Origin: Aureococcus anophagefferens
Lineage: Eukaryota; Sar; Pelagophyceae; Pelagomonadales; Pelagomonadaceae
Reading direction: 5' to 3'
NCBI RefSeq assembly: GCF_000186865.1
Contig: NW_008705561.1
Coordinates: forward strand, 1,228,758-1,292,757
DNA length: 64,000 nucleotides
Of this stretch, positions 1-64,000 are shown piece by piece. Under the pieces are notes generated by a model. That model did no database searches. It was not told the origin of the DNA and was given only the letters and a program-made list of their open reading frames with translations. Position numbers and translations under genes: made by a program. How positions within the stretch are numbered: position 1 is the stretch's first letter; each line of letters begins with the position of its first letter.

Positions 1-1
1 G

Positions 2-673
2 TTCGCGCACGACGTCGAGGACGGCGGCGCGCTCCTGGACCTCTGGGACCGGCTCCTCGCGGGCTCAGCGCTCGAGCCGTGCTACCCACTCTACGTGGCC
101 GCGGCGCTCGTGCTCGAGCGGCGCGGCGAGCTGCTGGACGCGGCGGCGGCCGCGGACCACGCCGCGCCGCTGCACGCGGCGCTCGCGCGCCTGAGCCGGA
201 CGCCCGCGGACTGGCGCGCCGTCGCGGGCCGCGCGTCCGCGCTCCTGAAAGCGACGCCGCCGCCGGACGCCGTCAAGCGCGTGCCCCGCGGCGAGCTCCG
301 CGCGGCGCTCGCGCCCCTGGAGGTGGCCGTCCGCGCGGGCGACGACCGCGCGCGCTTCTTCTCCTTCCGGCGGCGGCCGGCGGCCGCGGCCGCGGCGCTC
401 CTCCGGACGACGGGCGGCCGCCTGCCGCCGCCGCCGCCGCCGCCCCACCACCCCCAGCACCACCACCGGCGGCACCGGCGGCGGCGCCGCGGCGGCGGCC
501 GCGACGTCGCCGTCGTCGCGCGGCCGTCGCCGCGGCGAAACGGCGCGCGCGCGCGGTCCCTCGCCGCGGGCGTGCTCCTCGCGGGCGCGGCGGCGACGGC
601 GCTCCTCGGCGACGGCGGCGCGGAGAGCTTCTCGCTGTGGGCCCGGGAGCTCGTGCTGCGGCTGGGGTCCTAA
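2..673 (+). CDS. TBC-domain Rab GTPase-activating protein, C-terminal part (TBC1D20-like)
   Basis: The gene enters from the left edge in frame 2 and ends at TAA 671-673. The first residues (FAHDVEDGGALLDLWDRLL, then PLYVAAALVLERRGELLD) match the last helices of a TBC domain of the TBC1D20/Gyp8 type, which stimulates GTP hydrolysis by Rab proteins on ER/Golgi membranes. A low-complexity Pro/His/Arg linker follows, then a hydrophobic helix (SLAAGVLLAGAAATALL) about 30 residues from the end; TBC1D20 is likewise tail-anchored in the ER membrane. The catalytic Arg and Gln fingers lie upstream of the window and cannot be checked. Family call from the C-terminal third only. Confidence 0.7.
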   Translation, partial: FAHDVEDGGALLDLWDRLLAGSALEPCYPLYVAAALVLERRGELLDAAAAADHAAPLHAALARLSRTPADWRAVAGRASALLKATPPPDAVKRVPRGELRAALAPLEVAVRAGDDRARFFSFRRRPAAAAAALLRTTGGRLPPPPPPPHHPQHHHRRHRRRRRGGGRDVAVVARPSPRRNGARARSLAAGVLLAGAAATALLGDGGAESFSLWARELVLRLGS

Positions 674-740
674 TTTTTTGTTTCTGGCATTTACGGACCG
701 CGAGAGCGGCGACCGCGGCCGCCGCCGGCGCGCGTCGCTC

Positions 741-1118
741 CTAGCCGAAGGGCATGGGGGGCGCGAGGGAGCGGAGGGAGAAGTTCTCCTCGACGCCGAA
801 GATGTAGGCGTAGAGCCCCGCGAGGCCGAAGACCGTCGCGAATCCGACGGCGATCTTCAGGATGTCGCCCGTCTGCGCCTGGGCTCGGATGGGGTACTTC
901 GTCCGCACGGCGCGGTAGAGGTCCACCTCGTTGCCCTTGTACTTCTCCATGAGCATGGGCACCTCCTCGACGTTGAGCCCTCGCTCCTCGTAGATCTCGA
1001 GGATGCGGTCCTGGATGAGCTCCGCCGACAGCTTCGTCGGGTGGACGATGCGGTTCGCGTTGCGCCGCTTCTTCACGTCGCCGTCCGACGTCGTCGTCGC
1101 CGTCACCGTGCTCGACAT
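741..1118 (-). CDS. Small single-pass membrane protein of unknown function
   Basis: This gene encodes 125 aa from ATG 1118 to TAG 741. The N-terminal 80 residues are charged and probably soluble (KYKGNEVDLYRAVRTKY). One clear transmembrane segment follows at about residues 88-110 (ILKIAVGFATVFGLAGLYAYIFG), with a short tail ending PPMPFG. I do not recognise the family. Codon use (GC-ending) and a clean ATG support a real gene. It is convergent with the TBC gene (67 bp between stops) and divergent from CGLD27 (about 146 bp between starts); that gap is unusually AT-rich and probably holds both promoters. Confidence 0.7.
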   Translation of the reverse strand: MSSTVTATTTSDGDVKKRRNANRIVHPTKLSAELIQDRILEIYEERGLNVEEVPMLMEKYKGNEVDLYRAVRTKYPIRAQAQTGDILKIAVGFATVFGLAGLYAYIFGVEENFSLRSLAPPMPFG

Positions 1119-1264
1119 GGCGTCGAAAGAACTCGCGAGGCGCTGCGGCCAGATGTGTTGTTTGGCCGCGGCGTTTCGCTTTTGGCCGCAGCGCTATAAT
1201 TTTATTAACTTCACGTTGACTTGTTGAAGATCGGCCGAAGCACGTGACGAGGTGGCTCTGAGAC

Positions 1265-2062
1265 ATGGTGGTCGAAAGAGTTGCGATGTGCCGAAGCGCT
1301 GCCATGCGCCGCGCCGTAGCCGCCGTGCTCGCATTGCGCTGCGCCGGCGCGTTCGTCGCGCCGAGCCAGCGACGACTCACGCCGCGCCGCGCCACGGACG
1401 GCGACGACGAGCTGGCCTTCCGCGACGACGAGCTGGCGGCGGCCTTCCGCTCGGCGGCGGTGCGCACGACCGACGCGCGCGCGGAACTCGCGCAGCAGAA
1501 GCGCCGCGCGGCGAAGGAGGCCGCGCGCGAGGCGAAGAGGCCGAAGAAGCCGCGGCTCGCGATGAACGACAAGCGCGTCCGCGCGAGCCAGGAGCCCATG
1601 AACGAACTCAACGAGCTGCTCTCGCGCGAGGAGGGCGGCTGGTCGTCCCTCGAGGAGGCCGAGCTCCTGCCGAAGCTCGGCGCGCTCGCCGCGGGCGCCG
1701 TCGCGCTGGCGGCGCTGCTCACGCAGAACTACGACGACATGGACGAGCTCGTGTCGTTCCCGCTCCTGTTCCGCGCGCTCCTGCCGCTCGCCTTCGGCGC
1801 GCTCGCGAGCTTCGTCGCGGCGGGCCGCTGCCTCGCGCGCTGGCGCTACGTCGACGAGCGCCTGTCGCTGGAGAAGCTCTACTTCGAGGAGACGGGCTGG
1901 GCCGACGGCTTCATGGCGAAGAAGTCCGAGGACGTCTTCAACCGGGACCAGACGGCGCGGGCCGTCCAGGTCGCGCCGAGGCTCGCCTGGCTCTCCGCGC
2001 TGACCCTGAAGCTCGGCGCGGCGGCGGCCGCGCTCTTCGCCCTCGCGGTCGTCGCGCCGTAA
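1265..2062 (+). CDS. CGLD27: CGLD27-like plastid membrane protein (DUF1230)
   Basis: The product is 265 aa. The segment ARWRYVDERLSLEKLYFEET-GWADGF, followed by a K/S-E-D-x-x-x-R-D element and a QVAPRL motif, is the signature of DUF1230 / Conserved in the Green Lineage and Diatoms 27, a family of cyanobacteria, plants and plastid-bearing algae. The ASQEPMNEL motif at about residue 105 corresponds to the family's QPVNEY. Two hydrophobic hairpins (about residues 140-160 and 165-190) plus a C-terminal one fit a thylakoid or envelope membrane protein. The N-terminus has a signal peptide ending in CAGAFVAP, an ASAFAP-type cleavage junction, so plastid import through four membranes is inferred. Two in-frame ATGs follow the chosen first ATG. 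The stop lies only 9 bp from the convergent msrA stop. Confidence 0.85.
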   Translation: MVVERVAMCRSAAMRRAVAAVLALRCAGAFVAPSQRRLTPRRATDGDDELAFRDDELAAAFRSAAVRTTDARAELAQQKRRAAKEAAREAKRPKKPRLAMNDKRVRASQEPMNELNELLSREEGGWSSLEEAELLPKLGALAAGAVALAALLTQNYDDMDELVSFPLLFRALLPLAFGALASFVAAGRCLARWRYVDERLSLEKLYFEETGWADGFMAKKSEDVFNRDQTARAVQVAPRLAWLSALTLKLGAAAAALFALAVVAP

Positions 2063-2071
2063 CACGCACGC

Positions 2072-3013
2072 TTAGCCGTAGCAGCGGACCTCCGCCGTCG
2101 CGTCCTTGGACGCGTCCTGGCCGCCCTTCTCGAGGTACTGCTGGTGGTAGTTCTCCGCGGGCCAGAAGACGGCCGCGTCCTTGACCTCCGTGACGACGGG
2201 CTCGGCGTACTTGGCCTGCGTGGCCTCGACGACGGCCGCGGCGGCCTCCGCCTGCTCCTTGGAGTGGGGGTAGATGCCGTGGCGGTACTGCGTGCCCGCG
2301 TCGCCGCGGACCCGGTTGAGGACCGTGGGATCGACGGTGTCGAGGAGCTTGTAGCACAGCGCCTCGTAGGACACGACGTTCGGGTCGTAGAGGAGCTGGA
2401 GCGCCTCCGTGTGGCCCGTCTGGCCGCCGCAGACCTGGTCGTAGTTCGGCTCGCCCGCCCAGCCCTGCGTGTAGCCGACGCACGTCGCGGCGACGCCGGG
2501 GATGCGCTGGAAGTGCAGCTCCGTGCCCCAGAAGCATCCGCCCGCGAAGGTCGCGACCTTGTAGCCGCCGACGCGCCGCGGGACCTCGCCGGCGAGCGCG
2601 AGTTCGCCGGCCTCGCGCGCGAAGGAGTCGCGCTCGCGGCCGTCGAGCGTCGCGTAGCCGACCTTGGCCAGCGACTTGTAGAGGTTCGCCGCCGCGTAGG
2701 CGAGCACCAAGCCGTTGATGAAGACGGATTGCGGCGGCGGCGCGCCATCGATCATGGCCGCGACCGGGCCCCGCAGGTTGGTCAGCGCGCCGACGACGCA
2801 GGTCGTCAGCAGGGCCTGGTTGATCGATGGTAATGCGACGCGCGGCTTATCCGAGCCGGAGGTCGCCATCATGCGCACCGAGCGGCGCGCTTTGGCATGT
2901 GTCCCTTGCAGCGTCGATTGGCGCATGGCTCGCAACCCGTGCAGCCCGCAAGCAAGGGACGCACAGAGCAGCACGAGCGCCCAGCGCGTGTGGACCGCTA
3001 TCGATCGGCCCAT
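2072..3013 (-). CDS. msrA: Peptide-methionine (S)-S-oxide reductase MsrA
   Basis: The product is 313 aa and reduces methionine-S-sulfoxide in proteins. The catalytic motif GGCFWG has its nucleophile at about Cys160, followed by the conserved TQGWAGEPNYDQVCGGQTGH and NYHQQYLEK elements. A C-terminal RCYG (Cys311) is the expected resolving cysteine. The MsrA domain fills residues 155-313. The N-terminal 150 residues carry a signal-peptide-like stretch (WALVLLCASLACGL) and a second hydrophobic patch, so the enzyme is probably plastid or secretory. ATG 3013 was chosen because it places the signal peptide at the N-terminus; upstream codons lack a better ATG. It is divergent from the FGE gene, with 145 bp between starts holding a palindromic motif. 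Confidence 0.92.
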   Translation of the reverse strand: MGRSIAVHTRWALVLLCASLACGLHGLRAMRQSTLQGTHAKARRSVRMMATSGSDKPRVALPSINQALLTTCVVGALTNLRGPVAAMIDGAPPPQSVFINGLVLAYAAANLYKSLAKVGYATLDGRERDSFAREAGELALAGEVPRRVGGYKVATFAGGCFWGTELHFQRIPGVAATCVGYTQGWAGEPNYDQVCGGQTGHTEALQLLYDPNVVSYEALCYKLLDTVDPTVLNRVRGDAGTQYRHGIYPHSKEQAEAAAAVVEATQAKYAEPVVTEVKDAAVFWPAENYHQQYLEKGGQDASKDATAEVRCYG

Positions 3014-3046
3014 CTCCTCGTTGATCAATTTGCTCAGCTTCAAAAA

Positions 3047-3067
3047 TGCCACAAAATCCTTGTGGCA
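3047..3067. promoter_or_regulatory. Palindromic CCACAAAA motif between divergent genes
   Basis: TGCCACAA (3047-3054) and TTGTGGCA (3060-3067) form a perfect 8-bp inverted repeat with a 5-bp spacer in the 145-bp gap between the msrA and FGE start codons. The core CCACAAAA recurs upstream of other genes at 12429, 36141 and 55797 (reverse). It is AT-rich against a very GC-rich background. A promoter element is inferred, not shown. Confidence 0.35.
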
Positions 3068-3158
3068 AAACCTCTTGCTCGCGCGCATGCGAGCGCCCTC
3101 GTCCTCGACATCATTCCAACCAGAGCCACCACCCGCGCCGTCGCCGCCGCGCGCGCTG

Positions 3159-4217
3159 ATGCGTACTCTCTGGCTCGTCCTCGCGAGCCTCGCGCGTGCG
3201 CAAGACGATGAAGAGGGCTGCTGCGCCGGCGACCTGACGCGCGACGCTGTCGAGTCCTGCGGCACCGACCAGCTCACGCGCGGTGCCGCGGCGACCACCA
3301 GCACCCGAGCGACACCCGCGGCGCAGCCCGGCGCCTGGGATATCGCGCCGTCCGTCCTCATACAACCCGGCGAGTTCCGCATGGGCACGGACCGGCCGCG
3401 CATCTTCGTCGACGGCGAGGCCCCCTCTCGCCGCGTCGCGCTCTCGCGCGCGTTCCTCATGGACGTCTACGAGGCGACGAACGACGACTTCGCGGCGTTC
3501 GTGGACGCGACGGGCTACGTGACGGACAGCGAGCGCTTCGGCTGGTCCTTCGTGTTCCACCTGGAGCTGAGCGAGGCGCGGCGCGCGGCCATCGATAAAG
3601 CGGTCGACGGCGTCGAGTGGTGGCTGCCCGTGAACGGCAGCGACTGGCGGTCGCCGCAGGGCCCCGGGAGCGACGTCTTCGCGGCGAAGCGCGGCGCGCA
3701 CCCCGTCGTGCAGGTGTCCTGGCACGACGCGGCGGCGTACTGCGCCTGGCGCGGCGGCCGGCTGCCCACGGAGGCCGAGTGGGAGTACGCGGCGAGGGAC
3801 GGCCGGAGCCAGACCATGTACCCCTGGGGCAACGAGCTCACGCCGGGGGGGGGCTACCGCGCGAACCTCTGGCAGGGCGACTTCCCGCGGTCGAACACGG
3901 CCGACGACGGCTTCTCCTTCGCCGGGCCCGTGGGCTCGTACGCGCCGCAGACGGCGACGGGCATCCACGACCTCATCGGCAACGTGTGGGAGTGGGTGTC
4001 CGACTGGTGGTACGAGCCGGAGGCGTCGGCCCACGACGCCGTGCTCCGGGACCCGGCGGGGCCGAGCGCGGGCGGCGAGAAGCTCAAGAAGGGCGGCTCG
4101 TTCCTCTGCCACAAGTCCTACTGCTTCCGCTACCGGAGCGCCGCGCGCCACAAGAACTCGCCCGACTCGGCGTCGAGCAACAACGGCATGCGCTGCGTCC
4201 GCGACGCGGCCGCGTAA
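3159..4217 (+). CDS. SUMF1: Formylglycine-generating enzyme (sulfatase-modifying factor 1)
   Basis: The product is 352 aa, close to human FGE (374). FGE oxidises the active-site cysteine of sulfatases to formylglycine in the ER. The C-terminal CHKSYCFRYR holds the redox pair Cys317/Cys322 with the same five-residue spacing as the canonical enzyme. Other family marks are FRMGTD, VSWHDAAAYCAWRGGRLPTE, YPWGNEL, GNVWEWVSDWW and the final NGMRCV. The N-terminus MRTLWLVLASLARAQ is a signal peptide; the Cys pair just after it (GCC) may correspond to the N-terminal cysteines used for thiol exchange in the vertebrate enzyme. The upstream in-frame ATG at 3087 would bury the signal peptide, so ATG 3159 is preferred. 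Confidence 0.93.
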   Translation: MRTLWLVLASLARAQDDEEGCCAGDLTRDAVESCGTDQLTRGAAATTSTRATPAAQPGAWDIAPSVLIQPGEFRMGTDRPRIFVDGEAPSRRVALSRAFLMDVYEATNDDFAAFVDATGYVTDSERFGWSFVFHLELSEARRAAIDKAVDGVEWWLPVNGSDWRSPQGPGSDVFAAKRGAHPVVQVSWHDAAAYCAWRGGRLPTEAEWEYAARDGRSQTMYPWGNELTPGGGYRANLWQGDFPRSNTADDGFSFAGPVGSYAPQTATGIHDLIGNVWEWVSDWWYEPEASAHDAVLRDPAGPSAGGEKLKKGGSFLCHKSYCFRYRSAARHKNSPDSASSNNGMRCVRDAAA

Positions 4218-4357
4218 ATCGTCCATTTTTGCGGCATGTTGAAGGGCAACACCTTCGAGTTGCCGCTCGCGGTGGCGCGGCGTATGAGCCTCGCCTGAGC
4301 GCTACTGCCACAGCCCAATACTGCCTGTGAGAGCCACTGCCTGCATCGCATCGCAAC

Positions 4358-5428
4358 ATGGGTCGCCGCCGCAAGCGCTCGCGTTCCTCGTCGTCGTCGT
4401 CGTCGTCGTCGTCCGCGTCGTCGTCGTCGTCGTCGTCGCTGTCGTCGTCCTCCTCCTCGTCGCGGTCGCGCGGCAAGCGCCGCTCGAGGTCGCGGTCGCG
4501 GTCGCGGTCGCCGCGGCGGTCGCCGGGCCGCGACCGCGGCCGGTCGCCGCCGGGCCGCTACCGGCCGCGGTCGCGGTCGCTGAGCCGGTCGCCGCCGCTC
4601 TACGGCCGCGGCGCGGGCATGCCGCTCTACGGCCGGCGCTACGAGCGGTCGCCGTCGCCGCGCGGGCCGCCGCGCGACGACCGGCGGCCGCCGCCGCCCC
4701 GGCGGCCGCCGCCGCGCGTGCCCGACGTGCGGAGCGTGCACCGGGGGACCGTCGCGCGCATCCAGCCCTTTGGGTGCTTCGTGCGCATCGAAGGGTTTGG
4801 CGACGGTTTGTGCCACGTCTCCCAGATGTGCGCCTACCGCGTCGAGGACCCGAAGGACGTCGTCGACGTCGGCGAGGCGGTCCGGGTCAAGGTCGTCGAG
4901 CACAAGGACGCGGGCAAGTACTCGCTGTCCATGAAGGCCGTCGACCAGGCGACGGGCGAGGACCTCGACCCGACGAACGCGGGCTACCAGCCGTCGGGCG
5001 GCCCCGGCGGCCGGGGGCGCGACAAGATCGTCGCCGGCGACGAGCTCGACCCCATGGAGGCCCAGCGCCGGGGCCTCGCGCCCCAGTCCCAGCGCTTCGC
5101 GTCCGGCGGCGACTACGCGCTCGTCGAGGAGGACCGCGCGCCGCCGCCGCCGCCGCCGCCGGACGCGCCGCTGCCGCCCATGGGCCGCGGCCGCGGCGCG
5201 ACGATGCCCGCCTGGATGTCCCAGCTGCAGGCCGACGTCGGCGGCGCGTCGAAGAAGAAGAAGAAGAAGAAGAAGGACAAGGACAAGAAGAAGAGCAAGA
5301 AGAAGGACAAGAAGGCCGCGAAGAAGGCGAAGAAGGCCGCGAAGAAGGAGGCGAAGAAGGACAAGAAGCGCAAGCGCGAGTCCGACGGCTCCGAGAAGAA
5401 ATCCAAAAAGAAGAAGAAGGGCTCCTAG
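4358..5428 (+). CDS. S1 RNA-binding domain protein with RS-rich N-terminus and Lys-rich tail (ZCCHC17/pNO40-like)
   Basis: The product is 356 aa. Residues 1-120 are Arg/Ser repeats typical of splicing or nucleolar proteins. A single S1 domain at about residues 127-205 (GTVARIQPFGCFVRIEGF, then GLCHVSQ and VRVKVVE, ending SLSMKAVDQATGEDLDP) closely follows ZCCHC17/pNO40, a nucleolar 60S-associated protein; the same S1 type occurs in DHX8. The CCHC zinc knuckle of ZCCHC17 is not visible. The last 90 residues are almost pure Lys with some Asp/Ala, a likely nucleolar localisation and RNA-contact tail. Binding of RNA is inferred from the fold. Confidence 0.8.
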   Translation: MGRRRKRSRSSSSSSSSSSASSSSSSSLSSSSSSSRSRGKRRSRSRSRSRSPRRSPGRDRGRSPPGRYRPRSRSLSRSPPLYGRGAGMPLYGRRYERSPSPRGPPRDDRRPPPPRRPPPRVPDVRSVHRGTVARIQPFGCFVRIEGFGDGLCHVSQMCAYRVEDPKDVVDVGEAVRVKVVEHKDAGKYSLSMKAVDQATGEDLDPTNAGYQPSGGPGGRGRDKIVAGDELDPMEAQRRGLAPQSQRFASGGDYALVEEDRAPPPPPPPDAPLPPMGRGRGATMPAWMSQLQADVGGASKKKKKKKKDKDKKKSKKKDKKAAKKAKKAAKKEAKKDKKRKRESDGSEKKSKKKKKGS

Positions 5429-5500
5429 GGCTGTTTTAAGACCGTCGTTCGCGTTAAGACGAAGGGCTCCTAGGGCTATTTTAAGACCGTCGTTCGCGTT
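5416..5500 (+). repeat. 45-bp tandem duplication of a stop codon plus 3' flank
   Basis: Unit 1 (5416-5460) contains the last two codons and TAG of the S1-domain gene; unit 2 (5461-5500) repeats it with one substitution (ggctgtttt versus ggctatttt) and runs directly into the stop codon of the convergent DPP gene. The copied block therefore includes a second, unused Gly-Ser-stop. Confidence 0.85.
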
Positions 5501-7800
5501 CATTGGCGGAGCCACGTGTCGAGGAACGCGAAGACGCGCGCCTCCATGAACGCGCGGTCCTTCTCGGACCGCGGCGAGTGGCGCTCGTTCGGGAAGCAGA
5601 GGAGGTCGTAGGCCTTGCCCTCGTCGACCAGCGCCTGGATGAGGCGCGCCGTGTGGCGGAAGTGGACGTTCTCGTCGATGAGGCCGTGCACGAGCAGGAG
5701 CGCGCCCTCGATGTCGGCCGCGTGCGTCATCACGGACGACGACGCGTAGCCTCCCGGGTTCTCCGCGGGCCCGCCGGCCATGTAGCGCTCCGTGTAGTGC
5801 GTGTCGTAGCCGTCCCAGGACGTGACGGGCGCGCCCGCGACCGCGCAGCGGAACGTCCGCGGAGCGCGCGCCAAGCACATGGCGCTCAGGTAGCCGCCGT
5901 AGCTCCAGCCGTAGATGCCGACGCGGTCCTTGTCCGCGAGGCCCCGCGCGACGACGTAGTCGACGGCCGAGACCTGGTCCGCGACCTCGAGGTCGCCGAG
6001 GTTGCCCCTGATCGCCGCCTCGAAGGGCTGGCCGCGCCGCGCGGACCCCCGGTTGTCGCACTTGACGACGAGGAACCCCTCGGACCGCAGCTTCTGCGCG
6101 CGGAGGTCCGCGGAGACCGTCGACCACTTGTCGGCGACGAACTGGACGTGGGGCCCGCCGTAGCAGCTCACGGCCGTCGGGTAGGGGCCGGGCCCGTGGA
6201 CCGCCGCGTCGGGCGCGTAGATGGCCGCGTGGAGCTCGACCGCGCCGTCGGCGGACGGGAAGGTCACGAACTCGGGCGGCCGCAGGCCGGCGGCGAGGGA
6301 CGCCACGCGCGGGTCCTCCTCGGACGCGTCGTAGAGGACCGCGGACGCGCCGCCGGCTCGGACTTCGGCCTTCGTCGGCGCGGCCGCGGAGCTCGACTGG
6401 AGGAAGACAGCGCCGTCGCCGACGGCCGCGGCGTCGACGTAGGCGCCCGCGTCGCTCAGCCGCTCCGGCGTCTCGGAGCCGCCGTAGGGCGCGACGAAGA
6501 GGCCCCGCTCGAGCGGTTTGGAGAGGTCGCTGCCGAGGAAATACACCTCGGTCTCGGACACCTTCACGAGCTCCTCGACCATGATGTTTCCCGGCGTCAC
6601 GCAGCGGAGCTCCGCGCCCGTCGCCGCGTCGTGCGCGTAGAGGCGCTTGACGCCGTCGCCGCGCTCCGACGCGAGGAGCAGCTCGCCCTCGGCGACGCCC
6701 CAGCGCAGCGCGTCGTCGAGGTTGATCCAGGCGTCGTTCGTCTCCTCGAGCACGACGCGCGCGTCGCCGCCGCCGGCGTCCAGCGCGACGAGGCGCGCGA
6801 CGGTCTGGGCCCGGTTCTGCACGAGCGCGAGGACCGTCGCTTCGTCGGCCCAGGCGACGCGCGCGAGGTAGACGTCGTGCCCCAGCCCCGCGGCGCCGAC
6901 GACGTCGAGCCAGGCCGTGGCGCCGCCCGCGACGGCCACGACGCCGAGCTTCACGGCCGGGTTCACGGCGCCCGCGAAGGGGTAGCGGTGGCTCTCCGTC
7001 GACATGGGGTCCGCGTCGCCCGCATGGGGGATGCCGAAGACCTGGACCGCGGACTCGTCGCAGGCCTCGTAGCAGACCTTGGTGCCGTCCGCCGAGAGCC
7101 AGAGGCCGTCGTAGCGGTCCATCTCCTCCATGGCGCAGTAGTCCGCGACGCCGTGCGTGAGCCCCGCCGTGCCCCGCGCGCCGGTGCTCAGGCGCGCGGG
7201 CGCGCCGCCGCCGGCCGCGCAGACGCAGACCTCGTCGTCCCAGACGAAGGCCACCGTCGACCCGTCGTCGGAGATCTTCGCGTCGAGGCACGCGCCCGAG
7301 CCGACGTCGGGGTGGTCCGCGGGGTCGAAGAGGCGCGTCGCTTCGCCATTAACCCCTTCCTTGACGTAGAGCGCGCCCTCGAGGGGGACGAGCAGCTTGG
7401 GCGCCTTCTTCGCCCAGGCGTAGCTCGTGACGCCCGTGGCCATGACGCGCGCGCGCTCGCGGCGGAGCTGCTCCTCGAGCGAATACGTCGCGCCGTCGCC
7501 GCCGGAGAAGGCGACGGACGTCTCGCCCGTCGCGACGTCGTAGGCGTAGAGCGCCTTGGCCATGGAGCCCTGGTCCGTCGACGCGAGGTACGTCAGGTGC
7601 GACCCGTCGGGCGAGAACTTGGCGGACGCGAGGCCCAGCGTGCCCGGCTTCGGCAGGTGCGCCACGTCGTCGAAGCTCAGCACCTCCGCGTCTCGGAGCC
7701 GCGCTTTCAGAGCTGCCTGCGGGCTCGGCAGCGCGAGGGCGGACACCTGCGCGGCCATGAGGACGACGAGTGCTGGCACGGTGGCGGCGTAGCAGAGCAT
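5500..7800 (-). CDS. Dipeptidyl peptidase IV-family serine peptidase (DPP8/9-like, S9B)
   Basis: The product is 766 aa. The C-terminal alpha/beta-hydrolase domain has nucleophile Ser633 in GWSYGG, Asp709 in HGLIDENVHF and His741 in ERHSPR, the S9 catalytic triad. The N-terminal half is an eight-bladed-propeller-type region; its ADYCAMEEMDRYDGLWLS segment matches the Glu-Glu motif region (EEFDRYxGYWW) that DPP8/9 use to hold the substrate N-terminus. Cleavage of X-Pro dipeptides is inferred from this. Unlike cytosolic DPP8/9 it begins with a signal peptide (MLCYAATVPALVVLMAAQVS), so secretion or vacuolar location is likely. ATG 7800 is the first ATG; the ORF extends upstream only with non-ATG codons. 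Confidence 0.88.
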   Translation of the reverse strand: MLCYAATVPALVVLMAAQVSALALPSPQAALKARLRDAEVLSFDDVAHLPKPGTLGLASAKFSPDGSHLTYLASTDQGSMAKALYAYDVATGETSVAFSGGDGATYSLEEQLRRERARVMATGVTSYAWAKKAPKLLVPLEGALYVKEGVNGEATRLFDPADHPDVGSGACLDAKISDDGSTVAFVWDDEVCVCAAGGGAPARLSTGARGTAGLTHGVADYCAMEEMDRYDGLWLSADGTKVCYEACDESAVQVFGIPHAGDADPMSTESHRYPFAGAVNPAVKLGVVAVAGGATAWLDVVGAAGLGHDVYLARVAWADEATVLALVQNRAQTVARLVALDAGGGDARVVLEETNDAWINLDDALRWGVAEGELLLASERGDGVKRLYAHDAATGAELRCVTPGNIMVEELVKVSETEVYFLGSDLSKPLERGLFVAPYGGSETPERLSDAGAYVDAAAVGDGAVFLQSSSAAAPTKAEVRAGGASAVLYDASEEDPRVASLAAGLRPPEFVTFPSADGAVELHAAIYAPDAAVHGPGPYPTAVSCYGGPHVQFVADKWSTVSADLRAQKLRSEGFLVVKCDNRGSARRGQPFEAAIRGNLGDLEVADQVSAVDYVVARGLADKDRVGIYGWSYGGYLSAMCLARAPRTFRCAVAGAPVTSWDGYDTHYTERYMAGGPAENPGGYASSSVMTHAADIEGALLLVHGLIDENVHFRHTARLIQALVDEGKAYDLLCFPNERHSPRSEKDRAFMEARVFAFLDTWLRQ

Positions 7801-8026
7801 GAAAGGCTTGCCGGCTCGCGATGCTCGCACGAGCTCTTGCGCAGCTCAGCAGTGCTCAGCAGCGGTAAATCAGGCAATGGTTCCTTCACCATGCATCCCA
7901 AGCTCTCCTTGCCGTTGATAGGTCGTGCGGCAAGACTTCGTCTCGCGCAGTCTTCAGATGGTTTGTCAGTGGCGGTGTGATTTCAAGGCCTGCCAGCCAC
8001 ACGACGTATCGACAACGGCAAGACTT

Positions 8027-9220
8027 TTACCCTCTGGGCCGCGGCCGCGAGAGGAGCGTGCGGTGCGTGTACAGCGTCGCGTCGCGGTACTGGGCGCAGC
8101 GCGCGTCGCGCTGGAGCGTCTCCGTCGCGCGGTCCGTCAGCCGCGCGACCGCGCGCGTGAACGCGCCGTACTGCTCGATCTCGAAGTAGGCGGCGCGCGC
8201 GCGGCAGGCCGCGGCGTAGGCGTCGCCGGCGTAGGCGGCGGCCGCGCGGCCGCGGCCGTCCAGCGGCCGGTAGCGCGCGTCGTCGGCCCGGTACCAGCGG
8301 CCGCCGTCGACGCGGTAGCCCGCGGCCGGCGGCGGATTCCGGGCCGCGGGCGCCGGCGGCAGGTCTTCCGGGTGGCTGAAGAAGAGGCCGCGGCGCTCCG
8401 GGGCGGGCGGCGGGGCCGCGGGCGGGTCCGTCGACGTCGCCGCGTCCGCCGTCGGCGCCGGCGCCGTCGCCGCGTCGCGCGTCCGCCGCCCGTCGCCGGA
8501 CCGCGCGCTCCCGCGGCTCTGGGCGCTGCTCGGGCAGCTCTGGGCGAACCGACTGCTCTGGGCGCTCGCGGGGCGGCTCGACGGCTCGGCGCGCGGCGCG
8601 GGCCGCGCGAGGCTCGCGATGCTCGCCGAGGCGCGCGACGACGCCGCGTCGTAGTAGTCCGAGGCGAAGGTGTGCTCGCCGTAGCGCCGCGCGTCGTCCT
8701 CGGCGTCCGGCGCGCGCCAGCGGTCCGCCGCGGGCGGCGCCGCGGGCGGCGGCGGCGACGCCCGGAGCGGACCGTCGGCGGACCGCCGCGACGACCGCGA
8801 CGACGGCCGCGCCGACGCCGCGGGCGACTCGGCGGGTTCCGGCCGCGGCGCGCGGTCGGCGGGCGGCGCGCGATCGGGCCGCGCGTAGGCCCGCCGGAGC
8901 ACGTCCTCGGCCGTCGGCGGCGGCTTCCGCCGCCGCCGGCTCGGCGTCCGACGCTTCGACGCCTGCTCGCGCCGCAGCGTGCGCGTCCACGACTGCTTCG
9001 CGACCGTGTCCACGAGGTGGAGCGACGTGCCGGACTCGCGCGGCTCGCGCGCCGCGGCGCGGCCCCGGCGCGGCGCGTCGTCGCCACGCAGGGAGTTCGC
9101 CCAGCTGGCGACCTGCACGCGCTGCGGCTTCACGAGCTCGTCCTCGGCGACCCGCGTCGGCGACCCGGGCCCGCGCATCGTCTCGCGCCAGGCCACGCGC
9201 GGCGACCAGAGGGCAGCCAT
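8027..9220 (-). CDS. Hypothetical protein, Pro/Ala/Arg/Ser-rich, disordered
   Basis: An ORF of 397 codons runs from ATG 9220. The middle (about residues 90-270) is low-complexity Ser/Arg/Pro with short repeats (SSRPASAQSSRFAQS). Structured-looking parts are the N-terminus (VAKQSWTRTLRREQ, TAEDVLRRAY) and the last 70 residues (FEIEQYGAFTRAVARLTD-RATETL), which look helical. I do not recognise a family. Support comes from an open frame with a clean ATG, a 186-bp gap to the divergent TMEM53-like gene, and termination well before the DPP promoter. A scaffold or cytoskeletal role is possible but unsupported. Confidence 0.55.
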   Translation of the reverse strand: MAALWSPRVAWRETMRGPGSPTRVAEDELVKPQRVQVASWANSLRGDDAPRRGRAAAREPRESGTSLHLVDTVAKQSWTRTLRREQASKRRTPSRRRRKPPPTAEDVLRRAYARPDRAPPADRAPRPEPAESPAASARPSSRSSRRSADGPLRASPPPPAAPPAADRWRAPDAEDDARRYGEHTFASDYYDAASSRASASIASLARPAPRAEPSSRPASAQSSRFAQSCPSSAQSRGSARSGDGRRTRDAATAPAPTADAATSTDPPAAPPPAPERRGLFFSHPEDLPPAPAARNPPPAAGYRVDGGRWYRADDARYRPLDGRGRAAAAYAGDAYAAACRARAAYFEIEQYGAFTRAVARLTDRATETLQRDARCAQYRDATLYTHRTLLSRPRPRG

Positions 9221-9406
9221 GCCGGCAGTTAAGGGCAGCCTCTGCAACCAAGCCTGCTTGAGCAGCGCAGCCTGCGTGCTCGGCAGCCCCGCATAAACTG
9301 CCGACGGTCGCTTGAGCAGCACTTGACGGGCAACAAAAACGCTGATCGAGCTATCGGCCAGCGCATTCGTGCTCCGTCGCGCGCCACACCGCAGCTCTCG
9401 TGCACA

Positions 9407-10636
9407 ATGGAACGCCTGCGCGTCGTGTCGAAAAAGGGCCTCGCGCTGCGCGCGACCTTCGAGAAGTCGTCGAAGCTCGTGGCGACGCTGCCCCCGGACG
9501 CCGTGGTCGTGCGCGTCACGGAGCGCGCCGGCGACAAGCGGTCCTTCGTCGTGAGCTTCTCGGGCGAGCACCGGGGCTGGGCGTCGTCGGCGCTGCTCAA
9601 GCCCGCCCGCGAGAGCGGCCGCGCGCTGCGTAAGCTCCGCGACGCCGCCAATGCGGACCGCGCGGCCGTGCGGCCCGCGCAGCTCGCGCAGGCGTGCCTC
9701 GAGTCCGCGGACCACGCGGCGCTCTACGACGCGCTGCTCGACCTCGCCGCGGGCCCCGGGGACGACGTCGGCCGCGCGGCGACGGCGTGCCTCTTCGGCC
9801 TCGCGTCGTCGCCGTCGATTTACGCCGTGAGGAGCCGCGGCGTCGACGCGCCCGGGGGCACGGTCGTCGTCTTCGGCTTCGGCGGCGCCCACCTGGACCA
9901 GCTCGACGCCGTCGGGAAGCTCTACGACGCGACGCTCCCGTCCTGGCAGCGCGTCGCGACGACGACGTCCGCGCTCGCGGCGCCGCCGGACGACGCGCGG
10001 CTCTCGGCGCACGCGGCGGCGCTGCGCGAGGCGCAGTTCGAGGTCGTCGCGCAGGCCTGCGCCGCCGCGGGCGACGTCCTCGTCCACGTCTTCTCGAACA
10101 ACGGCGCGGGCGCCTTCGCGGAGCTGCTGCGGCGGGACCCGGCGCTCGCGGCCAAGGTCCGGGGGGTGGTCTTCGACAGCGCGGCGACGCTCGACATCGG
10201 GCCCAACATGGCGGACGTCGTCCTCGGGAGCGTCCTCGGCGACCTGCGCCGCCTCGAGGCGCCCGGGGCGACCGTCGCCAAGGTCAAGGACGCGCGGCTC
10301 GCGGCCAACGTCGCCGCGGTCTTCGCGAAGCCCGACGGGCCGACGCCCATGGACGCGGCGCTCGCGGAGCTCGTCGACGCGACGTGCCCCAAGGCCGCGC
10401 CGGCGCTCTTCCTCTACTCGTCGACGGACAGGCTCATCCTCGCCGCGCGCGTCGAGGAGTTCGCGGACCGCGTCGCCGCGGGCCGCGACGACGGCGCCGC
10501 GCGGCTGACGCGGAAGGTCTTCGACGGCAGCGGCCACGTGCGCCACCTCGACGCGTTCCCCGGCGAGTACGCGGCCGCCGTCGGCGCCCTGGTGGCCGCG
10601 GCCATGCCGGAGGAGACGTCGCGCGTCGTCGGCTAG
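9407..10636 (+). CDS. TMEM53/DUF829-like alpha/beta hydrolase
   Basis: The product is 409 aa. Residues 1-70 look like an SH3-type barrel (GLALRATFEKSSKLVATLPP, then RVTERAGDKRSFVVSFSGEH-RGWASSALL). The rest is a DUF829/TMEM53 domain: GGTVVVFGFGGAHLDQLDAV, a VHVFSNNGAGAF nucleophile-elbow region, GVVFDSAATLDIG, LFLYSSTDRLI and a late His (GSGHVRHL). In TMEM53 the elbow is FSNGG/FSNNG rather than GxSxG, as here. The SH3-like extension is not a usual partner. The TAG stop overlaps the stop of the next gene on the other strand: both are read from one CTAG at 10633-10636. Confidence 0.75.
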   Translation: MERLRVVSKKGLALRATFEKSSKLVATLPPDAVVVRVTERAGDKRSFVVSFSGEHRGWASSALLKPARESGRALRKLRDAANADRAAVRPAQLAQACLESADHAALYDALLDLAAGPGDDVGRAATACLFGLASSPSIYAVRSRGVDAPGGTVVVFGFGGAHLDQLDAVGKLYDATLPSWQRVATTTSALAAPPDDARLSAHAAALREAQFEVVAQACAAAGDVLVHVFSNNGAGAFAELLRRDPALAAKVRGVVFDSAATLDIGPNMADVVLGSVLGDLRRLEAPGATVAKVKDARLAANVAAVFAKPDGPTPMDAALAELVDATCPKAAPALFLYSSTDRLILAARVEEFADRVAAGRDDGAARLTRKVFDGSGHVRHLDAFPGEYAAAVGALVAAAMPEETSRVVG

Positions 10637-12324
10637 CTAAAATTACGGTTCCGGAGCTCGCCGACCTGGTCCGCGAGGCGGCCGACGGCCCAGACGGGGC
10701 CGTCCAAGCGCGCGGGGAACCACCAGTTCACCGCGAGCGTGTCGTCGTGCTGCTCGACCTGGTGGATCCAGCCCGCGGGCAGGTAGAGCACCTCGCCCGG
10801 CCGCACGACGGCCTCCGCGGGCCGCGGGAGCGCGTGCCCGTCGTCGTCGACGAGGTCCGCGGCGAGGTCGACGTCGAGCCAGTCGACGGCGTCGCCGCGC
10901 TCGTCCCTGAGGTGCCAGCCGTGGCCGTGCTTCGTCCACCGCGCGGGGACGCACTTCGCGGACTTGAGGTAGGCCGCCGCGGACGGCGGCAGGAGCAGGA
11001 ACCGCTTGCAGCCCGCGAGGACGAGGTAGAGATTTTCAAAGGCCCGGTCGCGGTGCGCGGCCGTCGTCGACCGCGAGTCGCCGAGCCAGACGTTGACGGC
11101 CTCGGGCTCGGCCGCGGCGCCCGCGGGCGCGCCCCGCTCCGCGAGGGCCTCGAGGAAGGGCGCCGGGAGCGCGCTCGCGGGCACGGCGTCGCCGAGCGCC
11201 GCGGCGCACTCGCCGAGGCTCCCGTTCTGGGCGCTGTAGTACAAGACGTCGTCGCCCTTGCTCCGGAGCGCGCGCAAAAACGCCGCCGGCGTGAGCTTGC
11301 GCTCTTCGGGCATCGCGAGGCGCGGCCGGCCGTCCGGCAGGTCGCCGCCGCGACGGATCGAGTCGGCGCGACCGTCGGGCGTCGCGGAGACCGTCAGCGG
11401 CGTCGCGTCGTCGCGCTCCAGCGCCCGGAGCGCGTCGAGGCCGTCGAGCGGCCCGACGTCGTCGAGGCGGACGATCAGGGGCTGCGACGCGCCGACGAAG
11501 TCGCGGGAGAAGCGCAGCGGCGACAGCGCGCCGACGGCCTCGCGCGCCACGCGGCGCGACGCCGGCAGCCACAGCCCGCCGACGTCGTCGGCGACGGCGC
11601 GCGCCGCGTCCTGCAAGGCGGCCCGCGGCGCGTCGACGACGACCTCGACGCGCCCGCCCAGGTCGCCGCGCGCGCCCTTGACGACCTTCATCCACCGCCG
11701 CGCGCCGCCGTCGTCGTCGTCGACCGGCTCCGTCGCGCGCCGCTCGGCCCGGCGCAGCGCGTCGTCGACGGACGCGGCGTCCGACGCGGCGAGCGCCGCG
11801 GCCGCGGCGGGCCGCGCGTGTTCCAGCGCCCGCAGCTTCGCCGCGCAGGCGTCGCGGCCACCACCGTCGGTGACCCAGGCCTCGAGCGCCGCGAGGAACC
11901 CGACGTTCGGCAGCGCCGCCGGCCGCCGCTCCTCGAGCCAGGTGCGCGCGGCGGCGACCGTCGGGAACGCGCCGCCGCGGGCCGCGAGGGCGTACGCGAG
12001 CGACACCGCGGAGCTCCGCGACACGCCGCGCGCGCAGTGCACGTAGACGGGGTCGCCCGCGAGGCGCGCGTCGTGCACGAAGAGCGCCGCGGCCTCGAAC
12101 TTGGCCGCGAGCGCGCCGGCCGCCGCGGGCTCGTCCGCGACGGGCAGGCGCAGGCGCCGTCTGACGTTCGGGTGCCGCGCGGGGTCCACGGCCGTGACGC
12201 CGAGGCTCACGGCGGCGCCGATCTCGGCGTCGTCGAAGAAGCTGTCGCCCTCGCCCAGCGGCTTCTTGCCGCCCTGCCAGAGCGGCGCGCGCGGGCCCAG
12301 GAGCTGGCTCGGCTTGCCGCCCAT
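10633..12324 (-). CDS. Dual-specificity phosphatase fused to a JmjC (JMJD7-like) oxygenase domain
   Basis: The product is 563 aa. Residues 30-155 form a DUSP domain with HCARGVSRS, i.e. Cys97 and Arg103 of the C-x5-R signature, followed by the AYALAARGG helix. Residues about 340-545 form a cupin/JmjC domain: VNVWLGDSRSTTAAHRD carries the HxD iron ligands (His424, Asp426), FENLYLVLAGCKRFLLLPP and GEVLYLPAGWIHQV (third ligand His521) follow JMJD7, a 2-oxoglutarate lysyl hydroxylase. Both active sites look complete. MGGKPS at the start is a possible N-myristoylation signal; ATG 12324 is the first ATG. One protein that dephosphorylates and hydroxylates is an unusual pairing; the linker shows no stop or splice signal suggesting two genes. 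Confidence 0.82.
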   Translation of the reverse strand: MGGKPSQLLGPRAPLWQGGKKPLGEGDSFFDDAEIGAAVSLGVTAVDPARHPNVRRRLRLPVADEPAAAGALAAKFEAAALFVHDARLAGDPVYVHCARGVSRSSAVSLAYALAARGGAFPTVAAARTWLEERRPAALPNVGFLAALEAWVTDGGGRDACAAKLRALEHARPAAAAALAASDAASVDDALRRAERRATEPVDDDDGGARRWMKVVKGARGDLGGRVEVVVDAPRAALQDAARAVADDVGGLWLPASRRVAREAVGALSPLRFSRDFVGASQPLIVRLDDVGPLDGLDALRALERDDATPLTVSATPDGRADSIRRGGDLPDGRPRLAMPEERKLTPAAFLRALRSKGDDVLYYSAQNGSLGECAAALGDAVPASALPAPFLEALAERGAPAGAAAEPEAVNVWLGDSRSTTAAHRDRAFENLYLVLAGCKRFLLLPPSAAAYLKSAKCVPARWTKHGHGWHLRDERGDAVDWLDVDLAADLVDDDGHALPRPAEAVVRPGEVLYLPAGWIHQVEQHDDTLAVNWWFPARLDGPVWAVGRLADQVGELRNRNFS

Positions 12325-12428
12325 CGCGGTCGCTGGGACGACTCGTGCCGCTGTCAACTGCTTATGCTGGAGGTTTCGTCAACTGCTTGGTGCCATCGCG
12401 CAGGGGTGAGCTTTGCTTGCGCCATTTG

Positions 12429-12436
12429 CCACAAAA
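12429..12436. promoter_or_regulatory. CCACAAAA promoter-type motif
   Basis: CCACAAAA followed by further A residues lies in the 204-bp gap between the divergent DUSP-JmjC (ATG 12324) and 2OG oxygenase (ATG 12529) genes, about 100 bp from each start. Same core as at 3049, 36141 and 55797. Function inferred only from recurrence and position. Confidence 0.3.
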
Positions 12437-12528
12437 AAAGTTCAAGAAAGGTGCTTTGAGATTCTTGAAGAGTAGCAGCCCCGCGATGGAGCCCTCTGCC
12501 TGCGTCGCAGCTCTCGCGCCCTAATTCC

Positions 12529-13365
12529 ATGGCGGCCTACGGCGCCGACACCGACGCCGACGCCCTCGCGCAGCGGCTCGCGACCGACGGCTACGCCCTC
12601 GTCGCCGACTGGCTGAGCGCCGACGACGCGGCGCACGTGCGGCTCGAAGCGAACGCGCTGGCCTTCGAGCCGTCGCGCGTCATCAGCGGCGGCCGCAAGG
12701 TCGTCGACGCGGAGCGCACGGACGAGATCTGCTGGCTCCGCGGCGCGAGCGGCCACCCGCCGGCGCTCGCGGGCGTCGCGGCGCGCCTCCGGGCTCTGGG
12801 CCGCGGTTTGGGGCGCGCGCTCGCGCGGCTCGACGGCCGCCGCGGCGCGCCGCCGGCCGTCGCCGCGGCCCTGGACCGGGCCGTCGCGCGCGCGCGCGTG
12901 CGGCGGCAGGAGCGGCGGCCCGCGACGATCCTCGCCGACGACGGCGACGGCGCCGCGGGCGCGCCTCCTGCGATGGTCGCGCGCTACGCCAACGGCGCGC
13001 GGTTCACGGCGCACGTCGACGCGGCGAACGCCGGCGAGCTGCCCTTCGGGACGCCGCCGGACCCGCGCGTGCTGACGGCCGTCGTCTACGCGTCGGAGCC
13101 GGCCGGCGGCTGGCGGCCGGGCCACGGCGGCGTGCTCCGGGTCACGCGGCCCCTCGGCGCGCCGTCGCCGGGCCTCGACGTGCTCCTCCCCGCGGGCGCG
13201 GACCCGGCGACCCTCGACGTCCCGCCGCGGCGCGGCCTCCTCGTCCTCTTCTGGTCCGCGCTCGTGCGCCACGAGGTCCTCCCGGCCTTCGAGGAGCGCC
13301 TCGCCCTGTCGATGTGGTACAACGAGCCGCCGCCGCGGCCGACGGACGCGTGTGCAAAAGAGTAG
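12529..13365 (+). CDS. 2-oxoglutarate/Fe(II) oxygenase, prolyl 4-hydroxylase (EGLN-like) type
   Basis: The product is 278 aa. The double-stranded beta-helix core shows YANGARFTAHVDAAN with iron ligands His162 and Asp164, a GGVLRV strand, and LVRHEVLPAFEERLALSMWY with third ligand His248 and a downstream Arg that would bind 2-oxoglutarate. The order and spacing resemble the PHD/EGLN group of prolyl hydroxylases more than collagen P4H. Substrate is unknown. No signal peptide is visible, so it is probably cytosolic or nuclear. The 5' neighbour on the other strand is also a 2OG oxygenase (JmjC type); the two share a 204-bp divergent promoter region and may be co-regulated. Confidence 0.85.
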   Translation: MAAYGADTDADALAQRLATDGYALVADWLSADDAAHVRLEANALAFEPSRVISGGRKVVDAERTDEICWLRGASGHPPALAGVAARLRALGRGLGRALARLDGRRGAPPAVAAALDRAVARARVRRQERRPATILADDGDGAAGAPPAMVARYANGARFTAHVDAANAGELPFGTPPDPRVLTAVVYASEPAGGWRPGHGGVLRVTRPLGAPSPGLDVLLPAGADPATLDVPPRRGLLVLFWSALVRHEVLPAFEERLALSMWYNEPPPRPTDACAKE

Positions 13366-13427
13366 CTTGTACAACTGGGGGGGGAGGGGGATCCTAGACT
13401 TTCGTCGCGGTGCCGGCCGTCGAGTCG

Positions 13428-13553
13428 GTGCTCCGGGGCGACCGCGGAATAGATAGGCGTCGGCCGCGGAGTACGTGCTCCGGGGCGACTGCGGAAGAGG
13501 CGTCGTCCGCCGCGGAGTACAGGGTGCTCCGGGGCGACTGCGGCGTCGGCGAG
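13428..13553. repeat. Three ~48-bp tandem repeats in a 3' intergenic region
   Basis: GTGCTCCGGGGCGAC recurs at about 13428, 13475 and 13524, each followed by diverged copies of a 48-bp unit containing CCGCGGAGTAC. The array fills the gap between the convergent oxygenase and SulP genes and ends exactly at the SulP stop codon (13554). Confidence 0.85.
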
Positions 13554-15718
13554 CTAGTCGGCGCGGAGCTCGACGCCGGCCTCGACGTCGCCCGCGCCGT
13601 CGGCGACGAGCGGCGCCGCGTCCGGGTCGCCGACGGCCTCGCCCGTGTCGATGGCGTCGGCGACGGCGGCGACGGCCGGCCCGCTCGCGCGCGCGAGCTT
13701 CGCGTCGGCCTCGGAGGCGTTCTTGATCTTGACGCGCTTGTCGACGAGCGCGTAGCGGTGCGCGACGTCCGCGAGCGCGACGAGCGCCGAGTAGTCGGCG
13801 ATGGCCGACCGCTCGAGGTCCACGACGCACGATTTCGGGTCGCTGCCCGGGGCGAAGGCCTTGGAGAAGTCCTTGACCGTGCCGAAGAAGAGGGGCGCGA
13901 GCGGCGAGTACGTGACCTCGTCGCCGTCCGTCTTCTTGTCCGTCTTCGCGACCGCGAAGGACGCGCCGCGGTTCCACGCGTCGAAGGTCGCGAGCGTCAC
14001 GGAGCCGACGACGACGCCGATGGCCCTACGACACACAGTGTCTAGAAGGAAACAACAAGGGACGCTGCGGCGCGCAGGTTGAAGACGACGGCGAGCACCG
14101 TCGTCTCGACGATGACGAACGCGTCCGCGCGCGGGATCCTCGGCAGGAGGCGGAACGTGTCGAAGCAGAACGTCGAGAGCACGACCATGAAGAGCACGCC
14201 CGTGAGCGTGCCGATGGGGATCACGGAGATGACGGGGCTGAGGAAGACGACGAAGACGAGCATGAGGACGCCCGCCGCGGCGCCGCTGAGGCGGCCGCGC
14301 GCGCCGTTGACGCTCACGTTGATCGTCGACTGGCCGATCATCGCGTCGCCGCCCATGGCCCCGAAGAGGCCGCTCACGAGGTTCGCGACGCCCTGGGCGA
14401 CGCACTCCTGGTTCGAGCGGAAGACGGACGGCAGGTCCTCCGTGATCTCGTCGACGGCTTGTAAGGTCATGACGGACTCGATGAGCCCGACGAACGTGAG
14501 CGAGATCGCGTACTGGAAGACGACGCCCCACTCGCCGTCGGCGGGCACTTGCGGCACGTGCCAGGACGGCGGCCTGCGGCGCGGGCTCGCGCGCGCGCGA
14601 CGGGCGGACGGCGCGGGACGCGCGCGCGCCGCTGAGCTTCTCCGTCTGGCCGACCGTGCGCGTGGACACGCCAATGAGCCCCCGGTTGATGAACTGCTCC
14701 CACAGCGTGCCGAAGATGATGGCGACGAGGCTCGACGGGAGCGCGCGCTGGTCTGCGGGCGCGCGCGGCGTGATCCCGGAAGAGCGGCGCGCGGACGCGG
14801 GCGGACGCGCAGCGCGCCGGGATCACCCGGGGCCAGGCGAGCATGATCATCATCGTGAAGCCGACGAGGAGCAGCGTGAGCCAGGTCTTCGTCTCGTCGA
14901 GCTCCATCCAGCGCCGCTCGTTTTCCTTGCAGTCCGAGTAGTAGTCCGGGTGGCGCGGCGACGTCGACTCCTTCGCGTAGGGGCACGTCTTGAAGGCGCC
15001 GAACCTGCGCGCGCGCGTCGGCGCGCCGCGGCGCGCGCGCGGCGTCGACGCGCGCGCGGGCCGCGCGCTGCGCCATGAAGATGACGATGCCGAGGCCGTT
15101 CATGAAGCCGATCATGCAGGGCTTCGAGATGAGCTTCACGAGCTTCGCGAGCTGGAACACGCCGCAGAGCGTCTGCAACACGCCGCAGAGCGCCACGGTC
15201 ATGAGGAGGTGCTGGAACCGGTCGCCGTTCGAGTAGCTCGACAGCGGGCCCGAGTCCGCCTGCGGCGCGCGCGCTCGGCCGCGCGCCGCGCGCGGCGGAC
15301 GCACCATGAGGTCCTTGATGACGACGGCCATGGCGCCCGCGGCGCCGGAGATCATGCCGGGCTTGCCGCCGATGAGCGCCGTGATGAGGCCCAGGAAGAA
15401 CGTCGAGTACCTGCGGCCGCGGCCGGGCGGCTCCGACGCGGGAGCGCGCGAGCATTTTTCCTCGACGGACGCCGCCTCGCGCAGGCCCACGAGCGGGGGC
15501 ACGCCGGCGACGAAGCTGAAGGCCACGGACTCGGGCACCTGCATCACCGCGACCGTGACGCCGGAGAGCAGCTCGTTCTTGAACGCCTCCTTGTCGTTCA
15601 TGTAGAACTCGACGCTGGAGACGATGTACTTTCGCAGAGAGAAGCTCGTGAGGATCGTCCACGGGTCCTCGTCCTCGCCCGCGGTCGCGATCGCGCTCGT
15701 CGTGCAGCTAGTGTCCAT
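13554..15718 (-). CDS. SulP/SLC26-family sulfate transporter, seven exons
   Basis: Inferred exons (minus strand): 15718-15483, 15410-15305, 15259-15069, 15004-14811, 14752-14626, 14573-14076, 14025-13554, giving 607 aa with every phase consistent. VPPLVGL joined to YSTFFLGL and the SGAAGAMAVV, VNVSVNG-like and VGLIESVM segments are SulP transmembrane motifs; the last ~150 residues form the cytoplasmic STAS domain (VDLERSAIADYSALVAL). It should import sulfate or a similar anion with protons or sodium. Five of six introns start GC (GCGCG) and one GT (GTGCGTCC); all end AG and are 45-72 bp. The 45-bp intron is a multiple of three and could be retained. The first intron interrupts a conserved helix, so it must be removed. 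Start ATG 15718 is clear. Confidence 0.88.
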
Positions 15719-15935
15719 GTTCGGCGGGCAGCCTTCTCGAGATTCTGGGATGTCAAAGCTCGTGCTGCTGCATCGAGAAGAGAACGAGCAGACCAGCTGC
15801 CAAACAAGCGTGTTGATTCACCATTAGAGTGAAGCAAGGCTCAGCCTGCAAGAGTGTTGACTTTGAAGGAGTGAAGGGGCTGCCGAACCTTTTGATCTCA
15901 GAAGCGCAGATCTTCCTGTTGTCATTCGCCGCGCC

Positions 15936-16316
15936 ATGGCGCGGCTCATTCCCTTCTCCAACCATGAGCAGCTGCGTGCTGGCCTCTCGGAGAAGCCCGG
16001 CACCGTGTCGTCGCCGAGCTCCAGCAAGTACGCCGTCCGAGTCGTCGAGGAAACGACCTCCAAGCTCCATCGCTCGGGGCTGCGGTCGCGGCTCCTCACG
16101 CCGCGCCGCCGCGCGTCCAAGGGCTCGACGGACGCGACGGCCAAGGACGCCGAGGCGCGCTCGGCGGCGCGCGCGTCGCCGCGGGTCGCCGCCGCCGAGG
16201 CGCCGGCGGCTCCCCCGCGGCGCGCCAACTTTCGCGTCGCGGCGGCGGCGCCCGCGGTGCCCGCGGCGGCCGCGGAGCCCATGCCGCGGCGCAACTACCG
16301 CGCCCTCTCCCTGTGA
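15936..16316 (+). CDS. Small hypothetical basic protein
   Basis: An ORF of 126 codons runs from ATG 15936 to TGA 16314-16316. The first 55 residues have varied composition (MARLIPFSNHEQL, KYAVRVVEETTSKLHRSGLR); the rest is Ala/Arg/Pro-rich and ends RRNYRALSL. No family recognised. It lies between the divergent SulP start (217 bp upstream) and a tandem repeat that begins just after its stop. Codon position bias fits the local genes, but a non-coding or shadow origin cannot be excluded. Confidence 0.45.
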   Translation: MARLIPFSNHEQLRAGLSEKPGTVSSPSSSKYAVRVVEETTSKLHRSGLRSRLLTPRRRASKGSTDATAKDAEARSAARASPRVAAAEAPAAPPRRANFRVAAAAPAVPAAAAEPMPRRNYRALSL

Positions 16317-16324
16317 ATCGACGT

Positions 16325-16443
16325 CGCGGACCTGCCTTCTTGTGAACCCACGGCGCCTCCGGACGAGGGCGAAGCTCCTCCGCCGCGCGCCGCCGCGGAC
16401 CTGCCTTTTTGTGAACCCACGGCGCCTCCGGACGGGGGCGCCG
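16325..16443. repeat. 69-bp tandem duplication in a 3' intergenic region
   Basis: CGCGGACCTGCCTT(C/T)TTGTGA and the following 30 bases occur at 16325 and again at 16394, nearly identical. It occupies the gap between the convergent 126-codon ORF and the ubiquitin-like-domain gene. Confidence 0.85.
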
Positions 16444-16479
16444 CCTCCGCCCGATAAGAAACGCACGCCGCGTGAGCGC

Positions 16480-18354
16480 TTAGTTCAGGGGGAAGTCGTG
16501 GGCGGCGCAGACCTTGGCGTCGACGGCGTAGTTCTCGGACTTGCGCTTCCAGAGCGCGTAGCGCTGCTTGAAGGTCCGCTTCGCGAGCTCCCAGTTCGCG
16601 GACGCGGGCGACAGCTCCGCGGCGCGGTCGCGGCGCTCGCGCGTGAAGTAGGCGGCGCGGAGGTAGTCGTCGACGGTCTTGCCGTGCCACTTGAGCCAGA
16701 GCTTCTTTTTTGAGGTCACAAAGTGCGCGAGGTCCGGGAAGCCGAAGTCGTCGACGAGCTTCTGGAACTCGTCCGCCGTCGCCGTGTGCGAGCCGCCCGC
16801 GCAGCGGAAGTGGCCGACGTCGCTCTCCAGGAGCCACTGGTAGCCCGCGTCGCACTCCGTCTTCTTGATGGCCGCGAGCGCCGGGTGGACGCCCGGCTCG
16901 TCGGGCCGCGGCGGCGGCAGGCCCGGCGCGACGACGTAGGAGTGCTCGCGGTAGCGCTTCGTGAAGAAGCCCGGCCCCTGCCAGCCGGCCTTGCGCTCGT
17001 CGGCCGGCCGGTTCGCCGGCGCGAAGGGCCGGTCCTGGCAGACCTTGCAGCCCTCCGCGTGCCGCCACGAGCACACGTACGCGCGGCCGTCGAGGTAGCC
17101 CGTGTCGACCCACTGCCGCAGGGTGCACCGGACGGGGTCCTTCGTCTTCGACTTTTTTTTCCTCGCGCGCTTGCCGCCGAGGAGGCCCACGAGGCCGTAG
17201 AGCGTCGCGTTCTGCGGCAGGCGGTACTGGGCGACGCTCGCGCCGCTCGCGAGGTGCCTGGAGCCGTAGACGAGCTCCACGTCCGCGCAGGGCTTCGTCG
17301 AGTCGTAGCCGCCGGCGCGATCGGCGATGGTCGCGAGGCAGGCCTTGAGCTCGTCGACCTGGCAGTCCGGCGCGACGTCCCGGAGCGTCGTCGTCCGGCC
17401 GTCGGGCATGGACACGAAGAGCGTGAGGCCCGCGCCGGCGGCGTCGCGGCTCGCCGGCGCCGCGACGCTCCCGCCGGGGCCGCCGCCGCGGCGCCGCGCC
17501 GCCGGGGCGGCGGGGCAGCAGGCGCAGGCGTCGTCGGCCGCCGCCGCGGGCGCGCAGGGCGCGCAGAACTCGCCCCAGGCCTCGGGCGCCGGCGGCGGGC
17601 CCGCGTCGGGGTCGACCATGTTCCGGAGGCGCACGGACGCGGAGAAGGACGCCATGGACCGCGCGTAGGCCGCGCGCGCCTCGGCGCTCGCGCCGCCGCC
17701 GCGCCGCGCGTCGTCGAGCGCCGCGCGCGCGACGGACGGCGTCGTCGCGTCGGCGTGGGGGCCGGCGAAGGTCGCCGCGGGCGCTGTCGCGGCGGCGCGC
17801 CGCTCGCGCTTCGCGACGGCGGCGTCGAGGATGTCCGCGTTGCGCGCGGGCGCCGCCGCCGGCGGCCGCGGCGGCGCCTCGGCGCACGCGAGATCCATGA
17901 CGAGGCCGTCGCGCTCCTCCTCGAAGCGCGCCGCGGACCGGTCCTGGCCCGCGGCGCGCCAGGCCTTGGCCAGCCCGTCGAGGGCGCGCACGGCGACGTC
18001 GCCGCCGACGCGCATCGCGGCGGACGAGCCGAAGCGCGCGATCGCGAGCGGTCCCGAGCCCTCGGCCTCGCCGAGGCCGCAGTAGATCTCCGCGGCGGCG
18101 AAGGCGTACCAGTGCCGCCAGGCCTCGCAGCCGGCGGCCCCGGCGTCGTCGGACCAGCGCCGCGCCGCCTCGGCGCAGCGCAGTGCCAGGCGGCGGACCT
18201 CGGCCGTCGGCTCGGGCCGGCGCCGCAGGAGTGCGACGGCCTCGTCGAGGGCCGCGCGGCGCCGCGCGGGCGGCTTCGCGGCGTCGTCGAGCTGGGCGAC
18301 GGCGAGGCGCAGCTCGCCGAGCGACCCGCCGCCCATCGAGGCGGCGCCTCCCAT
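16480..18354 (-). CDS. Protein with internal ubiquitin-like domain, otherwise unknown
   Basis: The product is 624 aa from ATG 18354. Residues 1-150 are predicted helical (ALDEAVALLRRRPEPTAEVR). Residues about 315-400 resemble a ubiquitin-like beta-grasp fold (LTLFVSMPDGRTTTLRDVAP, DCQVDELKACLATIADRA, VELVYGSRHLASGASVAQYR, LPQNATLYGLVGLLGGKRAR), ending in a Gly-Gly. Then comes a Cys/Trp-rich region (CSWRHAEGCKVCQDRPF) and a conserved-looking C-terminus (WLKWHGKTVDDYLRAAYFTR, RTFKQRYALWKRK). Because more sequence follows the GG, it is probably an embedded Ubl rather than a modifier precursor. I do not recognise the full architecture. Confidence 0.65.
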   Translation of the reverse strand: MGGAASMGGGSLGELRLAVAQLDDAAKPPARRRAALDEAVALLRRRPEPTAEVRRLALRCAEAARRWSDDAGAAGCEAWRHWYAFAAAEIYCGLGEAEGSGPLAIARFGSSAAMRVGGDVAVRALDGLAKAWRAAGQDRSAARFEEERDGLVMDLACAEAPPRPPAAAPARNADILDAAVAKRERRAAATAPAATFAGPHADATTPSVARAALDDARRGGGASAEARAAYARSMASFSASVRLRNMVDPDAGPPPAPEAWGEFCAPCAPAAAADDACACCPAAPAARRRGGGPGGSVAAPASRDAAGAGLTLFVSMPDGRTTTLRDVAPDCQVDELKACLATIADRAGGYDSTKPCADVELVYGSRHLASGASVAQYRLPQNATLYGLVGLLGGKRARKKKSKTKDPVRCTLRQWVDTGYLDGRAYVCSWRHAEGCKVCQDRPFAPANRPADERKAGWQGPGFFTKRYREHSYVVAPGLPPPRPDEPGVHPALAAIKKTECDAGYQWLLESDVGHFRCAGGSHTATADEFQKLVDDFGFPDLAHFVTSKKKLWLKWHGKTVDDYLRAAYFTRERRDRAAELSPASANWELAKRTFKQRYALWKRKSENYAVDAKVCAAHDFPLN

Positions 18355-18416
18355 CGTTACGCACACGGGCGCTGGGGCAGGCTTTTTATAACATGTTGAC
18401 CGCGGGTTAGCAGTGC

Positions 18417-19379
18417 ATGATGCCGCTGGTAAAAGCGGGCCGTGTTCGGGCAATCCTTGGGCCGCCAACCGCGCTGCTGCGACGCACCATGAGCCTGAAG
18501 CCGCTCGTCGCGTCCGGCGCCGCGGGCTTCGTGGGCGGGGCGCTCATCGGCCTCGTGGGCTGGGGCGGCGCCCAGGTCGTCATCCCGTCGCTGCACCACC
18601 CCGTCGTCGGCGCCACGGGCGCCCAGGCCGCGGCCGTGAGCCTGTGCGCTTTGTCCATGTCCGCCGTCACGGGCGGCGTCGCCTACGCCCTCGACAACTC
18701 GGCGGACCTCGTCGTCGCGGGAGCGATCGGCGCGCCGGCCATGCTCGGCGCGCGCCAGGGCGTCAGGATCGCGTCGAAGCTGTCGACGGCGGCGTCGGGC
18801 GCCATCTTCAACGGCCTCTCGGTGATCATGATCCCGACGCACTTCGCCGTGCAGCACTACCGGCGCGCGCACGCCGTCGCGGACGCGGACGCCGGCTCCG
18901 GCCGCTCGGGCCCGGCGATCGCGGGCCACGTCGTCTTCGGCTACTTCCAGGGCGTCTCGAGCGCCGTCATGGGCGTCGGCGGCCTGCCCATGGCCATGAG
19001 CTACCTCACGCTCGCCTGCCCGACGCTGCCGCACCACCTCGTCCAGGGCACGGCCATGGCGTCGGTCGTGCCGGGCATTCTCGCGTCCGGCGCCGCGCAC
19101 CTCGTCGCCGGCAACGTGCCCTACAAGCTCGCCGCGGCCGTCGCCGTCGGCTCGAGCGCGGGCGCGACGGTCGGCGCGCGCGGCGCGCTGAACCTCGACG
19201 AGACGAGCCTCCGGGACCTGTATATGGCAAGCCTCGTCGTGCTCGGCGGGCGGAGCGTCGTCGCCGCGGCCATGAACGTGCGGACCGTGCTCGCGGCCGG
19301 TGCCCTCGCCGCGCCTCGGTCGCCCGCGCACGTCGTGCCGAACATGCTCCTCCGCCAGGCCATGAGTAAAGTGCGTTAG
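18417..19379 (+). CDS. TauE/SafE-family membrane permease
   Basis: The product is 320 aa from ATG 18417, or 296 aa from ATG 18489. The TauE/SafE fold is marked by AGFVGGALIGLVGWGGAQVV and the inverted second half SAVMGVGGLPMAMSYLT, each a Gly-rich re-entrant region, with about eight hydrophobic helices. Family members export sulfite, sulfoacetate or other organosulfur anions. The first 24 residues of the longer form are Arg-rich without acids (KAGRVRAILGPPTALLRR) and could be a mitochondrial targeting sequence, which is why I keep the upstream ATG. The stop TAG 19377-19379 overlaps the TAA (19376-19378) of the convergent RING gene. Confidence 0.8.
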   Translation: MMPLVKAGRVRAILGPPTALLRRTMSLKPLVASGAAGFVGGALIGLVGWGGAQVVIPSLHHPVVGATGAQAAAVSLCALSMSAVTGGVAYALDNSADLVVAGAIGAPAMLGARQGVRIASKLSTAASGAIFNGLSVIMIPTHFAVQHYRRAHAVADADAGSGRSGPAIAGHVVFGYFQGVSSAVMGVGGLPMAMSYLTLACPTLPHHLVQGTAMASVVPGILASGAAHLVAGNVPYKLAAAVAVGSSAGATVGARGALNLDETSLRDLYMASLVVLGGRSVVAAAMNVRTVLAAGALAAPRSPAHVVPNMLLRQAMSKVR

Positions 19380-20722
19380 ACGAAGGCGGCGACGTGGCTG
19401 AAGAGCGCGCCGCCAAAGTCGGGGTGGCACATGATCGCGACGCCGAGCGCGAGCCGCGCGGCCTCCAACTCCGCGAAGACCTGCGTGCTCCGCTCCCGGA
19501 TCTCCGCCAGCGGCGCGTGGTGCCGCATGTCGTCGCCGAGCTTGCCGACGGCGCGCACGCGCTCGCTGCACCGCGCCGCGTGCGCGTGGACCGCGAGGCA
19601 CGGGTGGAACGGCGGCCGCAGCGCGAAGTGCTCGAGGCCCCGCAGCCGCGTAAGCCGCTCGAGAATAAGCCGCCCGCAGCGCTTCCAGCCGTGCGCGATC
19701 GGCAGGGGCCCTCGGCACATGGGGCACGCCCGAAACCCTTTCAGCAGCACTCGTCGCAGGCAGCGGTGGCAGAACAAATGGCCGCAGACCGTGAGCACGG
19801 GATCCGTCGGCAGCTCGAGGCAGACGGAGCACTCGAGATCGTCGTCCTCGTTGCGCGCGTCGAGGTCCCGCCCCCGCGGCGACGCCCTCGGCCGCGCCTT
19901 CGCGAGCGGCGTGCCGCAGCGGCGCATGATCTGGCGCGTCCGCGACCGGGGCGTCGTCGCGCGCGGCGACCGCGGCCGCGGCGACGCGGGCGCCGCGGGC
20001 AGCGCCGGCGCGGGGGCGGCGACGACGCCGAAGCGCTCGAGCCGCGCCGTCCGCTGGCGCTGGCGCGCCTTCGTCGCCGACGGCGCGTCGCGGTCGCCGC
20101 GGACGCGCAGCGCGCCCCGGGCCGCCGTGCGGCGCACGAGGGCCACGTAGGCGCAGAGCGTCCGCCGCTTCGCGCCGCGGCTCAGGCGCACGCCGACGTC
20201 GCCCTCCCGCAGGTAGATGCCGAGCTCCGCCGGGTCGCAGGACCGGTGCGCGTAGCGCGCGACGCCGGCCCGGTTCTGAGGCCAGCCGCGGATGAGCGCG
20301 CGGCACGCGACGAGCCGCTGCAGGTCGCAGCCCGGCGCCGCGTTGCCGCCGTCGGTCCTGCGCCACTCGCCGCCCGCGCGCAGCCACGCGGCGAGGAAGT
20401 GGAGCGCGCCCCGCTCCAGCGCGAGGCGCCCGAGGCTCTTGCCGTCGCCGAAGGGCCGCGACACGTCCAAACCCTCGAGGAGCCGGGAGAACAGGGACGC
20501 CGCGCGGTGCTCCTCGGCCTCGTCCTCCGGCGCGCAGGCGACGACCTCGCGCGCGTCGCGCCGCTGCCGCTCGACCTTGAGGAAGCTGCTCAGCTCGCCG
20601 ACGCCGCGCGGCGTCTGCCGCTTCCGTCGAGGCGGCAGCCGCTGGAGCGCGGGCAGCTTCTTGCACGGGAGCGGCCGCAGGCGCCGCACGATGCCGCTCC
20701 GCACGAGCGCGCGGTCCTCCAT
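19376..20722 (-). CDS. RING-type zinc finger protein (probable E3 ubiquitin ligase)
   Basis: The product is 448 aa from ATG 20722; an in-frame ATG at 20812 would overlap the 5' region of the divergent gene. The C3HC4 RING is at about residues 290-335: CSVCLELPTDPVLTVCGHLF, then CHRCL and CPMCRGPL. Just upstream is a basic, Pro/Ala/Arg-rich linker. The N-terminal 200 residues contain ankyrin-like helices (SLGRLALERGALHFLAAWLR) that could recruit substrates. The C-terminal 110 residues are predicted helical. E2-dependent ubiquitination is inferred from the RING. Confidence 0.75.
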   Translation of the reverse strand: MEDRALVRSGIVRRLRPLPCKKLPALQRLPPRRKRQTPRGVGELSSFLKVERQRRDAREVVACAPEDEAEEHRAASLFSRLLEGLDVSRPFGDGKSLGRLALERGALHFLAAWLRAGGEWRRTDGGNAAPGCDLQRLVACRALIRGWPQNRAGVARYAHRSCDPAELGIYLREGDVGVRLSRGAKRRTLCAYVALVRRTAARGALRVRGDRDAPSATKARQRQRTARLERFGVVAAPAPALPAAPASPRPRSPRATTPRSRTRQIMRRCGTPLAKARPRASPRGRDLDARNEDDDLECSVCLELPTDPVLTVCGHLFCHRCLRRVLLKGFRACPMCRGPLPIAHGWKRCGRLILERLTRLRGLEHFALRPPFHPCLAVHAHAARCSERVRAVGKLGDDMRHHAPLAEIRERSTQVFAELEAARLALGVAIMCHPDFGGALFSHVAAFV

Positions 20723-20975
20723 GGGCGCGACCGGACCCGCAGAGCCGCACGCCGACGAGTTGTGAGAGCTCGCTTCACCATTAAATTCCAGATGCACGAT
20801 GCCGGGAAACATTCACCTTTTGCGGGAGTCGCATCTCGAGCTGCTGCCGCGCGCGCGCGACTCTCGCCCAGCGCTGCCAAACGGTGCAGCAGCGCACACC
20901 GACGCGCCGTCGACGCCTTTGCACGCTGCGCAGCGATCTCTCGAGCGGTGCCCGCATCGCGCCACCAAACGCGCG

Positions 20976-21272
20976 ATGGAAGGCGCGCCGGAGCCCCTCG
21001 TCATCACGCCGAAGGAGGCGATCTTCGACCCCGCGTCCTACGGGCAGGCGCTCGTGACCGTCGAGGGCACCGTCGTCGTGCTCGACCGGGAGCTCGGGCG
21101 CATCGATATCTCCGCTGGCGGCGCGAAGCTCATCTGCCGCATCGACGAGATGGCCGCCGCGAGCGACATGCTCGCGGAGGCGAGCGTCGTGAGAGTGACG
21201 GGCCGCCTCCGCAAGCAGCAGCGGCGGACCTTCCTCGAGGCCGTCGACGTCTACATCGTCCATCCCGGGTAG
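20976..21272 (+). CDS. Small OB-fold-like protein (TEN1-like candidate)
   Basis: The product is 98 aa from ATG 20976. The strand pattern (ALVTVEGTVVVLDRELGRID, KLICRID, ASVVRVTGRLRKQQRRTFLE, AVDVYIVHPG) fits a single OB fold: beta-turn-beta, a central helix (MAAASDMLAEA) and a final RFLEA-type strand. Length and layout resemble TEN1, the small subunit of the CST telomere complex, or an RMI2/RPA3-like subunit, but similarity is only at fold level. The frame is open upstream to 20799, but without an ATG before 20976 that avoids overlap with the divergent promoter. Function uncertain. Confidence 0.55.
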   Translation: MEGAPEPLVITPKEAIFDPASYGQALVTVEGTVVVLDRELGRIDISAGGAKLICRIDEMAAASDMLAEASVVRVTGRLRKQQRRTFLEAVDVYIVHPG

Positions 21273-21393
21273 CGCCGACCGCGCGCGCGAAACGGCGTTT
21301 GTAATCTGCTGTGCAGCACACGACGGCACCCGAGGGCCGCTCCGCGCTCTTCAGGCGAGAAGGCATTCGAGAGACGAGTTAAAGATGCCGCGA

Positions 21394-21999
21394 CTACCCC
21401 GACGCTGGCGGCGGAACGACCTCCGCGTCGACGGCCGCCTCGTCCGGGAACGCGAAGGCGCCGAGGACGCGCTCGCGCGCGGCGCGCGCGTCGGCCTCGC
21501 GCTGCATCCACTTGCGCTTCTGGCGGTGGTTCTTCGCCTCGGCGATCTTCGCCGGGAAGTCGACCTTGCAGAGCGACACGTTGAGGTGGCCCGCGCGCTT
21601 GCGCACCGTTCCCGAGCGGCCGCGGCCCATGAATTTGATGCGCTTGAGGAAGGGCGCCGGCGTCACGAAGGCGCGCTCGACCTCGAGCTCCTCGGGCACG
21701 AGCTCGTGCGCCGCGCCCGCGCGCGCCGCGCAGCGCTCGATCGCGTCGGCGACCGTCGGCGCGTACCGCTTCTTCGTGAACTGCAGCTGCGCGAGGGCGT
21801 CGGGCACCCACAGGTTCCGCACGAGCTTCGCGAGCAGGTTCAGCTTCCAGGGCGACGTCCGGATGTTCTCGTGCTTGTAGTGCGTGAGCGCGTCGCGCGG
21901 CTTCGGGGCGTAGTGCGTGAGGCGCACGGCGCACGGCGCCGCGGCGCGCGGCGCGGAGGCGGCACGCAGCGCGCAGGCCGCTCGGCGCGCGGCGAACAT
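21394..21999 (-). CDS. MRPL22: Mitochondrial large-subunit ribosomal protein uL22m
   Basis: The product is 201 aa from ATG 21999. The L22 core is recognisable: RTSPWKLNLLAKLVRNLWVP, ALAQLQFTKKRYAPTVADAI, VERAFVTPAPFLKRIKFMGR and GRSGTVRKRAGHLNVSL, the last being the conserved hairpin that lines the exit tunnel. The N-terminus (MFAARRAACALRAASAPRAA) is rich in Arg and Ala without acids, a mitochondrial presequence. It is convergent with the OB-fold gene (121 bp between stops) and divergent from the GT61 gene (146 bp between starts). Confidence 0.88.
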   Translation of the reverse strand: MFAARRAACALRAASAPRAAAPCAVRLTHYAPKPRDALTHYKHENIRTSPWKLNLLAKLVRNLWVPDALAQLQFTKKRYAPTVADAIERCAARAGAAHELVPEELEVERAFVTPAPFLKRIKFMGRGRSGTVRKRAGHLNVSLCKVDFPAKIAEAKNHRQKRKWMQREADARAARERVLGAFAFPDEAAVDAEVVPPPASG

Positions 22000-22145
22000 C
22001 TCGAACGCTGCGTCGGCGCGCGCGGGCGGCGCGGCGACGGCGCGTGACACCTCCGCGACAGCGGCGGTGCTCCTCGGCGCAGCGAGCCGTCGCGACGCGG
22101 GCAGCCCAAAGCGCCGCCGCCGCCGTCGTTGGCACGCAGCCCGCC

Positions 22146-24243
22146 ATGCGGTCGCGCAAGGTCAAGGACGACGACGAGTCGTCGGCCGGCGGCGCGTCGA
22201 GCGCGAAGGCGCATCCCTCGTCGTCGACGGGTCTGTCGCCCGGCGTCCTGCTCGTGGTAGGGGCCCTGGCGCTGTTCCTCGTGGGCGAATATTTCGACTA
22301 CGGCGCCAGCGCGCCGGCCCCGGCGAGCTTCGCCGCGGAGGTCCAGAGCCTCGTGCAGGCGCAGAACCGGACGATCTTCGCGCTGCGCGGCGCGCTCGAG
22401 CGCGCGACGGCGGAGCGCGCGGCCGTCGCCGCGGCCGTCGAGCGCGCGACCGAGCGCGTGACGCGGCCGCTCGCCGCCGCGGAGCCGGAGCCCGCGAAGC
22501 CGCCGCCGCCCGTGGCGCCGCCGCCGCCCGTGGCGCCGCCGCCCGCGGCGCCGCGAGCGGCGGGCGGCGGCGGCGCGACGTTCGCCGGCGTCGTCGACCA
22601 CGACATCCTCGCCTACGACGACGCCGCGTTCCGCACCGAGAGCGCGGCGGCGATGCTGCGGCGCTACAAGCCGACGCTCGGCGGGGGCACCTGCGAGCGC
22701 GACTTCGGCAACGGCCTCGTGGACCACTGGCGGAAGCAGAAGCGGACGTACTGCGCGCCGCGGTCCGACGGCTCGAATCCCGCGCGGCCGCCGTCGAAGA
22801 TCGACTGCTACCTCGTCAAGCAGACGAGCCACCACGGCAGCGGCGACAACCTGTGCGTCGGGGAGAACGTGCGCGTCAGCTTCGCGGACCTCGCCGACGG
22901 CAAGACGCCCCAGGCCTACTTCAAGCGCTACGTCGACAGCAAGCACCAGCAGCAGCACTCGAAGATCGCGTACCGCAAAGGGACGCTCGCCGCGGACTGC
23001 ACGACGGACAAGGAGGTCTGGCAGTCGAAGCACTTCCCCGGCTGGAACGTCAACTGGTTCAACGCCTTCGAGCAGACCGACGACCTCCAGTGCGACGTCT
23101 GGGACTGTGTGGAAATCAACCAGTGAGCTGGGACGTCGGGGCCAAACTTCAGAACTCTCTAGCTCGGTCAAATCGACGTCGATTCGGCTGATCTTTGGAC
23201 GAATCGATTGCTCTCGTCAAGCTCTCGAAGCAGATCCGAAAAGTCTGGTCCGAACCGTTCAATTTCACGCACATTGAAGTCGGATTGAAGATTTGATTTT
23301 CACACAGGTCTGGGAGGAGAACCCGACGCTCATCGTCGAGCGCGACACGTTCGCGAACTTCTTCCACAACAGCGAGGACTTCGTGAACACGCTCATCGCG
23401 TTGGCGATTTTGGAGTGGTCGACGGACGACCTGCAGCTCCTCTTCACGGACCTCTACCCCAAGGGCCCCTTCTGGCCCATCTGGTCCCAGGTCTTCAAGG
23501 GCCGGCGCGAGCCGCTCACGGCCTGGGACATCGCGCAAAAGTACGGCGACAAGCGCGTCTGCTTCAAGAAGGTCGGCATCGCGATTTTAGGCGCCGCGTC
23601 GCCCATCACGGTCGCGTCGTTCAACACGAAGTGCAAGGCGTCGAGCATCGTCCGCGCGTACAGCGACTACGTCGTCCGGGGTTTGGGCTTCGCGCCCGAG
23701 TCGCGCTACGCGTCGACCCGGGACCCGAAGCGCGTCGTCGTGACGTTCATGGCGCGGCGGTCCAGCGGCGAGTGGCCCGAGAAGCGCTTCTGCGACTCGG
23801 CGCGCTCCTTCTTCGACTGCGCGAAGCTCGGCCACCTCGGCATCCGGAAGCTGGGAAGATCCGTGCGCAACGACGGCGAGGTCGTCCGCGCTTTGAAGTC
23901 GCTCGAGGGCCGCGCGTTCCCCAACGGCGCGCGGGTCACGGTGCGCGACGTCGACTACAGCTCCCTGAGCTTCGAGGACCAGATCAAGACGAACCTGGAC
24001 ACGGACGTCATGGTCGGCCCGCACGGCGCGGGGCTCATGCACAACATCTTCATGCCCGACCGGGCCGCGCTCGTGGAGCTCTTCATCGACGGGTCCAGCG
24101 CGAATCGCCACTTCCACAACCTGGCGAACTGGCAGGGCCGCCAGTACCACTCCGCGTCCCTCGCGAACCCCGTCCCCACGGGCCAGCTCCTCTCGCTCGT
24201 CGCGGCCGCGATCTCCGCGCTCGACCTGTCGAAGCCGTACTAG
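22146..24243 (+). CDS. Golgi-type GT61 glycosyltransferase, split by an introner element
   Basis: Exons 22146-23096 and 23308-24243 encode 628 aa. A short basic N-terminus is followed by one signal-anchor helix (VLLVVGALALFLVGEYF), a Glu/Pro-rich stem, and a DUF563/GT61 domain: ERDTFANFFHNSEDFVNT, FPNGARVTVRDVDYSSLSFE and VMVGPHGAGLMHNIFMPDRA, the last the hallmark donor-site motif. GT61 enzymes transfer xylose, arabinose or GlcNAc in the secretory pathway. The first exon ends in phase 0 at LQCD, and the intron 23097-23307 is a 203-bp element plus an 8-bp target copy; removal gives LQCDVWEENPTL in frame. The 5' site is the host GT of the duplicated GTCTGGGA. Confidence 0.9.
23105..23307 (-). 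mobile_element. Introner element copy 1 (203 bp)
   Basis: It begins CTGTGTGGAAATCAA and ends TTGATTTTCACACAG, imperfect 15-bp terminal inverted repeats. It is flanked by the 8-bp direct repeat GTCTGGGA (23097-23104 and 23308-23315). Inside it is about 90% like the copies at 29575, 49526 and 53149 but in the opposite orientation to all three on this strand. It has no coding capacity. It forms the intron of the GT61 gene, lying antisense to the orientation in the PDZ/Sel1 gene. Confidence 0.95.
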
Positions 24244-24268
24244 CCTCTTCGTAAGGGGGGCGACCCCC

Positions 24269-25933
24269 CTAGGCGTCGACGAGCTCGCTCGTCATGTTGC
24301 AGAGCTCGCAGATGCAGAGGCCCGCGGCCGTGCGCGACGTGCGGTGGAGCAGGTTCGCGAAGGTGCAGTGCGGGCAGTTCCAGGACCGCGGGTTCGAGCC
24401 GCGGGACACGTGGGCCGCGGGCGCGCGGCCGGCCGGCGGCGGCGCCGGCGCGCGCTGGGGCGGCGGCGGCGCGGCCCGCGCCTGGGCGGCGCGCTGGGCG
24501 CTGAGGGCCTGCTGCTGCTGCTGCTGCCGCTGCTGCTGCTGCTGGCCCGCGTTCCACTGCGCGTTGAGGTGCTGGCTCGCCTGGCTCCGAAGGCTCTTGA
24601 GCTCGCGCGTGGCGCGGTCGAGGCGCGCCAGCGCGTCGCGCTCGTTGGCGGCCGACGCCTCGAGCTGCTGCTTGTGGTCGCGGGCCTGGGCGATGAGGCG
24701 CGCGTTGTCGCGCTTGAGCGCGTCGTTCTCGGCGCGCGTCGCCGCGGTCTGCTCGCCGATGAGGCCCCGGATGCGCTCGGCGTCCTGGGCCGCGCGGGCC
24801 TCGGCGGCGGCGGCGGCGCGCCGCTCGCGGTCCACGGCCGCGGACGCCGCGCCGAGGTCGCTCTCGAGCGCCTCGGCGCGCGCGGCCGCGGCCGTCGCCT
24901 CGCGGCGCGCGTCGTAGGCCTGGCGCGCCGCGTGGCTCGCGTCGCCCCGGGCGGCCTCGAGGTCCGCGGCGGACGCTTCCAGGGACGCGCGGAGCCGCTC
25001 CAGCTCGCGCTTCGCGGCCGCGAGCTCCTCGCGGAGCGGCGCCTCCGCGCGGCGGCTCTCGAGCGCCGGGCTCCGCCACCGCGCGTCGCCGGGGGGCTCC
25101 TCCTTGCGCTCGTCCTCGTCGGCGCCGCGGGCCGGGGGCGGCGGCGCCGCCGCGGCGGGCGGGGGCGGCGCGGCGGCGGCGGCGGCGGCGGCCTGGCGCG
25201 CGCGGACGCGCGCGCCCATCGTCGTCGGGCCGGCGGCCGCGGCGACGCCCGGCGGCGCCGCGGGGGCCGGCCGCGGCGGCGCGGGCGCCGGCGCCGGCCG
25301 GCCCATGGGCGGGGGCGCCGCGCGCGGCGCCGGCGGCGCCGGCGCGGCCGCGGGCGCGCCCCAGGGGCTCGCGCCGGGCGGCGCGCCCCAGGAAGACGCG
25401 GGCGCGGCGGCGCCGCCGGCGCGGAGGTCGACGACGCGGTTGATGGGCTGGCGGCACATGGGGCACTTCGTGGACGTGTCGGCCTTGAGCACGGTCTGCC
25501 GCCGCCACTGCTGCATGCACTCGGAGCAGAACTCGTGCGAGCCCGCGCAGTCCGCGCGGAGACGGTTCGGCCGCTCGAGGCAGATGGGGCACATGTCGCC
25601 CTCGTCGAGCGACGACCGCCGGGGCTCCGGCTCCGGCGGCGGCGGCGCCGCGGCGGCGGCCGGGGGCGGCGGCAGGGCCGCGAGCTTCGCGCGGAGCCGG
25701 ACCTAAGGAGCGGAAGCGTCGGTCGCGCGCGGCGCGCGCGGCCGCGCGCGCGGGCGCGGGCGCCGCGCGGTCGGGCCCTTGGGCAGCGCGAGCGCCGAGA
25801 TGCCGCCGTCGTCGAGCGCCATGAGCGACCGGAGCGTCGTCACGCCCGCGGCTGCGAGTTTCTCGGTGTGTTTCGTCAACTTGAGCTCCTCGACGAGCGC
25901 CGTGAGCGCTGCTGTTCCGTAGGCGTCGTTCAT
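24269..25933 (-). CDS. SAM domain - RING - coiled coil - RanBP2-type zinc finger protein
   Basis: Exons 25933-25769 and 25702-24269 encode 532 aa. Residues 4-60 form a SAM-like domain (ALVEELKLTKHTEKLAAAGV, LMALDDGGISALALPKGPT, then VRLRAKL after the splice). A C3HC4-type RING starts at residue 93 (CPICLERPNRL, CSECMQQW, KCPMCRQPI). A Pro/Ala linker leads to a long Ala/Glu/Arg coiled coil (about 215-400), a short polyGln, and a C-terminal RanBP2-like finger (WNCPHCTFANLL, ICELCN). The 66-bp intron is GC-AG (GCGCGG to CCTTAG), phase 0; without splicing a single TAG at 25703-25705 separates the two halves in the same frame. The SAM domain is broken without this splice, which supports it. Confidence 0.82.
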
Positions 25934-26195
25934 GATCGTGCGCTATGCGAGGGTGCCGGAGGTGCCGGAGAGGCGTTCGAGGCTGGCGGACTCGACGCGA
26001 CGCCGGTCAGAGGGGACAGGCGGGAGGCGGAGCCGGCGCCGGCGACTCGATCCGGCAGGGTCAACATCATCGGCATCTTTGGCTTTGGCTGCCTCTCCTG
26101 CGGCCGCCGCTCGATCGCGGCGCCGCACGGCCCGGCGCCCCGCGCCGCCCGATCGGCCCCGCAGCCACACAGCACGAACTAAAAGCACCGACCCC

Positions 26196-28831
26196 ATGGC
26201 CTTCCGCCTGTCGCAGCAAAAGGCCCAAAAGCAGCGCCAAAATGTGGAGCGCAAGCGCACGGCCGAGGCCCTCGCGGCCTTCGAGGCGTCCTTCGACGCC
26301 GGGCCGACGAAGGCCTTCGTGCGCGCGGCGGGGCCCGGCGAGGGCGACCGCGGCGCGACGTGCTTCGATCCGCGTCTTTCCCGGGAAAAACGAGCGCGGA
26401 CCGCGGCTTTCGAGCGATTAGGTACGCGCCCCCGCCGTCCGCGGCGCCGCCGAAGGCGCCCATGCCGCACCGCGCGCGGCGCGCGGGCGCCAAGAGCTCC
26501 ATGGACGAGTTCCTCGACGAGCTCAAGAAGCGCGAGACGCTCCGGAGCTTCGGCGCGGACGTCGACGGCCCCGCGCCGCCGCGCGCGGCGCCGCCGGCGT
26601 ACGAGGGGCGCACGGAGGGCACGGGCTACCAGGGCACGACGAACCTCTGCGTCAACAACCTCGCGGCGACGGTGACGGAGGAGAAGCTCATGCAGGTCTT
26701 CGGCGCGTTCGGGGACATTTTTTCCGTCAAGGTCATGTGGCCGCGGTCCGAGGACGAGCGGCGCCGGGGCCGCAACCGGGGCTTCGTGTCCTTCCGCACG
26801 CGCGAGGACGCCGACGAGGCGCTCAACGCCCTCGACGAGACGTCCATCGAGGGCGTGCGCATCGCCGTGAGCTGGGGCAAGGCGCTCAAGGACCAGCCCG
26901 GCGCGGGCGGCGGCATGACCGCGGCGCAGCGCAACGCGTACTCCTTCGGCGGCCAGGGCCCCCCCGCGGCGCCGCCGGCCAAGCCCGCGCCGGGCCGCCT
27001 CGCCGCCGTCGGCGCCATCGCGACGGCCGCGGCGACGGGCGCGCGGCCGAACCCGCTCGAGCAGTTCGCCGCTCGGACGCACGGCGTCGCGCTCCCCACC
27101 ACCACACCGACGTCGTCGAAGCGGACGCGCTGGGACGCGCCGCCGGACTCGGCGCTCGAGGCGGCCCTCGAGTCGACGGGCGACGACGCGACGGACGCCG
27201 CGGTGTTCCAGGCGTCCGCGAAGATTATAGTAGTGGCGCCGCCCGACGAGCGGACGCGGCGCCTCGTCGACGCGACGGCGCTCTTCACGGCCGCCGACGG
27301 CCGCGCCTTCGAGGAGTTCGTGCGCGTGCAGGAGGGCGCCAACCCCGAGTTCGCGTTCCTGTCGCTCGCGGATTCCGACGACGGCCGCTACTACCGGTGG
27401 CGCGTCTACGAGGCGTGCATGGCCGCCCAGGGCGCGCCCCTCGCCAGGATCTTCCACCTCGACGGCCGCGACGTGCGGGCCTGCCGCATCCAGCGCGGCG
27501 GGCCCTACTGGGTCGCGCCGGACGCGGCGACGACCGCCGCGCTCGGCGCCGAGGAGCACGAGCTGCCGCTCACGGCCGCGGAGGCGTCGCGGCGCGCGGA
27601 CCGGAATTTATTAGACAAGTCCGACGAGAACGCGCTCTACGCGCGGCGCGGCGCGCGCACGGGCGACGCGTCGCTCCACGTGTCCGACGCCATCGAGTTC
27701 CAGCTCCAGCTGTCGCGGCTCACGCCGTCGCGCGCGAAGATCCGCGACGCCATGGTCTTCGCGCTCCAGCGGGCCGACGCCTGCCGCGAGATCGCCGCGC
27801 TCGTGGTCAACGCCCTCGCCGACGACGCGCCGACGACGGCGCCGGACGCGCTCGTCGCGCGGCTCTACCTCGTGTCCGACGTGCTCCACAACTCCGCGGC
27901 GCCGGGCCGCGGCGCGCGCCTCTTCCGGGGTTTGCTGCGGCCGCCGCTGCCCGGCGCGCTCCATCGTCTCGGCGCGCGGCTCTTCGCGCCGGGCGAGGTC
28001 GGCGTCATGGAGGCCGCGCGGCGCCGCGCCTTGGCGGAGAAAGTCGCGACGTTGTTGAACGTCTGGCTCAACTGGTCCGCGGCGTTCCCGCCGCTCTTCG
28101 TCTTCGGCCTGGAGTCCTGCTTCTTCGAGCACGGTCTCGACGCGTCGCGGAGCCGCGAGGACGACGCCGTCGGCGAGGACCGGGCCGCGGCGCTCCGGCG
28201 CGACGCGCGCTTCGCGGGTCTCTGGGACGACGCGCCCGCGGGCGCGCTCGGCTTCCGCCTCGCGCGGCTCCGCAAGTACGTCAAGCACCGCACGCTCGGC
28301 ACGCACCCGGCGGCGGCCCTCGCGGCGAGCGACGCGGAGCAGGCCGCCGAGGACGCCGCGCCGCCGGCGAAGGCCGCCGCGCGGCCGTCGCGGGCCGCCG
28401 CCGCCGCGCCCGCGCCCGGGCCCGCGCGCGGCACCTGGGGCAGCGTCGGCGCCGACGACGACGACGACGAGGACGTCGACGGCGAGGCCATCGACGACCT
28501 CCTCGACGACGTCCAAGCGCCCGCGCCGCCGCCGCCGGCCGCGACCGCGGCGGCGCCGCCGGCGCAACCGCCGGCGCCGCCGGAGCAGCGCGAGGCCCGC
28601 GGCCGGGACCGGTCGCGCTCGCGGTCCCCGGACCGGCGGCGCCGCGACGACCGCCGCCGCTCGGACTCGCGCGACCGGCCCCGCGACCGCGACCGCCGCC
28701 GCTCGGACTCGCGCCGCCGCCGCCGCCGGAGCCCCTCCTCGTCGCGCTCGTCCTCCCGGTCCTCCTCCGCGTCCTCGCGCCGCCGGTCCAGGAGCCGCGG
28801 CTCGTCGCGGAAGTACTACCGGCGCGGGTAA
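26196..28831 (+). CDS. U2SURP: U2 snRNP-associated SURP-domain splicing factor (U2SURP/SR140)
   Basis: Exons 26196-26371 and 26422-28831 encode 861 aa. Domain order is that of SR140: a charged N-terminal helix region (QQKAQKQRQNVERKRTAEAL), an RRM at about 131-212 (TTNLCVNNLAATVTEEKLMQ, RGRNRGFVSFRTREDADEAL), a SURP module (RAFEEFVRVQEGANPEFAFL), a CID-like helical domain (SRAKIRDAMVFALQRADACR, VARLYLVSDVLHNSA) and a C-terminal RS tail. It acts with the U2 snRNP at branch-site recognition. The 50-bp intron 26372-26421 is GC-AG (GCGTCT to GATTAG), phase 2. A splicing factor whose own gene depends on a GC 5' site is noteworthy in this GC-AG-rich genome. Confidence 0.92.
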
Positions 28832-28907
28832 CCGCTCTCGTTGAAGTTTTCAACGTGGACAAGTTGAAAACGGTTGCGAACTCGATTTTTTTTGTCGAGA
28901 AGCCACG

Positions 28908-30231
28908 ATGGCTGACACGTTGGAGGCGGATGGTTGGGTGGCCGCGAGGGACGTCGAGGCAGCCCCGTTGGAGGTGGAGGACGCGCTGAGCGCCGCGGCC
29001 GACGCGGCCATGTTCGAGGCCGTCTTCGAGGAGCGGCGGCTCGGCATCAAGCTCGTCCTGGCGCGCGACGACGGCGGCCGCACGGCGGTGGTCGTCGATG
29101 AGACCATCGGCGGCGTCTGCCCCGACGACGTCTTTCCGCGGGACGAGCTCGTCGCCATCGACGGCGAGGGCTTCTTCCTCCCGACGCCGGCGACGTTCAG
29201 CACGTTTATCACGAAGCTCGCGAAGCGGCCGCGGCCGCTGACGCTGAAGCTGCGCCGCGGCGCCGGCCGCGAGGGCGCGCTCGCCGCGCAGACGAAGCGG
29301 CACGAGCGCGCGCGGTCGAAGGCCGCGCTGGAACACTACGAGAAGCGGGAGGAGGACGGCCGCGCGGCGTACAACGCCGCGCTACTCAAGGGCAAGGGCG
29401 TCCACGGCGAGAAGGACACGGCCGCGGCGCTCCTCCTGCTGCGCAAGGCGGCGGGCCTCGGCGTCGTGCGCGCGCAGACCGCGCTGGCGTCGCTGTACCT
29501 GACGGGCCGCGGCGGCGTCGCGCGCGACGACGAGGAGGCGTTCCGCTGGTTCTCCGAGGCCGCGCAGCGGGGCGCTGTGTGGAAATCAAATCTTCGAACC
29601 GACTTCAATGTGCGCGTAATCTAACGGTTCGGACCAGCTTCTTCGGCTGTGCTTCGAGAACTTGACGAGAGCAATCGATTCGTCCAAAAATCAGCCGAAT
29701 CGACGTCGATTTGACCGAGCGAGAGAATTTCAAAGTTTGGTCGGGACGTCCCAAACCAGTGGTTGATTTCCACACAGGCGGGGCGACACGGAGGCCCTCT
29801 ACCAGCTCGGCAAGTGCCACCGGAACGGCTTCGGCGTCGCGGCGGACGACCACGCGGCGCTCTGGTGCTATACGCGCGCGGCGAACGACGGCCACGCGCG
29901 CGCGCGCGACCAGGCGAAGCGGCTCATCGCGGACGGCGAGGCCGCGTCGCGGCGCGAGTCGATGCTCCGGTCCGTCCGGGACGCGCTCTTCCCGCCGAAG
30001 AAGGACGACGCCGCCTACGAGGAACTGGAGTCGCCCTGCCTCGGCGTCCACGCCGCGCTCCGGCCCGAGGACGACGACGAGCTCGACCTCCGCCCGGGCT
30101 ACGCGCCGCCGGCGCCGCCGGCCGCGCCGCTCGCCGTGCCGCCGACGCCGCCCGCCGTCTTTCGCGGGCGGAAGCCGCGGAACGAGCCCGCGGCGACGAC
30201 GAACCCGTTCCTCGACGAGGTCGCGTGCTAA
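28908..30231 (+). CDS. PDZ-like domain plus Sel1 repeats, split by an introner element
   Basis: Exons 28908-29566 and 29778-30231 encode 370 aa. Residues 40-120 look like a PDZ domain (RLGIKLVLARDDGGRTAVVV, then DDVFPRDELVAIDGEGF, and a TFSTFITKLAKRPRPLTLKL helix-strand). Residues 140-250 are Sel1-type helical repeats (LASLYLTGRGGVARDDEEAF, RWFSEAAQRGDTEALYQLGK, CHRNGFGVAADDHAALWCYT); the second crosses the splice junction. The tail is Pro-rich. Intron 29567-29777 is a 203-bp introner plus one 8-bp target copy, phase 2, with GC as 5' site (GCGGGGCG). Using the GT inside the element instead would shift the frame. Sel1 proteins usually act as adaptors; partner unknown. The stop abuts the stop of the next gene with no gap. 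Confidence 0.85.
29575..29777 (+). mobile_element. Introner element copy 2 (203 bp)
   Basis: Perfect 15-bp terminal inverted repeats CTGTGTGGAAATCAA / TTGATTTCCACACAG and flanking 8-bp direct repeats GCGGGGCG (29567-29574, 29778-29785). Same orientation on the plus strand as copies 3 and 4. Non-coding. Exact removal of the element plus one repeat rejoins a Sel1 repeat, leaving a GC-AG intron. Confidence 0.95.
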
Positions 30232-31050
30232 TCATTGCCGCGCCCTAAGGAAGTCCTTGACCGCGTTGCGCAGCGGCGCGTTGCCCGGGACGACGTGGCC
30301 GCCGGCGTGCTCGAAGACCGCGGGGCTCGCGAAGCACGACGCGAGCGACCGGGCGACGTCGGGCGGCACGGACGCGTCGGACGCGCCGAGGCAGTGGAAC
30401 GTCGGCGTCGCGTTCGGCGCGGCCGCGGCGGCGTCGAAGGGCGCGCGGACGATCGCGTCGCGCGGCACGAAGCCCGCGAAGAGGAGCGCGAATCCGAAGA
30501 GCCCGGGCTCCGAGAGGCACAGCAGCGCCGCGAGCGTCGCGCCCTGCGAGAAGCCGAGGACGCCGTCGAAGGGGCCGTCGTCGGCGACGCACCGCTTCAC
30601 GCGCGCGACGGACTCGTCGAGGCCGACGTACGCGCCCGAGAGCGCGGGCCGCTCGGCGTCGCGCGTGTTCCACCAGCCCAGGGGCGCGCCGCGCGCGTCC
30701 GCGTCGATGTCGCCGAGGAACGCGCCGGTCGCCGCGTGCGGCGCGTCGAGGTAGTGCACGTCCGCGAGCGCCTTGATGCCCTTGCGCACCGCGCCCGTCC
30801 GCGACGAGAAGAAGTTGGCGTTCTGCGCGTAGCCGTGCAGGCACAGCAGGCGGAGTTTTTTGGGGGTGGTTGGTTTCGGTGCCGATGTTTTTGGTGTTGT
30901 CGTGTTGCCGATATTAGCGGCCTCGGCGCTGGCGCCGGCCTCGGCGCTTGCACTCAGGGAGCTCATGAGCGCGCGCGATGTGCGCGACCCCGGTGCTGCG
31001 AACGGGTAGGCAGTTGGTAGCAGGGCTGCGCCAACGAAGAGGGCGCGCAT
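30232..31050 (-). CDS. FSH1/OVCA2-family serine hydrolase
   Basis: The product is 272 aa from ATG 31050. The alpha/beta-hydrolase fold of the FSH1 family is shown by KLRLLCLHGYAQNANFFSSR, DGVLGFSQGATLAALL (nucleophile Ser in GFSQG), TFHCLGASDASVPP (acid) and EHAGGHVVP (His). OVCA2-type enzymes cleave long-chain esters. The N-terminus MRALFVGAALLPTAYPFAAP looks like a signal peptide with a Phe just after the junction, suggesting plastid import. A Thr/Pro/Lys linker follows. The TGA stop (30232-30234) directly abuts the TAA of the plus-strand gene. Confidence 0.88.
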   Translation of the reverse strand: MRALFVGAALLPTAYPFAAPGSRTSRALMSSLSASAEAGASAEAANIGNTTTPKTSAPKPTTPKKLRLLCLHGYAQNANFFSSRTGAVRKGIKALADVHYLDAPHAATGAFLGDIDADARGAPLGWWNTRDAERPALSGAYVGLDESVARVKRCVADDGPFDGVLGFSQGATLAALLCLSEPGLFGFALLFAGFVPRDAIVRAPFDAAAAAPNATPTFHCLGASDASVPPDVARSLASCFASPAVFEHAGGHVVPGNAPLRNAVKDFLRARQ

Positions 31051-31145
31051 ACGATGAGGCAATCGGGCACAACAAGCTCAAGGTGAGATCAAGGTGCTGT
31101 GCGAGAGCATGGTCGGACGTAGGCTAAGTAGTTTGGCCACCACAA

Positions 31146-31296
31146 TAGCAGCCATGCTGAACGCCCTCCGCTAGCTATTAGGGCCGTCGGATCCTCCGGT
31201 TCACTTCACGCGCCGGCCCCGGAGCCGTCGAGGTCTCGGCGTCGCGCGATTCCTGCAGCGACGATAGCAGCCATGCTGGCAGCCATGCTGAACGCC
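31146..31296 (+). repeat. Partial duplication of a gene start, making a short upstream ORF
   Basis: TAGCAGCCATGCTGAACGCC at 31146-31165 is repeated at 31265-31296 as two overlapping copies that include the true ATG of the FABP-like gene. The upstream copy reads ATG-CTG-AAC-GCC-CTC-CGC-TAG (31153-31173), a six-codon uORF 100 bp before the main start, copying its MLNA-coding start. Confidence 0.6.
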
Positions 31297-32103
31297 TTTG
31301 TGGACGTGTTGATCCCCGCTTACACCTTTATTGTTACCTGCGTTGTCTACCGCGTCCATGGCGACGGCGCGTGGCTGCGCTTCTCGTGCCTCCTCTTCCT
31401 GGAGGTCTGCGCGATGAACCTGCCGGCGCTCAACGTGTACGCGGACCTCGTCGCGTTGCCGTTCGCCAGCTTCGTCCTCGTCAAGGCGGCCACGGTGAAA
31501 GATGGCGACGCTGACATTCTCGCCGACGCTGTTGTCGTTGTCGATGTTCTGGCCGGCTTCGTCCTCGCGGCCGCGGCGAGAGACGACGACGGCGACGCTG
31601 GCGTCGTCGCCGCCGCCGACGCCGACGACGACGCTCTGGCCGACGAGGACGAGGACGACGGCTCGGACGAGGACGGCGGCGCGCCGACGCTGGCGGGGAC
31701 CTGGAAGCTGGTCCGCTCGGAGAACTACCCCGCGTACCTCGAGGCCATCAAGGTCGGCAAGCTGCTGCGCGGCGTCATCGCGCGCGCGCCGACGAGCCAG
31801 GTCATCTCGCTCCGCGGCGACAGGGTCCGCATCGTCACGAGGGGCATCCTCAAGATGGACACGACCTACGTCGTCGGCGGCCCGCCCATCGAGGTTTTTG
31901 TCAAGGGCAGCGCGTTCCTCGACTCCGTCGAGCGGGACGGCGCCGACCTCCTCCTCACGAAGCAGCGCGTCGACCGGACCTACGCGATCCACGTCCGCCG
32001 CGCGCTCACCGACGCGGACACGCTGACGATGACCAGCGCCGTGCGCTTCGCTCTGCCCGCGAAGGACGACGTCGTCCTCGTCCAGACTTATCAGCGGCAA
32101 TAG
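31273..32103 (+). CDS. Membrane-anchored FABP/lipocalin-like protein
   Basis: The product is 276 aa. Residues 1-110 hold three hydrophobic segments (AFVDVLIPAYTFIVTCVVYR; LRFSCLLFLEVCAM; DAVVVVDVLAGFVLAAAA), then an acidic Asp/Ala stretch. Residues about 135-275 resemble the intracellular lipid-binding barrel: LAGTWKLVRSENYPAYLEAI, KVGKLLRGVI, QVISLRGDRVRIVTRGILKM, FVKGSAFLDSVERDG and a late LTMTSAVRF strand. Binding of a fatty acid or retinoid-type ligand is inferred from the fold only. Membrane helices are not usual for this family. The start could also be ATG 31285; the first ATG is used here. A six-codon uORF upstream may damp translation. Confidence 0.65.
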   Translation: MLAAMLNAFVDVLIPAYTFIVTCVVYRVHGDGAWLRFSCLLFLEVCAMNLPALNVYADLVALPFASFVLVKAATVKDGDADILADAVVVVDVLAGFVLAAAARDDDGDAGVVAAADADDDALADEDEDDGSDEDGGAPTLAGTWKLVRSENYPAYLEAIKVGKLLRGVIARAPTSQVISLRGDRVRIVTRGILKMDTTYVVGGPPIEVFVKGSAFLDSVERDGADLLLTKQRVDRTYAIHVRRALTDADTLTMTSAVRFALPAKDDVVLVQTYQRQ

Positions 32104-33181
32104 CGCGCGCGCCTAATTTTCTCGACCGGAGGTTGTCGGCTTTTTTGCTTCTTCGAACGGTTTCGCTAATCTTCACCAAGGTGTCCGTCGGCGCGTCCAT
32201 CGACGCGTCCACTTGCGACGCCGCCACCACCGGCTACGGCTGCGAATGAGCCGTCGTTGAACAAGCACATCTATGAAGCAATGCTGCAGTAATCCGTAGC
32301 TAAGAGACGGTCTCTCGTGCGAGCATTTCAGCGGCCGACGATGGAATCTCCACCTTAGAGGGCCCCGCGCTCCTCGAATATGCAGCGACGTGCAACGATC
32401 CCAGTGGCTTTGAGGTCCGCAAACATGTGGGTGAGGCACATGAAAAGACGTGACATCCGGACGATTGCGAGGCGACGCAAACGGGCAGCCCCAGGGGGTG
32501 GAATGAGGCGCGGCAGCTTCCCCCGACCCGATTTTCGGTCCCCTTCGAGTCACAGAGCGTCGGGAATCGTTCGTCATGGGGGCGACCAGATGCCCTCGCG
32601 GCAGCTCTTCGGCTCGAGTGGGTTTGATCGAGATCACCTCACCACCTCCGGGAGGCGTGCGGCGCCGCGGGTGACACGGTGCTCACCGCGCAATGCATGA
32701 GGCGTTTGGGCTGTTAGAACCGAGACAGTGCCCTCGGGAACATCATTCCAGGGGGGGTCTCTTCGAAGTCTAACAGCCCAAACGCCCCCTGGAACTAAGT
32801 TGGGCCCCTCGTCGGTCGCCCCCCACCGTTAATGGCCGTTCTCGTCATCCACGGGCTGCCCCGACGCGAACTAAGTTGCTCGCCTTCGACCGATGGTCTT
32901 TCCCGAGCGACTCGCAGCCGGGCCCAAGGCGCGACATGGTCCACAGACCGAGCGCCGCGCCAAGTCTTGGAACCGCTGCATCGCGCGTCCGAGCCCGGAG
33001 CGAGGCAAAGCCGTGACGTCAAAACTTCACGGCTTCGCTGCTCTTTGAGCTGGTTAACTTTAGCTTAGCCGGCAGTGCGACGACGCGTCCATCGCGTCCG
33101 ACGCGTCGAGTGCGAAAGGAAATAAAAATCTCGGCGCAAAGCGATGCCGATGGTGTGACGGATGACCGAGTCCTGAAAGCA
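32104..33181. other. Gene-free stretch of 1.1 kb
   Basis: No convincing coding frame is seen here; GC content is visibly lower than in the genes on both sides. It holds an 86-bp inverted-repeat structure (32701-32786), the duplicated string GAACTAAGTTG (about 32792 and 32869), and a 9-bp stem hairpin AAGCCGTGA/TCACGGCTT (about 33008-33034) just before the next gene. It may be a decayed repeat or contain a non-coding RNA; I found no tRNA-like cloverleaf by eye. Confidence 0.5.
32701..32786. repeat. 18-bp perfect inverted repeat with 50-bp spacer
   Basis: GGCGTTTGGGCTGTTAGA (32701-32718) is exactly complementary to TCTAACAGCCCAAACGCC (32769-32786). No flanking direct repeat is evident, so it looks more like a stem-loop or a remnant of a larger element than an intact MITE. 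Confidence 0.8.
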
Positions 33182-34714
33182 ATGGGCTGGCGGACCGCAA
33201 TCCTCCTGGTCGCGTTCGCCGTGTGCGACAACCAGAGCGCGGCAAAAGCACCAACGTCGCTGCCGGCGTCGCGGAGTCCCGTGTCGCGCGTCGACGCGCT
33301 CTTGGATGGCGACGACGGCGCGGGCGCGGCGGCCGTAGCCATCGGCGCCGTGGCGGGCGCGGCGGCGCCGTCGCCGGCGCCATTCGCCGCCGCCGCCGCG
33401 CCGGAGCCCGGCGCGCCGTCGCCCGCGCCCGCCGCGGCGCCGTCGCCGCCGCCGAGCGCGCGGCCGACGACGGCGGCGCCCGCGCGCGCGCCGCGGCCCG
33501 CGCCCACGCCGGCGCCGCGCCCGCAGCCATCGGCGCCGCCGCCGTCGTCGAAGCCGACGCCGAAGCCGAGCCCGCGGCCGCACCTGCGGCCCACGCGGCG
33601 GCCGACGCCGAAGCCGAGCCCCGAGCCGAGCCCGGAGCCGAGCCGCGCGAGCTGCCCGCTGTCGAGCGTGCCGCACAAGGCCATGTCGGCCTGCGTGCTC
33701 GCCAACGGCTTCTGCGTCGCGTCGCGCAGCGAGTGCGAGGACATCGGCGGCCGCTACGACGCCGCGGGCTGCGGCGGCACCGCGAATCACGGCCCGCACT
33801 TTCTGCGGCGCCTCGACGCCGCGCCGTCCTGCGCGTGCTGCGCGGACACGCCGAGCGACGCGCCGAGCGCCGCGCCGACGTCGTCGCCGGCGCCGTCGAC
33901 GCGCGCGCCGACCATCGTCGCGACGTTCGCGCCCGCGACGTGCGACCTCGCCGCCGTGCCGCGCAACGCGCTCCGGAGCTGCCTCCGGCTCGACGGCTAC
34001 TGCGTCGCCAACGGCGCCGAGTGCGGCGCCATGGGCGGCGTCTTCGACCCCAACGGTTGCGGCGCCAACGACGGCGCGGCCTGCGGCTGCTGCGCGCACG
34101 TGCCCACGGACGCGCCCGACGCCGCGCCGACGCCGCGGCCGACGCCGCGGCCCGCGGCCGCGGCCGCGGCGGCCGCGGCGGCGCCCGGCGGCGCCGCCAC
34201 GCCGGCGCCCGCGGCGCGGAGCGCCCGGGCGCCGCGGCCGACGCCGCGGCCCCAGCTCTACTGGTGGAACCCCGTGCCGACGCGCGCGCCGACGCCCGAG
34301 CCGACGGCGCCCGGCGGCGCGCTCGACGTCGCGCGCTACGCGCTCGTCGTCGCCGCGCTGGCCCTGGCGAGCGCCGTCTGCCCCGAGCCGTCGAGCCCGC
34401 TGCTCGCCGCGGCGCGCTGGCCCTTTTTCATGCTCTTCCTCGCGCTCCGCGCGGCGCTCGTCTTCGGCGCGGGCCTCTGCTTCAGCTTCGGCGACGGCAT
34501 CGCCGAGAGCCGCCCGCCGGCGCCCATCGCCATGGCGCCCATGCGGCTCCCCAAGGACGACGGGCTGAGCTTCGAGATGGCCGCGCGGCGGCCGCTGCCC
34601 GACGACGGCGCGCACGAGGAGCTCCTCGCGGACGACGGCCGCCTCGACGCCTACGAGTTCGAGGACGACGAGGACGTCGACGCGAACCCCTTCGCCGCGA
34701 AGAAGGGGGCCTAG
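33182..34714 (+). CDS. Secreted/surface Pro-rich protein with two Cys-rich repeats
   Basis: The product is 510 aa from ATG 33182, which places a signal peptide first (MGWRTAILLVAFAVC). Residues 60-165 are Pro/Ala/Ser/Arg-rich (KPTPKPSPRPHLRP type), as in pherophorins or extensins. Two homologous Cys-rich modules follow: CPLSSVPHKAMSACVLANGF ... CACCADTPSDAP and CDLAAVPRNALRSCLRLDGY ... CGCCAHVPTDAP, each with about seven aligned Cys. Near the C-terminus are two hydrophobic segments (VARYALVVAALALASAV; FFMLFLALRAALVFGAGLC) and an acidic cytoplasmic tail. A cell-surface or wall-linking role is inferred. I do not recognise the Cys module as a named domain. Confidence 0.7.
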   Translation: MGWRTAILLVAFAVCDNQSAAKAPTSLPASRSPVSRVDALLDGDDGAGAAAVAIGAVAGAAAPSPAPFAAAAAPEPGAPSPAPAAAPSPPPSARPTTAAPARAPRPAPTPAPRPQPSAPPPSSKPTPKPSPRPHLRPTRRPTPKPSPEPSPEPSRASCPLSSVPHKAMSACVLANGFCVASRSECEDIGGRYDAAGCGGTANHGPHFLRRLDAAPSCACCADTPSDAPSAAPTSSPAPSTRAPTIVATFAPATCDLAAVPRNALRSCLRLDGYCVANGAECGAMGGVFDPNGCGANDGAACGCCAHVPTDAPDAAPTPRPTPRPAAAAAAAAAAPGGAATPAPAARSARAPRPTPRPQLYWWNPVPTRAPTPEPTAPGGALDVARYALVVAALALASAVCPEPSSPLLAAARWPFFMLFLALRAALVFGAGLCFSFGDGIAESRPPAPIAMAPMRLPKDDGLSFEMAARRPLPDDGAHEELLADDGRLDAYEFEDDEDVDANPFAAKKGA

Positions 34715-34744
34715 GGGGCGTCGTGTTACCGTCCGGCGGAATCC

Positions 34745-36046
34745 CTAAAAGGGGAACATGCCGGAGATGTTGCTCGCGCCCGCGTTCATGGCGTTGGGCT
34801 TCATGGCCGGCGACGTGCCCGCGTTCGGCGGCGCGAAGGCCGGCGGCGGCTGCTGCCACGGCTGCTGGGGCCAGCCGGCCTGGCCGCCGTAGGCCGGCGC
34901 GGACGGCGCGCGCGCCATCGCCGGCTGCTGCGGCGGGAACGAGGCGAAGCCGCCGGGCGCCGAGCCGCCGCGCGCCATCGCCGGCATGCCCATGCCCATG
35001 CCCATGCGCGGCGGCGGTTGCGCGTAGGGCATCGTCGACGGCTGGCCCATCATCGACACGGCGAGCCTGTTGCCGCCGAGGCCGCCGCCGCCGCCGAGGC
35101 CGTTGCCGAGGCCGTTGCCCGCGGCCGGCGACGCGGGCTTTTGAGCCGGCGGCGCCGGCGGCGGCGCGCCGAAGGCGGCGAAGCCGCCGAGGCCCGACGC
35201 GGGCGCGGCCGGCGCGGCCGGCGCCGCGGCGAAGGAGCCGAAGGCGTCGAACCCGGCGGCGGGCGGCGCGGCGGGCGGCGCCGGCGCGGCCGCGAACGCG
35301 CCGAACCCGGCGGCGGGCGGCGCGGCGGGCGGCGCCGGCGCGGCCGCGAACGCGCCGAACCCGGCGGCGGGCGAAACGGGCGCGCCGAAGGGGTCCGGCG
35401 CCGCCGCCGCCGCCGGAGGCGCCGGAGGCGCCGCGGTCCCGAAGGGGTCGAAGGCCGGCCGGCCCGGCGGCGCCGGCGCGGCCGCCGCCGGCGGCGCCGC
35501 GGCGAAGTCGTCGAAGCTGAGCAGGTCGAGGGCCGGCGCCGCGGCCGCGACCGGCGGCGCCGCGGCCTTGCGGGAGATCTTGAGCCCGCCGGCCTGCGGC
35601 GCCCTCTTCTTGGGCTTGGGCTCCGGCGGCGGCGCCGCGGCCGGCGCGGCGTTCGACATGGCGAAGGACGCCGAGGGCCGCGACTCGAAGAAGGCGCGCT
35701 TGTTGTAGACGAGGTCCACGAAGCCCTTCGTCGCCTGGAGGCTCGCGCCGGGCTTGAGGCCGCGGCTCGGGTCCATCTTGCCCATGAAGACCGCGCGGCA
35801 CCGCGCGTTGCCGCCGTCGCGCAGCTTCTTCACCTCCTTGGCGCTCCAGTAGCTCATGGACACGGACTTGCAGAGGTGGCTGAAACTCTGGTGGCTGCTC
35901 TTGCACGTGTGGCACACGAAGGTCGCGTAGGTCATGACGACGGCGCCGTGGCCGTGCTGGGCGACGACGCCGCAGTTCGCGCACTGCTTGTTCTCGGGCA
36001 GCTTGCGGAGCGTGTCGAGCTCCTTCTCCGCGCCGGGGTCGGACAT
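34745..36046 (-). CDS. AGFG/Hrb-like ArfGAP-domain protein with FG-type repeats
   Basis: The product is 433 aa from ATG 36046. An ArfGAP zinc finger occupies residues 10-125: NKQCANCG, FVCHTCKSSHQSFSHLCKSV, SMSYWSAKEVKKLRDGGNAR, then an MDPSRGLKPG/VDLVYNKRAFF end. Detail matches AGFG1 (Hrb) best, including the KSVSM(S/T) strand and GNxxC. The rest is Pro/Ala-rich with repeated FGAF, DPFG and GFGAFAA motifs, like the FG/NPF repeats AGFG uses in vesicle traffic. The arginine finger that activates Arf GTP hydrolysis (HR in most, LR in AGFG) is Gln here (HQ), so GAP activity may be lost. It is convergent with the Pro-rich gene, 30 bp between stops. Confidence 0.82.
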   Translation of the reverse strand: MSDPGAEKELDTLRKLPENKQCANCGVVAQHGHGAVVMTYATFVCHTCKSSHQSFSHLCKSVSMSYWSAKEVKKLRDGGNARCRAVFMGKMDPSRGLKPGASLQATKGFVDLVYNKRAFFESRPSASFAMSNAAPAAAPPPEPKPKKRAPQAGGLKISRKAAAPPVAAAAPALDLLSFDDFAAAPPAAAAPAPPGRPAFDPFGTAAPPAPPAAAAAPDPFGAPVSPAAGFGAFAAAPAPPAAPPAAGFGAFAAAPAPPAAPPAAGFDAFGSFAAAPAAPAAPASGLGGFAAFGAPPPAPPAQKPASPAAGNGLGNGLGGGGGLGGNRLAVSMMGQPSTMPYAQPPPRMGMGMGMPAMARGGSAPGGFASFPPQQPAMARAPSAPAYGGQAGWPQQPWQQPPPAFAPPNAGTSPAMKPNAMNAGASNISGMFPF

Positions 36047-36064
36047 GGCTCGATGGACGACGGC

Positions 36065-36129
36065 CTCGGGGCGCCTCCACGCGATGTCGACGACGGACGA
36101 CGGACGCGTCTCGGGGCGCCTCCACGCGA
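36065..36129. repeat. 45-bp tandem duplication in the 5' leader of the ArfGAP gene
   Basis: CTCGGGGCGCCTCCACGCGA occurs at 36065-36084 and 36110-36129, 45 bp apart, in the leader just upstream of the ArfGAP ATG (36046, minus strand). A complementary tract (GACGGACGACGGACG) lies between. Confidence 0.8.
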
Positions 36130-36140
36130 CGTTCTCCTTG

Positions 36141-36148
36141 CCACAAAA
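36141..36148. promoter_or_regulatory. CCACAAAA promoter-type motif
   Basis: CCACAAAA about 95 bp upstream of the ArfGAP start codon (36046, minus). It is the same octamer, at a similar distance, as in the DUSP-JmjC/oxygenase and msrA/FGE gaps. Role inferred from recurrence only. Confidence 0.3.
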
Positions 36149-36247
36149 CAGGCGTATCCAACGATGCAAGGATGGTGCCGACTCATTGCAGTCCTGCGCA
36201 AGCGGGGACCCGGGTGATAAAAGACTGCTACTAAGCACGCGCGCGTT

Positions 36248-37510
36248 TTACCAGAGGGGGAGGGAGGCGAGGTTCGCATTCCAGGCGCTATATGTTCTCC
36301 CGGCTTCGTGCTCCGAGTCATCCGAGTCGTACAGCGTACGCGGCACGCAGGGCAGCCATTCGTAGTCCATCCCTCCCTGTTCGCGGAGAAAAAGCCCGTC
36401 GAGCCTGAAGTTTGCCCCAGGGGAGACTACGTAGATGCTACCCTCGTGGGCGACCGCGGACATATAAACCAATTTTTCTCTGGTGCCAGGCAAAGGCAGC
36501 GGCGCCTCGGCGGCCCATCGATCGGTCAGCGGGTCGTACGAGACCATCGTGTTGCTGGTCTCGTAATATGGGGCGTCTTCGAGACGTCCCTCCTCGAGAG
36601 CGGCGAGCGACGCGGCAGCGTAGACGCTCCCTCCCATTACGTAGATGCGCCCACCAACCTCCACGATGCTGGCGTTGGCGCGAGGGACGGGCATCGGCGC
36701 ACACAACTTCCACGTATTGTTTGAGAGGTCGAGCGCCTGCACTGCGCGCGTCAATACAAATTCTGGTTTCTGTTGGCCGCCGATAAGGTAGAGCACGTCA
36801 TCGAGACAGAAAATACGGGGCTCGAAATCTCCCTCTCCATGATAAAGGTCGATCGGCGGATTTGGAAGAGAGACCCATGCATCGTCTCCAGGCCGAGAGC
36901 ATGTCAGCGAAATACTTTGGGTCACCTTGAAGGTCTCTGGAAGCTTGAGCGTCACCACAACGTTGGTCGAAGCACAGATGGAATCTACCCAATAACCAGT
37001 ATTTGGAAACTTCGCCTCAACCCACCGTCTCATTGCGAGGTCATACTCGTACCATTTTTGTATGGACTTTGATCTATCAGAAGCATCGAACACAGCAAGT
37101 AACTTGCCCTGGAATATCACGGTCTTCAGGTAATCAATATGAAATTCATCACCAACTCTGGGAAACTTTGCCATGTTTTCTCGCCATTTGCGAGAGTGCC
37201 CGAATCGCTGCAGCACAAAGCACCGCGTGTCGTAGTTCGTGTCTTCGTTCTCCCATCCTGCGAGAACCAGCGCGCGCTCGTCGACGACCTTGCGCGCCGC
37301 GACGAACGGCGCTGACGCCCGCAGCGCGCGCCACGCTTTGCAACAACTCGCAACTGCGTGGAGGTCCGCGAACTTTAGGATCGCCAGGCAGCCGACGGCG
37401 CACTCCGGCGGCAAGCGGGCGAAGGGGGTGCGACCGCCGGTAGATGGCGCCATTTTAGTTTCCTCGCGTTGGGCTGCCGTATGGCTGCGATCGCATTTGG
37501 ACGACGCCAT
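36248..37510 (-). CDS. F-box and kelch-repeat protein with atypically low GC
   Basis: The product is 420 aa from ATG 37510, or 401 aa from ATG 37453 (MAPSTGG). The F-box is at about residues 30-70 (FARLPPECAVGCLAILKFAD, LHAVASCCKAWRALRA). Kelch-like blades follow, clearest at DDVLYLIGGQQKPEFVLTRA and GGRIYVMGGSVYAAASL, with YDPLTDRWAAEAPLP. It should act as a substrate receptor in an SCF-type ubiquitin ligase. Base composition is near 50% GC over much of the gene, with A/T-ending codons, against 70% or more in the neighbours. That suggests recent acquisition, relocation or relaxed codon selection. Confidence 0.82.
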   Translation of the reverse strand: MASSKCDRSHTAAQREETKMAPSTGGRTPFARLPPECAVGCLAILKFADLHAVASCCKAWRALRASAPFVAARKVVDERALVLAGWENEDTNYDTRCFVLQRFGHSRKWRENMAKFPRVGDEFHIDYLKTVIFQGKLLAVFDASDRSKSIQKWYEYDLAMRRWVEAKFPNTGYWVDSICASTNVVVTLKLPETFKVTQSISLTCSRPGDDAWVSLPNPPIDLYHGEGDFEPRIFCLDDVLYLIGGQQKPEFVLTRAVQALDLSNNTWKLCAPMPVPRANASIVEVGGRIYVMGGSVYAAASLAALEEGRLEDAPYYETSNTMVSYDPLTDRWAAEAPLPLPGTREKLVYMSAVAHEGSIYVVSPGANFRLDGLFLREQGGMDYEWLPCVPRTLYDSDDSEHEAGRTYSAWNANLASLPLW

Positions 37511-37642
37511 AGGAGCGGCTGGTAAGCCGATCTTGCAGCGATGGTGCAGACTCGGTGACGGTGCACGTGGGCGACAACCGAGCCCCTACGCGTCCTGCAA
37601 CGGGGGAGAGCGGGGGACTGGTTAGGAGAAAAGGCGGGCGGC

Positions 37643-39163
37643 CTAGAAGTCGTCGTCGCCGCTGGGCCTGGGCTCCGGCGGCGGCGCGGCGGGCGCGCGG
37701 TCCGCCGCGGCGCGGACGTGGCGGATGAGCGCGTCGACGGCCGCGCGCGCGTCGTTGTGCGTGAGCGACGCGACGACGCGCGCGAAGCGGACGTCGTCGT
37801 GGGCTTCGAGCCGCGGCGCGGAGGCGTCGTCCTCGACCATCTTCGGCGCGCCGGCGCCGAGCTCCGCGGCGAGGAAGAGGTGGTCGAGCGCCTCGTCGAG
37901 CGCCGACGCGTCGCGCGCGAGCGCCAACCCCAGCTCGACGTGGGCCCGGCAGCGCAGCGCCCGAGGCCCGTCGCCGCGCGCGTCGAGGGGCGACGGGTCC
38001 GCGTCGGCGCTTTCCTCCCTCCCGTCGTCCGCCTCGCTCCCGCGCGCCCAGCCGTCGAGCGTCTCCGCGGCGTCGCGGAGCGCCGCGAGGCGCTTCGGCG
38101 CCTGGGTTTCGCCCAGGGCCCCGTAGGCGCGCGCGAGCTCGAGGAGCGCGTTGCCCCGGCGGCGGCGGTCGCGCGCGTGCTCCGCGCCGTGGCGCAGCAC
38201 GTCCTCGAAGTCCGCGGCCGCGTGCTCCGCGCGGCCGGGCACGCGGTTCGACGCGCAGGCCCGGAGCGCCAGGACCCGCTCCCGCAGCGGCGACCCCGGC
38301 GGCGCGTGGGGCTCCGCGGCGTCGAGGAGGTCGAGCACGTCGCGGAACGCCGACGAGGGCTCGCCGTAGAGCCCCGAGGAGAAGGCCGCGCGGACCCGCG
38401 CGCGCCCGCCCGTCGCCAGCGCCACGCGCCGCTGGGACGACACCGCCGCGGCGTCGAGCGCCGCGCCGTATTTCGCCGTGGCGAGGTTGAAGAGCGTGCC
38501 CGGCGCGTGCGGTTCGATCTCCAAACTCCGCTCGAGCGACGCCGTCGCCAGATCCCTTTCCCCCGTCGCGAGGAGGATCGTCGCGACGTTGTTGAGCAGG
38601 GGCGCGTTCGGCGGGAAGTCCTCCGAGGGCGCGCAGTGGAGCGCGCGCGCGTAGACCTCGAGCGCGTCGGCGGGCGCGTCGCACTGGTGGAGCGCGTTGC
38701 CCAACGCGTGGAGCGCGCGCGGCTCGTCGGGGGCGAGGGACGCCGCCTCGCGCAGCGGCGGCAGGGCGTCGTCGCTGCGCCCGCTGAAGGCCAGGTAGGA
38801 CCCGGCGTTGATGAGCAGCGCCGCGCGGTAGGGAGCGTCGCCCGGCGTCAGGCGGAGCGCGCGCTTGAAGGCCGACGCGGCCGCGCCGGACCGGCCCTCG
38901 TGGGCCGCCTCGAAGGCGCGCCGCGTCCAGCGCTGGGCCGCCTTCGCCGCGCGCGCCTCGTCGTCGTCGTCGTCGTCGTCGTCCTCGGGCGCGTGGTCGG
39001 GCAGCGACTCCTCGTGGGCCGCGTCGGCGTCGTCGTCGCCGGGACCCCAGAAGCTCTCGCCGCCGCGGAGCCGAGCCGCGAGGGACGGGAGCGACCGCTC
39101 GCGGGGGCGCAGGCCCCCGACGAAGGAGAGGGCGAGGAGAAGGAGGGCGCCGCGCGTCCGCAT
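37643..39163 (-). CDS. TPR-repeat protein with N-terminal signal
   Basis: The product is 506 aa from ATG 39163; the longer open frame upstream lacks a better ATG. It starts with a signal peptide (MRTRGALLLLALSFVGGL), then an Asp run. Tetratricopeptide repeats span about residues 70-240: GRSGAAASAFKRALRLTPGD, GRSDDALPPLREAASLAPDE, ADALEVYARALHCAPS, GERDLATASLERSLEIEPHA. The C-terminal half keeps a helical-hairpin pattern but is diverged (GNALLELARAYGALGETQAP). TPRs bind partner peptides; the partner is unknown. Location in the secretory pathway or plastid is inferred from the signal. Confidence 0.75.
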   Translation of the reverse strand: MRTRGALLLLALSFVGGLRPRERSLPSLAARLRGGESFWGPGDDDADAAHEESLPDHAPEDDDDDDDDEARAAKAAQRWTRRAFEAAHEGRSGAAASAFKRALRLTPGDAPYRAALLINAGSYLAFSGRSDDALPPLREAASLAPDEPRALHALGNALHQCDAPADALEVYARALHCAPSEDFPPNAPLLNNVATILLATGERDLATASLERSLEIEPHAPGTLFNLATAKYGAALDAAAVSSQRRVALATGGRARVRAAFSSGLYGEPSSAFRDVLDLLDAAEPHAPPGSPLRERVLALRACASNRVPGRAEHAAADFEDVLRHGAEHARDRRRRGNALLELARAYGALGETQAPKRLAALRDAAETLDGWARGSEADDGREESADADPSPLDARGDGPRALRCRAHVELGLALARDASALDEALDHLFLAAELGAGAPKMVEDDASAPRLEAHDDVRFARVVASLTHNDARAAVDALIRHVRAAADRAPAAPPPEPRPSGDDDF

Positions 39164-39335
39164 TGCGTCACGGCCAAAGCCTCTGTCCGGATGCGGCACC
39201 CTCGGCGGAGCCCTTGCGCGCCCGCGAAGGCCCTCGGCGGTTCCGAGCCCGAGCCATACCTCCTGGCCCGCGGCTCCGCACTTCAATGTGAGCGCATCGA
39301 ATTCAACAATCTGAGCTGAACCCTCTCGGCGGCCC

Positions 39336-39598
39336 TTACGCGCGGTTCGTGATGTCGGCGCAGGCGCTCAGCTTGGCGGGGGACTTGGGGAGGGAGTGGG
39401 AGCCGTGCTCGAGGGTCGCGACGTCGAAGAACTCGAAGTCGCCGGGGTCGACGGGGGCCGCCGCCGCCGTGTCCCACGCGGGGTCCGGCTCGTCGGTGAA
39501 GCAGCCGCGGTCGCCGAGGTCTCCCAGATCGGACCAGGAGTCGCCGTCGTCGAGGAGCGCGTTGCAGAGGTCGGCGCGGAAGGCGCCCTCGTGGATGA

Positions 39599-39630
<32 letters not shown>

Positions 39631-42086
39631 GAGACGTCGCCGCTGTCGGCGGCGGCGCGCACGGACGAGAAGGCGCCGAGGATGGCGATGGACGCGACGC
39701 GCTCGTAGCACGTGCCGGCCGCGAGCCGCTCCGACGTGGGGCGCAGCTTCAGCTCGGCGAACGTCGCGGCGACGCCCTTCGCCACCGCGCTGCCGCGCTC
39801 GCCGAAGTCGAGGACCTTCATCTGGAACGAGCCGGGGTGGCCCTCGACGGCGATGCGCCCGTAGAAACGCGCGCACGTGCCCCCCAGGACCGCGACGACC
39901 CAGAAGCACTCGCGGCACTCGCGGCCCTTGACCTTCGACTTGCGGACCAGGCGCTGCACGAAGTGGAGGCCGTCGTCGGAGGAGGAGGTGCAGCACAGGA
40001 GGATCGTCGCGAGCCGGCCCTCGACGGAGTCGCTCGAGCCGTTGGACGCGGGGTCCGAGACCGCCGCCGCCATCAGGCTCGGGTCGACGAGCGTCCCCGA
40101 CCGGCCGAAGTCGAGCGTGTCGCGCTCGCGCCGCTGCGTGACGAGTCGCTCCAGGAGGCCGCCGTCGACCGACGGCTGCTTGGCGACGACGAGCTCGCGC
40201 TGGAGGTCGCCCTCGAGCGCGTCGACCATCACGAGGAGGCCGAAGACCGCGCCGGGCTCGCCCTTCTCCGCGTGGCACGAGATGCCGCCCGGCGTGCCCA
40301 CCACGGAGCTCATCAGGGGCAGCACGTCGCGGCCCTCGCTCTGGCACTTGGCGATGTAGCGCCGCAGCTCGAGCGTGCAGTCCGACTCGACGCGGTCGCA
40401 CAGCTCCAGGTTGAAGTCCGGGCGCGACGGGTAGACCATGATGTGGCCGAGTTCGAAGCCGCGGTGGATGTGGCGGGTGTTGAGCAAGGAGCCGTCCGCG
40501 AAGCGGAGGAACTGGTATTTGCGGAGCAAAGACGCGATGGTCTCGGTGCCGGGCTTGCCGGCGGCCGTGAATTCGCAGCGCCGGTGGAGCCCGACGCCGA
40601 TGGAGGCGCCGAGCCGGCCGCTCGTCGCGTCGGCCTTCTGGAGCATCGGCGCCAGGGAGTCCTCGGCGAGGAGCTTGGCCGCCGCCGCCTGAGCTGGCTC
40701 GTCGCGGAGGTCGACGTAGGCGCGGAGCTGGCCGCTCCGCGCCTTGCGCAACGCCTGGCGCCGCGGCTCGTATCGAGCGTGCTCCTCGCGGTTGAGCCGC
40801 AGCTGGTTGAGCTCGAAGTGCTCGAGGCGAGCCTCCAGCGGAAGCTTCGCGATCGCGAGCGCGGACGCGGTCGACGCCTCGGGCCGCATGGCGACGACGC
40901 AGGCCATAGGGTCGAACTCGCCGCCCGCGACGGCGTTCTTCGGCCGCTTCGACGGCGGCGGCGCGCGCGGCGGCGGCGCGCGCGGCGGCGGCTGCACGTC
41001 GAGCTCGAACGCCGCGCCGCGGTAGGCCGGCGGCGGCCGGCCGCCGGGGCCGGAGAGCGCGGCGCCGCCGCCGAGGACGCCGCCGCCGAGGCCGCCGCCG
41101 AGGCCGCCGCCGAGGGCGAGCAGCGACCCCGCGGCCCGCGCGCCCGGAATCGACGGCGGCGCGCCGCGGTAGGCCAGCACCGGCGCGCCGTAGTCCGGCG
41201 GCCGGCCGCCGGGGCCGCAGGGCGCGAACGGCGCGCCGCCGAGGACGGCGCCGCCGCGGTCGCCGAGGGCGAGCAGCGACCCCGCGGCCCGCGCGCCCGC
41301 GGGCGGCGCGCGCGGAATCGTCGACGCCGTCGCGCGGTAGGCCGGCGGCGGCGGGCCGCGGTAGTCCAGCGGCGGCAGGTCGAGGACGGCGCCGCCGCGG
41401 TCGCCGAGGGCGAGCAGCGACCCCGCGGCCCGCGCGCCCGCGGGCGGCGCGCGCGGAATCGTCGACGCCGTCGCGCGGTAGGCCGGCGGCGCGCCGCGGT
41501 AGGCCGTCGACAGCGGGCCGCCGGGGGCGTAGGTCACGCGCGGCGCGCCGCCGCCGCCGAGGCCGCCGAGGCCGCCGAGGCCGCCGCCGAGGCCGCCGCC
41601 GAAGAGGTCGGGCGGCGGCCGCGCGCCGTCGGACGCGTAGCCGTAGTGCTCGCGCGCGCGCGCGACGTTCTCGCGCTGCTTCTTGTCGTGGGCTAGCTTC
41701 TCGCGCAGGCGCGCGACGTGGCGCGCGATGACGCGGGCGTCGTCGGCGTCGACGTCGGCGGCGACGAGGTGCCAGCCCTTGAAACCTTTTTTATTGCAGG
41801 GACTGCCGGAGGAATCGCTGATGCTCGCGACGATCGGCTTTCGCAGGAATTTTTGCTCCGGCGCCGTGAGGTGGACGCCGGCCGCGCGGCCCAGCGCAAG
41901 CGCGAATGCGGCGACGGCATCCGCGTAAGTGACGCGGGCGCCTCGCGCACTACACGGCTGCAATGCTCCTCGCGCCCACGATGCTGTCGTCTTGTTGACG
42001 GCATCGTACAGGCTCGACTTACACTCCTTGCCTGCTTTCGTGTGGAACCATGAATCAAGTGTTGTGCCGATGCCGCCCCCCGACAT
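39336..42086 (-). CDS. Large orphan protein with Gly/Pro-rich repeat region
   Basis: The product is 916 aa from ATG 42086. Residues 1-140 look structured (LDSWFHTKAGKECKSSLYDA, RVTYADAVAAFALALGRAAG, GFKGWHLVAADVDADDARVI). Residues 150-370 are Gly/Pro-rich with near-identical repeats of the type RATASTIPRAPPAGARAAGS-LLALGDRGGAVL. Residues 380-900 again look globular, with Cys-containing blocks (GRECRECFWVVAVLGGTCAR) and an Asp run near 845; the end is LPKSPAKLSACADITNRA. I do not recognise any domain. A single long ORF with clean ATG and even coding bias supports it. Confidence 0.65.
41241..41500. repeat. 141-bp in-frame tandem repeat within a CDS
   Basis: GAGGACGGCGCCGCCGCGG and the following 110 bases at 41241 recur almost exactly at 41382; the period of 141 bp is 47 codons, so the frame is kept. 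Shorter related copies extend to 41040, giving the repeated ARAAGSLLALG segments of the orphan protein. Confidence 0.85.
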
Positions 42087-42274
42087 CTTCGCGTAGCCTC
42101 GCGAGCTGCCCTTCTGAATTTTGTTCAAATGTTAACGTAAAACTCCTTGGCCGGGGGTCATCTCGGTGGCGCACGACGCCGTCGAGGACGCGCTTCCACC
42201 GGCAGACGCAGGCAGCCCCGACTGCGTGACGCGCGCGGACTTGCCAGGTCGAGGGGACCCGCGCGCGCGATCCG

Positions 42275-42831
42275 TGGGCGGTGCTCGACTCGTCATCACG
42301 GCCATCGCCTTTCCGGCTGGGGTCCACGGGGCTCACCATCTTCGACGCCCATGGAAAAATTCTCAGCGAGAGCGACTTGGACGCGTTCGCGAAGCAAATT
42401 GGCGAGCGCCGCCCGAGCCCAATGCGTCGCGTCCTTCGGTGCTTGCGGTGGAGTTTCGTCTACCCCGGTGGCCCGACGCGCGGCCAGCGTCCAAGCTGGC
42501 GCTCTTCGGCTGGCCCGTCGCGAAGGCCTGCGGCGGCTACTACTCGCTCGCCGTCGGCGCGTCCGGAACGCTGTACGCGTGGGGCTGCGGCGTCTTCTGC
42601 GACGGCGGCAACGACGGCGTCATCCCGGCCCTTGGGCGGCCGGACACGTCCTCGGAAACGATCCATCCGACGGCCGTCGACGGCGTGGGCCCCGTGGTCG
42701 CCGTCGTGGCGGGCGCGTACTATTCCGTGGCGCTGACGAAGGACGGGCGCGTATTAACGTTCGGCGCGGCGCAGCTGGGCCAGGTCGGGCGGTCGCCGGA
42801 CGGCGGCGGCGGCGACAAGGCGGGCCTGCCC
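42275..42831 (+). pseudogene. RCC1-repeat gene fragment
   Basis: Two joined segments are recognisable: 42275-42401 (TGLTIFDAHGKILSESDLDA, FAKQI) and 42488-42831 (KLALFGWPVAKACGGYYSLA, VGASGTLYAWGCG, VAVVAGAYYSVALTKDGRVL, TFGAAQLGQVGRSPDG). They fit one and a half RCC1 blades, the beta-propeller of Ran-GEF-type proteins. An 86-bp GC-AG intron (42402-42487) joins them in frame. No ATG is evident at the 5' end, and after GLP the similarity ends, running into the leader of the carrier gene. A complete RCC1 propeller needs about seven blades, so this is a remnant or an unrecognised short gene. Confidence 0.5.
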
Positions 42832-43061
42832 GTCTGTGCCGGACGCACTTCCGGACGCAGATGCCGGACGCTGCTTGGCTCGGGTCGATGCTGCCGTCGC
42901 TCATCTGCAGGCCTTGCTGCGAGCCGAGCCAGGTTGAGGGCTACGCTGACGGTGGCCGCCGCGCCGCGATCTGTGCCGACGTTACGCCCCGACGCTGCCA
43001 AAAACTACCCACACAGCCCTCCAGCGCGTCGCTCACACACACACAACAAGACAGCGCCACA

Positions 43062-44121
43062 ATGCCGAAGCCGCACGTGCGGAGGAGGCGTCGCTTCCTC
43101 GTCGCCGCGGCGCTGGCGCTGGGCCGCTGCGCCGCGTCGTCGACGCTGTCCGTCGCGCCGCAGCCCGTGCAGCCGCGCAAGCGGCTCGCGCTCGAGGCGG
43201 CGCCCTACGCCGTGGGCTGCGCCGTCGCCGGCGCGGTGACGCGCCCGCGTCCCGCCGAAAAAAGCCCGGCCCGCTTTTACGCGCCGTTTCCCCTCGCAGA
43301 TCTCGACGTGCGCGTCGCACACGGTGACGCTGCCGCTGGACGTGCTGAAGACGAAGATCCAGTCCGACGCTAACCTCGCGCGGCTCGGCGCCGTGGGCGC
43401 CGTGCGCGCGGTCGTCCGGTCGCAGGGCTCGCGCGCGCTCTTCGCGGGGTTCACGCCGAACGCGGCGGGCTACTTCATGCAGGGCGCCATCAAGTTCGGG
43501 TTGTACGAGTGCGGCAAGCGCATTTTCACGGAGACGCTGGCGAAACGGCGGCCCGACGTGGACGTGGACGACCCGGCGACGCGCGTCGGCATCTGGGTCG
43601 CGTCGTCGGCGTGCGCCGAGGTCGTCGCGTGCCTCGCGCTCTGCCCCATGGAGGCGACGAAGATTCGGATGGTCACGGACCCGCGCTACGCGCGGACGAC
43701 ACTCGGCGCGCTGCGGCGCGTCGTCCGCGAGAACGGCGTGGTCTCGCTGTGGCAGGGCGTCGCGCCGATCATGGTCCGCCAGGTGCCCTACACCGTCGCC
43801 AAGCTCGCGGGCTACGAGGCCCTGAGCGCGAGCCTCGGTTCGGGCGGCGTCCTGCCGGGCGTCGTCGCCGGCGTGGGCGCCGCCGCCGTGTCCCAGCCGG
43901 GCGACGTCATCCTCACGCGCATCTGCGGCGGGTCGGCCAAGGCGCGGCTCTCGGGCCAGTGCGCGCTGTCCATGGGCGACGTCCTCGCGACGCTCGCCCA
44001 CCCGACGGAGCTCTTCGTCGGCCTCCAAAGCCGCGCGGCCATGTGCGCGACGGTCTGCGCCGCCCAATTCTTCCTCTACGAGGCCCTGCGCCCCGCGCGG
44101 CCGCCGCCGGCGTCGTCCTAG
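43062..44121 (+). CDS. Mitochondrial phosphate carrier (SLC25A3-like)
   Basis: Exons 43062-43235 and 43300-44121 encode 331 aa. After the 64-bp GT-AG intron (phase 0) the first carrier signature is rebuilt: VGCAVAGAISTCASHTVTLP-LDVLKTK. Second and third repeats show ALCPMEATKIRM and SQPGDVILTRI. Segments NAAGYFMQGAIKFGLYECGK and IMVRQVPYTVAKLAGYEAL are typical of the phosphate carrier (PiC/Mir1), which imports phosphate with protons for ATP synthesis. The N-terminus MPKPHVRRRRRFLVAAALAL is a basic presequence. The start lies just after an ACAC-rich leader. Confidence 0.88.
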
Positions 44122-44232
44122 GCCCGGGGGCTGTCGTCAGCCCCCCGCGGCGTCGCACCGCGGGCGTAATCGCCGTTCGACTCGGCTACGGTTCCGTCCG
44201 GAATCTTTAAGCCCCCGTTCAGAGTTCGCATG

Positions 44233-45186
44233 TTACGGCCGCCGCGGCATCGAGTACCCCGGCGAAGTCCACGGCGGCTCCCAGTACTCCAGGACGCGCA
44301 GGGCGACGTCGTGCGGCGCGTCGCGGCCGAAGCGCTGCCGCAGGTACCGCGTCAGGCAGCCGCGCGGCGCCGTGAGCACGCGGCGGTACGTGCGCACGAG
44401 GTTCTCGTAGCCGCCCGCGGCGTTGACTTTTTCGAGGTAGCGCCAGCCGTCAGTCAGCTTCCTAGCGGGTGGGATTAGGTTGAGCTCTTCCATGTCAATA
44501 GTCGCGCCAGCTTTGAGCAGCACCGCGAGGGTGCGACGTTCGCCATGGTACTCCAAAGCCGCGCGGAGCGGCGTACCGTGATAGCCACTGACGCTATTCA
44601 CGTTGGCGCCAAAGGTGAGGAGGCATTTGATCGTTTCATCGGCTCCGCTCACCGCCGCGACATGCAGCGGCTCGTTGCCGTCTGCGTTTTCCACGTCGAC
44701 CTTGCAGCCTGCATCGAGTAAAAGACGCACAATTTCCGCCTTGTGCTTCCCGTGCTCACTGCCAGCTGCGTGCTCAATGCCAGCTGCATCATGGAGGGGC
44801 GTACCACCAAAGTCATCCACGCAATCGATGTTTGCGCCAGCCGATATGAGGAAACGCGCCACTTCCACGTGCCCTTCATAAGCCGCGAGGTGGAGCGGCG
44901 TGCACGAGCCGCGCACGTCGCGAACGTTTAAATCTCCGCCCGCGTTGACCAATAAGCGCGCGACCTCGACGTGCCCGTTCGCCCCCGCGTAGTGGAGAGC
45001 GAAGTCCCCGTCTCTGTCTGCTTGATCCACGCTTCCCGCAGCGAGTAGCGCCGCAACCATGGAGGTGTTCCCAGGTTGGGCGAACGTGTGTAGGAGCGTC
45101 TGTCCATGGCTTTCAGCATTTACATCCGCGTTGAAATGCGCGAGGATCACGAGCATCGCGTCGGTGTCGATCGACGCCGCGTCCAT
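44233..45186 (-). CDS. Ankyrin-repeat protein
   Basis: The product is 317 aa from ATG 45186. About six ankyrin repeats run from residue 25 to 215, e.g. GDFALHYAGANGHVEVARLL, CTPLHLAAYEGHVEVARFLI, NEPLHVAAVSGADETIKCLL, with an insertion in the fourth (GIEHAAGSEHGKHK). The C-terminal 90 residues are not repeat (LTDGWRYLEKVNAAGGYENL, VALRVLEYWEPPW). GC content is lower than in the neighbours, like the F-box/kelch gene, suggesting membership of a lineage-specific multigene family. Protein-protein binding role inferred; no other domain. Confidence 0.82.
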   Translation of the reverse strand: MDAASIDTDAMLVILAHFNADVNAESHGQTLLHTFAQPGNTSMVAALLAAGSVDQADRDGDFALHYAGANGHVEVARLLVNAGGDLNVRDVRGSCTPLHLAAYEGHVEVARFLISAGANIDCVDDFGGTPLHDAAGIEHAAGSEHGKHKAEIVRLLLDAGCKVDVENADGNEPLHVAAVSGADETIKCLLTFGANVNSVSGYHGTPLRAALEYHGERRTLAVLLKAGATIDMEELNLIPPARKLTDGWRYLEKVNAAGGYENLVRTYRRVLTAPRGCLTRYLRQRFGRDAPHDVALRVLEYWEPPWTSPGYSMPRRP

Positions 45187-45343
45187 GTTTCGCTTAGCTG
45201 CGCGCACGGTCGTTCACGACGCGCGCGGACCCATCCGCGCCCGAGACCGGTCCGCTCGAGAGCCTCAACATTGCACTTCACCATCCGGGAGACACCCCTT
45301 ACACGCACCCTAGTCTGCCCCGGGGCGTCGTTCGACTCGGATT

Positions 45344-46727
45344 TTACACGGGCGTCGTCACGCGCGCGCCGTCGTGGGGGCGGTACGCGCCGTCCGGCGG
45401 GAACACCTTGGCGAACGTCGCCGTGTCCGCGACGCCGCACGTGTTGTTCCGCGCGTCGAGAAATATGTAGCCGTCGACGCCCCACGTCGTCGACCACTGG
45501 TTCTTGACGATCCAGTACGGCGGGTCGCTGTCCATGTTGAAGCCCACGAGCCCGACGCAGTGGTCCAGGTCGTTGAAGTTGTAGGACCCGCACGTCGCCG
45601 TCGACATGACGCCGCCGGCGTAGACGTCCCAGTTCGCCGCGTTGACGCAGATGCTCGCCGGGCCGTGCGCGGCGACGGCCTTGCGGAGCCCGTAAAGGTC
45701 CTGGTCCTCGCAGTCGTCGAAGCAGCCCTTCGTCGCCCAGGAATAGTTGGCGACCTGCGCGTACACGCCCGTGAGCAGCGTCTCCTCGACCTCCGTGCCG
45801 ATGCCCCGGCACGTCTCCGTGCACTTGGGCGAGAGGCACGTCCGCTGGCTGCCCATACCCTGGACGTAGGGGTAATACCACAAATTCGAGAGGCCCGGCG
45901 TGACGCGCTCCTTGATGTACGCGTACGCGGAGACGGGCCCGCCGCCGCCGCAGCCGAACATCTCGTCGTCGCAGGAGATGATCTGCTGCGCCGAAAACTC
46001 GGACGCGGGGTTGCCGTCGAGGTACCACTCGCTCTGCACCTGCTGCGCCACGGAGAAGGCCCAGCACCTGCGAAGCGCGGCGTTTCAAAAACGACGCGCG
46101 CGGCGGCGTCGGACGCGGGAATTTTTACGAGCCGCACTGCCCCTGGTTCTGGATGTAGCCCACGGTCATGCCGACGGCGCGCCAGTCGACGACCTTTTCG
46201 TCCGCGTCGAAGGTGTAGCGCCGGTCGCCGTCGTCCGCGGCGGTCCACTCGCGCGTCACGCCGCCGGACGTCCGCTCGACGGTGGCCTTGTCGAGCGCCG
46301 GCCGGTAGCCCTTGCGCGCCGCCACCTCCTCGGCGGTCCAGTCCATCATCTCCGTCTCGCCGAGGACCGCCGCGTCGCCCGCGGCGCGCGCCGCCGCGTT
46401 GAGCCGCCGCGACCGGCGGAGCCGCTCGACGTAGAGCGGCCGGCGCGCGGCGGCCTCGTCGTCGCCGTAGGCGCGGCCGCGGCTCGCGCGGAACGCCGCG
46501 AAGCGCGCGTCCTCCTCGTCCGAGACGTCCGCGAGGCTCGGCGCGTCCGGCGGCAGCTTCGTGCCGCCGTCGTTGATGGCCGGCGCGTCGTCGGCGTCGT
46601 CGTCGCTCGCGCGGCCCGTGCTCCTGAAGGAGACGACGGCCGCGGGCGTCGCGCGCAGCCGGAGGGCGACGAACGCGGCGACGACGAGCGACAGCGCCAG
46701 CGCCAGCGGCGCCATGGGACGGCGCAT
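45344..46727 (-). CDS. Papain-family cysteine protease (C1A) with signal anchor and propeptide
   Basis: Exons 46727-46129 and 46067-45344 encode 440 aa. A hydrophobic segment (MAPLALALSLVVAAFVALRL) is followed by an I29-type propeptide (RFAAFRASRGRAYGDDEAAA) and the mature domain starting near KVVDWRAVGMTVGYIQNQGQ. Active-site residues are present: Gln195 and Cys201 in QCGSCWAFS, His369 in DLDHCVGLVGFN and Asn389 in KNQWSTTWG. The 61-bp GT-AG intron splits the catalytic QCGS-CWAFS motif in phase 2, which fixes the junction. Likely lysosomal/vacuolar or secreted. A second block of Cys (CLSPKCTETCRG, CFDDCEDQDLYGL) is an insertion relative to papain. Confidence 0.92.
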
Positions 46728-46904
46728 GACGACTCCCAGGGGCTGCCCAGACTGCGCGTCCGCCAATCTTGCGGGCTGGTGGTGAACCTTGAACGACGTG
46801 TTGAAGAAGTAAGCGGCGGGCGCGCGGCGGGGGGGCGGGCCGGGCCGGGCCCGGGCGGCCCGGCGGCTAGGGGGGAAGGGGGAGCGGCCGCGCGTCGCGC
46901 GCGC

Positions 46905-49900
46905 CTAGCACTGGAAGGCGAGGCCCGGCGGGAGGCCCGCGAGGAGCGTGTCGTCGATGGCCTTGGAGTGCGCGTCCGTCATCTTGCCGCCTCGGGAGAC
47001 GTGCCACTTGCCCGCGCCGCCGGAGCGGAAGCGGGACGTCGCCTCGGCGGAGCCGTCGCCGGCCTTGGCGGCGGCGGCCTTCATGGCCTTGAAGTCGGAG
47101 CCCGCGGCGACGGCGTCGAGGAGCGCCGGCGGCACGTCGCCCGGACCCGGCAGGTCGAGGAGGAACGCCGCGAGTTTCGCGATCTCCGCGCGCGGGTCCG
47201 CCTTGAGGGCCTCGAAGTGGACGTAGTAGACGCGCTCGTCCCGCTGGGCGTGGACGTACCAGTCGACGTGGTGGTCCTTCCAGGACCCGTGCTCGACCTT
47301 GCCCTCGACGAAGTTGCCCACGAAGTGGTCGAAGTCGCCCGCGTACTCAAAGGGCGGCAGCGCCGACGCGTGCGCGTAGAGCGAGCAGCAGACGTCCTTG
47401 GGGTTGCGGGCGATGTAGACGATCTTGGCCTTGGGGTCCAGGTTCGCGTCGGCGACGGGGAAGAGGCCCCGCGGCGCGTGCGTCTTGAAGACGCGCCGCG
47501 CGTCCGGCCCGTGCGCGTAGGCCGCGTCGTGGGGCGGCCGCAGGCTGCGCGCGTCGAGGTAGGGGCAGGGCCCGCCGAAGCGCTTCGTGCGCAGGTAGCA
47601 GACCTCGGGCCAGGGCGCCTGCGACTGGAGCGCGGGGTGCGGCTTCACCTTGGTCGCGTCGCCGCCGTGGAGCAGCAGGAGCACGATCTGCTGCATCCAC
47701 GTCGTGCCGCACTTGGGGTAGGTGCAGACGAAGACGTCGCCGGCCCGCGACAGGAAGGACCGCCGCAGCTCCGCGACCGCGGACGGCTTCACGCACGGCG
47801 GGTGCGGCACCATTCGCCCGTCCGGCAGCCGGAGCAGCGAGTAGGCCATGCCCTTGCCGTCGAACAGGGGCGCGTCGAGCGTCGGGACGTCGTGGGCGAC
47901 GCCGAGGTCGCTGACCGCGCGGTCGAAGCCCGCCACGCCCCGGAGCTTGGCCGCCCACGCGGCGACGCGCGGGAACGCGGTCACGACCTCGGCCCACGCG
48001 GGCCCGTCCCAGACGTGCGCGGCTCGGCCGTCGTCGACGAAGCGCGCGTCGTGGGGCCGCACGGCGTGGGGCGAAAAGGCCGGGTCCGACGCCCCGCAGC
48101 AGCGGCGGTGGTAGAGCGCCGCGAGGACGACGACGGGCAGCGCGAACGCGTCCGCGAGCGACGGGCTCGCGCCCGCGAGGAACGGCGCCTCCGCGAGGGT
48201 CTCCTCCACGAGGCCCACGCGGCCCCAGAGCTCGGACGCGTAGGGCGCCATGTCGCCCGGCGCGTGGGGGTGCGCGAAGGCCTCCGCGAGCTCCGCGGCC
48301 GCGTCGCGCGCGCCCGCGGGGTCCAAACAATCCTTGGCGGCGACCGCGTCGAGGAGCGCCGCGCCGTCGCCCTTGAAGACGTGGCGCAGCGTCGGCGCGA
48401 AGAGCAGGTGGAGGCGCAGCGGCGCGAGCTGGTAGAACCAGGCCGTGCGCGCCCAGCCGGCCCACTTGCGCGCGACGGCGCGCGCGACGGCGTCGCCCGG
48501 CGTCATGCGGCCCGAAGCGTCGAACGTCGCGCACCAGTGGTCGCCGCGCGTGAGCGCGTCGACGTGCTCGACGATGACGCGGGCCCCGTAGAGGCACCGC
48601 GCGCCGTCCTTGCCCTTGAGGACGAGCGCCGGCAGCTCCCCGAAGGGCGTGAGCTTCCGGTGTTCCGTCGTCGCGTGCTCCAAGAGGCTCGCGTCGACGC
48701 GCTTCGGCGCGAAGGCGTAGCCGAGGTAGTCGAGCGCCGCGATGGTCGTCGCCGACAGGGCGTCGCTCGCGTCGTAGACGAGGAGGCCGCAGTCGTCGCT
48801 CACGAGCTCCGGGAACGCGCCCGGCATGGCCTTGAGCGGCGCGGCGTCGACCTCGCGGAGCGCGGCCGCGAGGCCGCTCGACGCGCCGCTCTTCTGCGTC
48901 GCGAGGCTGCGCTGCGTGACGCGCGTGAAGCCCCAGGCCTTTCCGCCGGCGCGCAGCTTGCCGAAGAGGACGAAGAGGGCCCAGGGCAGCGACGCGCCGA
49001 ACCAGACGAGGCCGTACCGCGGCGCGTTCGCGCGGAGGAACGACGGCGAGAAGCCGCTGCCCCAGATGGCCAGGTCCCGCTCGACGAACTTGGCGAAGCA
49101 GGGCCGCGCCCGCAGCTTCTCGAAGAAGGCGACGGCGTTGCCGAAGGGCGCGCGGTCCGCGGCCGTCGCCGCGATGCCGTTCTGCGGCATCTTGACCTAG
49201 GCCGCACGCGAATACGACGTCGACGCGCGCGTCCTCGAACGCCCGTTCGTGGTGGAGCACCGGACGAGAGACTCGTCCAACCATCGGCCACGTCGACGCC
49301 ACCGAGCTCGAGCGTTTCGAAGCGCGGTCGGGCGCGGCGGTCGATTTCGGCGCGGACCTCGACGAGCCGCGGGTACGCGGCGAAGTCCGCGGCCGTGAAG
49401 GCCGACCCGACAAGAAAGTCGCGGCCCGCCGTCGCCGCGTCGACCATCTTGAGGCCCTGGAGGATGCGCCGCACGCGGCTCCGGCACGACGCCGCGGAGA
49501 GGTACGTGCCCTCGTACATGCCGGCCTGTGTGCAAATCAAATCTTCAACCCGACTTCAATGTGCGCGTAATCGAACGATTTGGACCAGACTCTTTCGCTG
49601 TGCTTCGAGAACTCGCCGAGAGCAATCGATTCGTCCAAAAATCAGCCGAATCGACTTCGATTTGACCGAGCTAGAGAATTCTGAAGTTTGGCCCCGACGT
49701 CCCAGCTCGCTGGTTGATTTGCACACAGATGCCGGCGCACTTGCCCGCGTAGAAGGCGTCGCCCTTGGCCGCGGCCTCCGCGGGCGGGCCCTCGGCGAAG
49801 AAGGACGTGCGCGACCACTCGAAGCGCCAGAGGCAGCCGTCGAGCTGCTGGCGGCTCAGCGGCCAGACCTCCTCCGCGAGGCCGAGCTCCCACTGCTGCC

Positions 49901-50348
49901 ACTGCTCGACGTCCGTGCGCGCGGCGAGGTCGCTCGGGTAGAGGGGCTTGGACTCGGGGAAGGCCTCGTCGAGGAAGGTGCAGATGGCCTGGGACTCGTA
50001 GATCGTGCAGTCCGGGAGCGTCGCGTGGCCGCGGACGACGAGCACGGGCACCTTGCCCTGCGGGTTGATCGCGAGGTACTCGTCGCTGCGCTGCTCGCCG
50101 GCCATGAGGTTGACCATGACGCCGTGGTAGGGCAGCGCCTTCTCGATGAGCGTCAGCCAGACGCGCCGCGCGCAGGGGCTCCGCGGGAAGTAGTAGAACG
50201 TGAGGCCCGACCGCGGCGCGAACTTGGCCGCGAGGTCCGGCTTCGCCGGTTTGTCCTTCCGGGCCCGCTTCCGCAGCAGGGCGCGCGCGAGGAGCGCCGC
50301 GGCGCCCGCCGCCGCCACGCCGACGTAGCCCGCCCGCGACAACCCCAT
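46905..50348 (-). CDS. GST - GST-like - sulfotransferase fusion, split by an introner element
   Basis: Inferred exons 50348-49737, 49525-49292 and 49196-46905 encode 1045 aa, all phase 0. Module 1: after a membrane-anchor-like helix, a thioredoxin-fold GST (SGLTFYYFPRSPCARRVWLT, NPQGKVPVLV, CTIYESQAIC) and its helical domain (FLVGSAFTAADFAAYPRLVE, ending FFEKLRARPCFAKF). Module 2: a second GST-like pair (CGLLVYDASDALSATTIAAL, TPFGELPALVLKG, FLAGASPSLADAFALPVVVL). Module 3: a PAPS sulfotransferase with YPKCGTTW, catalytic His in FKTHAPRGLFP and YIARNPKDVCCSLY. Intron 1 is an introner with GC 5' site; intron 2 (49291-49197, 95 bp, GT-AG) is inferred because the GST frame has no nearby stop. Alternative: a separate sulfotransferase gene from ATG 49190. 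Confidence 0.72.
49526..49728 (+). mobile_element. Introner element copy 3 (203 bp)
   Basis: Terminal inverted repeats CTGTGTGCAAATCAA / TTGATTTGCACACAG, flanked by 8-bp direct repeats ATGCCGGC (49518-49525, 49729-49736). It interrupts the first GST module; in the sense strand of the gene the intron starts GC (GCCGGCAT) and ends CACACAG. Both terminal repeats carry the same G-to-C change relative to copies 2 and 4. Confidence 0.95.
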
Positions 50349-50652
50349 GCTGGAGCACCTCCGCCAATCGGCGCCGGGTGGATCCCTTCGGCTGCCCGAG
50401 TCCGGCCAGCCGGCGCTGCCGGTGCATGATGCCGATGTACTAGTTTGATGCTCTTCAACCCCCCAAAAAACTAAACGGGGCGATCTCTCTCCTGTTTCGA
50501 CCTGTAGTCGGTGCCCATTCGCGCGGGGCAGCCCACCCCGCCGCGTCCGGCCGCGCCCCGCCGTCTGGCCGCCGCCGGGGGCTCCCGGACCGGGAACGAT
50601 TGAGCCTTTCTCGTGCTGTACCGCGCCGTCAGTGGCGTGCGACCCGCCGACC

Positions 50653-52539
50653 ATGGTCGACGACGGCTGCGTCTACGTGGAGCCGAAGGGCGACGAGACG
50701 CGGGCGGCGGCGGCCTCCTTCGTCGCGACTTCCTTCGGCGGGGGGCCGGGCGACGGCGGCCCGAGCCTCGCGGACGCCGGCCTCCGCGAGGACGTCGCGT
50801 TTCTCAAGGACGAGGTGAAGCGGCTCCGCCTCGAGCTCGGCCGGACGACCAACGAGCTCCACGATACGGAGAATGAGCTCAAGGCCGAGGAGAACGAGCT
50901 CCACAAGGCGGAGGAGAACGGGGGGGTCAACGCGCTGGACGCGATGGCCGAGGCCATGGACGAGATGGGCGGCGACGAGGAGGGCTTCATCGGCAAGAAG
51001 GTCGACCGGCTCTACGAGAAGGCGGACGAGTCCTACTTCTTCCGCGTGCAGACCATGATCATGTACAACGGCTTCAGCCCCACGACGTGCGTCCACTTCT
51101 TCTTCTCCATGGCCATCGCCGGGCTCCAGGTCATGGCCATGCAGACCGTGAGCCAGGGCATCTGGCTCGCGAGCGACTTCGTGCGCTGGGGCGTCGACGA
51201 CGACCGCCTCATCGGCGAGTTCTACCCGAGCGGCGTGCCCTACCCGACGGACTACGACCGGCTCTTCTCGTTCTACGACGGCGTCAAGAGCGACGGCACG
51301 CTGCTCATCAACTTCTTCCCCCTCGTCTTCTGCTGTATCTCCGTGACCGTCTCCCTGCGGGGCGAGCTCGACGAGTTCAAGGCGGGCTACGTGCTGATCC
51401 GCCGCATCGGCCGGGACCTCGTGGCCTCCATCTTCTCGCCGCCGCCCGTCGTCGACGCGACCGACGGCGACGACGACGACGGCGGCGGCGAGGGCGGCGG
51501 CGCCGCCGCGGCGTTCGGCGCGCGCGACCGCCGCGCGAGCCACATCAGCGTGCTGAGCGAGGCCAAGGACGGCGAGGAGGCCATGCCCATCGGCCGCCTC
51601 GACATGTCGGTGCGCCTCTTCTGCTGCCTCTGCACGTACTACGTCCGCGGGTCCCTCCTCTGGTACTTCGTCGACGTGTCGGCGCAGGTGCTGGGCACGG
51701 CCGACGGCCCCTTCAACATGCTGCTCAACGCCGTCGCCCTCGTCTACATCCTCGACATCGACGACATGCTCAGCGTCGACATGCCGTCGAACAACTTCTT
51801 CGGCATCGACGACCCGGAGCTGCTGAAGCGGTACAAGCGGCGGCTCCACAACGCGCGGGGCCTGTTCCGCGACGTCGTCGAGGCCGTCAAGGTCGCGCCG
51901 GAGTACGTCCTGCGCGCCTACCACGTCGTCGGGTGGTCCGTCCCCTTCGCCATGTGCATCTCCATCTTCTCCATCGCGAGCCACATGCAGAAGCACACGC
52001 AGCGGGGCGAGCTCGTCGGCATCGACGACGACAGCCACCTCGGCGCGGCCCACGAGCACCTCACGGAGCAGTACAACTGGTGCATCTACGCGCTCCTGGG
52101 GACCGTGCTCGTCGACGTCCACATGTCCGCGTCCATCGCGTGCAGCGACCGCGACGACGGCAAGAGCTGGATCGCCTACGCCAAGGGCGGCCTCGCCTTC
52201 GTCGTCGACGGCATGATCCTCATCATCATCCGCCACCTCGGCGTGCGCTACGCCATCTCGTCCCTCCTCACCTACAACCTCTCCTGGGAGACGTCGGCCG
52301 CGCGGTTCTGGGACCGCGTGAACCCCGCGCCGAACCAGCCCGAGGACGAGCCCTTCGACTGGGGGCAGTACACGAACATGCTCAACCTCAATTTCACGGC
52401 GACGAACTTCACGTGGACGGCCGACACGCTCGCCGCGATCCAATCCTACATCATCGACCACTGGGAGAACTTCGACTTCCGCAGCCACGGGCTCCCCGAC
52501 CCGGCGGACTTCGATTTCGATTCAGCGGACTTCGCCTGA
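50653..52539 (+). CDS. Seven-pass membrane protein with N-terminal coiled coil, unknown family
   Basis: The product is 628 aa from ATG 50653. A coiled coil covers about residues 46-90 (LKDEVKRLRLELGRTTNELH). Hydrophobic segments lie near 146-164, 215-235, 320-342, 355-370, 423-443, 476-495 and 512-530. A long cytosolic or lumenal loop (265-315) is Asp/Gly/Ala-rich. An acidic motif DIDDMLSVDMPSNNFF follows the fourth segment, and the C-terminus ends in Asp/Phe repeats (PADFDFDSADFA). Channel or transporter character is possible, but I see no filter or named signature. Confidence 0.65.
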   Translation: MVDDGCVYVEPKGDETRAAAASFVATSFGGGPGDGGPSLADAGLREDVAFLKDEVKRLRLELGRTTNELHDTENELKAEENELHKAEENGGVNALDAMAEAMDEMGGDEEGFIGKKVDRLYEKADESYFFRVQTMIMYNGFSPTTCVHFFFSMAIAGLQVMAMQTVSQGIWLASDFVRWGVDDDRLIGEFYPSGVPYPTDYDRLFSFYDGVKSDGTLLINFFPLVFCCISVTVSLRGELDEFKAGYVLIRRIGRDLVASIFSPPPVVDATDGDDDDGGGEGGGAAAAFGARDRRASHISVLSEAKDGEEAMPIGRLDMSVRLFCCLCTYYVRGSLLWYFVDVSAQVLGTADGPFNMLLNAVALVYILDIDDMLSVDMPSNNFFGIDDPELLKRYKRRLHNARGLFRDVVEAVKVAPEYVLRAYHVVGWSVPFAMCISIFSIASHMQKHTQRGELVGIDDDSHLGAAHEHLTEQYNWCIYALLGTVLVDVHMSASIACSDRDDGKSWIAYAKGGLAFVVDGMILIIIRHLGVRYAISSLLTYNLSWETSAARFWDRVNPAPNQPEDEPFDWGQYTNMLNLNFTATNFTWTADTLAAIQSYIIDHWENFDFRSHGLPDPADFDFDSADFA

Positions 52540-52583
52540 CGCCCGACGCCCGACCCCCGCCCACCCCGAAGGTGTCGCGCGCG

Positions 52584-54204
52584 TTAAAGCTCGTCGGCCT
52601 GCCACCGCTTCCGCGACTTGTACCAGAAGACGAACACGTCGAAGACGAGGAAGAGCGCGAGGACGACCTTGATGTTCAGCAGGCCGCCCGCCGCGCCGTC
52701 GCCGCGCCGCGGCGACGCCTCGTCGTCGTCGCGGAAGCCCGGGGGCCGGGACCGCTCATCGTCGTCGTGCGACGAGAAGCGCCGGAGCCGCGCGGCGTCC
52801 GGCCGCGGCTCCGGCGGCGGCAGGAGGTCCGCGCCGCCGTCTTCTCGCGCGAGCAGGTCCGCGAGGAGCACGGGTTTCGCGGCCCCGCCGAGGTAGGCCG
52901 GGCAGGCCGCCCGCGGCACGCCCGCGGCCCGCAGCTTGCCCGGCGTGTCCGCGGCGCCCGGCGGCGCGTGGACGAACGAGATGAGGTCCTTCGTCTCGTC
53001 GTCGAGGAGCCTCTCGACGACGCGCCACGCGCCGCGCGCGACGGCCGGCGCGTTGACGACGACGTTCTTCCAGACCGCGTCGGCGTACATGCGCTCCGTG
53101 AGCTTCGCGTAGGCCTTGGCCAGCGCCATCGTCTCGCCCCGCATCAACCTGTGTGGAAATCAAATCTTCAACTCGACTTCAATGTGAGCGTATTCGAATG
53201 TTTTGACACAAGCACTTCCGCCGTGCTTCGAGAACTCGATGAGAGCAATCGATTCGTCCAAAAATCAGCCGAATCGACGTCGATTTGACCGAGCTAGAGA
53301 ATTTCAAAGTTTGGCCCCGACGTCCCAGCTCACTGGTTGATTTCCACACAGGCATCAACGTGCCGAACGACGCGCCCGCGACGTCGACGAGGAAGACGCA
53401 CTTGTAGACGCGGCCGTAGCCCTCCCGGGGGCGCGCGAGCTCCCGCTGGAGGCCGTCGAGCGCCTGGACGCGGCGCTTCAGAATCAAATCGAGGGGCAGC
53501 TTTAGCAGCGCGTCGAAGTCGATGCACCCGAGCCGCTCGAGGACGACGAGGTGCCCGAAGCCGTCGCGGCCCGCGACCCACGTGGGCCACACGGCCTCGT
53601 GGAACCGCAGGTCGTCGCCCGCCGCGGGCAGCAGGCGCGCCGCGTCCCAGGCCAGGCGCCGATCCGCGACCCACGCGCACATGTCCGCGGTCGCCGCCGC
53701 GCGGTCCTCGAGGAGCCGGAAGCCCCGCACGAGCCGCAGGANNNNNNNNNNNNNNNNNNNNNNNNNNNNNNNNNNNNNNNNNNNNNNNNNNNNNNNNNNN
53801 NNNNNNNNNNNNNNNNNNNNNNNNNNNNNNNNNNNNNNNNNNNNNNNNNNNNNNNNNNNNNNNNNNNNNNNNNNNNNNNNNNNNNNNNNNNNNNNNNNNN
53901 NNNNNNNNNNNNNNNNNNNNNNNNNNNNNNNNNNNNNNNNNNNNNNNNNNNNNNNNNNNNNNNNNNNNNNNNNNNNNNNNNNNNNNNNNNNNNNNNNNNN
54001 NNNNNNNNNNNNNNNNNNNNNNNNNNNNNNNNNNNNNNNNNNNNNNNNNNNNNNNNNNNNNNNNNNNNNNNNNCCCAGCGCGCCGAGCGTCGCGGGAAAG
54101 GACTCCTGCAGGAAGGGATAGGACGCCTCGTCGGCGTCGCCGAGCTCGGACAGCGTCCTCGCTTTTAGGGGTGATCGGACCGGAGACCGCGGGCTCGTCG
54201 ACAT
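52584..54204 (-). CDS. CRAL-TRIO (Sec14-like) lipid-transfer protein with C-terminal membrane anchor
   Basis: Seen exons: 54204 into an N gap (53742-54073), then 53741-53360, then 53148-52584. The CRAL-TRIO domain shows WPTWVAGRDGFGHLVVLERL, GRVYKCVFLVDVAGASFGTL and, after the introner, YADAVWKNVVVNAPAVARGA and VERLLDDETKDLISF, the classic lipid-pocket pattern. A disordered linker leads to a tail helix (NIKVVLALFLVFDVFVFWYK). The N-terminal piece is MSTSPRSPVRSPLKARTLSE. Intron 53359-53149 is an introner plus one 8-bp target copy, phase 2, GT-AG; joining gives GTLMRGETMALAKAYAKL. Middle sequence is unknown because of the gap, which may hide further introns. Confidence 0.82.
53149..53351 (+). 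mobile_element. Introner element copy 4 (203 bp)
   Basis: Perfect 15-bp terminal inverted repeats CTGTGTGGAAATCAA / TTGATTTCCACACAG with flanking 8-bp direct repeats GCATCAAC (53141-53148, 53352-53359). It lies antisense to the CRAL-TRIO gene; on the sense strand the intron begins GT (GTTGATGC) and ends CACACAG. Confidence 0.95.
53742..54073. other. Assembly gap (332 N)
   Basis: A run of N inside the CRAL-TRIO gene between its N-terminal segment and the lipid-binding domain. The true length is unknown. Confidence 0.99.
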
Positions 54205-54303
54205 GCTGCCGCTGCCGCCACGAGGCGACACAGCCTTTGCCACAGGCTGTCTCGCTTGCATGCATCGTGCGGTTCGCGGTCGACAGCATTGAAGGTCGAG
54301 GCG

Positions 54304-55176
54304 ATGGCCCGGCCTTCCGTCGCCCTCCGGGGGCTCCTCGCGCTGGCCGCGGCCCGCGCCCTGCAGCGCGTCCCGGCTCGCGTCCGCTGCGCCCCGACGG
54401 CGCGCTTCGCCGACGTCGTCGAGGAGGCGCCGGCGCCCGAGGGCGCCGAGGAGGCGCCCGAGGTGACGGTCTTCGCGGCGCCCGTGCTGAGCTCCGAGGA
54501 GATGGCGGCGCGGGACGGCGCGGGCCCGCTGCGCGAGTTCGACTGGGACGCGCACCTGTTCCGCCTCGAGACCGACGCCCAGGCGGAGCGCGACGCCGTG
54601 GCGGAGGCGGAGCGGTCGGCGCTCGCGGGCGGCGACGAGTGGGCGCCCGGCGAGGGCGAGGTCGAGCGGCTCGCGGCGCCGCGCATCGTCGACGACGAGC
54701 CGAGCTTCCTCAAGCCGCGCTGGGACGAGGTGGACCCGGCGGAGCACGGCTACCGGGCGATGCCGCCGTCGCGCGGCGCGAGCTGGTCGCGGATCCGCAT
54801 CAAGTCCGACTGGTGGCAGTTCGAGGACGGCGAGCGCCTCAAGAAGGAGGAGGGCTTCGTGCGCTTCGACCACAAGGCCTTCAACGTCACGAACGCCCTC
54901 TTCGAGCCCACGCTGGCCTTCGACTACGGCCACCTCGACCTCGACGTCGTGTCCAAGATCGCGCCGGCCATCGAGACCCTCGGCTCCATCTGCCAGCTCC
55001 TCGAGGCCCACGACGGCGTCGTCCGCATCAAATACACGGGCCTCGCCAAGAACCGCGTCGGCATCGAGGCCTACGCGACGGGGCTCGTCCGGGACCTCTA
55101 CCCGGAGCTCGAGACCCTGACCTTCGACGCGCGGCACGTCTCCGACTACCAGGACGGCTCCTACGACTGGAACTAA
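54304..55176 (+). CDS. Probable plastid-targeted protein of unknown function
   Basis: The product is 290 aa from ATG 54304. The N-terminus MARPSVALRGLLALAAARAL-QRVPARVRC reads as a signal or transit peptide. Residues 30-150 are acidic and low in order. The C-terminal 130 residues look globular and conserved: WSRIRIKSDWWQFEDGERLK, VRFDHKAFNVTNALFEPTLA, SKIAPAIETLGSICQLLEAH, DGVVRIKYTGLAKNRVGIEA. The last part recalls, loosely, the NifU-type helix-strand layout but lacks its CxxC. I cannot name the family. It shares a 99-bp divergent promoter gap with the CRAL-TRIO gene. Confidence 0.65.
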   Translation: MARPSVALRGLLALAAARALQRVPARVRCAPTARFADVVEEAPAPEGAEEAPEVTVFAAPVLSSEEMAARDGAGPLREFDWDAHLFRLETDAQAERDAVAEAERSALAGGDEWAPGEGEVERLAAPRIVDDEPSFLKPRWDEVDPAEHGYRAMPPSRGASWSRIRIKSDWWQFEDGERLKKEEGFVRFDHKAFNVTNALFEPTLAFDYGHLDLDVVSKIAPAIETLGSICQLLEAHDGVVRIKYTGLAKNRVGIEAYATGLVRDLYPELETLTFDARHVSDYQDGSYDWN

Positions 55177-55197
55177 CGACGATGCATTGTACATCTC

Positions 55198-55742
55198 TTA
55201 GCCGAAGCCCTTTTTCCCGCCCTTCTTCTTCTGCGTAGTCGTTTTCTCCGCCGGGGGCGCCGGCCCCGCCTCGGGCGCGGCCTCGCCCGACCGCCCGTTG
55301 ACGAGGAGCAGGTGGACGCCGAACTGCGTCTCGACGACCTGGAGCTCGCCGATGGGCCCCGTCATCGCCGCCTCCTCGAACTCCTTCGCCATCTCGCCGC
55401 GCCGGAAGACGAGCTCGCCCGGGCGGCCCCGGAGCATCTTCATCCGCGCGTCCGGCGTCTTCTTCGCGGAGCCGCAGGTGCTGTACTGCTGCGCGGCGCG
55501 GCCGACGGACTCGGGCGTCACGCCCTCCTCCCGGAGCGTCCGCTCGAGCTTCACGTGGTCCGCGAGCCCACGAGGACGTGTTGCACCGACGCCTCCTTCG
55601 TGGCCTCGGCGAGGCCCGACGTGACGCTGCTGGCGATGTCGTCGAAGAAGCCCATGCGCGCGCGCGTCGAGGCGCGCGGCGGCGGCGCGGCGCGTTGGAA
55701 GCTCGAAACGAGTCCGACGACGAGGCATGCGACGAGCATCAT
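55198..55742 (-). CDS. Parvulin-type peptidyl-prolyl isomerase, with an apparent one-base frameshift
   Basis: The gene runs from ATG 55742 (or 55739) to TAG 55198. The first part encodes a signal peptide with a plastid-type junction (MMLVACLVVGLVSSFQRA), then ASVQHVLVGS, the first parvulin strand. The frame then hits TGA at 55553-55551. The next frame continues the domain: DHVKLERTLREEGVTPESVG, AAQQYSTCGSAKK, ELVFRRGEMAKEFEEAA and VETQFGVHLLLVNGR, all parvulin motifs. One extra G near 55561 (CGG to CGGG) would join them, so this is a sequencing or assembly error in a G run, or a recent mutation; no plausible intron fits. The Lys-rich tail may be natural. Confidence 0.78.
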
Positions 55743-55796
55743 TGCGAGCGGCGGCGACGGCGCGTGCGCTGTGCTCTGCTGTGCTGCGGCGGCAAG

Positions 55797-55804
55797 TTTT
55801 GTGG
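55797..55804. promoter_or_regulatory. CCACAAAA promoter-type motif (reverse strand)
   Basis: TTTTGTGG on the plus strand, i.e. CCACAAAA reading with the parvulin gene, about 55 bp upstream of its ATG. Same octamer as at 3049, 12429 and 36141. Confidence 0.3.
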
Positions 55805-55926
55805 TAGCGGAGTGTGCGGACGGACGGCGTGTGCACACGACGCTGCGGTGGTCGAGCTCGAGATGCATATGATCGAGAGCATTCAACAAAAACGAAGTTG
55901 AGGACAACTTGAACCGGAAGTGTCCA

Positions 55927-57606
55927 TCAGTACCCCGACTTATACTCCTCCACCCCGACGCCCTCGTCGTCGTCCTTGGATTCGCCGGGGCAGGGGACGC
56001 AGGACGCGCGGTGGTCGGGCCAGGCCGCGATCTGGCACTCCGCGGAGCAGTAGGACGCCGTTCGGCAGCGGGAGCAGAGGTGGGCCGCGGGCAGCGCGCA
56101 GCCCGGCGCGGCGCAGACGGGCCCGGCGAAGGCGGGCTCGGGCGCCGCGCGCGTCGACGGCTTCTCCCGCGCGACCTTCGTCTCGTGGTTGCCGCTGAGC
56201 TTGCGCATCATGGCCACGAAGTCGTCCTCGGCCTCGCCGCCGTCGTCGTCGAAGTGCTCGGCCTGGACGGCGACGGTCGCGTAGAAGTCGTCGGTCTTGC
56301 AGAGCGCGTCGGCGCCCAGGGCCGTGCAGCCGAAGATCGAGAAGTCGGCGCCGTCCGCGGGCCGCGCGGGCACCGCGGCCTCGGGCGACCGGAGCAGGAA
56401 GTTCTCGTCCTCGAGGAGCGCGGCCTGGGCGTCGCGGATTTTGGGGTCGTTCGACGGTCGGCGCTTCGGCGCCTTCTCCGGCGTCGCGCGCGACTCGCGG
56501 TGCCGGTCCTCGAAGCCCGCGGCGGCGTCCGCGACGAGGCCCGGCGTGCCCCGGACGTCGCCGCCGCCGAAGCGCGCGCCGGCGTCGGGCCGCCAGCCCT
56601 CGAGGGGCGGCGGCGGCGCCGCCGCGAGCTCGACGGGCTCCGCGACGGCCGGCGGCGGCGGCGGCGCCATCTTCGGCGGCGACAGCTTGAGCCGCGGCTC
56701 CATGGCCCGCAGCGCGCCGCGCGCGTCCGGCGGCAGGGCGAAGGCCGCGGGCCCCGTCGACGCGCCGTCGAAGTAGGCGACGCCGGCGAGCTCGCAGTCC
56801 CAGTTCGACTCGTCGCGCGCGTCGAACGGTTCCCGCCCGAGGAGGACGGCCTTGCAGTGGCCGCCCTTCAGCGTCGGCATGAGCCAGGAGAAGACGCGCA
56901 CGTCCTCGAAGACGTCGCAGGCCGCCCGCGCCGCCGCGCGGTCCAGGAGGTCGCCGCGCGCGCTCCGCGCGGCGACGCCGCCGTCGGAGAGCACGGCCTT
57001 GACGGCGACGTCGATCTCCTTGGCGTCGAAGGGGTTGCCCGCGTCGGCGTCCAAGATGACGACGTCGAAGCGCCGGCGCGCCCGCGCGGCCTCGGCGAAC
57101 CAGGACGCCGCGTCGCCCGAGTCGACGGATCTGAGGCGGCCCCGGAGCTCGGCCCGCATTTTCGCGGCGTCGAGCGCGGGCAGGTGCGCCGCGACGAAGT
57201 TCGACGCGACGCCGTCGACGTCGACGACGGCGATGGACTTGATGACGGACGGCGCGTGCTTGACGAGCTCGCGCGCGACGCCCGCGCCGCAGCCGCCGAC
57301 GACGAGCACGTCGAGGCCCGGCACGAGGCCGCGCCTCCGCTTGCGCGCGGCGGCGGCGCAGACGGCGACGTGGCTCAGCATCTCGTGGTAGGGCCGCTCG
57401 TCCGCCTCGCTCAGCCGCACGGCGCCGTCGACGACGAGCACGCGGCCCGCCTCCCGCGTCTCCCAGATCTCCAGGGTCTGGCCCTGGTCGTTGGTCGCCG
57501 AGGCGACGCGGGCGCCGACGCCCAGGGCAACGATGGCCTCGGGCACGGGCGCCGCCGGCTCCGCCGGCTCATCGGGCATCGCCGCCTTCGTCGAGCAGCC
57601 CCCCAT
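55927..57606 (-). CDS. Spermidine synthase-like domain fused to a MYND zinc finger
   Basis: The product is 559 aa from ATG 57606. Residues 15-280 follow the spermidine synthase fold: VLVVDGAVRLSEADERPYHE-MLSHV, LDVLVVGGCGAGVARELVKH, IAVVDVDG and FDVVILDADAGNPF. The usual GGGDG loop is GGCGAG and the catalytic D-S-S-D-P is altered, so polyamine synthesis is doubtful; another aminopropyl- or methyl-transfer is possible. A Pro/Ala linker follows. Residues about 500-545 form a MYND finger (CAAPGCALPAAHLCSRCRTA, SYCSAECQIAAWPDHRASC), a protein-binding module. MGGCSTK at the N-terminus is a strong dual myristoylation/palmitoylation signal, pointing to a membrane. The combination is unusual. Confidence 0.82.
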   Translation of the reverse strand: MGGCSTKAAMPDEPAEPAAPVPEAIVALGVGARVASATNDQGQTLEIWETREAGRVLVVDGAVRLSEADERPYHEMLSHVAVCAAAARKRRRGLVPGLDVLVVGGCGAGVARELVKHAPSVIKSIAVVDVDGVASNFVAAHLPALDAAKMRAELRGRLRSVDSGDAASWFAEAARARRRFDVVILDADAGNPFDAKEIDVAVKAVLSDGGVAARSARGDLLDRAAARAACDVFEDVRVFSWLMPTLKGGHCKAVLLGREPFDARDESNWDCELAGVAYFDGASTGPAAFALPPDARGALRAMEPRLKLSPPKMAPPPPPAVAEPVELAAAPPPPLEGWRPDAGARFGGGDVRGTPGLVADAAAGFEDRHRESRATPEKAPKRRPSNDPKIRDAQAALLEDENFLLRSPEAAVPARPADGADFSIFGCTALGADALCKTDDFYATVAVQAEHFDDDGGEAEDDFVAMMRKLSGNHETKVAREKPSTRAAPEPAFAGPVCAAPGCALPAAHLCSRCRTASYCSAECQIAAWPDHRASCVPCPGESKDDDEGVGVEEYKSGY

Positions 57607-57737
57607 AATGCGTTCTCAATGATTTCCCCAGTAGTACCTGGTCGTGGTTGAAGCCTTCAATGAAGGTAAATTTATTGAAGGGGCCAGGCGCCGGCGAAAT
57701 TAACATGTGAAGACAACAACAAGGGTCGAGCGGCGCC

Positions 57738-58213
57738 ATGGCCCTCCCGCGCCGCGTCAACGTCGTCAGCTGGAACATGTGGCTCATTCCCACCTACGGC
57801 GCCTGGAACCTCGGGCGCATCGATCGCTGCCGCGACCGCGTCGCCGGCGAGACGGCGAAGCTCCTGGCGGCGACTTCAACCACGCGCTGCCGTCGCAGAC
57901 GACGGGCGGCGCCGCGGCCGAGGAGCCCAAGAACTGCAGCCGGAGCACCTACGTGCGCCCGTGGCTGCCCGCGATCGCGTCCCTGGACCTGCTGCTCCGC
58001 GATCTGGCGCTCGGCGGCCGAGCGCGCGTGGCGCGCCTGTCGCCGGACGCGCCGACGAACCTCGACGGCACCGTGGACCACGTCTTCGCGGTCACGCGGG
58101 TCGGCGCGGCCGCGACGTACGCGGCGCGGACCGCGGCGACGGTGCCGGACCCGGCCGGGGACGCGAGCGACCACCTCATGGTCGCGTGCGCGCTCGACCT
58201 CGCGTCCGGCTAG
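57738..58213 (+). pseudogene. Endonuclease/exonuclease/phosphatase-family remnant, centre deleted
   Basis: The 5' part from ATG 57738 encodes RVNVVSWNMWLIP, the start of an EEP (DNase I/sphingomyelinase) domain, up to RDRVAGETAKLLAA. After a one-base shift near 57876 the other frame gives GDFNHALP, the catalytic D-x-N motif, then GTVDHVFAV and DASDHLMVACAL, the C-terminal EEP motifs, to TAG 58211. Roughly the middle half of an EEP domain, including the QE metal-binding glutamate, is absent. It is best read as a deletion derivative. The repeat that follows copies its final codons. Confidence 0.65.
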
Positions 58214-58315
58214 AAAAATCAAAATGTAAAACGGCGGCTTGCGTCCGGCTAGAACATCATTTGAGATGCAAAACGGCGGCTCGCGTCCGGCTAGAATAGC
58301 AAAATGTAAAACGGC
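58201..58315 (+). repeat. Three ~40-bp tandem copies of a gene end and 3' flank
   Basis: GCGTCCGGCTAGAA recurs at 58202, 58241 and 58283, each followed by a variant of AAAATGTAAAACGGCGGCT. The first copy holds the last codons and TAG of the EEP remnant; the third ends at the stop of the convergent glycosyltransferase gene. Confidence 0.9.
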
Positions 58316-59476
58316 TCACGTGAGCTTGGGGAGGGAGCCCGGCGGCGGCGGCGCCTTGGCCTCGAGCGTCTTGCTCTTCTTGCCCGGCGGCGCGAGGACG
58401 GGCGCGGCGGACGGCGCGGCCGCCGCGCCGTCGCCGTCGTCGAGGAGCCCGCGGAGCGCGTCGCGCACGGCCGTCACGACGATGGCGTCCTTGGGCGGGA
58501 CGCGCGACTCGTCGACGAGCTTGCGGGACGTCCAGACCTTGACGGCCGCGTCGCTCGCGGCGGCCTTGTCCTTGGGCGCGCACCGCGCGAGGTGCCCCAC
58601 GGCCGCGAGGCTCGACCGGTAGAAGGGGAAGGGCAGCTTGTCCAAAATGTCCTGGTCGTGGCCGTGGCGCGCGGCGAGCTCGCTGAACTTCGTCGTCCAG
58701 CGGTCGTAGCACACGGACTCGTAGTGGAGCACGACGGCGACGGACGGCGGCAGGTCGACGGTCGCCGAGCCCGCGCTCGGCGGCGCGTCGCCGCGGAAGT
58801 GGTGGGGCCCGTGGGCGCGCAGGCCCGGCGCGCTCACGCGGCCGAAGGACTTGCCGTTCGTGTAGGAGCTGTACTTGGACGTCGACGCGACGAACGTCGT
58901 GCATTCCACAAAGGGGTGCGCGCACGACCGGTCCGGCGCGAGCGCCTCGACGTTCTTCACGTGGGCGTCGCAGGCGTGCTTCGGCGCGTTCTTTAAAGCG
59001 GCCCAGAGCGCGCCGACGCCGCCCGGCGCGTGGAGCAGCTCGTCGTCGTCGACGTGCAACAACCACTCGACGCCGGACGCCCGCGCGCGCGGCACCGCGC
59101 ACGCGACGTTGACGGCCTGGCGGTCCATCTGCACGAAGTAGTCGCGCTGCGTCTTGGCGACGAAGGTCGCGTCGACGAAGGCGTTCCACGGCGGCCGCAG
59201 GAGCAGCGCCGCGAGCTCGGGCGTGTCCTCGCAGAGCACGAAGAACCGCTCGACGCCGATGACGGACCGGTGGTAGACGAGCCACTGCTCGAAGTCCAGG
59301 GGCCGCTTCGTCATGACCACGATGCCCAGGCGCGGCCGGTCCCGCTCGCCGACGCCCCGCGACGCGCTCCCGGCCGGCGCCGCGAGGCTCACAGTCGCCG
59401 CCTCGCTGGGCTTCATGTAGTAGGCCTGCGCGGCCGTCGCGTGGTAGAACTTCTTGTCCTTCTTAGTCGACGACAT
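58316..59476 (-). CDS. GT92/GT2-like glycosyltransferase
   Basis: The product is 386 aa from ATG 59476. Core motifs are GIVVMTKRPLDFEQWLVYHR, IGVERFFVLCED and EWLLHVDDDELLHAP; the last contains the DxD that binds the nucleotide-sugar metal ion. This is the pattern of the GT92/DUF23 and GT2-4 families, which add single sugars (galactose in known GT92 members). Later conserved bits are SYTNGKSFGRVSAPGLRAHG-PHHF and LHYESVCYDRWTTKF. No clear signal anchor is seen, although the first 20 residues are basic. The C-terminal 50 residues are Ala/Pro/Lys-rich. Upstream lies the nested transposon region. Confidence 0.8.
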   Translation of the reverse strand: MSSTKKDKKFYHATAAQAYYMKPSEAATVSLAAPAGSASRGVGERDRPRLGIVVMTKRPLDFEQWLVYHRSVIGVERFFVLCEDTPELAALLLRPPWNAFVDATFVAKTQRDYFVQMDRQAVNVACAVPRARASGVEWLLHVDDDELLHAPGGVGALWAALKNAPKHACDAHVKNVEALAPDRSCAHPFVECTTFVASTSKYSSYTNGKSFGRVSAPGLRAHGPHHFRGDAPPSAGSATVDLPPSVAVVLHYESVCYDRWTTKFSELAARHGHDQDILDKLPFPFYRSSLAAVGHLARCAPKDKAAASDAAVKVWTSRKLVDESRVPPKDAIVVTAVRDALRGLLDDGDGAAAAPSAAPVLAPPGKKSKTLEAKAPPPPGSLPKLT

Positions 59477-59584
59477 GGCCTTCGATGCGATCCGCGAGGG
59501 TTCTCTCGTCCTCCGCGGCGCCCGCGCGAGGCGACGCCGCCGGCGCTGCAGCCCTCGATCGGCCTCGACAACGCTTTGTCCACA

Positions 59585-60566
59585 AAGGCGGGGTTTGCTC
59601 CGGCGACGGCGTCCGATGGCCGGGGTCGGACGTAACGAAAAAAGTAACCCGTTTTTAAGTCGTTGGCGCCGATTGTAAGTCGTAGGGTAAGTCGTCGGGC
59701 CCCGGGGTAAGTCGTTGAGCTCGCCAAAACGGACGGATGACTGGGCACTCGCCAAAACCCGCGGGCTACGAGGGACTTGACGACGCTCGCCAGCGCGTCG
59801 CTGCGCCCGAGCCAGCGCGTGGCGCACGAGTGGAGGATCTTGCCACTCTCGTCGTTGGCCTTCTGGACATCCACGGCGCCGACGCCGTCGGATTGCCCCG
59901 CCGCGCGCGCGCTCCGCGAAAGCGGCGCCCGCCCCGCGCGGCCTCGGGCCGAGGTAGGCCGCCGGGTAAGTCGTGGAGTCCGAAAGTAACCCGTCAGGTA
60001 AGTCGTTTTGGCCGAATGTAAGTCGTAAGTAACATGTTAGGTAAGCCGTTACGTCCGACCCCGCCGATGGCCGACGCGCCCCCCGTCCAAACTACCGGGG
60101 ATTGGTGTGCGGCCAGGGACGCCCGGTGGCTAGACGTGCCAAAAACAAGCGCTCGCTTTGGGACGAATGGCTAGCCGTTTCGCTGGCTTGAGTACCAAAC
60201 ACGTACGCGCGGGCCGGGAACGGAGACCTCTGAGGCCAAGCTTCCGACGCACGGCAGCCAGGTCTGGTGGTCGGAGTGGCCTTCCATGACCCCTAGGCGT
60301 AAGCCTGACCGTCGGTGCCCCCATCGGAGGTGGTTCTGGCGTCGACCAAATTCCACCGCGCGGGCCTCGTCTCCGCGGGGCTGCCGCGGCGTACAAGTCC
60401 GTGGCCGCGGTGCGCGCCACCATCGATGGCGTTGGATACGCCCCTTGGTTTAGGGCGCGACGTGGGTGTGACGGCTGGGGAACGCCGTTTCCCTGCACTT
60501 TAATCGACCACCCCGCCGCGCACGCAGGGGTGCCGGCGGCGCCACTGGCGGAGCAAACCCCGCCTT
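59585..60566. mobile_element. Outer non-autonomous DNA transposon (982 bp)
   Basis: Perfect 18-bp terminal inverted repeats, AAGGCGGGGTTTGCTCCG at 59585-59602 and its complement at 60549-60566, directly flanked by the 7-bp direct repeat GTCCACA (59578-59584, 60567-60573). No transposase frame is visible in 60073-60548. It sits in the upstream region of the glycosyltransferase gene and carries the 441-bp element inside it. Confidence 0.75.
59622..60062. mobile_element. Inner, nested transposon with GTAAGTCG subterminal repeats (hAT-like candidate)
   Basis: 16-bp inverted repeats GGGGTCGGACGTAACG (59622-59637) and complement (60047-60062), with the 9-bp direct repeat CCGATGGCC at 59613-59621 and 60064-60072 (one extra G on the right). 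TAAGTCG or close variants recur about nine times near both ends (59657-59715, 59965-60030), like transposase-binding subterminal repeats. Its centre, minus strand near 59874-59760, encodes ILHSCATRWLGRSDALASVV, which resembles a hAT-type transposase segment (RW-S-R-AL). A deletion derivative is inferred. Confidence 0.7.
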
Positions 60567-60785
60567 GTCCACACGACTCGGGGGACGGCAACAGCGATTG
60601 TTGAAGGTCTCATTGAAGTTCTGATAGCCGCTAGCAAGACTAGATAGCCAGCCAGCCTACTAGAGCGCCTCGGCTCGCTTCGCCACCGGCCGACGCGCGA
60701 GTCCCGAAGCTTACGTCCCGCGCGCGCTTGCCGCGCGGTGTCTTTCGGCCGGCGCGGGGTGCGACCCCCCCCGCGGTCCCGGCGC

Positions 60786-61893
60786 TCAGGAGAAGGTGAA
60801 GAGGTTCTTGTCCGTCGCGGAGGCGTGGCGGAAGCGGGAGTTGGAGAAGAGGATCTTGCGCACCGACGACTTCCAGACGGGCGTCTTCCGGAGGTCGGAC
60901 TCGAGTTTCCAGTTGAGCTGGTCGAAGAAGTCCTCCTCGACGATGGCGCAGATGGCCTTGAAGTCGCCCTGCTCGTCGGGGCACTTGCGCAGCGCGTGCG
61001 CGATCATGTCGCTGTACGTCGCGGCGCCGCCGCCGCGCGCGGCCGGGTCGCCGCCGGGCGCGCCGCCGGCGCCGCGGTCGTACCAGGCCTGGCCCGGCGG
61101 CGGCGCGGCGCGCGCGCCGAGGGCCGCGGACGCGGCCACGGGGCGGTAGGGGTCCGCGGCCGCGTAGGCCGCGGGCGGCGGCGGGCTCCGGCGCGGCGCG
61201 GCGCGCTGGCGCTCGCGGAGCACGTAGCGCAGGCTCACGCGGCGGTGGGGCGTGCGGCCCGCGTCGTCCTCGTCGTCCTCGAACTTGAGCACGATCTCCG
61301 ACGGCGCGCCGCCGGGCCCGCGCTTGGGCGCCTTGGACACGACGGCGCGGTAGAACGACGTCGTCTCGGGGAAGATCGCGACGACGCGCTCGCCCTTGGC
61401 GAGCTCGTCGAGGCCGTCCTCGGGCAGGCCCAGGCGGCGCACGCGGGACGCCGGGAGCTCGATGATCTTCGAGTCGTCCTCGTCCTGCACCGCGTACGCG
61501 TCGGACGTCGCGTCGTATTTGACGACGGACGCGAGGATCCACGACCCGTTCTCCTCGCTCAGCGACACCTTGGCCGCGACCTGCTCGTGGACCTTGGCGA
61601 CGCCGTCGACGTCGTCGCCGTAGGGCTCGCCGCCGTCGACGCCGTCCAGGTGCTCGAAGAAGCGCCCGAGGATCGCCTCCTCGTCCACGGGCATCGCCTC
61701 GAAGTGGCGCGCGACGGCGACGCTCAGCTCCGTCTCGCTCGCGTCCGCGCGCACGTTCAGCCGGTAGCGGGCCTAGAGGGACGCGGGGGTGAGCCACGGC
61801 GCGCGGCGGGGGGGGTGGGTCGGACGCACCACGTAGGTCCGCAGCGCCTCGAGGCTCAGCACGCGGAAGTCGACGCCGAGGCTCTTCGGGTAC
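60786..61893 (-). CDS. SAP30-type Sin3-binding domain fused to SGF29 Tudor domain (5' exon unresolved)
   Basis: Exons seen: 61893-61830 and 61772-60786, joined by a 57-bp GT-AG intron, about 349 aa. The first 70 residues (FRVLSLEALRTYVARYRLNV, TELSVAVARHFEAMPVDEEA-ILGRF) match the Sin3-interacting region of SAP30. Next comes an SGF29-type tandem Tudor (QVAAKVSLSEENGSWILASV, SKIIELPASRVRRLGLP, RVVAIFPETTSFYRAVVSKA), which reads H3K4me in the SAGA complex. The C-terminus is a winged-helix-like domain (YSDMIAHALRKCPDEQGDFK, VRKILFSNSRFRHA). A 3' splice site at 61894 (CCGCAG) shows an upstream exon exists; candidate ATGs lie near 62020-62080, not resolved. Confidence 0.75.
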
Positions 61894-62206
61894 CTGCGGC
61901 GTGTCGCGGGTCATCGGTCGTGCCGGGGTGGCCGGTCCCGCCCGCCGGTGGCGCCGCGCGCCCCGGCCCGCGGCGGGCGGGTGCACGGGCTCGCCCGTTC
62001 CGAACGACGGTCCAAAAAGCGACGGCGGCAATCGCGGGGCACGGCGCCCGAGGCGCGACATCCATTGCGACGCGGGGATGCACTCTCGCTCATTGCGGGT
62101 GCCAATGTCGAGCGCCGACATGGTCCGCGCACCGCAGTCCTGTCGTCGAAAGCGCAAGGCCTTTGGCGCCGTCGATTGCGATGCGATCGGCCACTGCATG
62201 CGAGAG

Positions 62207-62231
62207 CTCCTCTCTCTCTCTCTCTCTCTCT
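62207..62231. repeat. (CT)n microsatellite
   Basis: An uninterrupted CT dinucleotide run of about 11-12 units in the gap between the SAP30-SGF29 5' region and the end of the channel gene. Confidence 0.9.
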
Positions 62232-62312
62232 TAGCGTCGAGCCGATGTAGCCTCGATGTTGACGCGCTCGGCGACGTTCCCGCGGCGGCACTTGCGGCGG
62301 CGCCCCCCCAAC

Positions 62313-63998
62313 TTAGGACCCCTTATCCGCCGCGCCGCACATGGCCGCGCCGAAGAACTCCGCGCTCGCGTCGCCCGCGCAGCCGAAGTCGGCGCCGAAG
62401 CCGACGGGCTCGGGCGCGCCGCCGACGGACGTCTTCGGCGAGATGGGCTCGAGGTCGCCCGAGGCGATGGCGACGGCCGTCGCCGCCGCCGCCGCCGTCG
62501 TGTGGTACTCCGGGAAGTCGAGGACGTTCTCGAGGAGGTGGAGCGCGCGCATCGTCTCCTCGCCGGCCGTCGCCGCGCGGGCCGCGACGGCGTCGCGCGG
62601 CGCGGACGCCGCGGCGCCGAGCTTGGCGAGCACGCGGCCGCAGACGGCGCGCAGCGACTCCGGCGGCACGACCGTCGCCTGCTCCGCCAGGTCCTCCCAC
62701 GCGGAGCCCGCGCCGACGCGGCGGTGGCCGTGGTCCTTGTGCTTCTCCACGAGCTCCCGCGAGTGCTTGATGAGCGCGTAGCGGACGAGCTGCCAGACGC
62801 CGTAGGCGCGCATGTGGGCCGGGAACGCGTCGAAGAGGCCCTCCTCTATGAAGGCCGCGAAGTCGACGCCGTGGAGCGACAGGACCTCGGTCGTCGCGCA
62901 CGCGCGCACGGTGTAGAGCCGCGGCCGCGGCTTCCGGTCGCCGACCGTCAACATGCAGATGTCCTCGCCGACGGTCATCTTCGCGCTGACCATGGTGAAG
63001 GAGCACAGCGGGTTCACGGACTTCTCGCCCCAGCAGACGCAGCGCCCGTTCTGGAGCACGTACATCTCCTCGTTCGGCGTCAGATTCTGGTGGATCAGCG
63101 TGTCCCGGTCCATGAAGAACTTCGTCGAGAGCAGGTGGCTGATGCCGAGCACGAAGTTGTCGTGCTCGTAGATGAAGCGGTTGATGTCGCGCTCGAACGC
63201 GAACCCGAGCTCGTAGCTGTGGACGTCGACGCGCGAGTGCACGAGGTCGTGCTCCTCGGTTTCGTCGTCGTCGTAGCGCACGGAGAAGAGCAGGGCGTCA
63301 TCGACGTGCGTGACGACGCAGGGCCGCGGCCGGCCCGGCAGGTGCTGGCGGTCCCTGGTCTCCGGGTAGACCGCGAAGCGCGTGCCCGCGTAGAGGCGGA
63401 ACGTGCGGCGCACGGCCTGCTCGTAGAAGCCGATGTGGGCGACCTCGCGGCCGAGGTTCTGGTGCGCGACGATGGCCTTGAGGGTCGGCGAGAGCCGCTC
63501 GAGGATGCGCTTGTTGTGCTCGTCGCGGAACGTCTTCTCCGCGAGGCCCATGTACTCGCGGAGCTTCATCCGCAGCGCCGGCGGCGTGTCCTGCTCGTCG
63601 AGGTAGGAGTTGAGCATGTCCAGCGTCATCGTGTAGTCGTTGCCCACGGGGTCCATGTTGCCGACGACGTTGCACAGGTCGCCGATGAGGAACGCCATGA
63701 CGATGCAGCCGACGAGGCCGACGATGAGGCAGAGCACCTCCTCGGCGACGTTCGTCGTGACGAAGTCGCCCTGGAGCGTGCCCAGGGCCCAGGTCAGCGC
63801 GTCGACGTAGACGGCCCAGATGCCCCGGTTCCAGAACCGGTCGAGCACGGTCATCGCGCAGTCGTTGTCGGGGTCGCGCGGGCCCCAGTCCGGGATGCCG
63901 CCGCGCTTCTTGTGGCAGTCGTCGAGCGTCATCGACGCGATCATGCGGATGGCGCAGGCCGTCCAGTGGAGCAGGAAGAGCAGGATGGCGATGTACTT
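62313..63998 (-). CDS. Cyclic-nucleotide-gated channel-like protein, C-terminal part
   Basis: The gene enters from the right edge and ends at TAA 62313; 561 aa are visible. KYIAILLFLLHWTACAIRMI is the S5 helix. The pore region is VDALTWALGTLQGDFVTTN, with no GYG/GFG filter. S6 is LCLIVGLVGCIVMAFLIGDL. The C-linker is clear (LREYMGLAEKTFRDEHNKRI, LERLSPTLKAIVAHQ). Then comes a ~65-residue insert resembling a Tudor/SH3 barrel (YAGTRFAVYPE, VVTHVDDALLFSVRYDDDET, EEHDLVHSRV), and then a CNBD (FFMDRDTLIHQNLTPNEEMY, VLQNGRCVCWG, AKMTVGEDICML). Cation conduction gated by a nucleotide is expected from the family but uncertain given the altered filter. Confidence 0.82.
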   Translation of the reverse strand, partial: KYIAILLFLLHWTACAIRMIASMTLDDCHKKRGGIPDWGPRDPDNDCAMTVLDRFWNRGIWAVYVDALTWALGTLQGDFVTTNVAEEVLCLIVGLVGCIVMAFLIGDLCNVVGNMDPVGNDYTMTLDMLNSYLDEQDTPPALRMKLREYMGLAEKTFRDEHNKRILERLSPTLKAIVAHQNLGREVAHIGFYEQAVRRTFRLYAGTRFAVYPETRDRQHLPGRPRPCVVTHVDDALLFSVRYDDDETEEHDLVHSRVDVHSYELGFAFERDINRFIYEHDNFVLGISHLLSTKFFMDRDTLIHQNLTPNEEMYVLQNGRCVCWGEKSVNPLCSFTMVSAKMTVGEDICMLTVGDRKPRPRLYTVRACATTEVLSLHGVDFAAFIEEGLFDAFPAHMRAYGVWQLVRYALIKHSRELVEKHKDHGHRRVGAGSAWEDLAEQATVVPPESLRAVCGRVLAKLGAAASAPRDAVAARAATAGEETMRALHLLENVLDFPEYHTTAAAAATAVAIASGDLEPISPKTSVGGAPEPVGFGADFGCAGDASAEFFGAAMCGAADKGS

Positions 63999-64000
63999 GA

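Follow-up and report, generated by a model that had tools for sequence, protein, structure and literature searches.

The sequence and homology data suggest that four introns in a stretch of 64,000 nucleotides of Aureococcus anophagefferens DNA (the window) originated when a short DNA transposon inserted into protein-coding exons and one copy of the host sequence duplicated on insertion was co-opted as the 5' splice site, and we consider this mechanism as a whole very probable. In this mechanism, (i) a non-autonomous transposon (203 bp, CTGTGTG...CACACAG) would enter an exon and duplicate 8 bp of host sequence, (ii) where the 8-mer has GT or GC (GY) as its first two bases on the coding strand, its upstream copy would become the 5' splice site, (iii) the final two bases of the element, which read AG in both orientations, would become the 3' splice site, (iv) the spliceosome would excise 8 + 203 = 211 nt, leaving the coding sequence as before the insertion, and (v) exonic insertions without GY would break the gene and be removed by selection. 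Among the copies that we sampled, hardly any exonic insertion lacks GY at the donor position.

The four copies in the window are each 203 bp long, start with CTGTGTG, finish with CACACAG and are flanked by perfect 8-bp duplications that differ from copy to copy (GTCTGGGA, GCGGGGCG, ATGCCGGC and GCATCAAC for copies 1-4 in order; Table 1). A sequence check found the description of these copies, termini and repeats in an earlier note on this DNA to be right to the base. Copy 1 lies in the opposite orientation to copies 2-4, to which it is 85-90% complementary.

Table 1. Putative introner-derived introns and their parts in the window.
Feature	Position	Strand	Description
Intron 1	23097..23307	+	211 nt, GT-AG, phase 0; GT61-type glycosyltransferase gene; probably introner-derived
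Intron 1, make-up	23097-23104 + 23105-23307		Donor copy of duplication GTCTGGGA + element, with its interior in reverse orientation to copies 2-4
Exonic copy of 8-bp duplication, copy 1	23308..23315	+	GTCTGGGA
Intron 2	29567..29777	+	211 nt, GC-AG, phase 2; Sel1-repeat gene; probably introner-derived
Intron 2, make-up	29567-29574 + 29575-29777		Donor copy of duplication GCGGGGCG + element
Exonic copy of 8-bp duplication, copy 2	29778..29785	+	GCGGGGCG
Fifth, decayed introner (putative)	about 49197..49363	-	167 nt, GT-AG; next intron of the GST gene with copy 3
Exonic copy of 8-bp duplication, copy 3	49518..49525	-	Sense GCCGGCAT
Intron 3	49526..49736	-	211 nt, GC-AG, phase 0; GST-like gene (ATG at 50348, first exon 612 nt); probably introner-derived
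Intron 3, make-up	49526-49728 + 49729-49736	-	Element + donor copy of duplication (sense GCCGGCAT)
Exonic copy of 8-bp duplication, copy 4	53141..53148	-	Sense GTTGATGC
Intron 4	53149..53359	-	211 nt, GT-AG, phase 2; CRAL-TRIO gene; probably introner-derived
Intron 4, make-up	53149-53351 + 53352-53359	-	Element + donor copy of duplication (sense GTTGATGC)

The four copies belong to a large repeat family: a 15-base pattern of the terminus has 546 + 528 matches in the genome (49 Mb) and its backwards version, used as a control, has none, which rules out chance. We collected 76 copies from the same genome, covering contig C1 and a portion of C2 (the majority of 100 listed terminus places) together with 8 loci from a BLAST search with copy 1; a 745-bp terminus pair (L052) that looks like two adjoining elements was removed from the original 77. 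The sample is non-random across the genome, and both ends of an element had to be recognisable. The terminal inverted repeats are 15 bp long, their pairing being checked copy by copy, and 66 near-full-length copies of this family (family 1) have a mean identity of 90% to the consensus and of 85% pairwise. The duplication is perfect in 56/76 copies and has at most one mismatch in 67/76; the earlier note had held that a lack of duplications at most other sites would speak against its reading. It had also proposed tabulating the flanking 8-mers and the exon placement genome-wide, and here the copies proved mostly exonic, 65 of the 75 that could be evaluated being confidently so compared to 61% of random window positions (p = 8e-7). 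A relaxed exon test discriminates poorly, as it passes 1267/1974 random points, and in a de novo scan for duplications with inverted termini the pattern is symmetric under reversal, so that the reversed window is no valid control.

Every one of the 67 copies with at most one mismatch in the duplication carries GT or GC at the donor position on one strand or both, compared to a background of 37%; over all copies the figure is 73/76, and three fail by the plain rule. Sense-strand counts exclude the 11 copies that are not confidently exonic, of which nine have GY on some strand and eight keep a coherent frame under all settings (on both strands, in part with low coding scores). In the 65 confidently exonic copies, GY is present on the sense strand in 64 and on the antisense strand in 14 (p = 1e-21), and removal of the element plus one duplication (211 nt) is frame-coherent in 64, where chance would give one in three. 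In these 64 copies the earlier note's assignment of the 5' GT/GC to the host duplication and of the 3' AG to the element end, as well as its restored reading frame, held true. The single exception (L009) has neither sense GY nor frame and shows a one-base shift of its right-hand duplication. GC makes up 33/64 of the donors, and beyond GT/GC no donor consensus was detectable. At the other end, 65/65 copies retain the acceptor A, compared to 54/65 for its mirror-image counterpart at the donor end (p = 6e-4), a pattern that points to selection visibly keeping the acceptor A while the mirror base drifts. The copies have the features by which introners are recognised, namely whole introns carried in genes, target-site duplications, terminal inverted repeats and, as a statistical pattern over the copies, one splice site from the element and one co-opted from the duplication.

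The coherence of the frame bears on whether these are ordinary miniature transposon insertions that break four genes and whose frames join by chance. Translating the GST gene through its element does give in-frame stops, as such insertions would, but coherence in 64/65 copies and a full-length Sel1 homologue at 99% identity make this extremely improbable. Alternatively, GY could reflect a target-site preference of the transposase, splicing being incidental. GY on some strand in nearly all copies, including most of those that are not confidently exonic, agrees with such a preference; however, if the two ends were independent, GY would be expected at both ends in ~65% of copies and was seen in 18/67 (p = 1.4e-10), the GY side tracks the coding strand and not the orientation of the element (34 versus 29 relative to sense among the 65 exonic copies, two without assignment), and the acceptor A is selectively kept. 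A symmetric preference was rejected as the cause of GY on the grounds of this one-sided donor bias, and the explanation as a whole is most unlikely.

Both splice sites could also lie inside the element, with a donor at CTGT|GTGGAAAT, a 199-nt intron and 12 nt left in the mRNA (8 from the duplication and 4 from the element). Since 211 and 199 give an equal frame, the frame does not discriminate between this reading and ours. The GenBank protein P0001 (JL721_4375, Aureococcus anophagefferens) carries an insertion of four residues, VWDC, exactly at copy 1, which is precisely the product that a 199-nt intron predicts, and a class adding 12 bp is given for an Aureococcus sp. MAG in a figure legend of PMC9860276. 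Against this, a 199-nt intron leaves the sense GY in the duplication (64/65) without a reason, 5/65 copies have lost the internal GT (positions 5-6), which is kept no better than its mirror (60 versus 62 of 65), and the four residues are missing from the homologues that span copies 2 and 3; we regard this alternative as very unlikely. The model with four extra residues we take as evidence that a wrong donor was used at copy 1, where a second GenBank protein, P0002 (JL722_12698), is nine residues shorter. Tentatively, and with rather less than even confidence, we suggest that position and two bases alone define the donor: any GT/GC lying exactly 8 nt upstream of the terminus would serve, no further consensus would be needed, and GTs within the terminus would go unused. 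On that reading, the Aureococcus class published as adding 12 bp may be an artefact that arises in annotation when gene finders pass over a GC or otherwise weak donor in favour of the GT that lies four bases inside the element.

A hairpin of the two termini in the RNA that would direct donor choice was counted as not supported. A terminus stem (at least 10/15 pairs) is present in the predicted fold of 55/64 introns, and end-to-end pairing holds in 896/960 cells compared to 880 +- 3.4 (maximum 892) in 2000 end shuffles; this excess could be G-C/C-G variation inherited at position 8, and most changes at stem positions 2 and 4 have no compensating partner (C faces A in 8 copies each). An RNA route, in which an intron lariat is reverse spliced and reverse transcribed, has next to no probability: we found no point in its favour, and the 8-bp duplications, inverted termini and both orientations are marks of DNA transposition. 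The proposal of intron gain by DNA transposition in the earlier note is supported by the anatomy of 64/65 exonic copies, the one-sided GY and an acceptor A present in all 65.

Domains and homologues provide a second line of evidence. The earlier note had a known domain restored in all four genes, and this was borne out for Sel1 (Pfam match residues 188-223, copy 2 junction at 220) and CRAL_TRIO (49-182, copy 4 junction at 123) and not for the other two: the GT61 match (499-572) falls past the copy 1 junction (residue 317) and the GST_N matches (48-133) end ahead of the copy 3 junction (residue 204), so that in these genes it is homologues aligned through the junction that provide the evidence. 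Junction-spanning matches were present in 2/3 window proteins of one Pfam comparison (Sel1, CRAL_TRIO) and in 4/10 proteins of another (Mannitol_dh, HECT, Peptidase_M20, MFS_1). Some sequence comparisons were scored among the best 8000 candidates by shared words. The homologues P0133 (99% identity, the same length of 370 aa) and P0094 (99%, diverging two residues past the duplication) read straight across copies 2 and 3, respectively. Both are compatible with splicing of these copies, and they could derive either from spliced transcripts or from intron-less alleles.

The fifth introner in the GST gene has boundaries drawn by eye; its terminus CCGCGCCGAAATCGACC resembles CTGTGTGGAAATCAACC, and it has a decayed duplication, GTCGAGGT / GTCAAGAT. 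An nhmmer search matched it at 49212-49348 (envelope 49206-49355, E 5.9e-6) and found nothing in the reversed window, and P0095 reads YPRLVKAPQNG across its junction. A second family has an interior related to that of family 1, different ends and younger-looking copies, and the two seem to represent bursts of different age in one genome. The recent burst that the earlier note had suggested is thus only partly borne out, given the divergence of family 1 from its consensus, the younger look of the second family and the decayed copy in the window.

An 8-bp duplication is a feature of the hAT superfamily, whose termini have a CAGNG-type motif. The duplication is present here and the motif is absent: family 1 starts with CTGTG, and family 2 has C[AG]GGG at its donor end (13/14 copies). 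Pfam searches of this genome for transposases gave no match to hAT (PF05699), KDZ (PF18758), MULE (PF10551) or P-element (PF12017) profiles; only the MULE control gave a match, so that the zeros for PF05699, PF18758 and PF12017 are uninformative. The termini by which an autonomous partner of the element would be recognised are CTGTGTGNAAATCAA.

New spliceosomal introns have few observable sources, and introners are one of them. The element described here represents the introner mechanism of Huff, Zilberman and Roy 2016 (Nature 538:533), already reported for Aureococcus anophagefferens according to the accounts in PMC10228655, PMC7789003 and PMC9481584. With mechanism and species already published, our core finding is a confirmation, to which we add the fifth, decayed introner in the GST gene, the second family and the evidence for a wrong donor at copy 1. 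For specialists the value is quantitative: GC as half of the donors, no donor information beyond GY, an acceptor A that appears to be selected and seemingly two burst ages. As summarized in those accounts, Aureococcus introns have a characteristic length of ~210 bp (PMC9481584), compared to 211 here, and the introners have direct repeats and terminal inverted repeats of constant length (PMC7789003), occur in both orientations and co-opt splice sites (PMC10228655). Their splicing motifs are described in PMC7789003 as canonical; GC accounts for half of the donors in our sample. Introner family 4 of Aureococcus sp. TARA_AOS_82_MAG_00129 (Gozashti et al. 2022, PMC9860276 Fig. 2F) is alike in its 8-bp duplication and in making an intron within an exon; as presented there, it carries both splice sites and adds 12 bp to the transcript (the example being 77 bp), whereas our copies are consistent with a donor supplied by the duplication and an unchanged transcript length. 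The introners of Micromonas pusilla, in another lineage, are likewise short intron-making DNA elements, with families described in PMC9860276 both with and without target-site duplications and terminal inverted repeats.

The four elements lie exactly where the earlier note had placed them, each being 203 bp long with termini CTGTGTG…CACACAG and an identical 8-mer on either side; copies 2-4 share an orientation and copy 1 is inverted relative to them. In the genome (49.05 Mb on 86 contigs, window included) the terminus CTGTGTGNAAATCAA of this family, family 1, is matched 546 + 528 times, against 0 for the backward control. On one contig, C1, the 74 listed termini resolve into 51 copies (23 pairs and 28 singles), and extrapolation of this ratio gives roughly 740 genomic copies that match at one end or both. 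The density of the window is above average, contig C1 having 0.93 copies with a matching end per 64 kb. The GC content of the window is 71.9%; excerpts of PMC11237714 give 49.9 Mb and 70.5% GC for strain CCMP1851.

The sample of family 1 consisted of 77 end pairs from 78 loci and the window, and removal of one composite left 76 copies, 52 of them exactly 203 bp long. The duplication is perfect in 56/76 and has at most one mismatch in 67/76, the latter being referred to as clean copies. GT or GC (GY) opens the duplication on at least one strand in all 67 clean copies, compared to a background of 36.9% of flank 8-mers (p about 1e-29). Of the remaining nine copies, three lack GY under the plain rule, and in each of them the two duplication copies look offset by one base by eye. 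GY is present at both ends in 18/67, where independent end preferences predict about 65% (p = 1.4e-10), indicating a one-sided bias. With the coding strand assigned by a window-trained codon model that was blind to the GY rule, 65 of 75 evaluable copies are confidently exonic; among these, GY is on the sense strand in 64 and on the antisense strand in 14, the latter being near the fixed-end background of about 21%. The best upstream and downstream frames fit loss of the element plus one duplication, again in 64/65, and the sole exception to both rules is a locus with offset duplications (L009). Thus, the earlier proposals that the duplicated host site provides the 5' GT/GC and that cutting out the element plus one repeat restores the frame are both statistically supported in this sample.

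The 64 donors comprise 33 GC and 31 GT. Coding sites offer GC and GT at a ratio of about 80:20, so GT is favoured as donor (p = 5e-7). Relative to same-phase, same-dinucleotide GY sites of neighbouring coding sequence, positions -3 to -1 and +3 to +8 do not depart from expectation (chi-squared at most 5.2, 3 d.f., 64 donors), and no donor consensus beyond GY is detectable in this sample. At the other end, the A of the terminal AG is retained in 65/65 copies versus 54/65 for the mirror base at the donor end (p = 6e-4). Such retention is the signature of selection acting on a 3' splice site in use and supports the suggestion that the element terminus supplies the AG. Relative to their genes the elements are split nearly evenly by orientation, 34 to 29, with two unassigned, as expected if both ends can supply AG.

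The earlier note had a known domain restored in all four host genes; this stands for Sel1 and CRAL_TRIO, with Pfam matches spanning the junction (2/3 spliced window proteins, GT61 being the third), and not for GT61 and GST. Among ten further spliced proteins, four have a match over the junction (Mannitol_dh in L051, HECT in L049, Peptidase_M20 in L060 and MFS_1 in L078), and in the other six, GST included, the best match is one-sided. The CRAL-TRIO open reading frame also contains 332 N, reflecting a gap or masking. An annotated A. anophagefferens protein matches the GT61 query with 98% identity and 96% coverage, in line with a host that belongs to this species or to one very close to it. Across the junction, 11 of 12 homologues with 62-82% identity (P0003-P0014) cross copy 1 gap-free within 18 residues. 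Lower in the best 40 of 93 homologues, gaps near the junction are common; some of the aligned homologues are paralogues.

One gene model suggests a different donor. In P0001 (GenBank JL721_4375, annotated) four residues, VWDC, are added at copy 1, corresponding to the duplication plus CTGT, i.e. the model places the donor at the GT inside the element terminus. P0002 (annotated JL722_12698) is without nine residues at copy 1. P0133 (ENA contig of 2117 nt, 370 aa) spans copy 2, which has a GC donor, without an insert and with four substitutions elsewhere; P0094 (ENA contig of 905 nt, 99%) reads GKCAGMY over copy 3, also with a GC donor, and diverges two residues past the duplication. P0133 and P0094 may be transcripts or intron-less alleles, and neither supports a product with 12 extra nucleotides (+12). 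The internal GT is missing in 5/65 copies. The donor chosen in the JL721_4375 model is probably wrong, and we favor the first two bases of the duplication.

Features of the window and of sampled loci (L-numbers)
Feature	Position	Strand	Particulars
Decayed introner	window 49197-49363	minus	GC-enriched; lies about 160 bp from copy 3 as next intron of GST gene
N run	window 53742-54073		CRAL-TRIO gene
443-bp element	window 59621-60063		perfect 16-bp inverted termini CGGGGTCGGACGTAAC; 8-bp duplication CCGATGGC
Family 1 cluster	L027 737-1703		three copies inside 1 kb
Mixed cluster	L071 953-2677		three family 2 and one family 1 copy within about 1.8 kb
Family 2 loci	L010, L053, L078, L071, L029, L026, L006, L061, L062, L075, L023, L048, L042		

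An nhmmer search of the window with the family 1 profile returned the four copies and, with E = 5.9e-6, a single decayed relative spanning 49212-49348. Six further matches were weak (E 0.048-0.85), and four of these fall within known copies. Reversing the window gave zero matches. The decayed relative coincides with the next intron of the GST gene that contains copy 3 (sense about 49363-49197), and P0095 backs the joined reading YPRLV-K. The ends of the 443-bp element yield no AG, which sets it apart from introners of this type; its interior contains several GTAAGTCGT repeats.

A second family, whose elements measure about 192 bp, is also present in the sampled loci, with termini located for 14 of 19 matches. 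Its sense ends are C[AG]GGGCAG and …CAG, most copies reading C[AG]GGGCAG...CTGCCCAG; C[AG]GGG is present at the donor end in 13/14 and CAG at the other end in 14/14. The duplication begins with GY in 14/14, and by eye in L010, the strand being weak for two of the 14 (L048, default-oriented without coding scores, and L071_2677, with almost no strand margin). The interior is homologous to that of family 1, with a local score of 54 where the best of 1000 shuffles reached 26, and the termini differ. Each of two subfamilies seems to keep a single orientation. With a 205-base query that extended into host flank, 39 of the 41 matches listed, the query itself aside, are 96-99% identical over 160-182 bases, which suggests a younger burst of family 2. 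No family 2 copy was detected in the window, the family 2 profile at E up to 1 matching only the four family 1 copies.

In the main-text passages covered from the introner literature, where Huff et al. 2016 enters through citing papers, we found no mention of the second family or of the donor-consensus result. The high share of GC donors is not new, since the consulted portion of PMC9860276 gives 0 to 50% among introner families. The same portion describes a +12-bp introner class (8 bp of duplication + 4 bp of introner) in an Aureococcus sp. MAG, in a study with an RNA-seq analysis that excluded genus-level TARA metagenomes; as described, this class has the same arithmetic as JL721_4375 at copy 1. 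As the earlier note had proposed, the window elements share their anatomy with described Aureococcus introners: excerpts of PMC10228655, PMC7789003 and PMC9481584 report that introners of A. anophagefferens have terminal inverted repeats as well as direct repeats, co-opt splice sites, occur in either orientation and are about 210 bp long. Because these features match, the finding in the window is already known in kind, and by the same excerpts family 1 itself is very probably among the introners already known.
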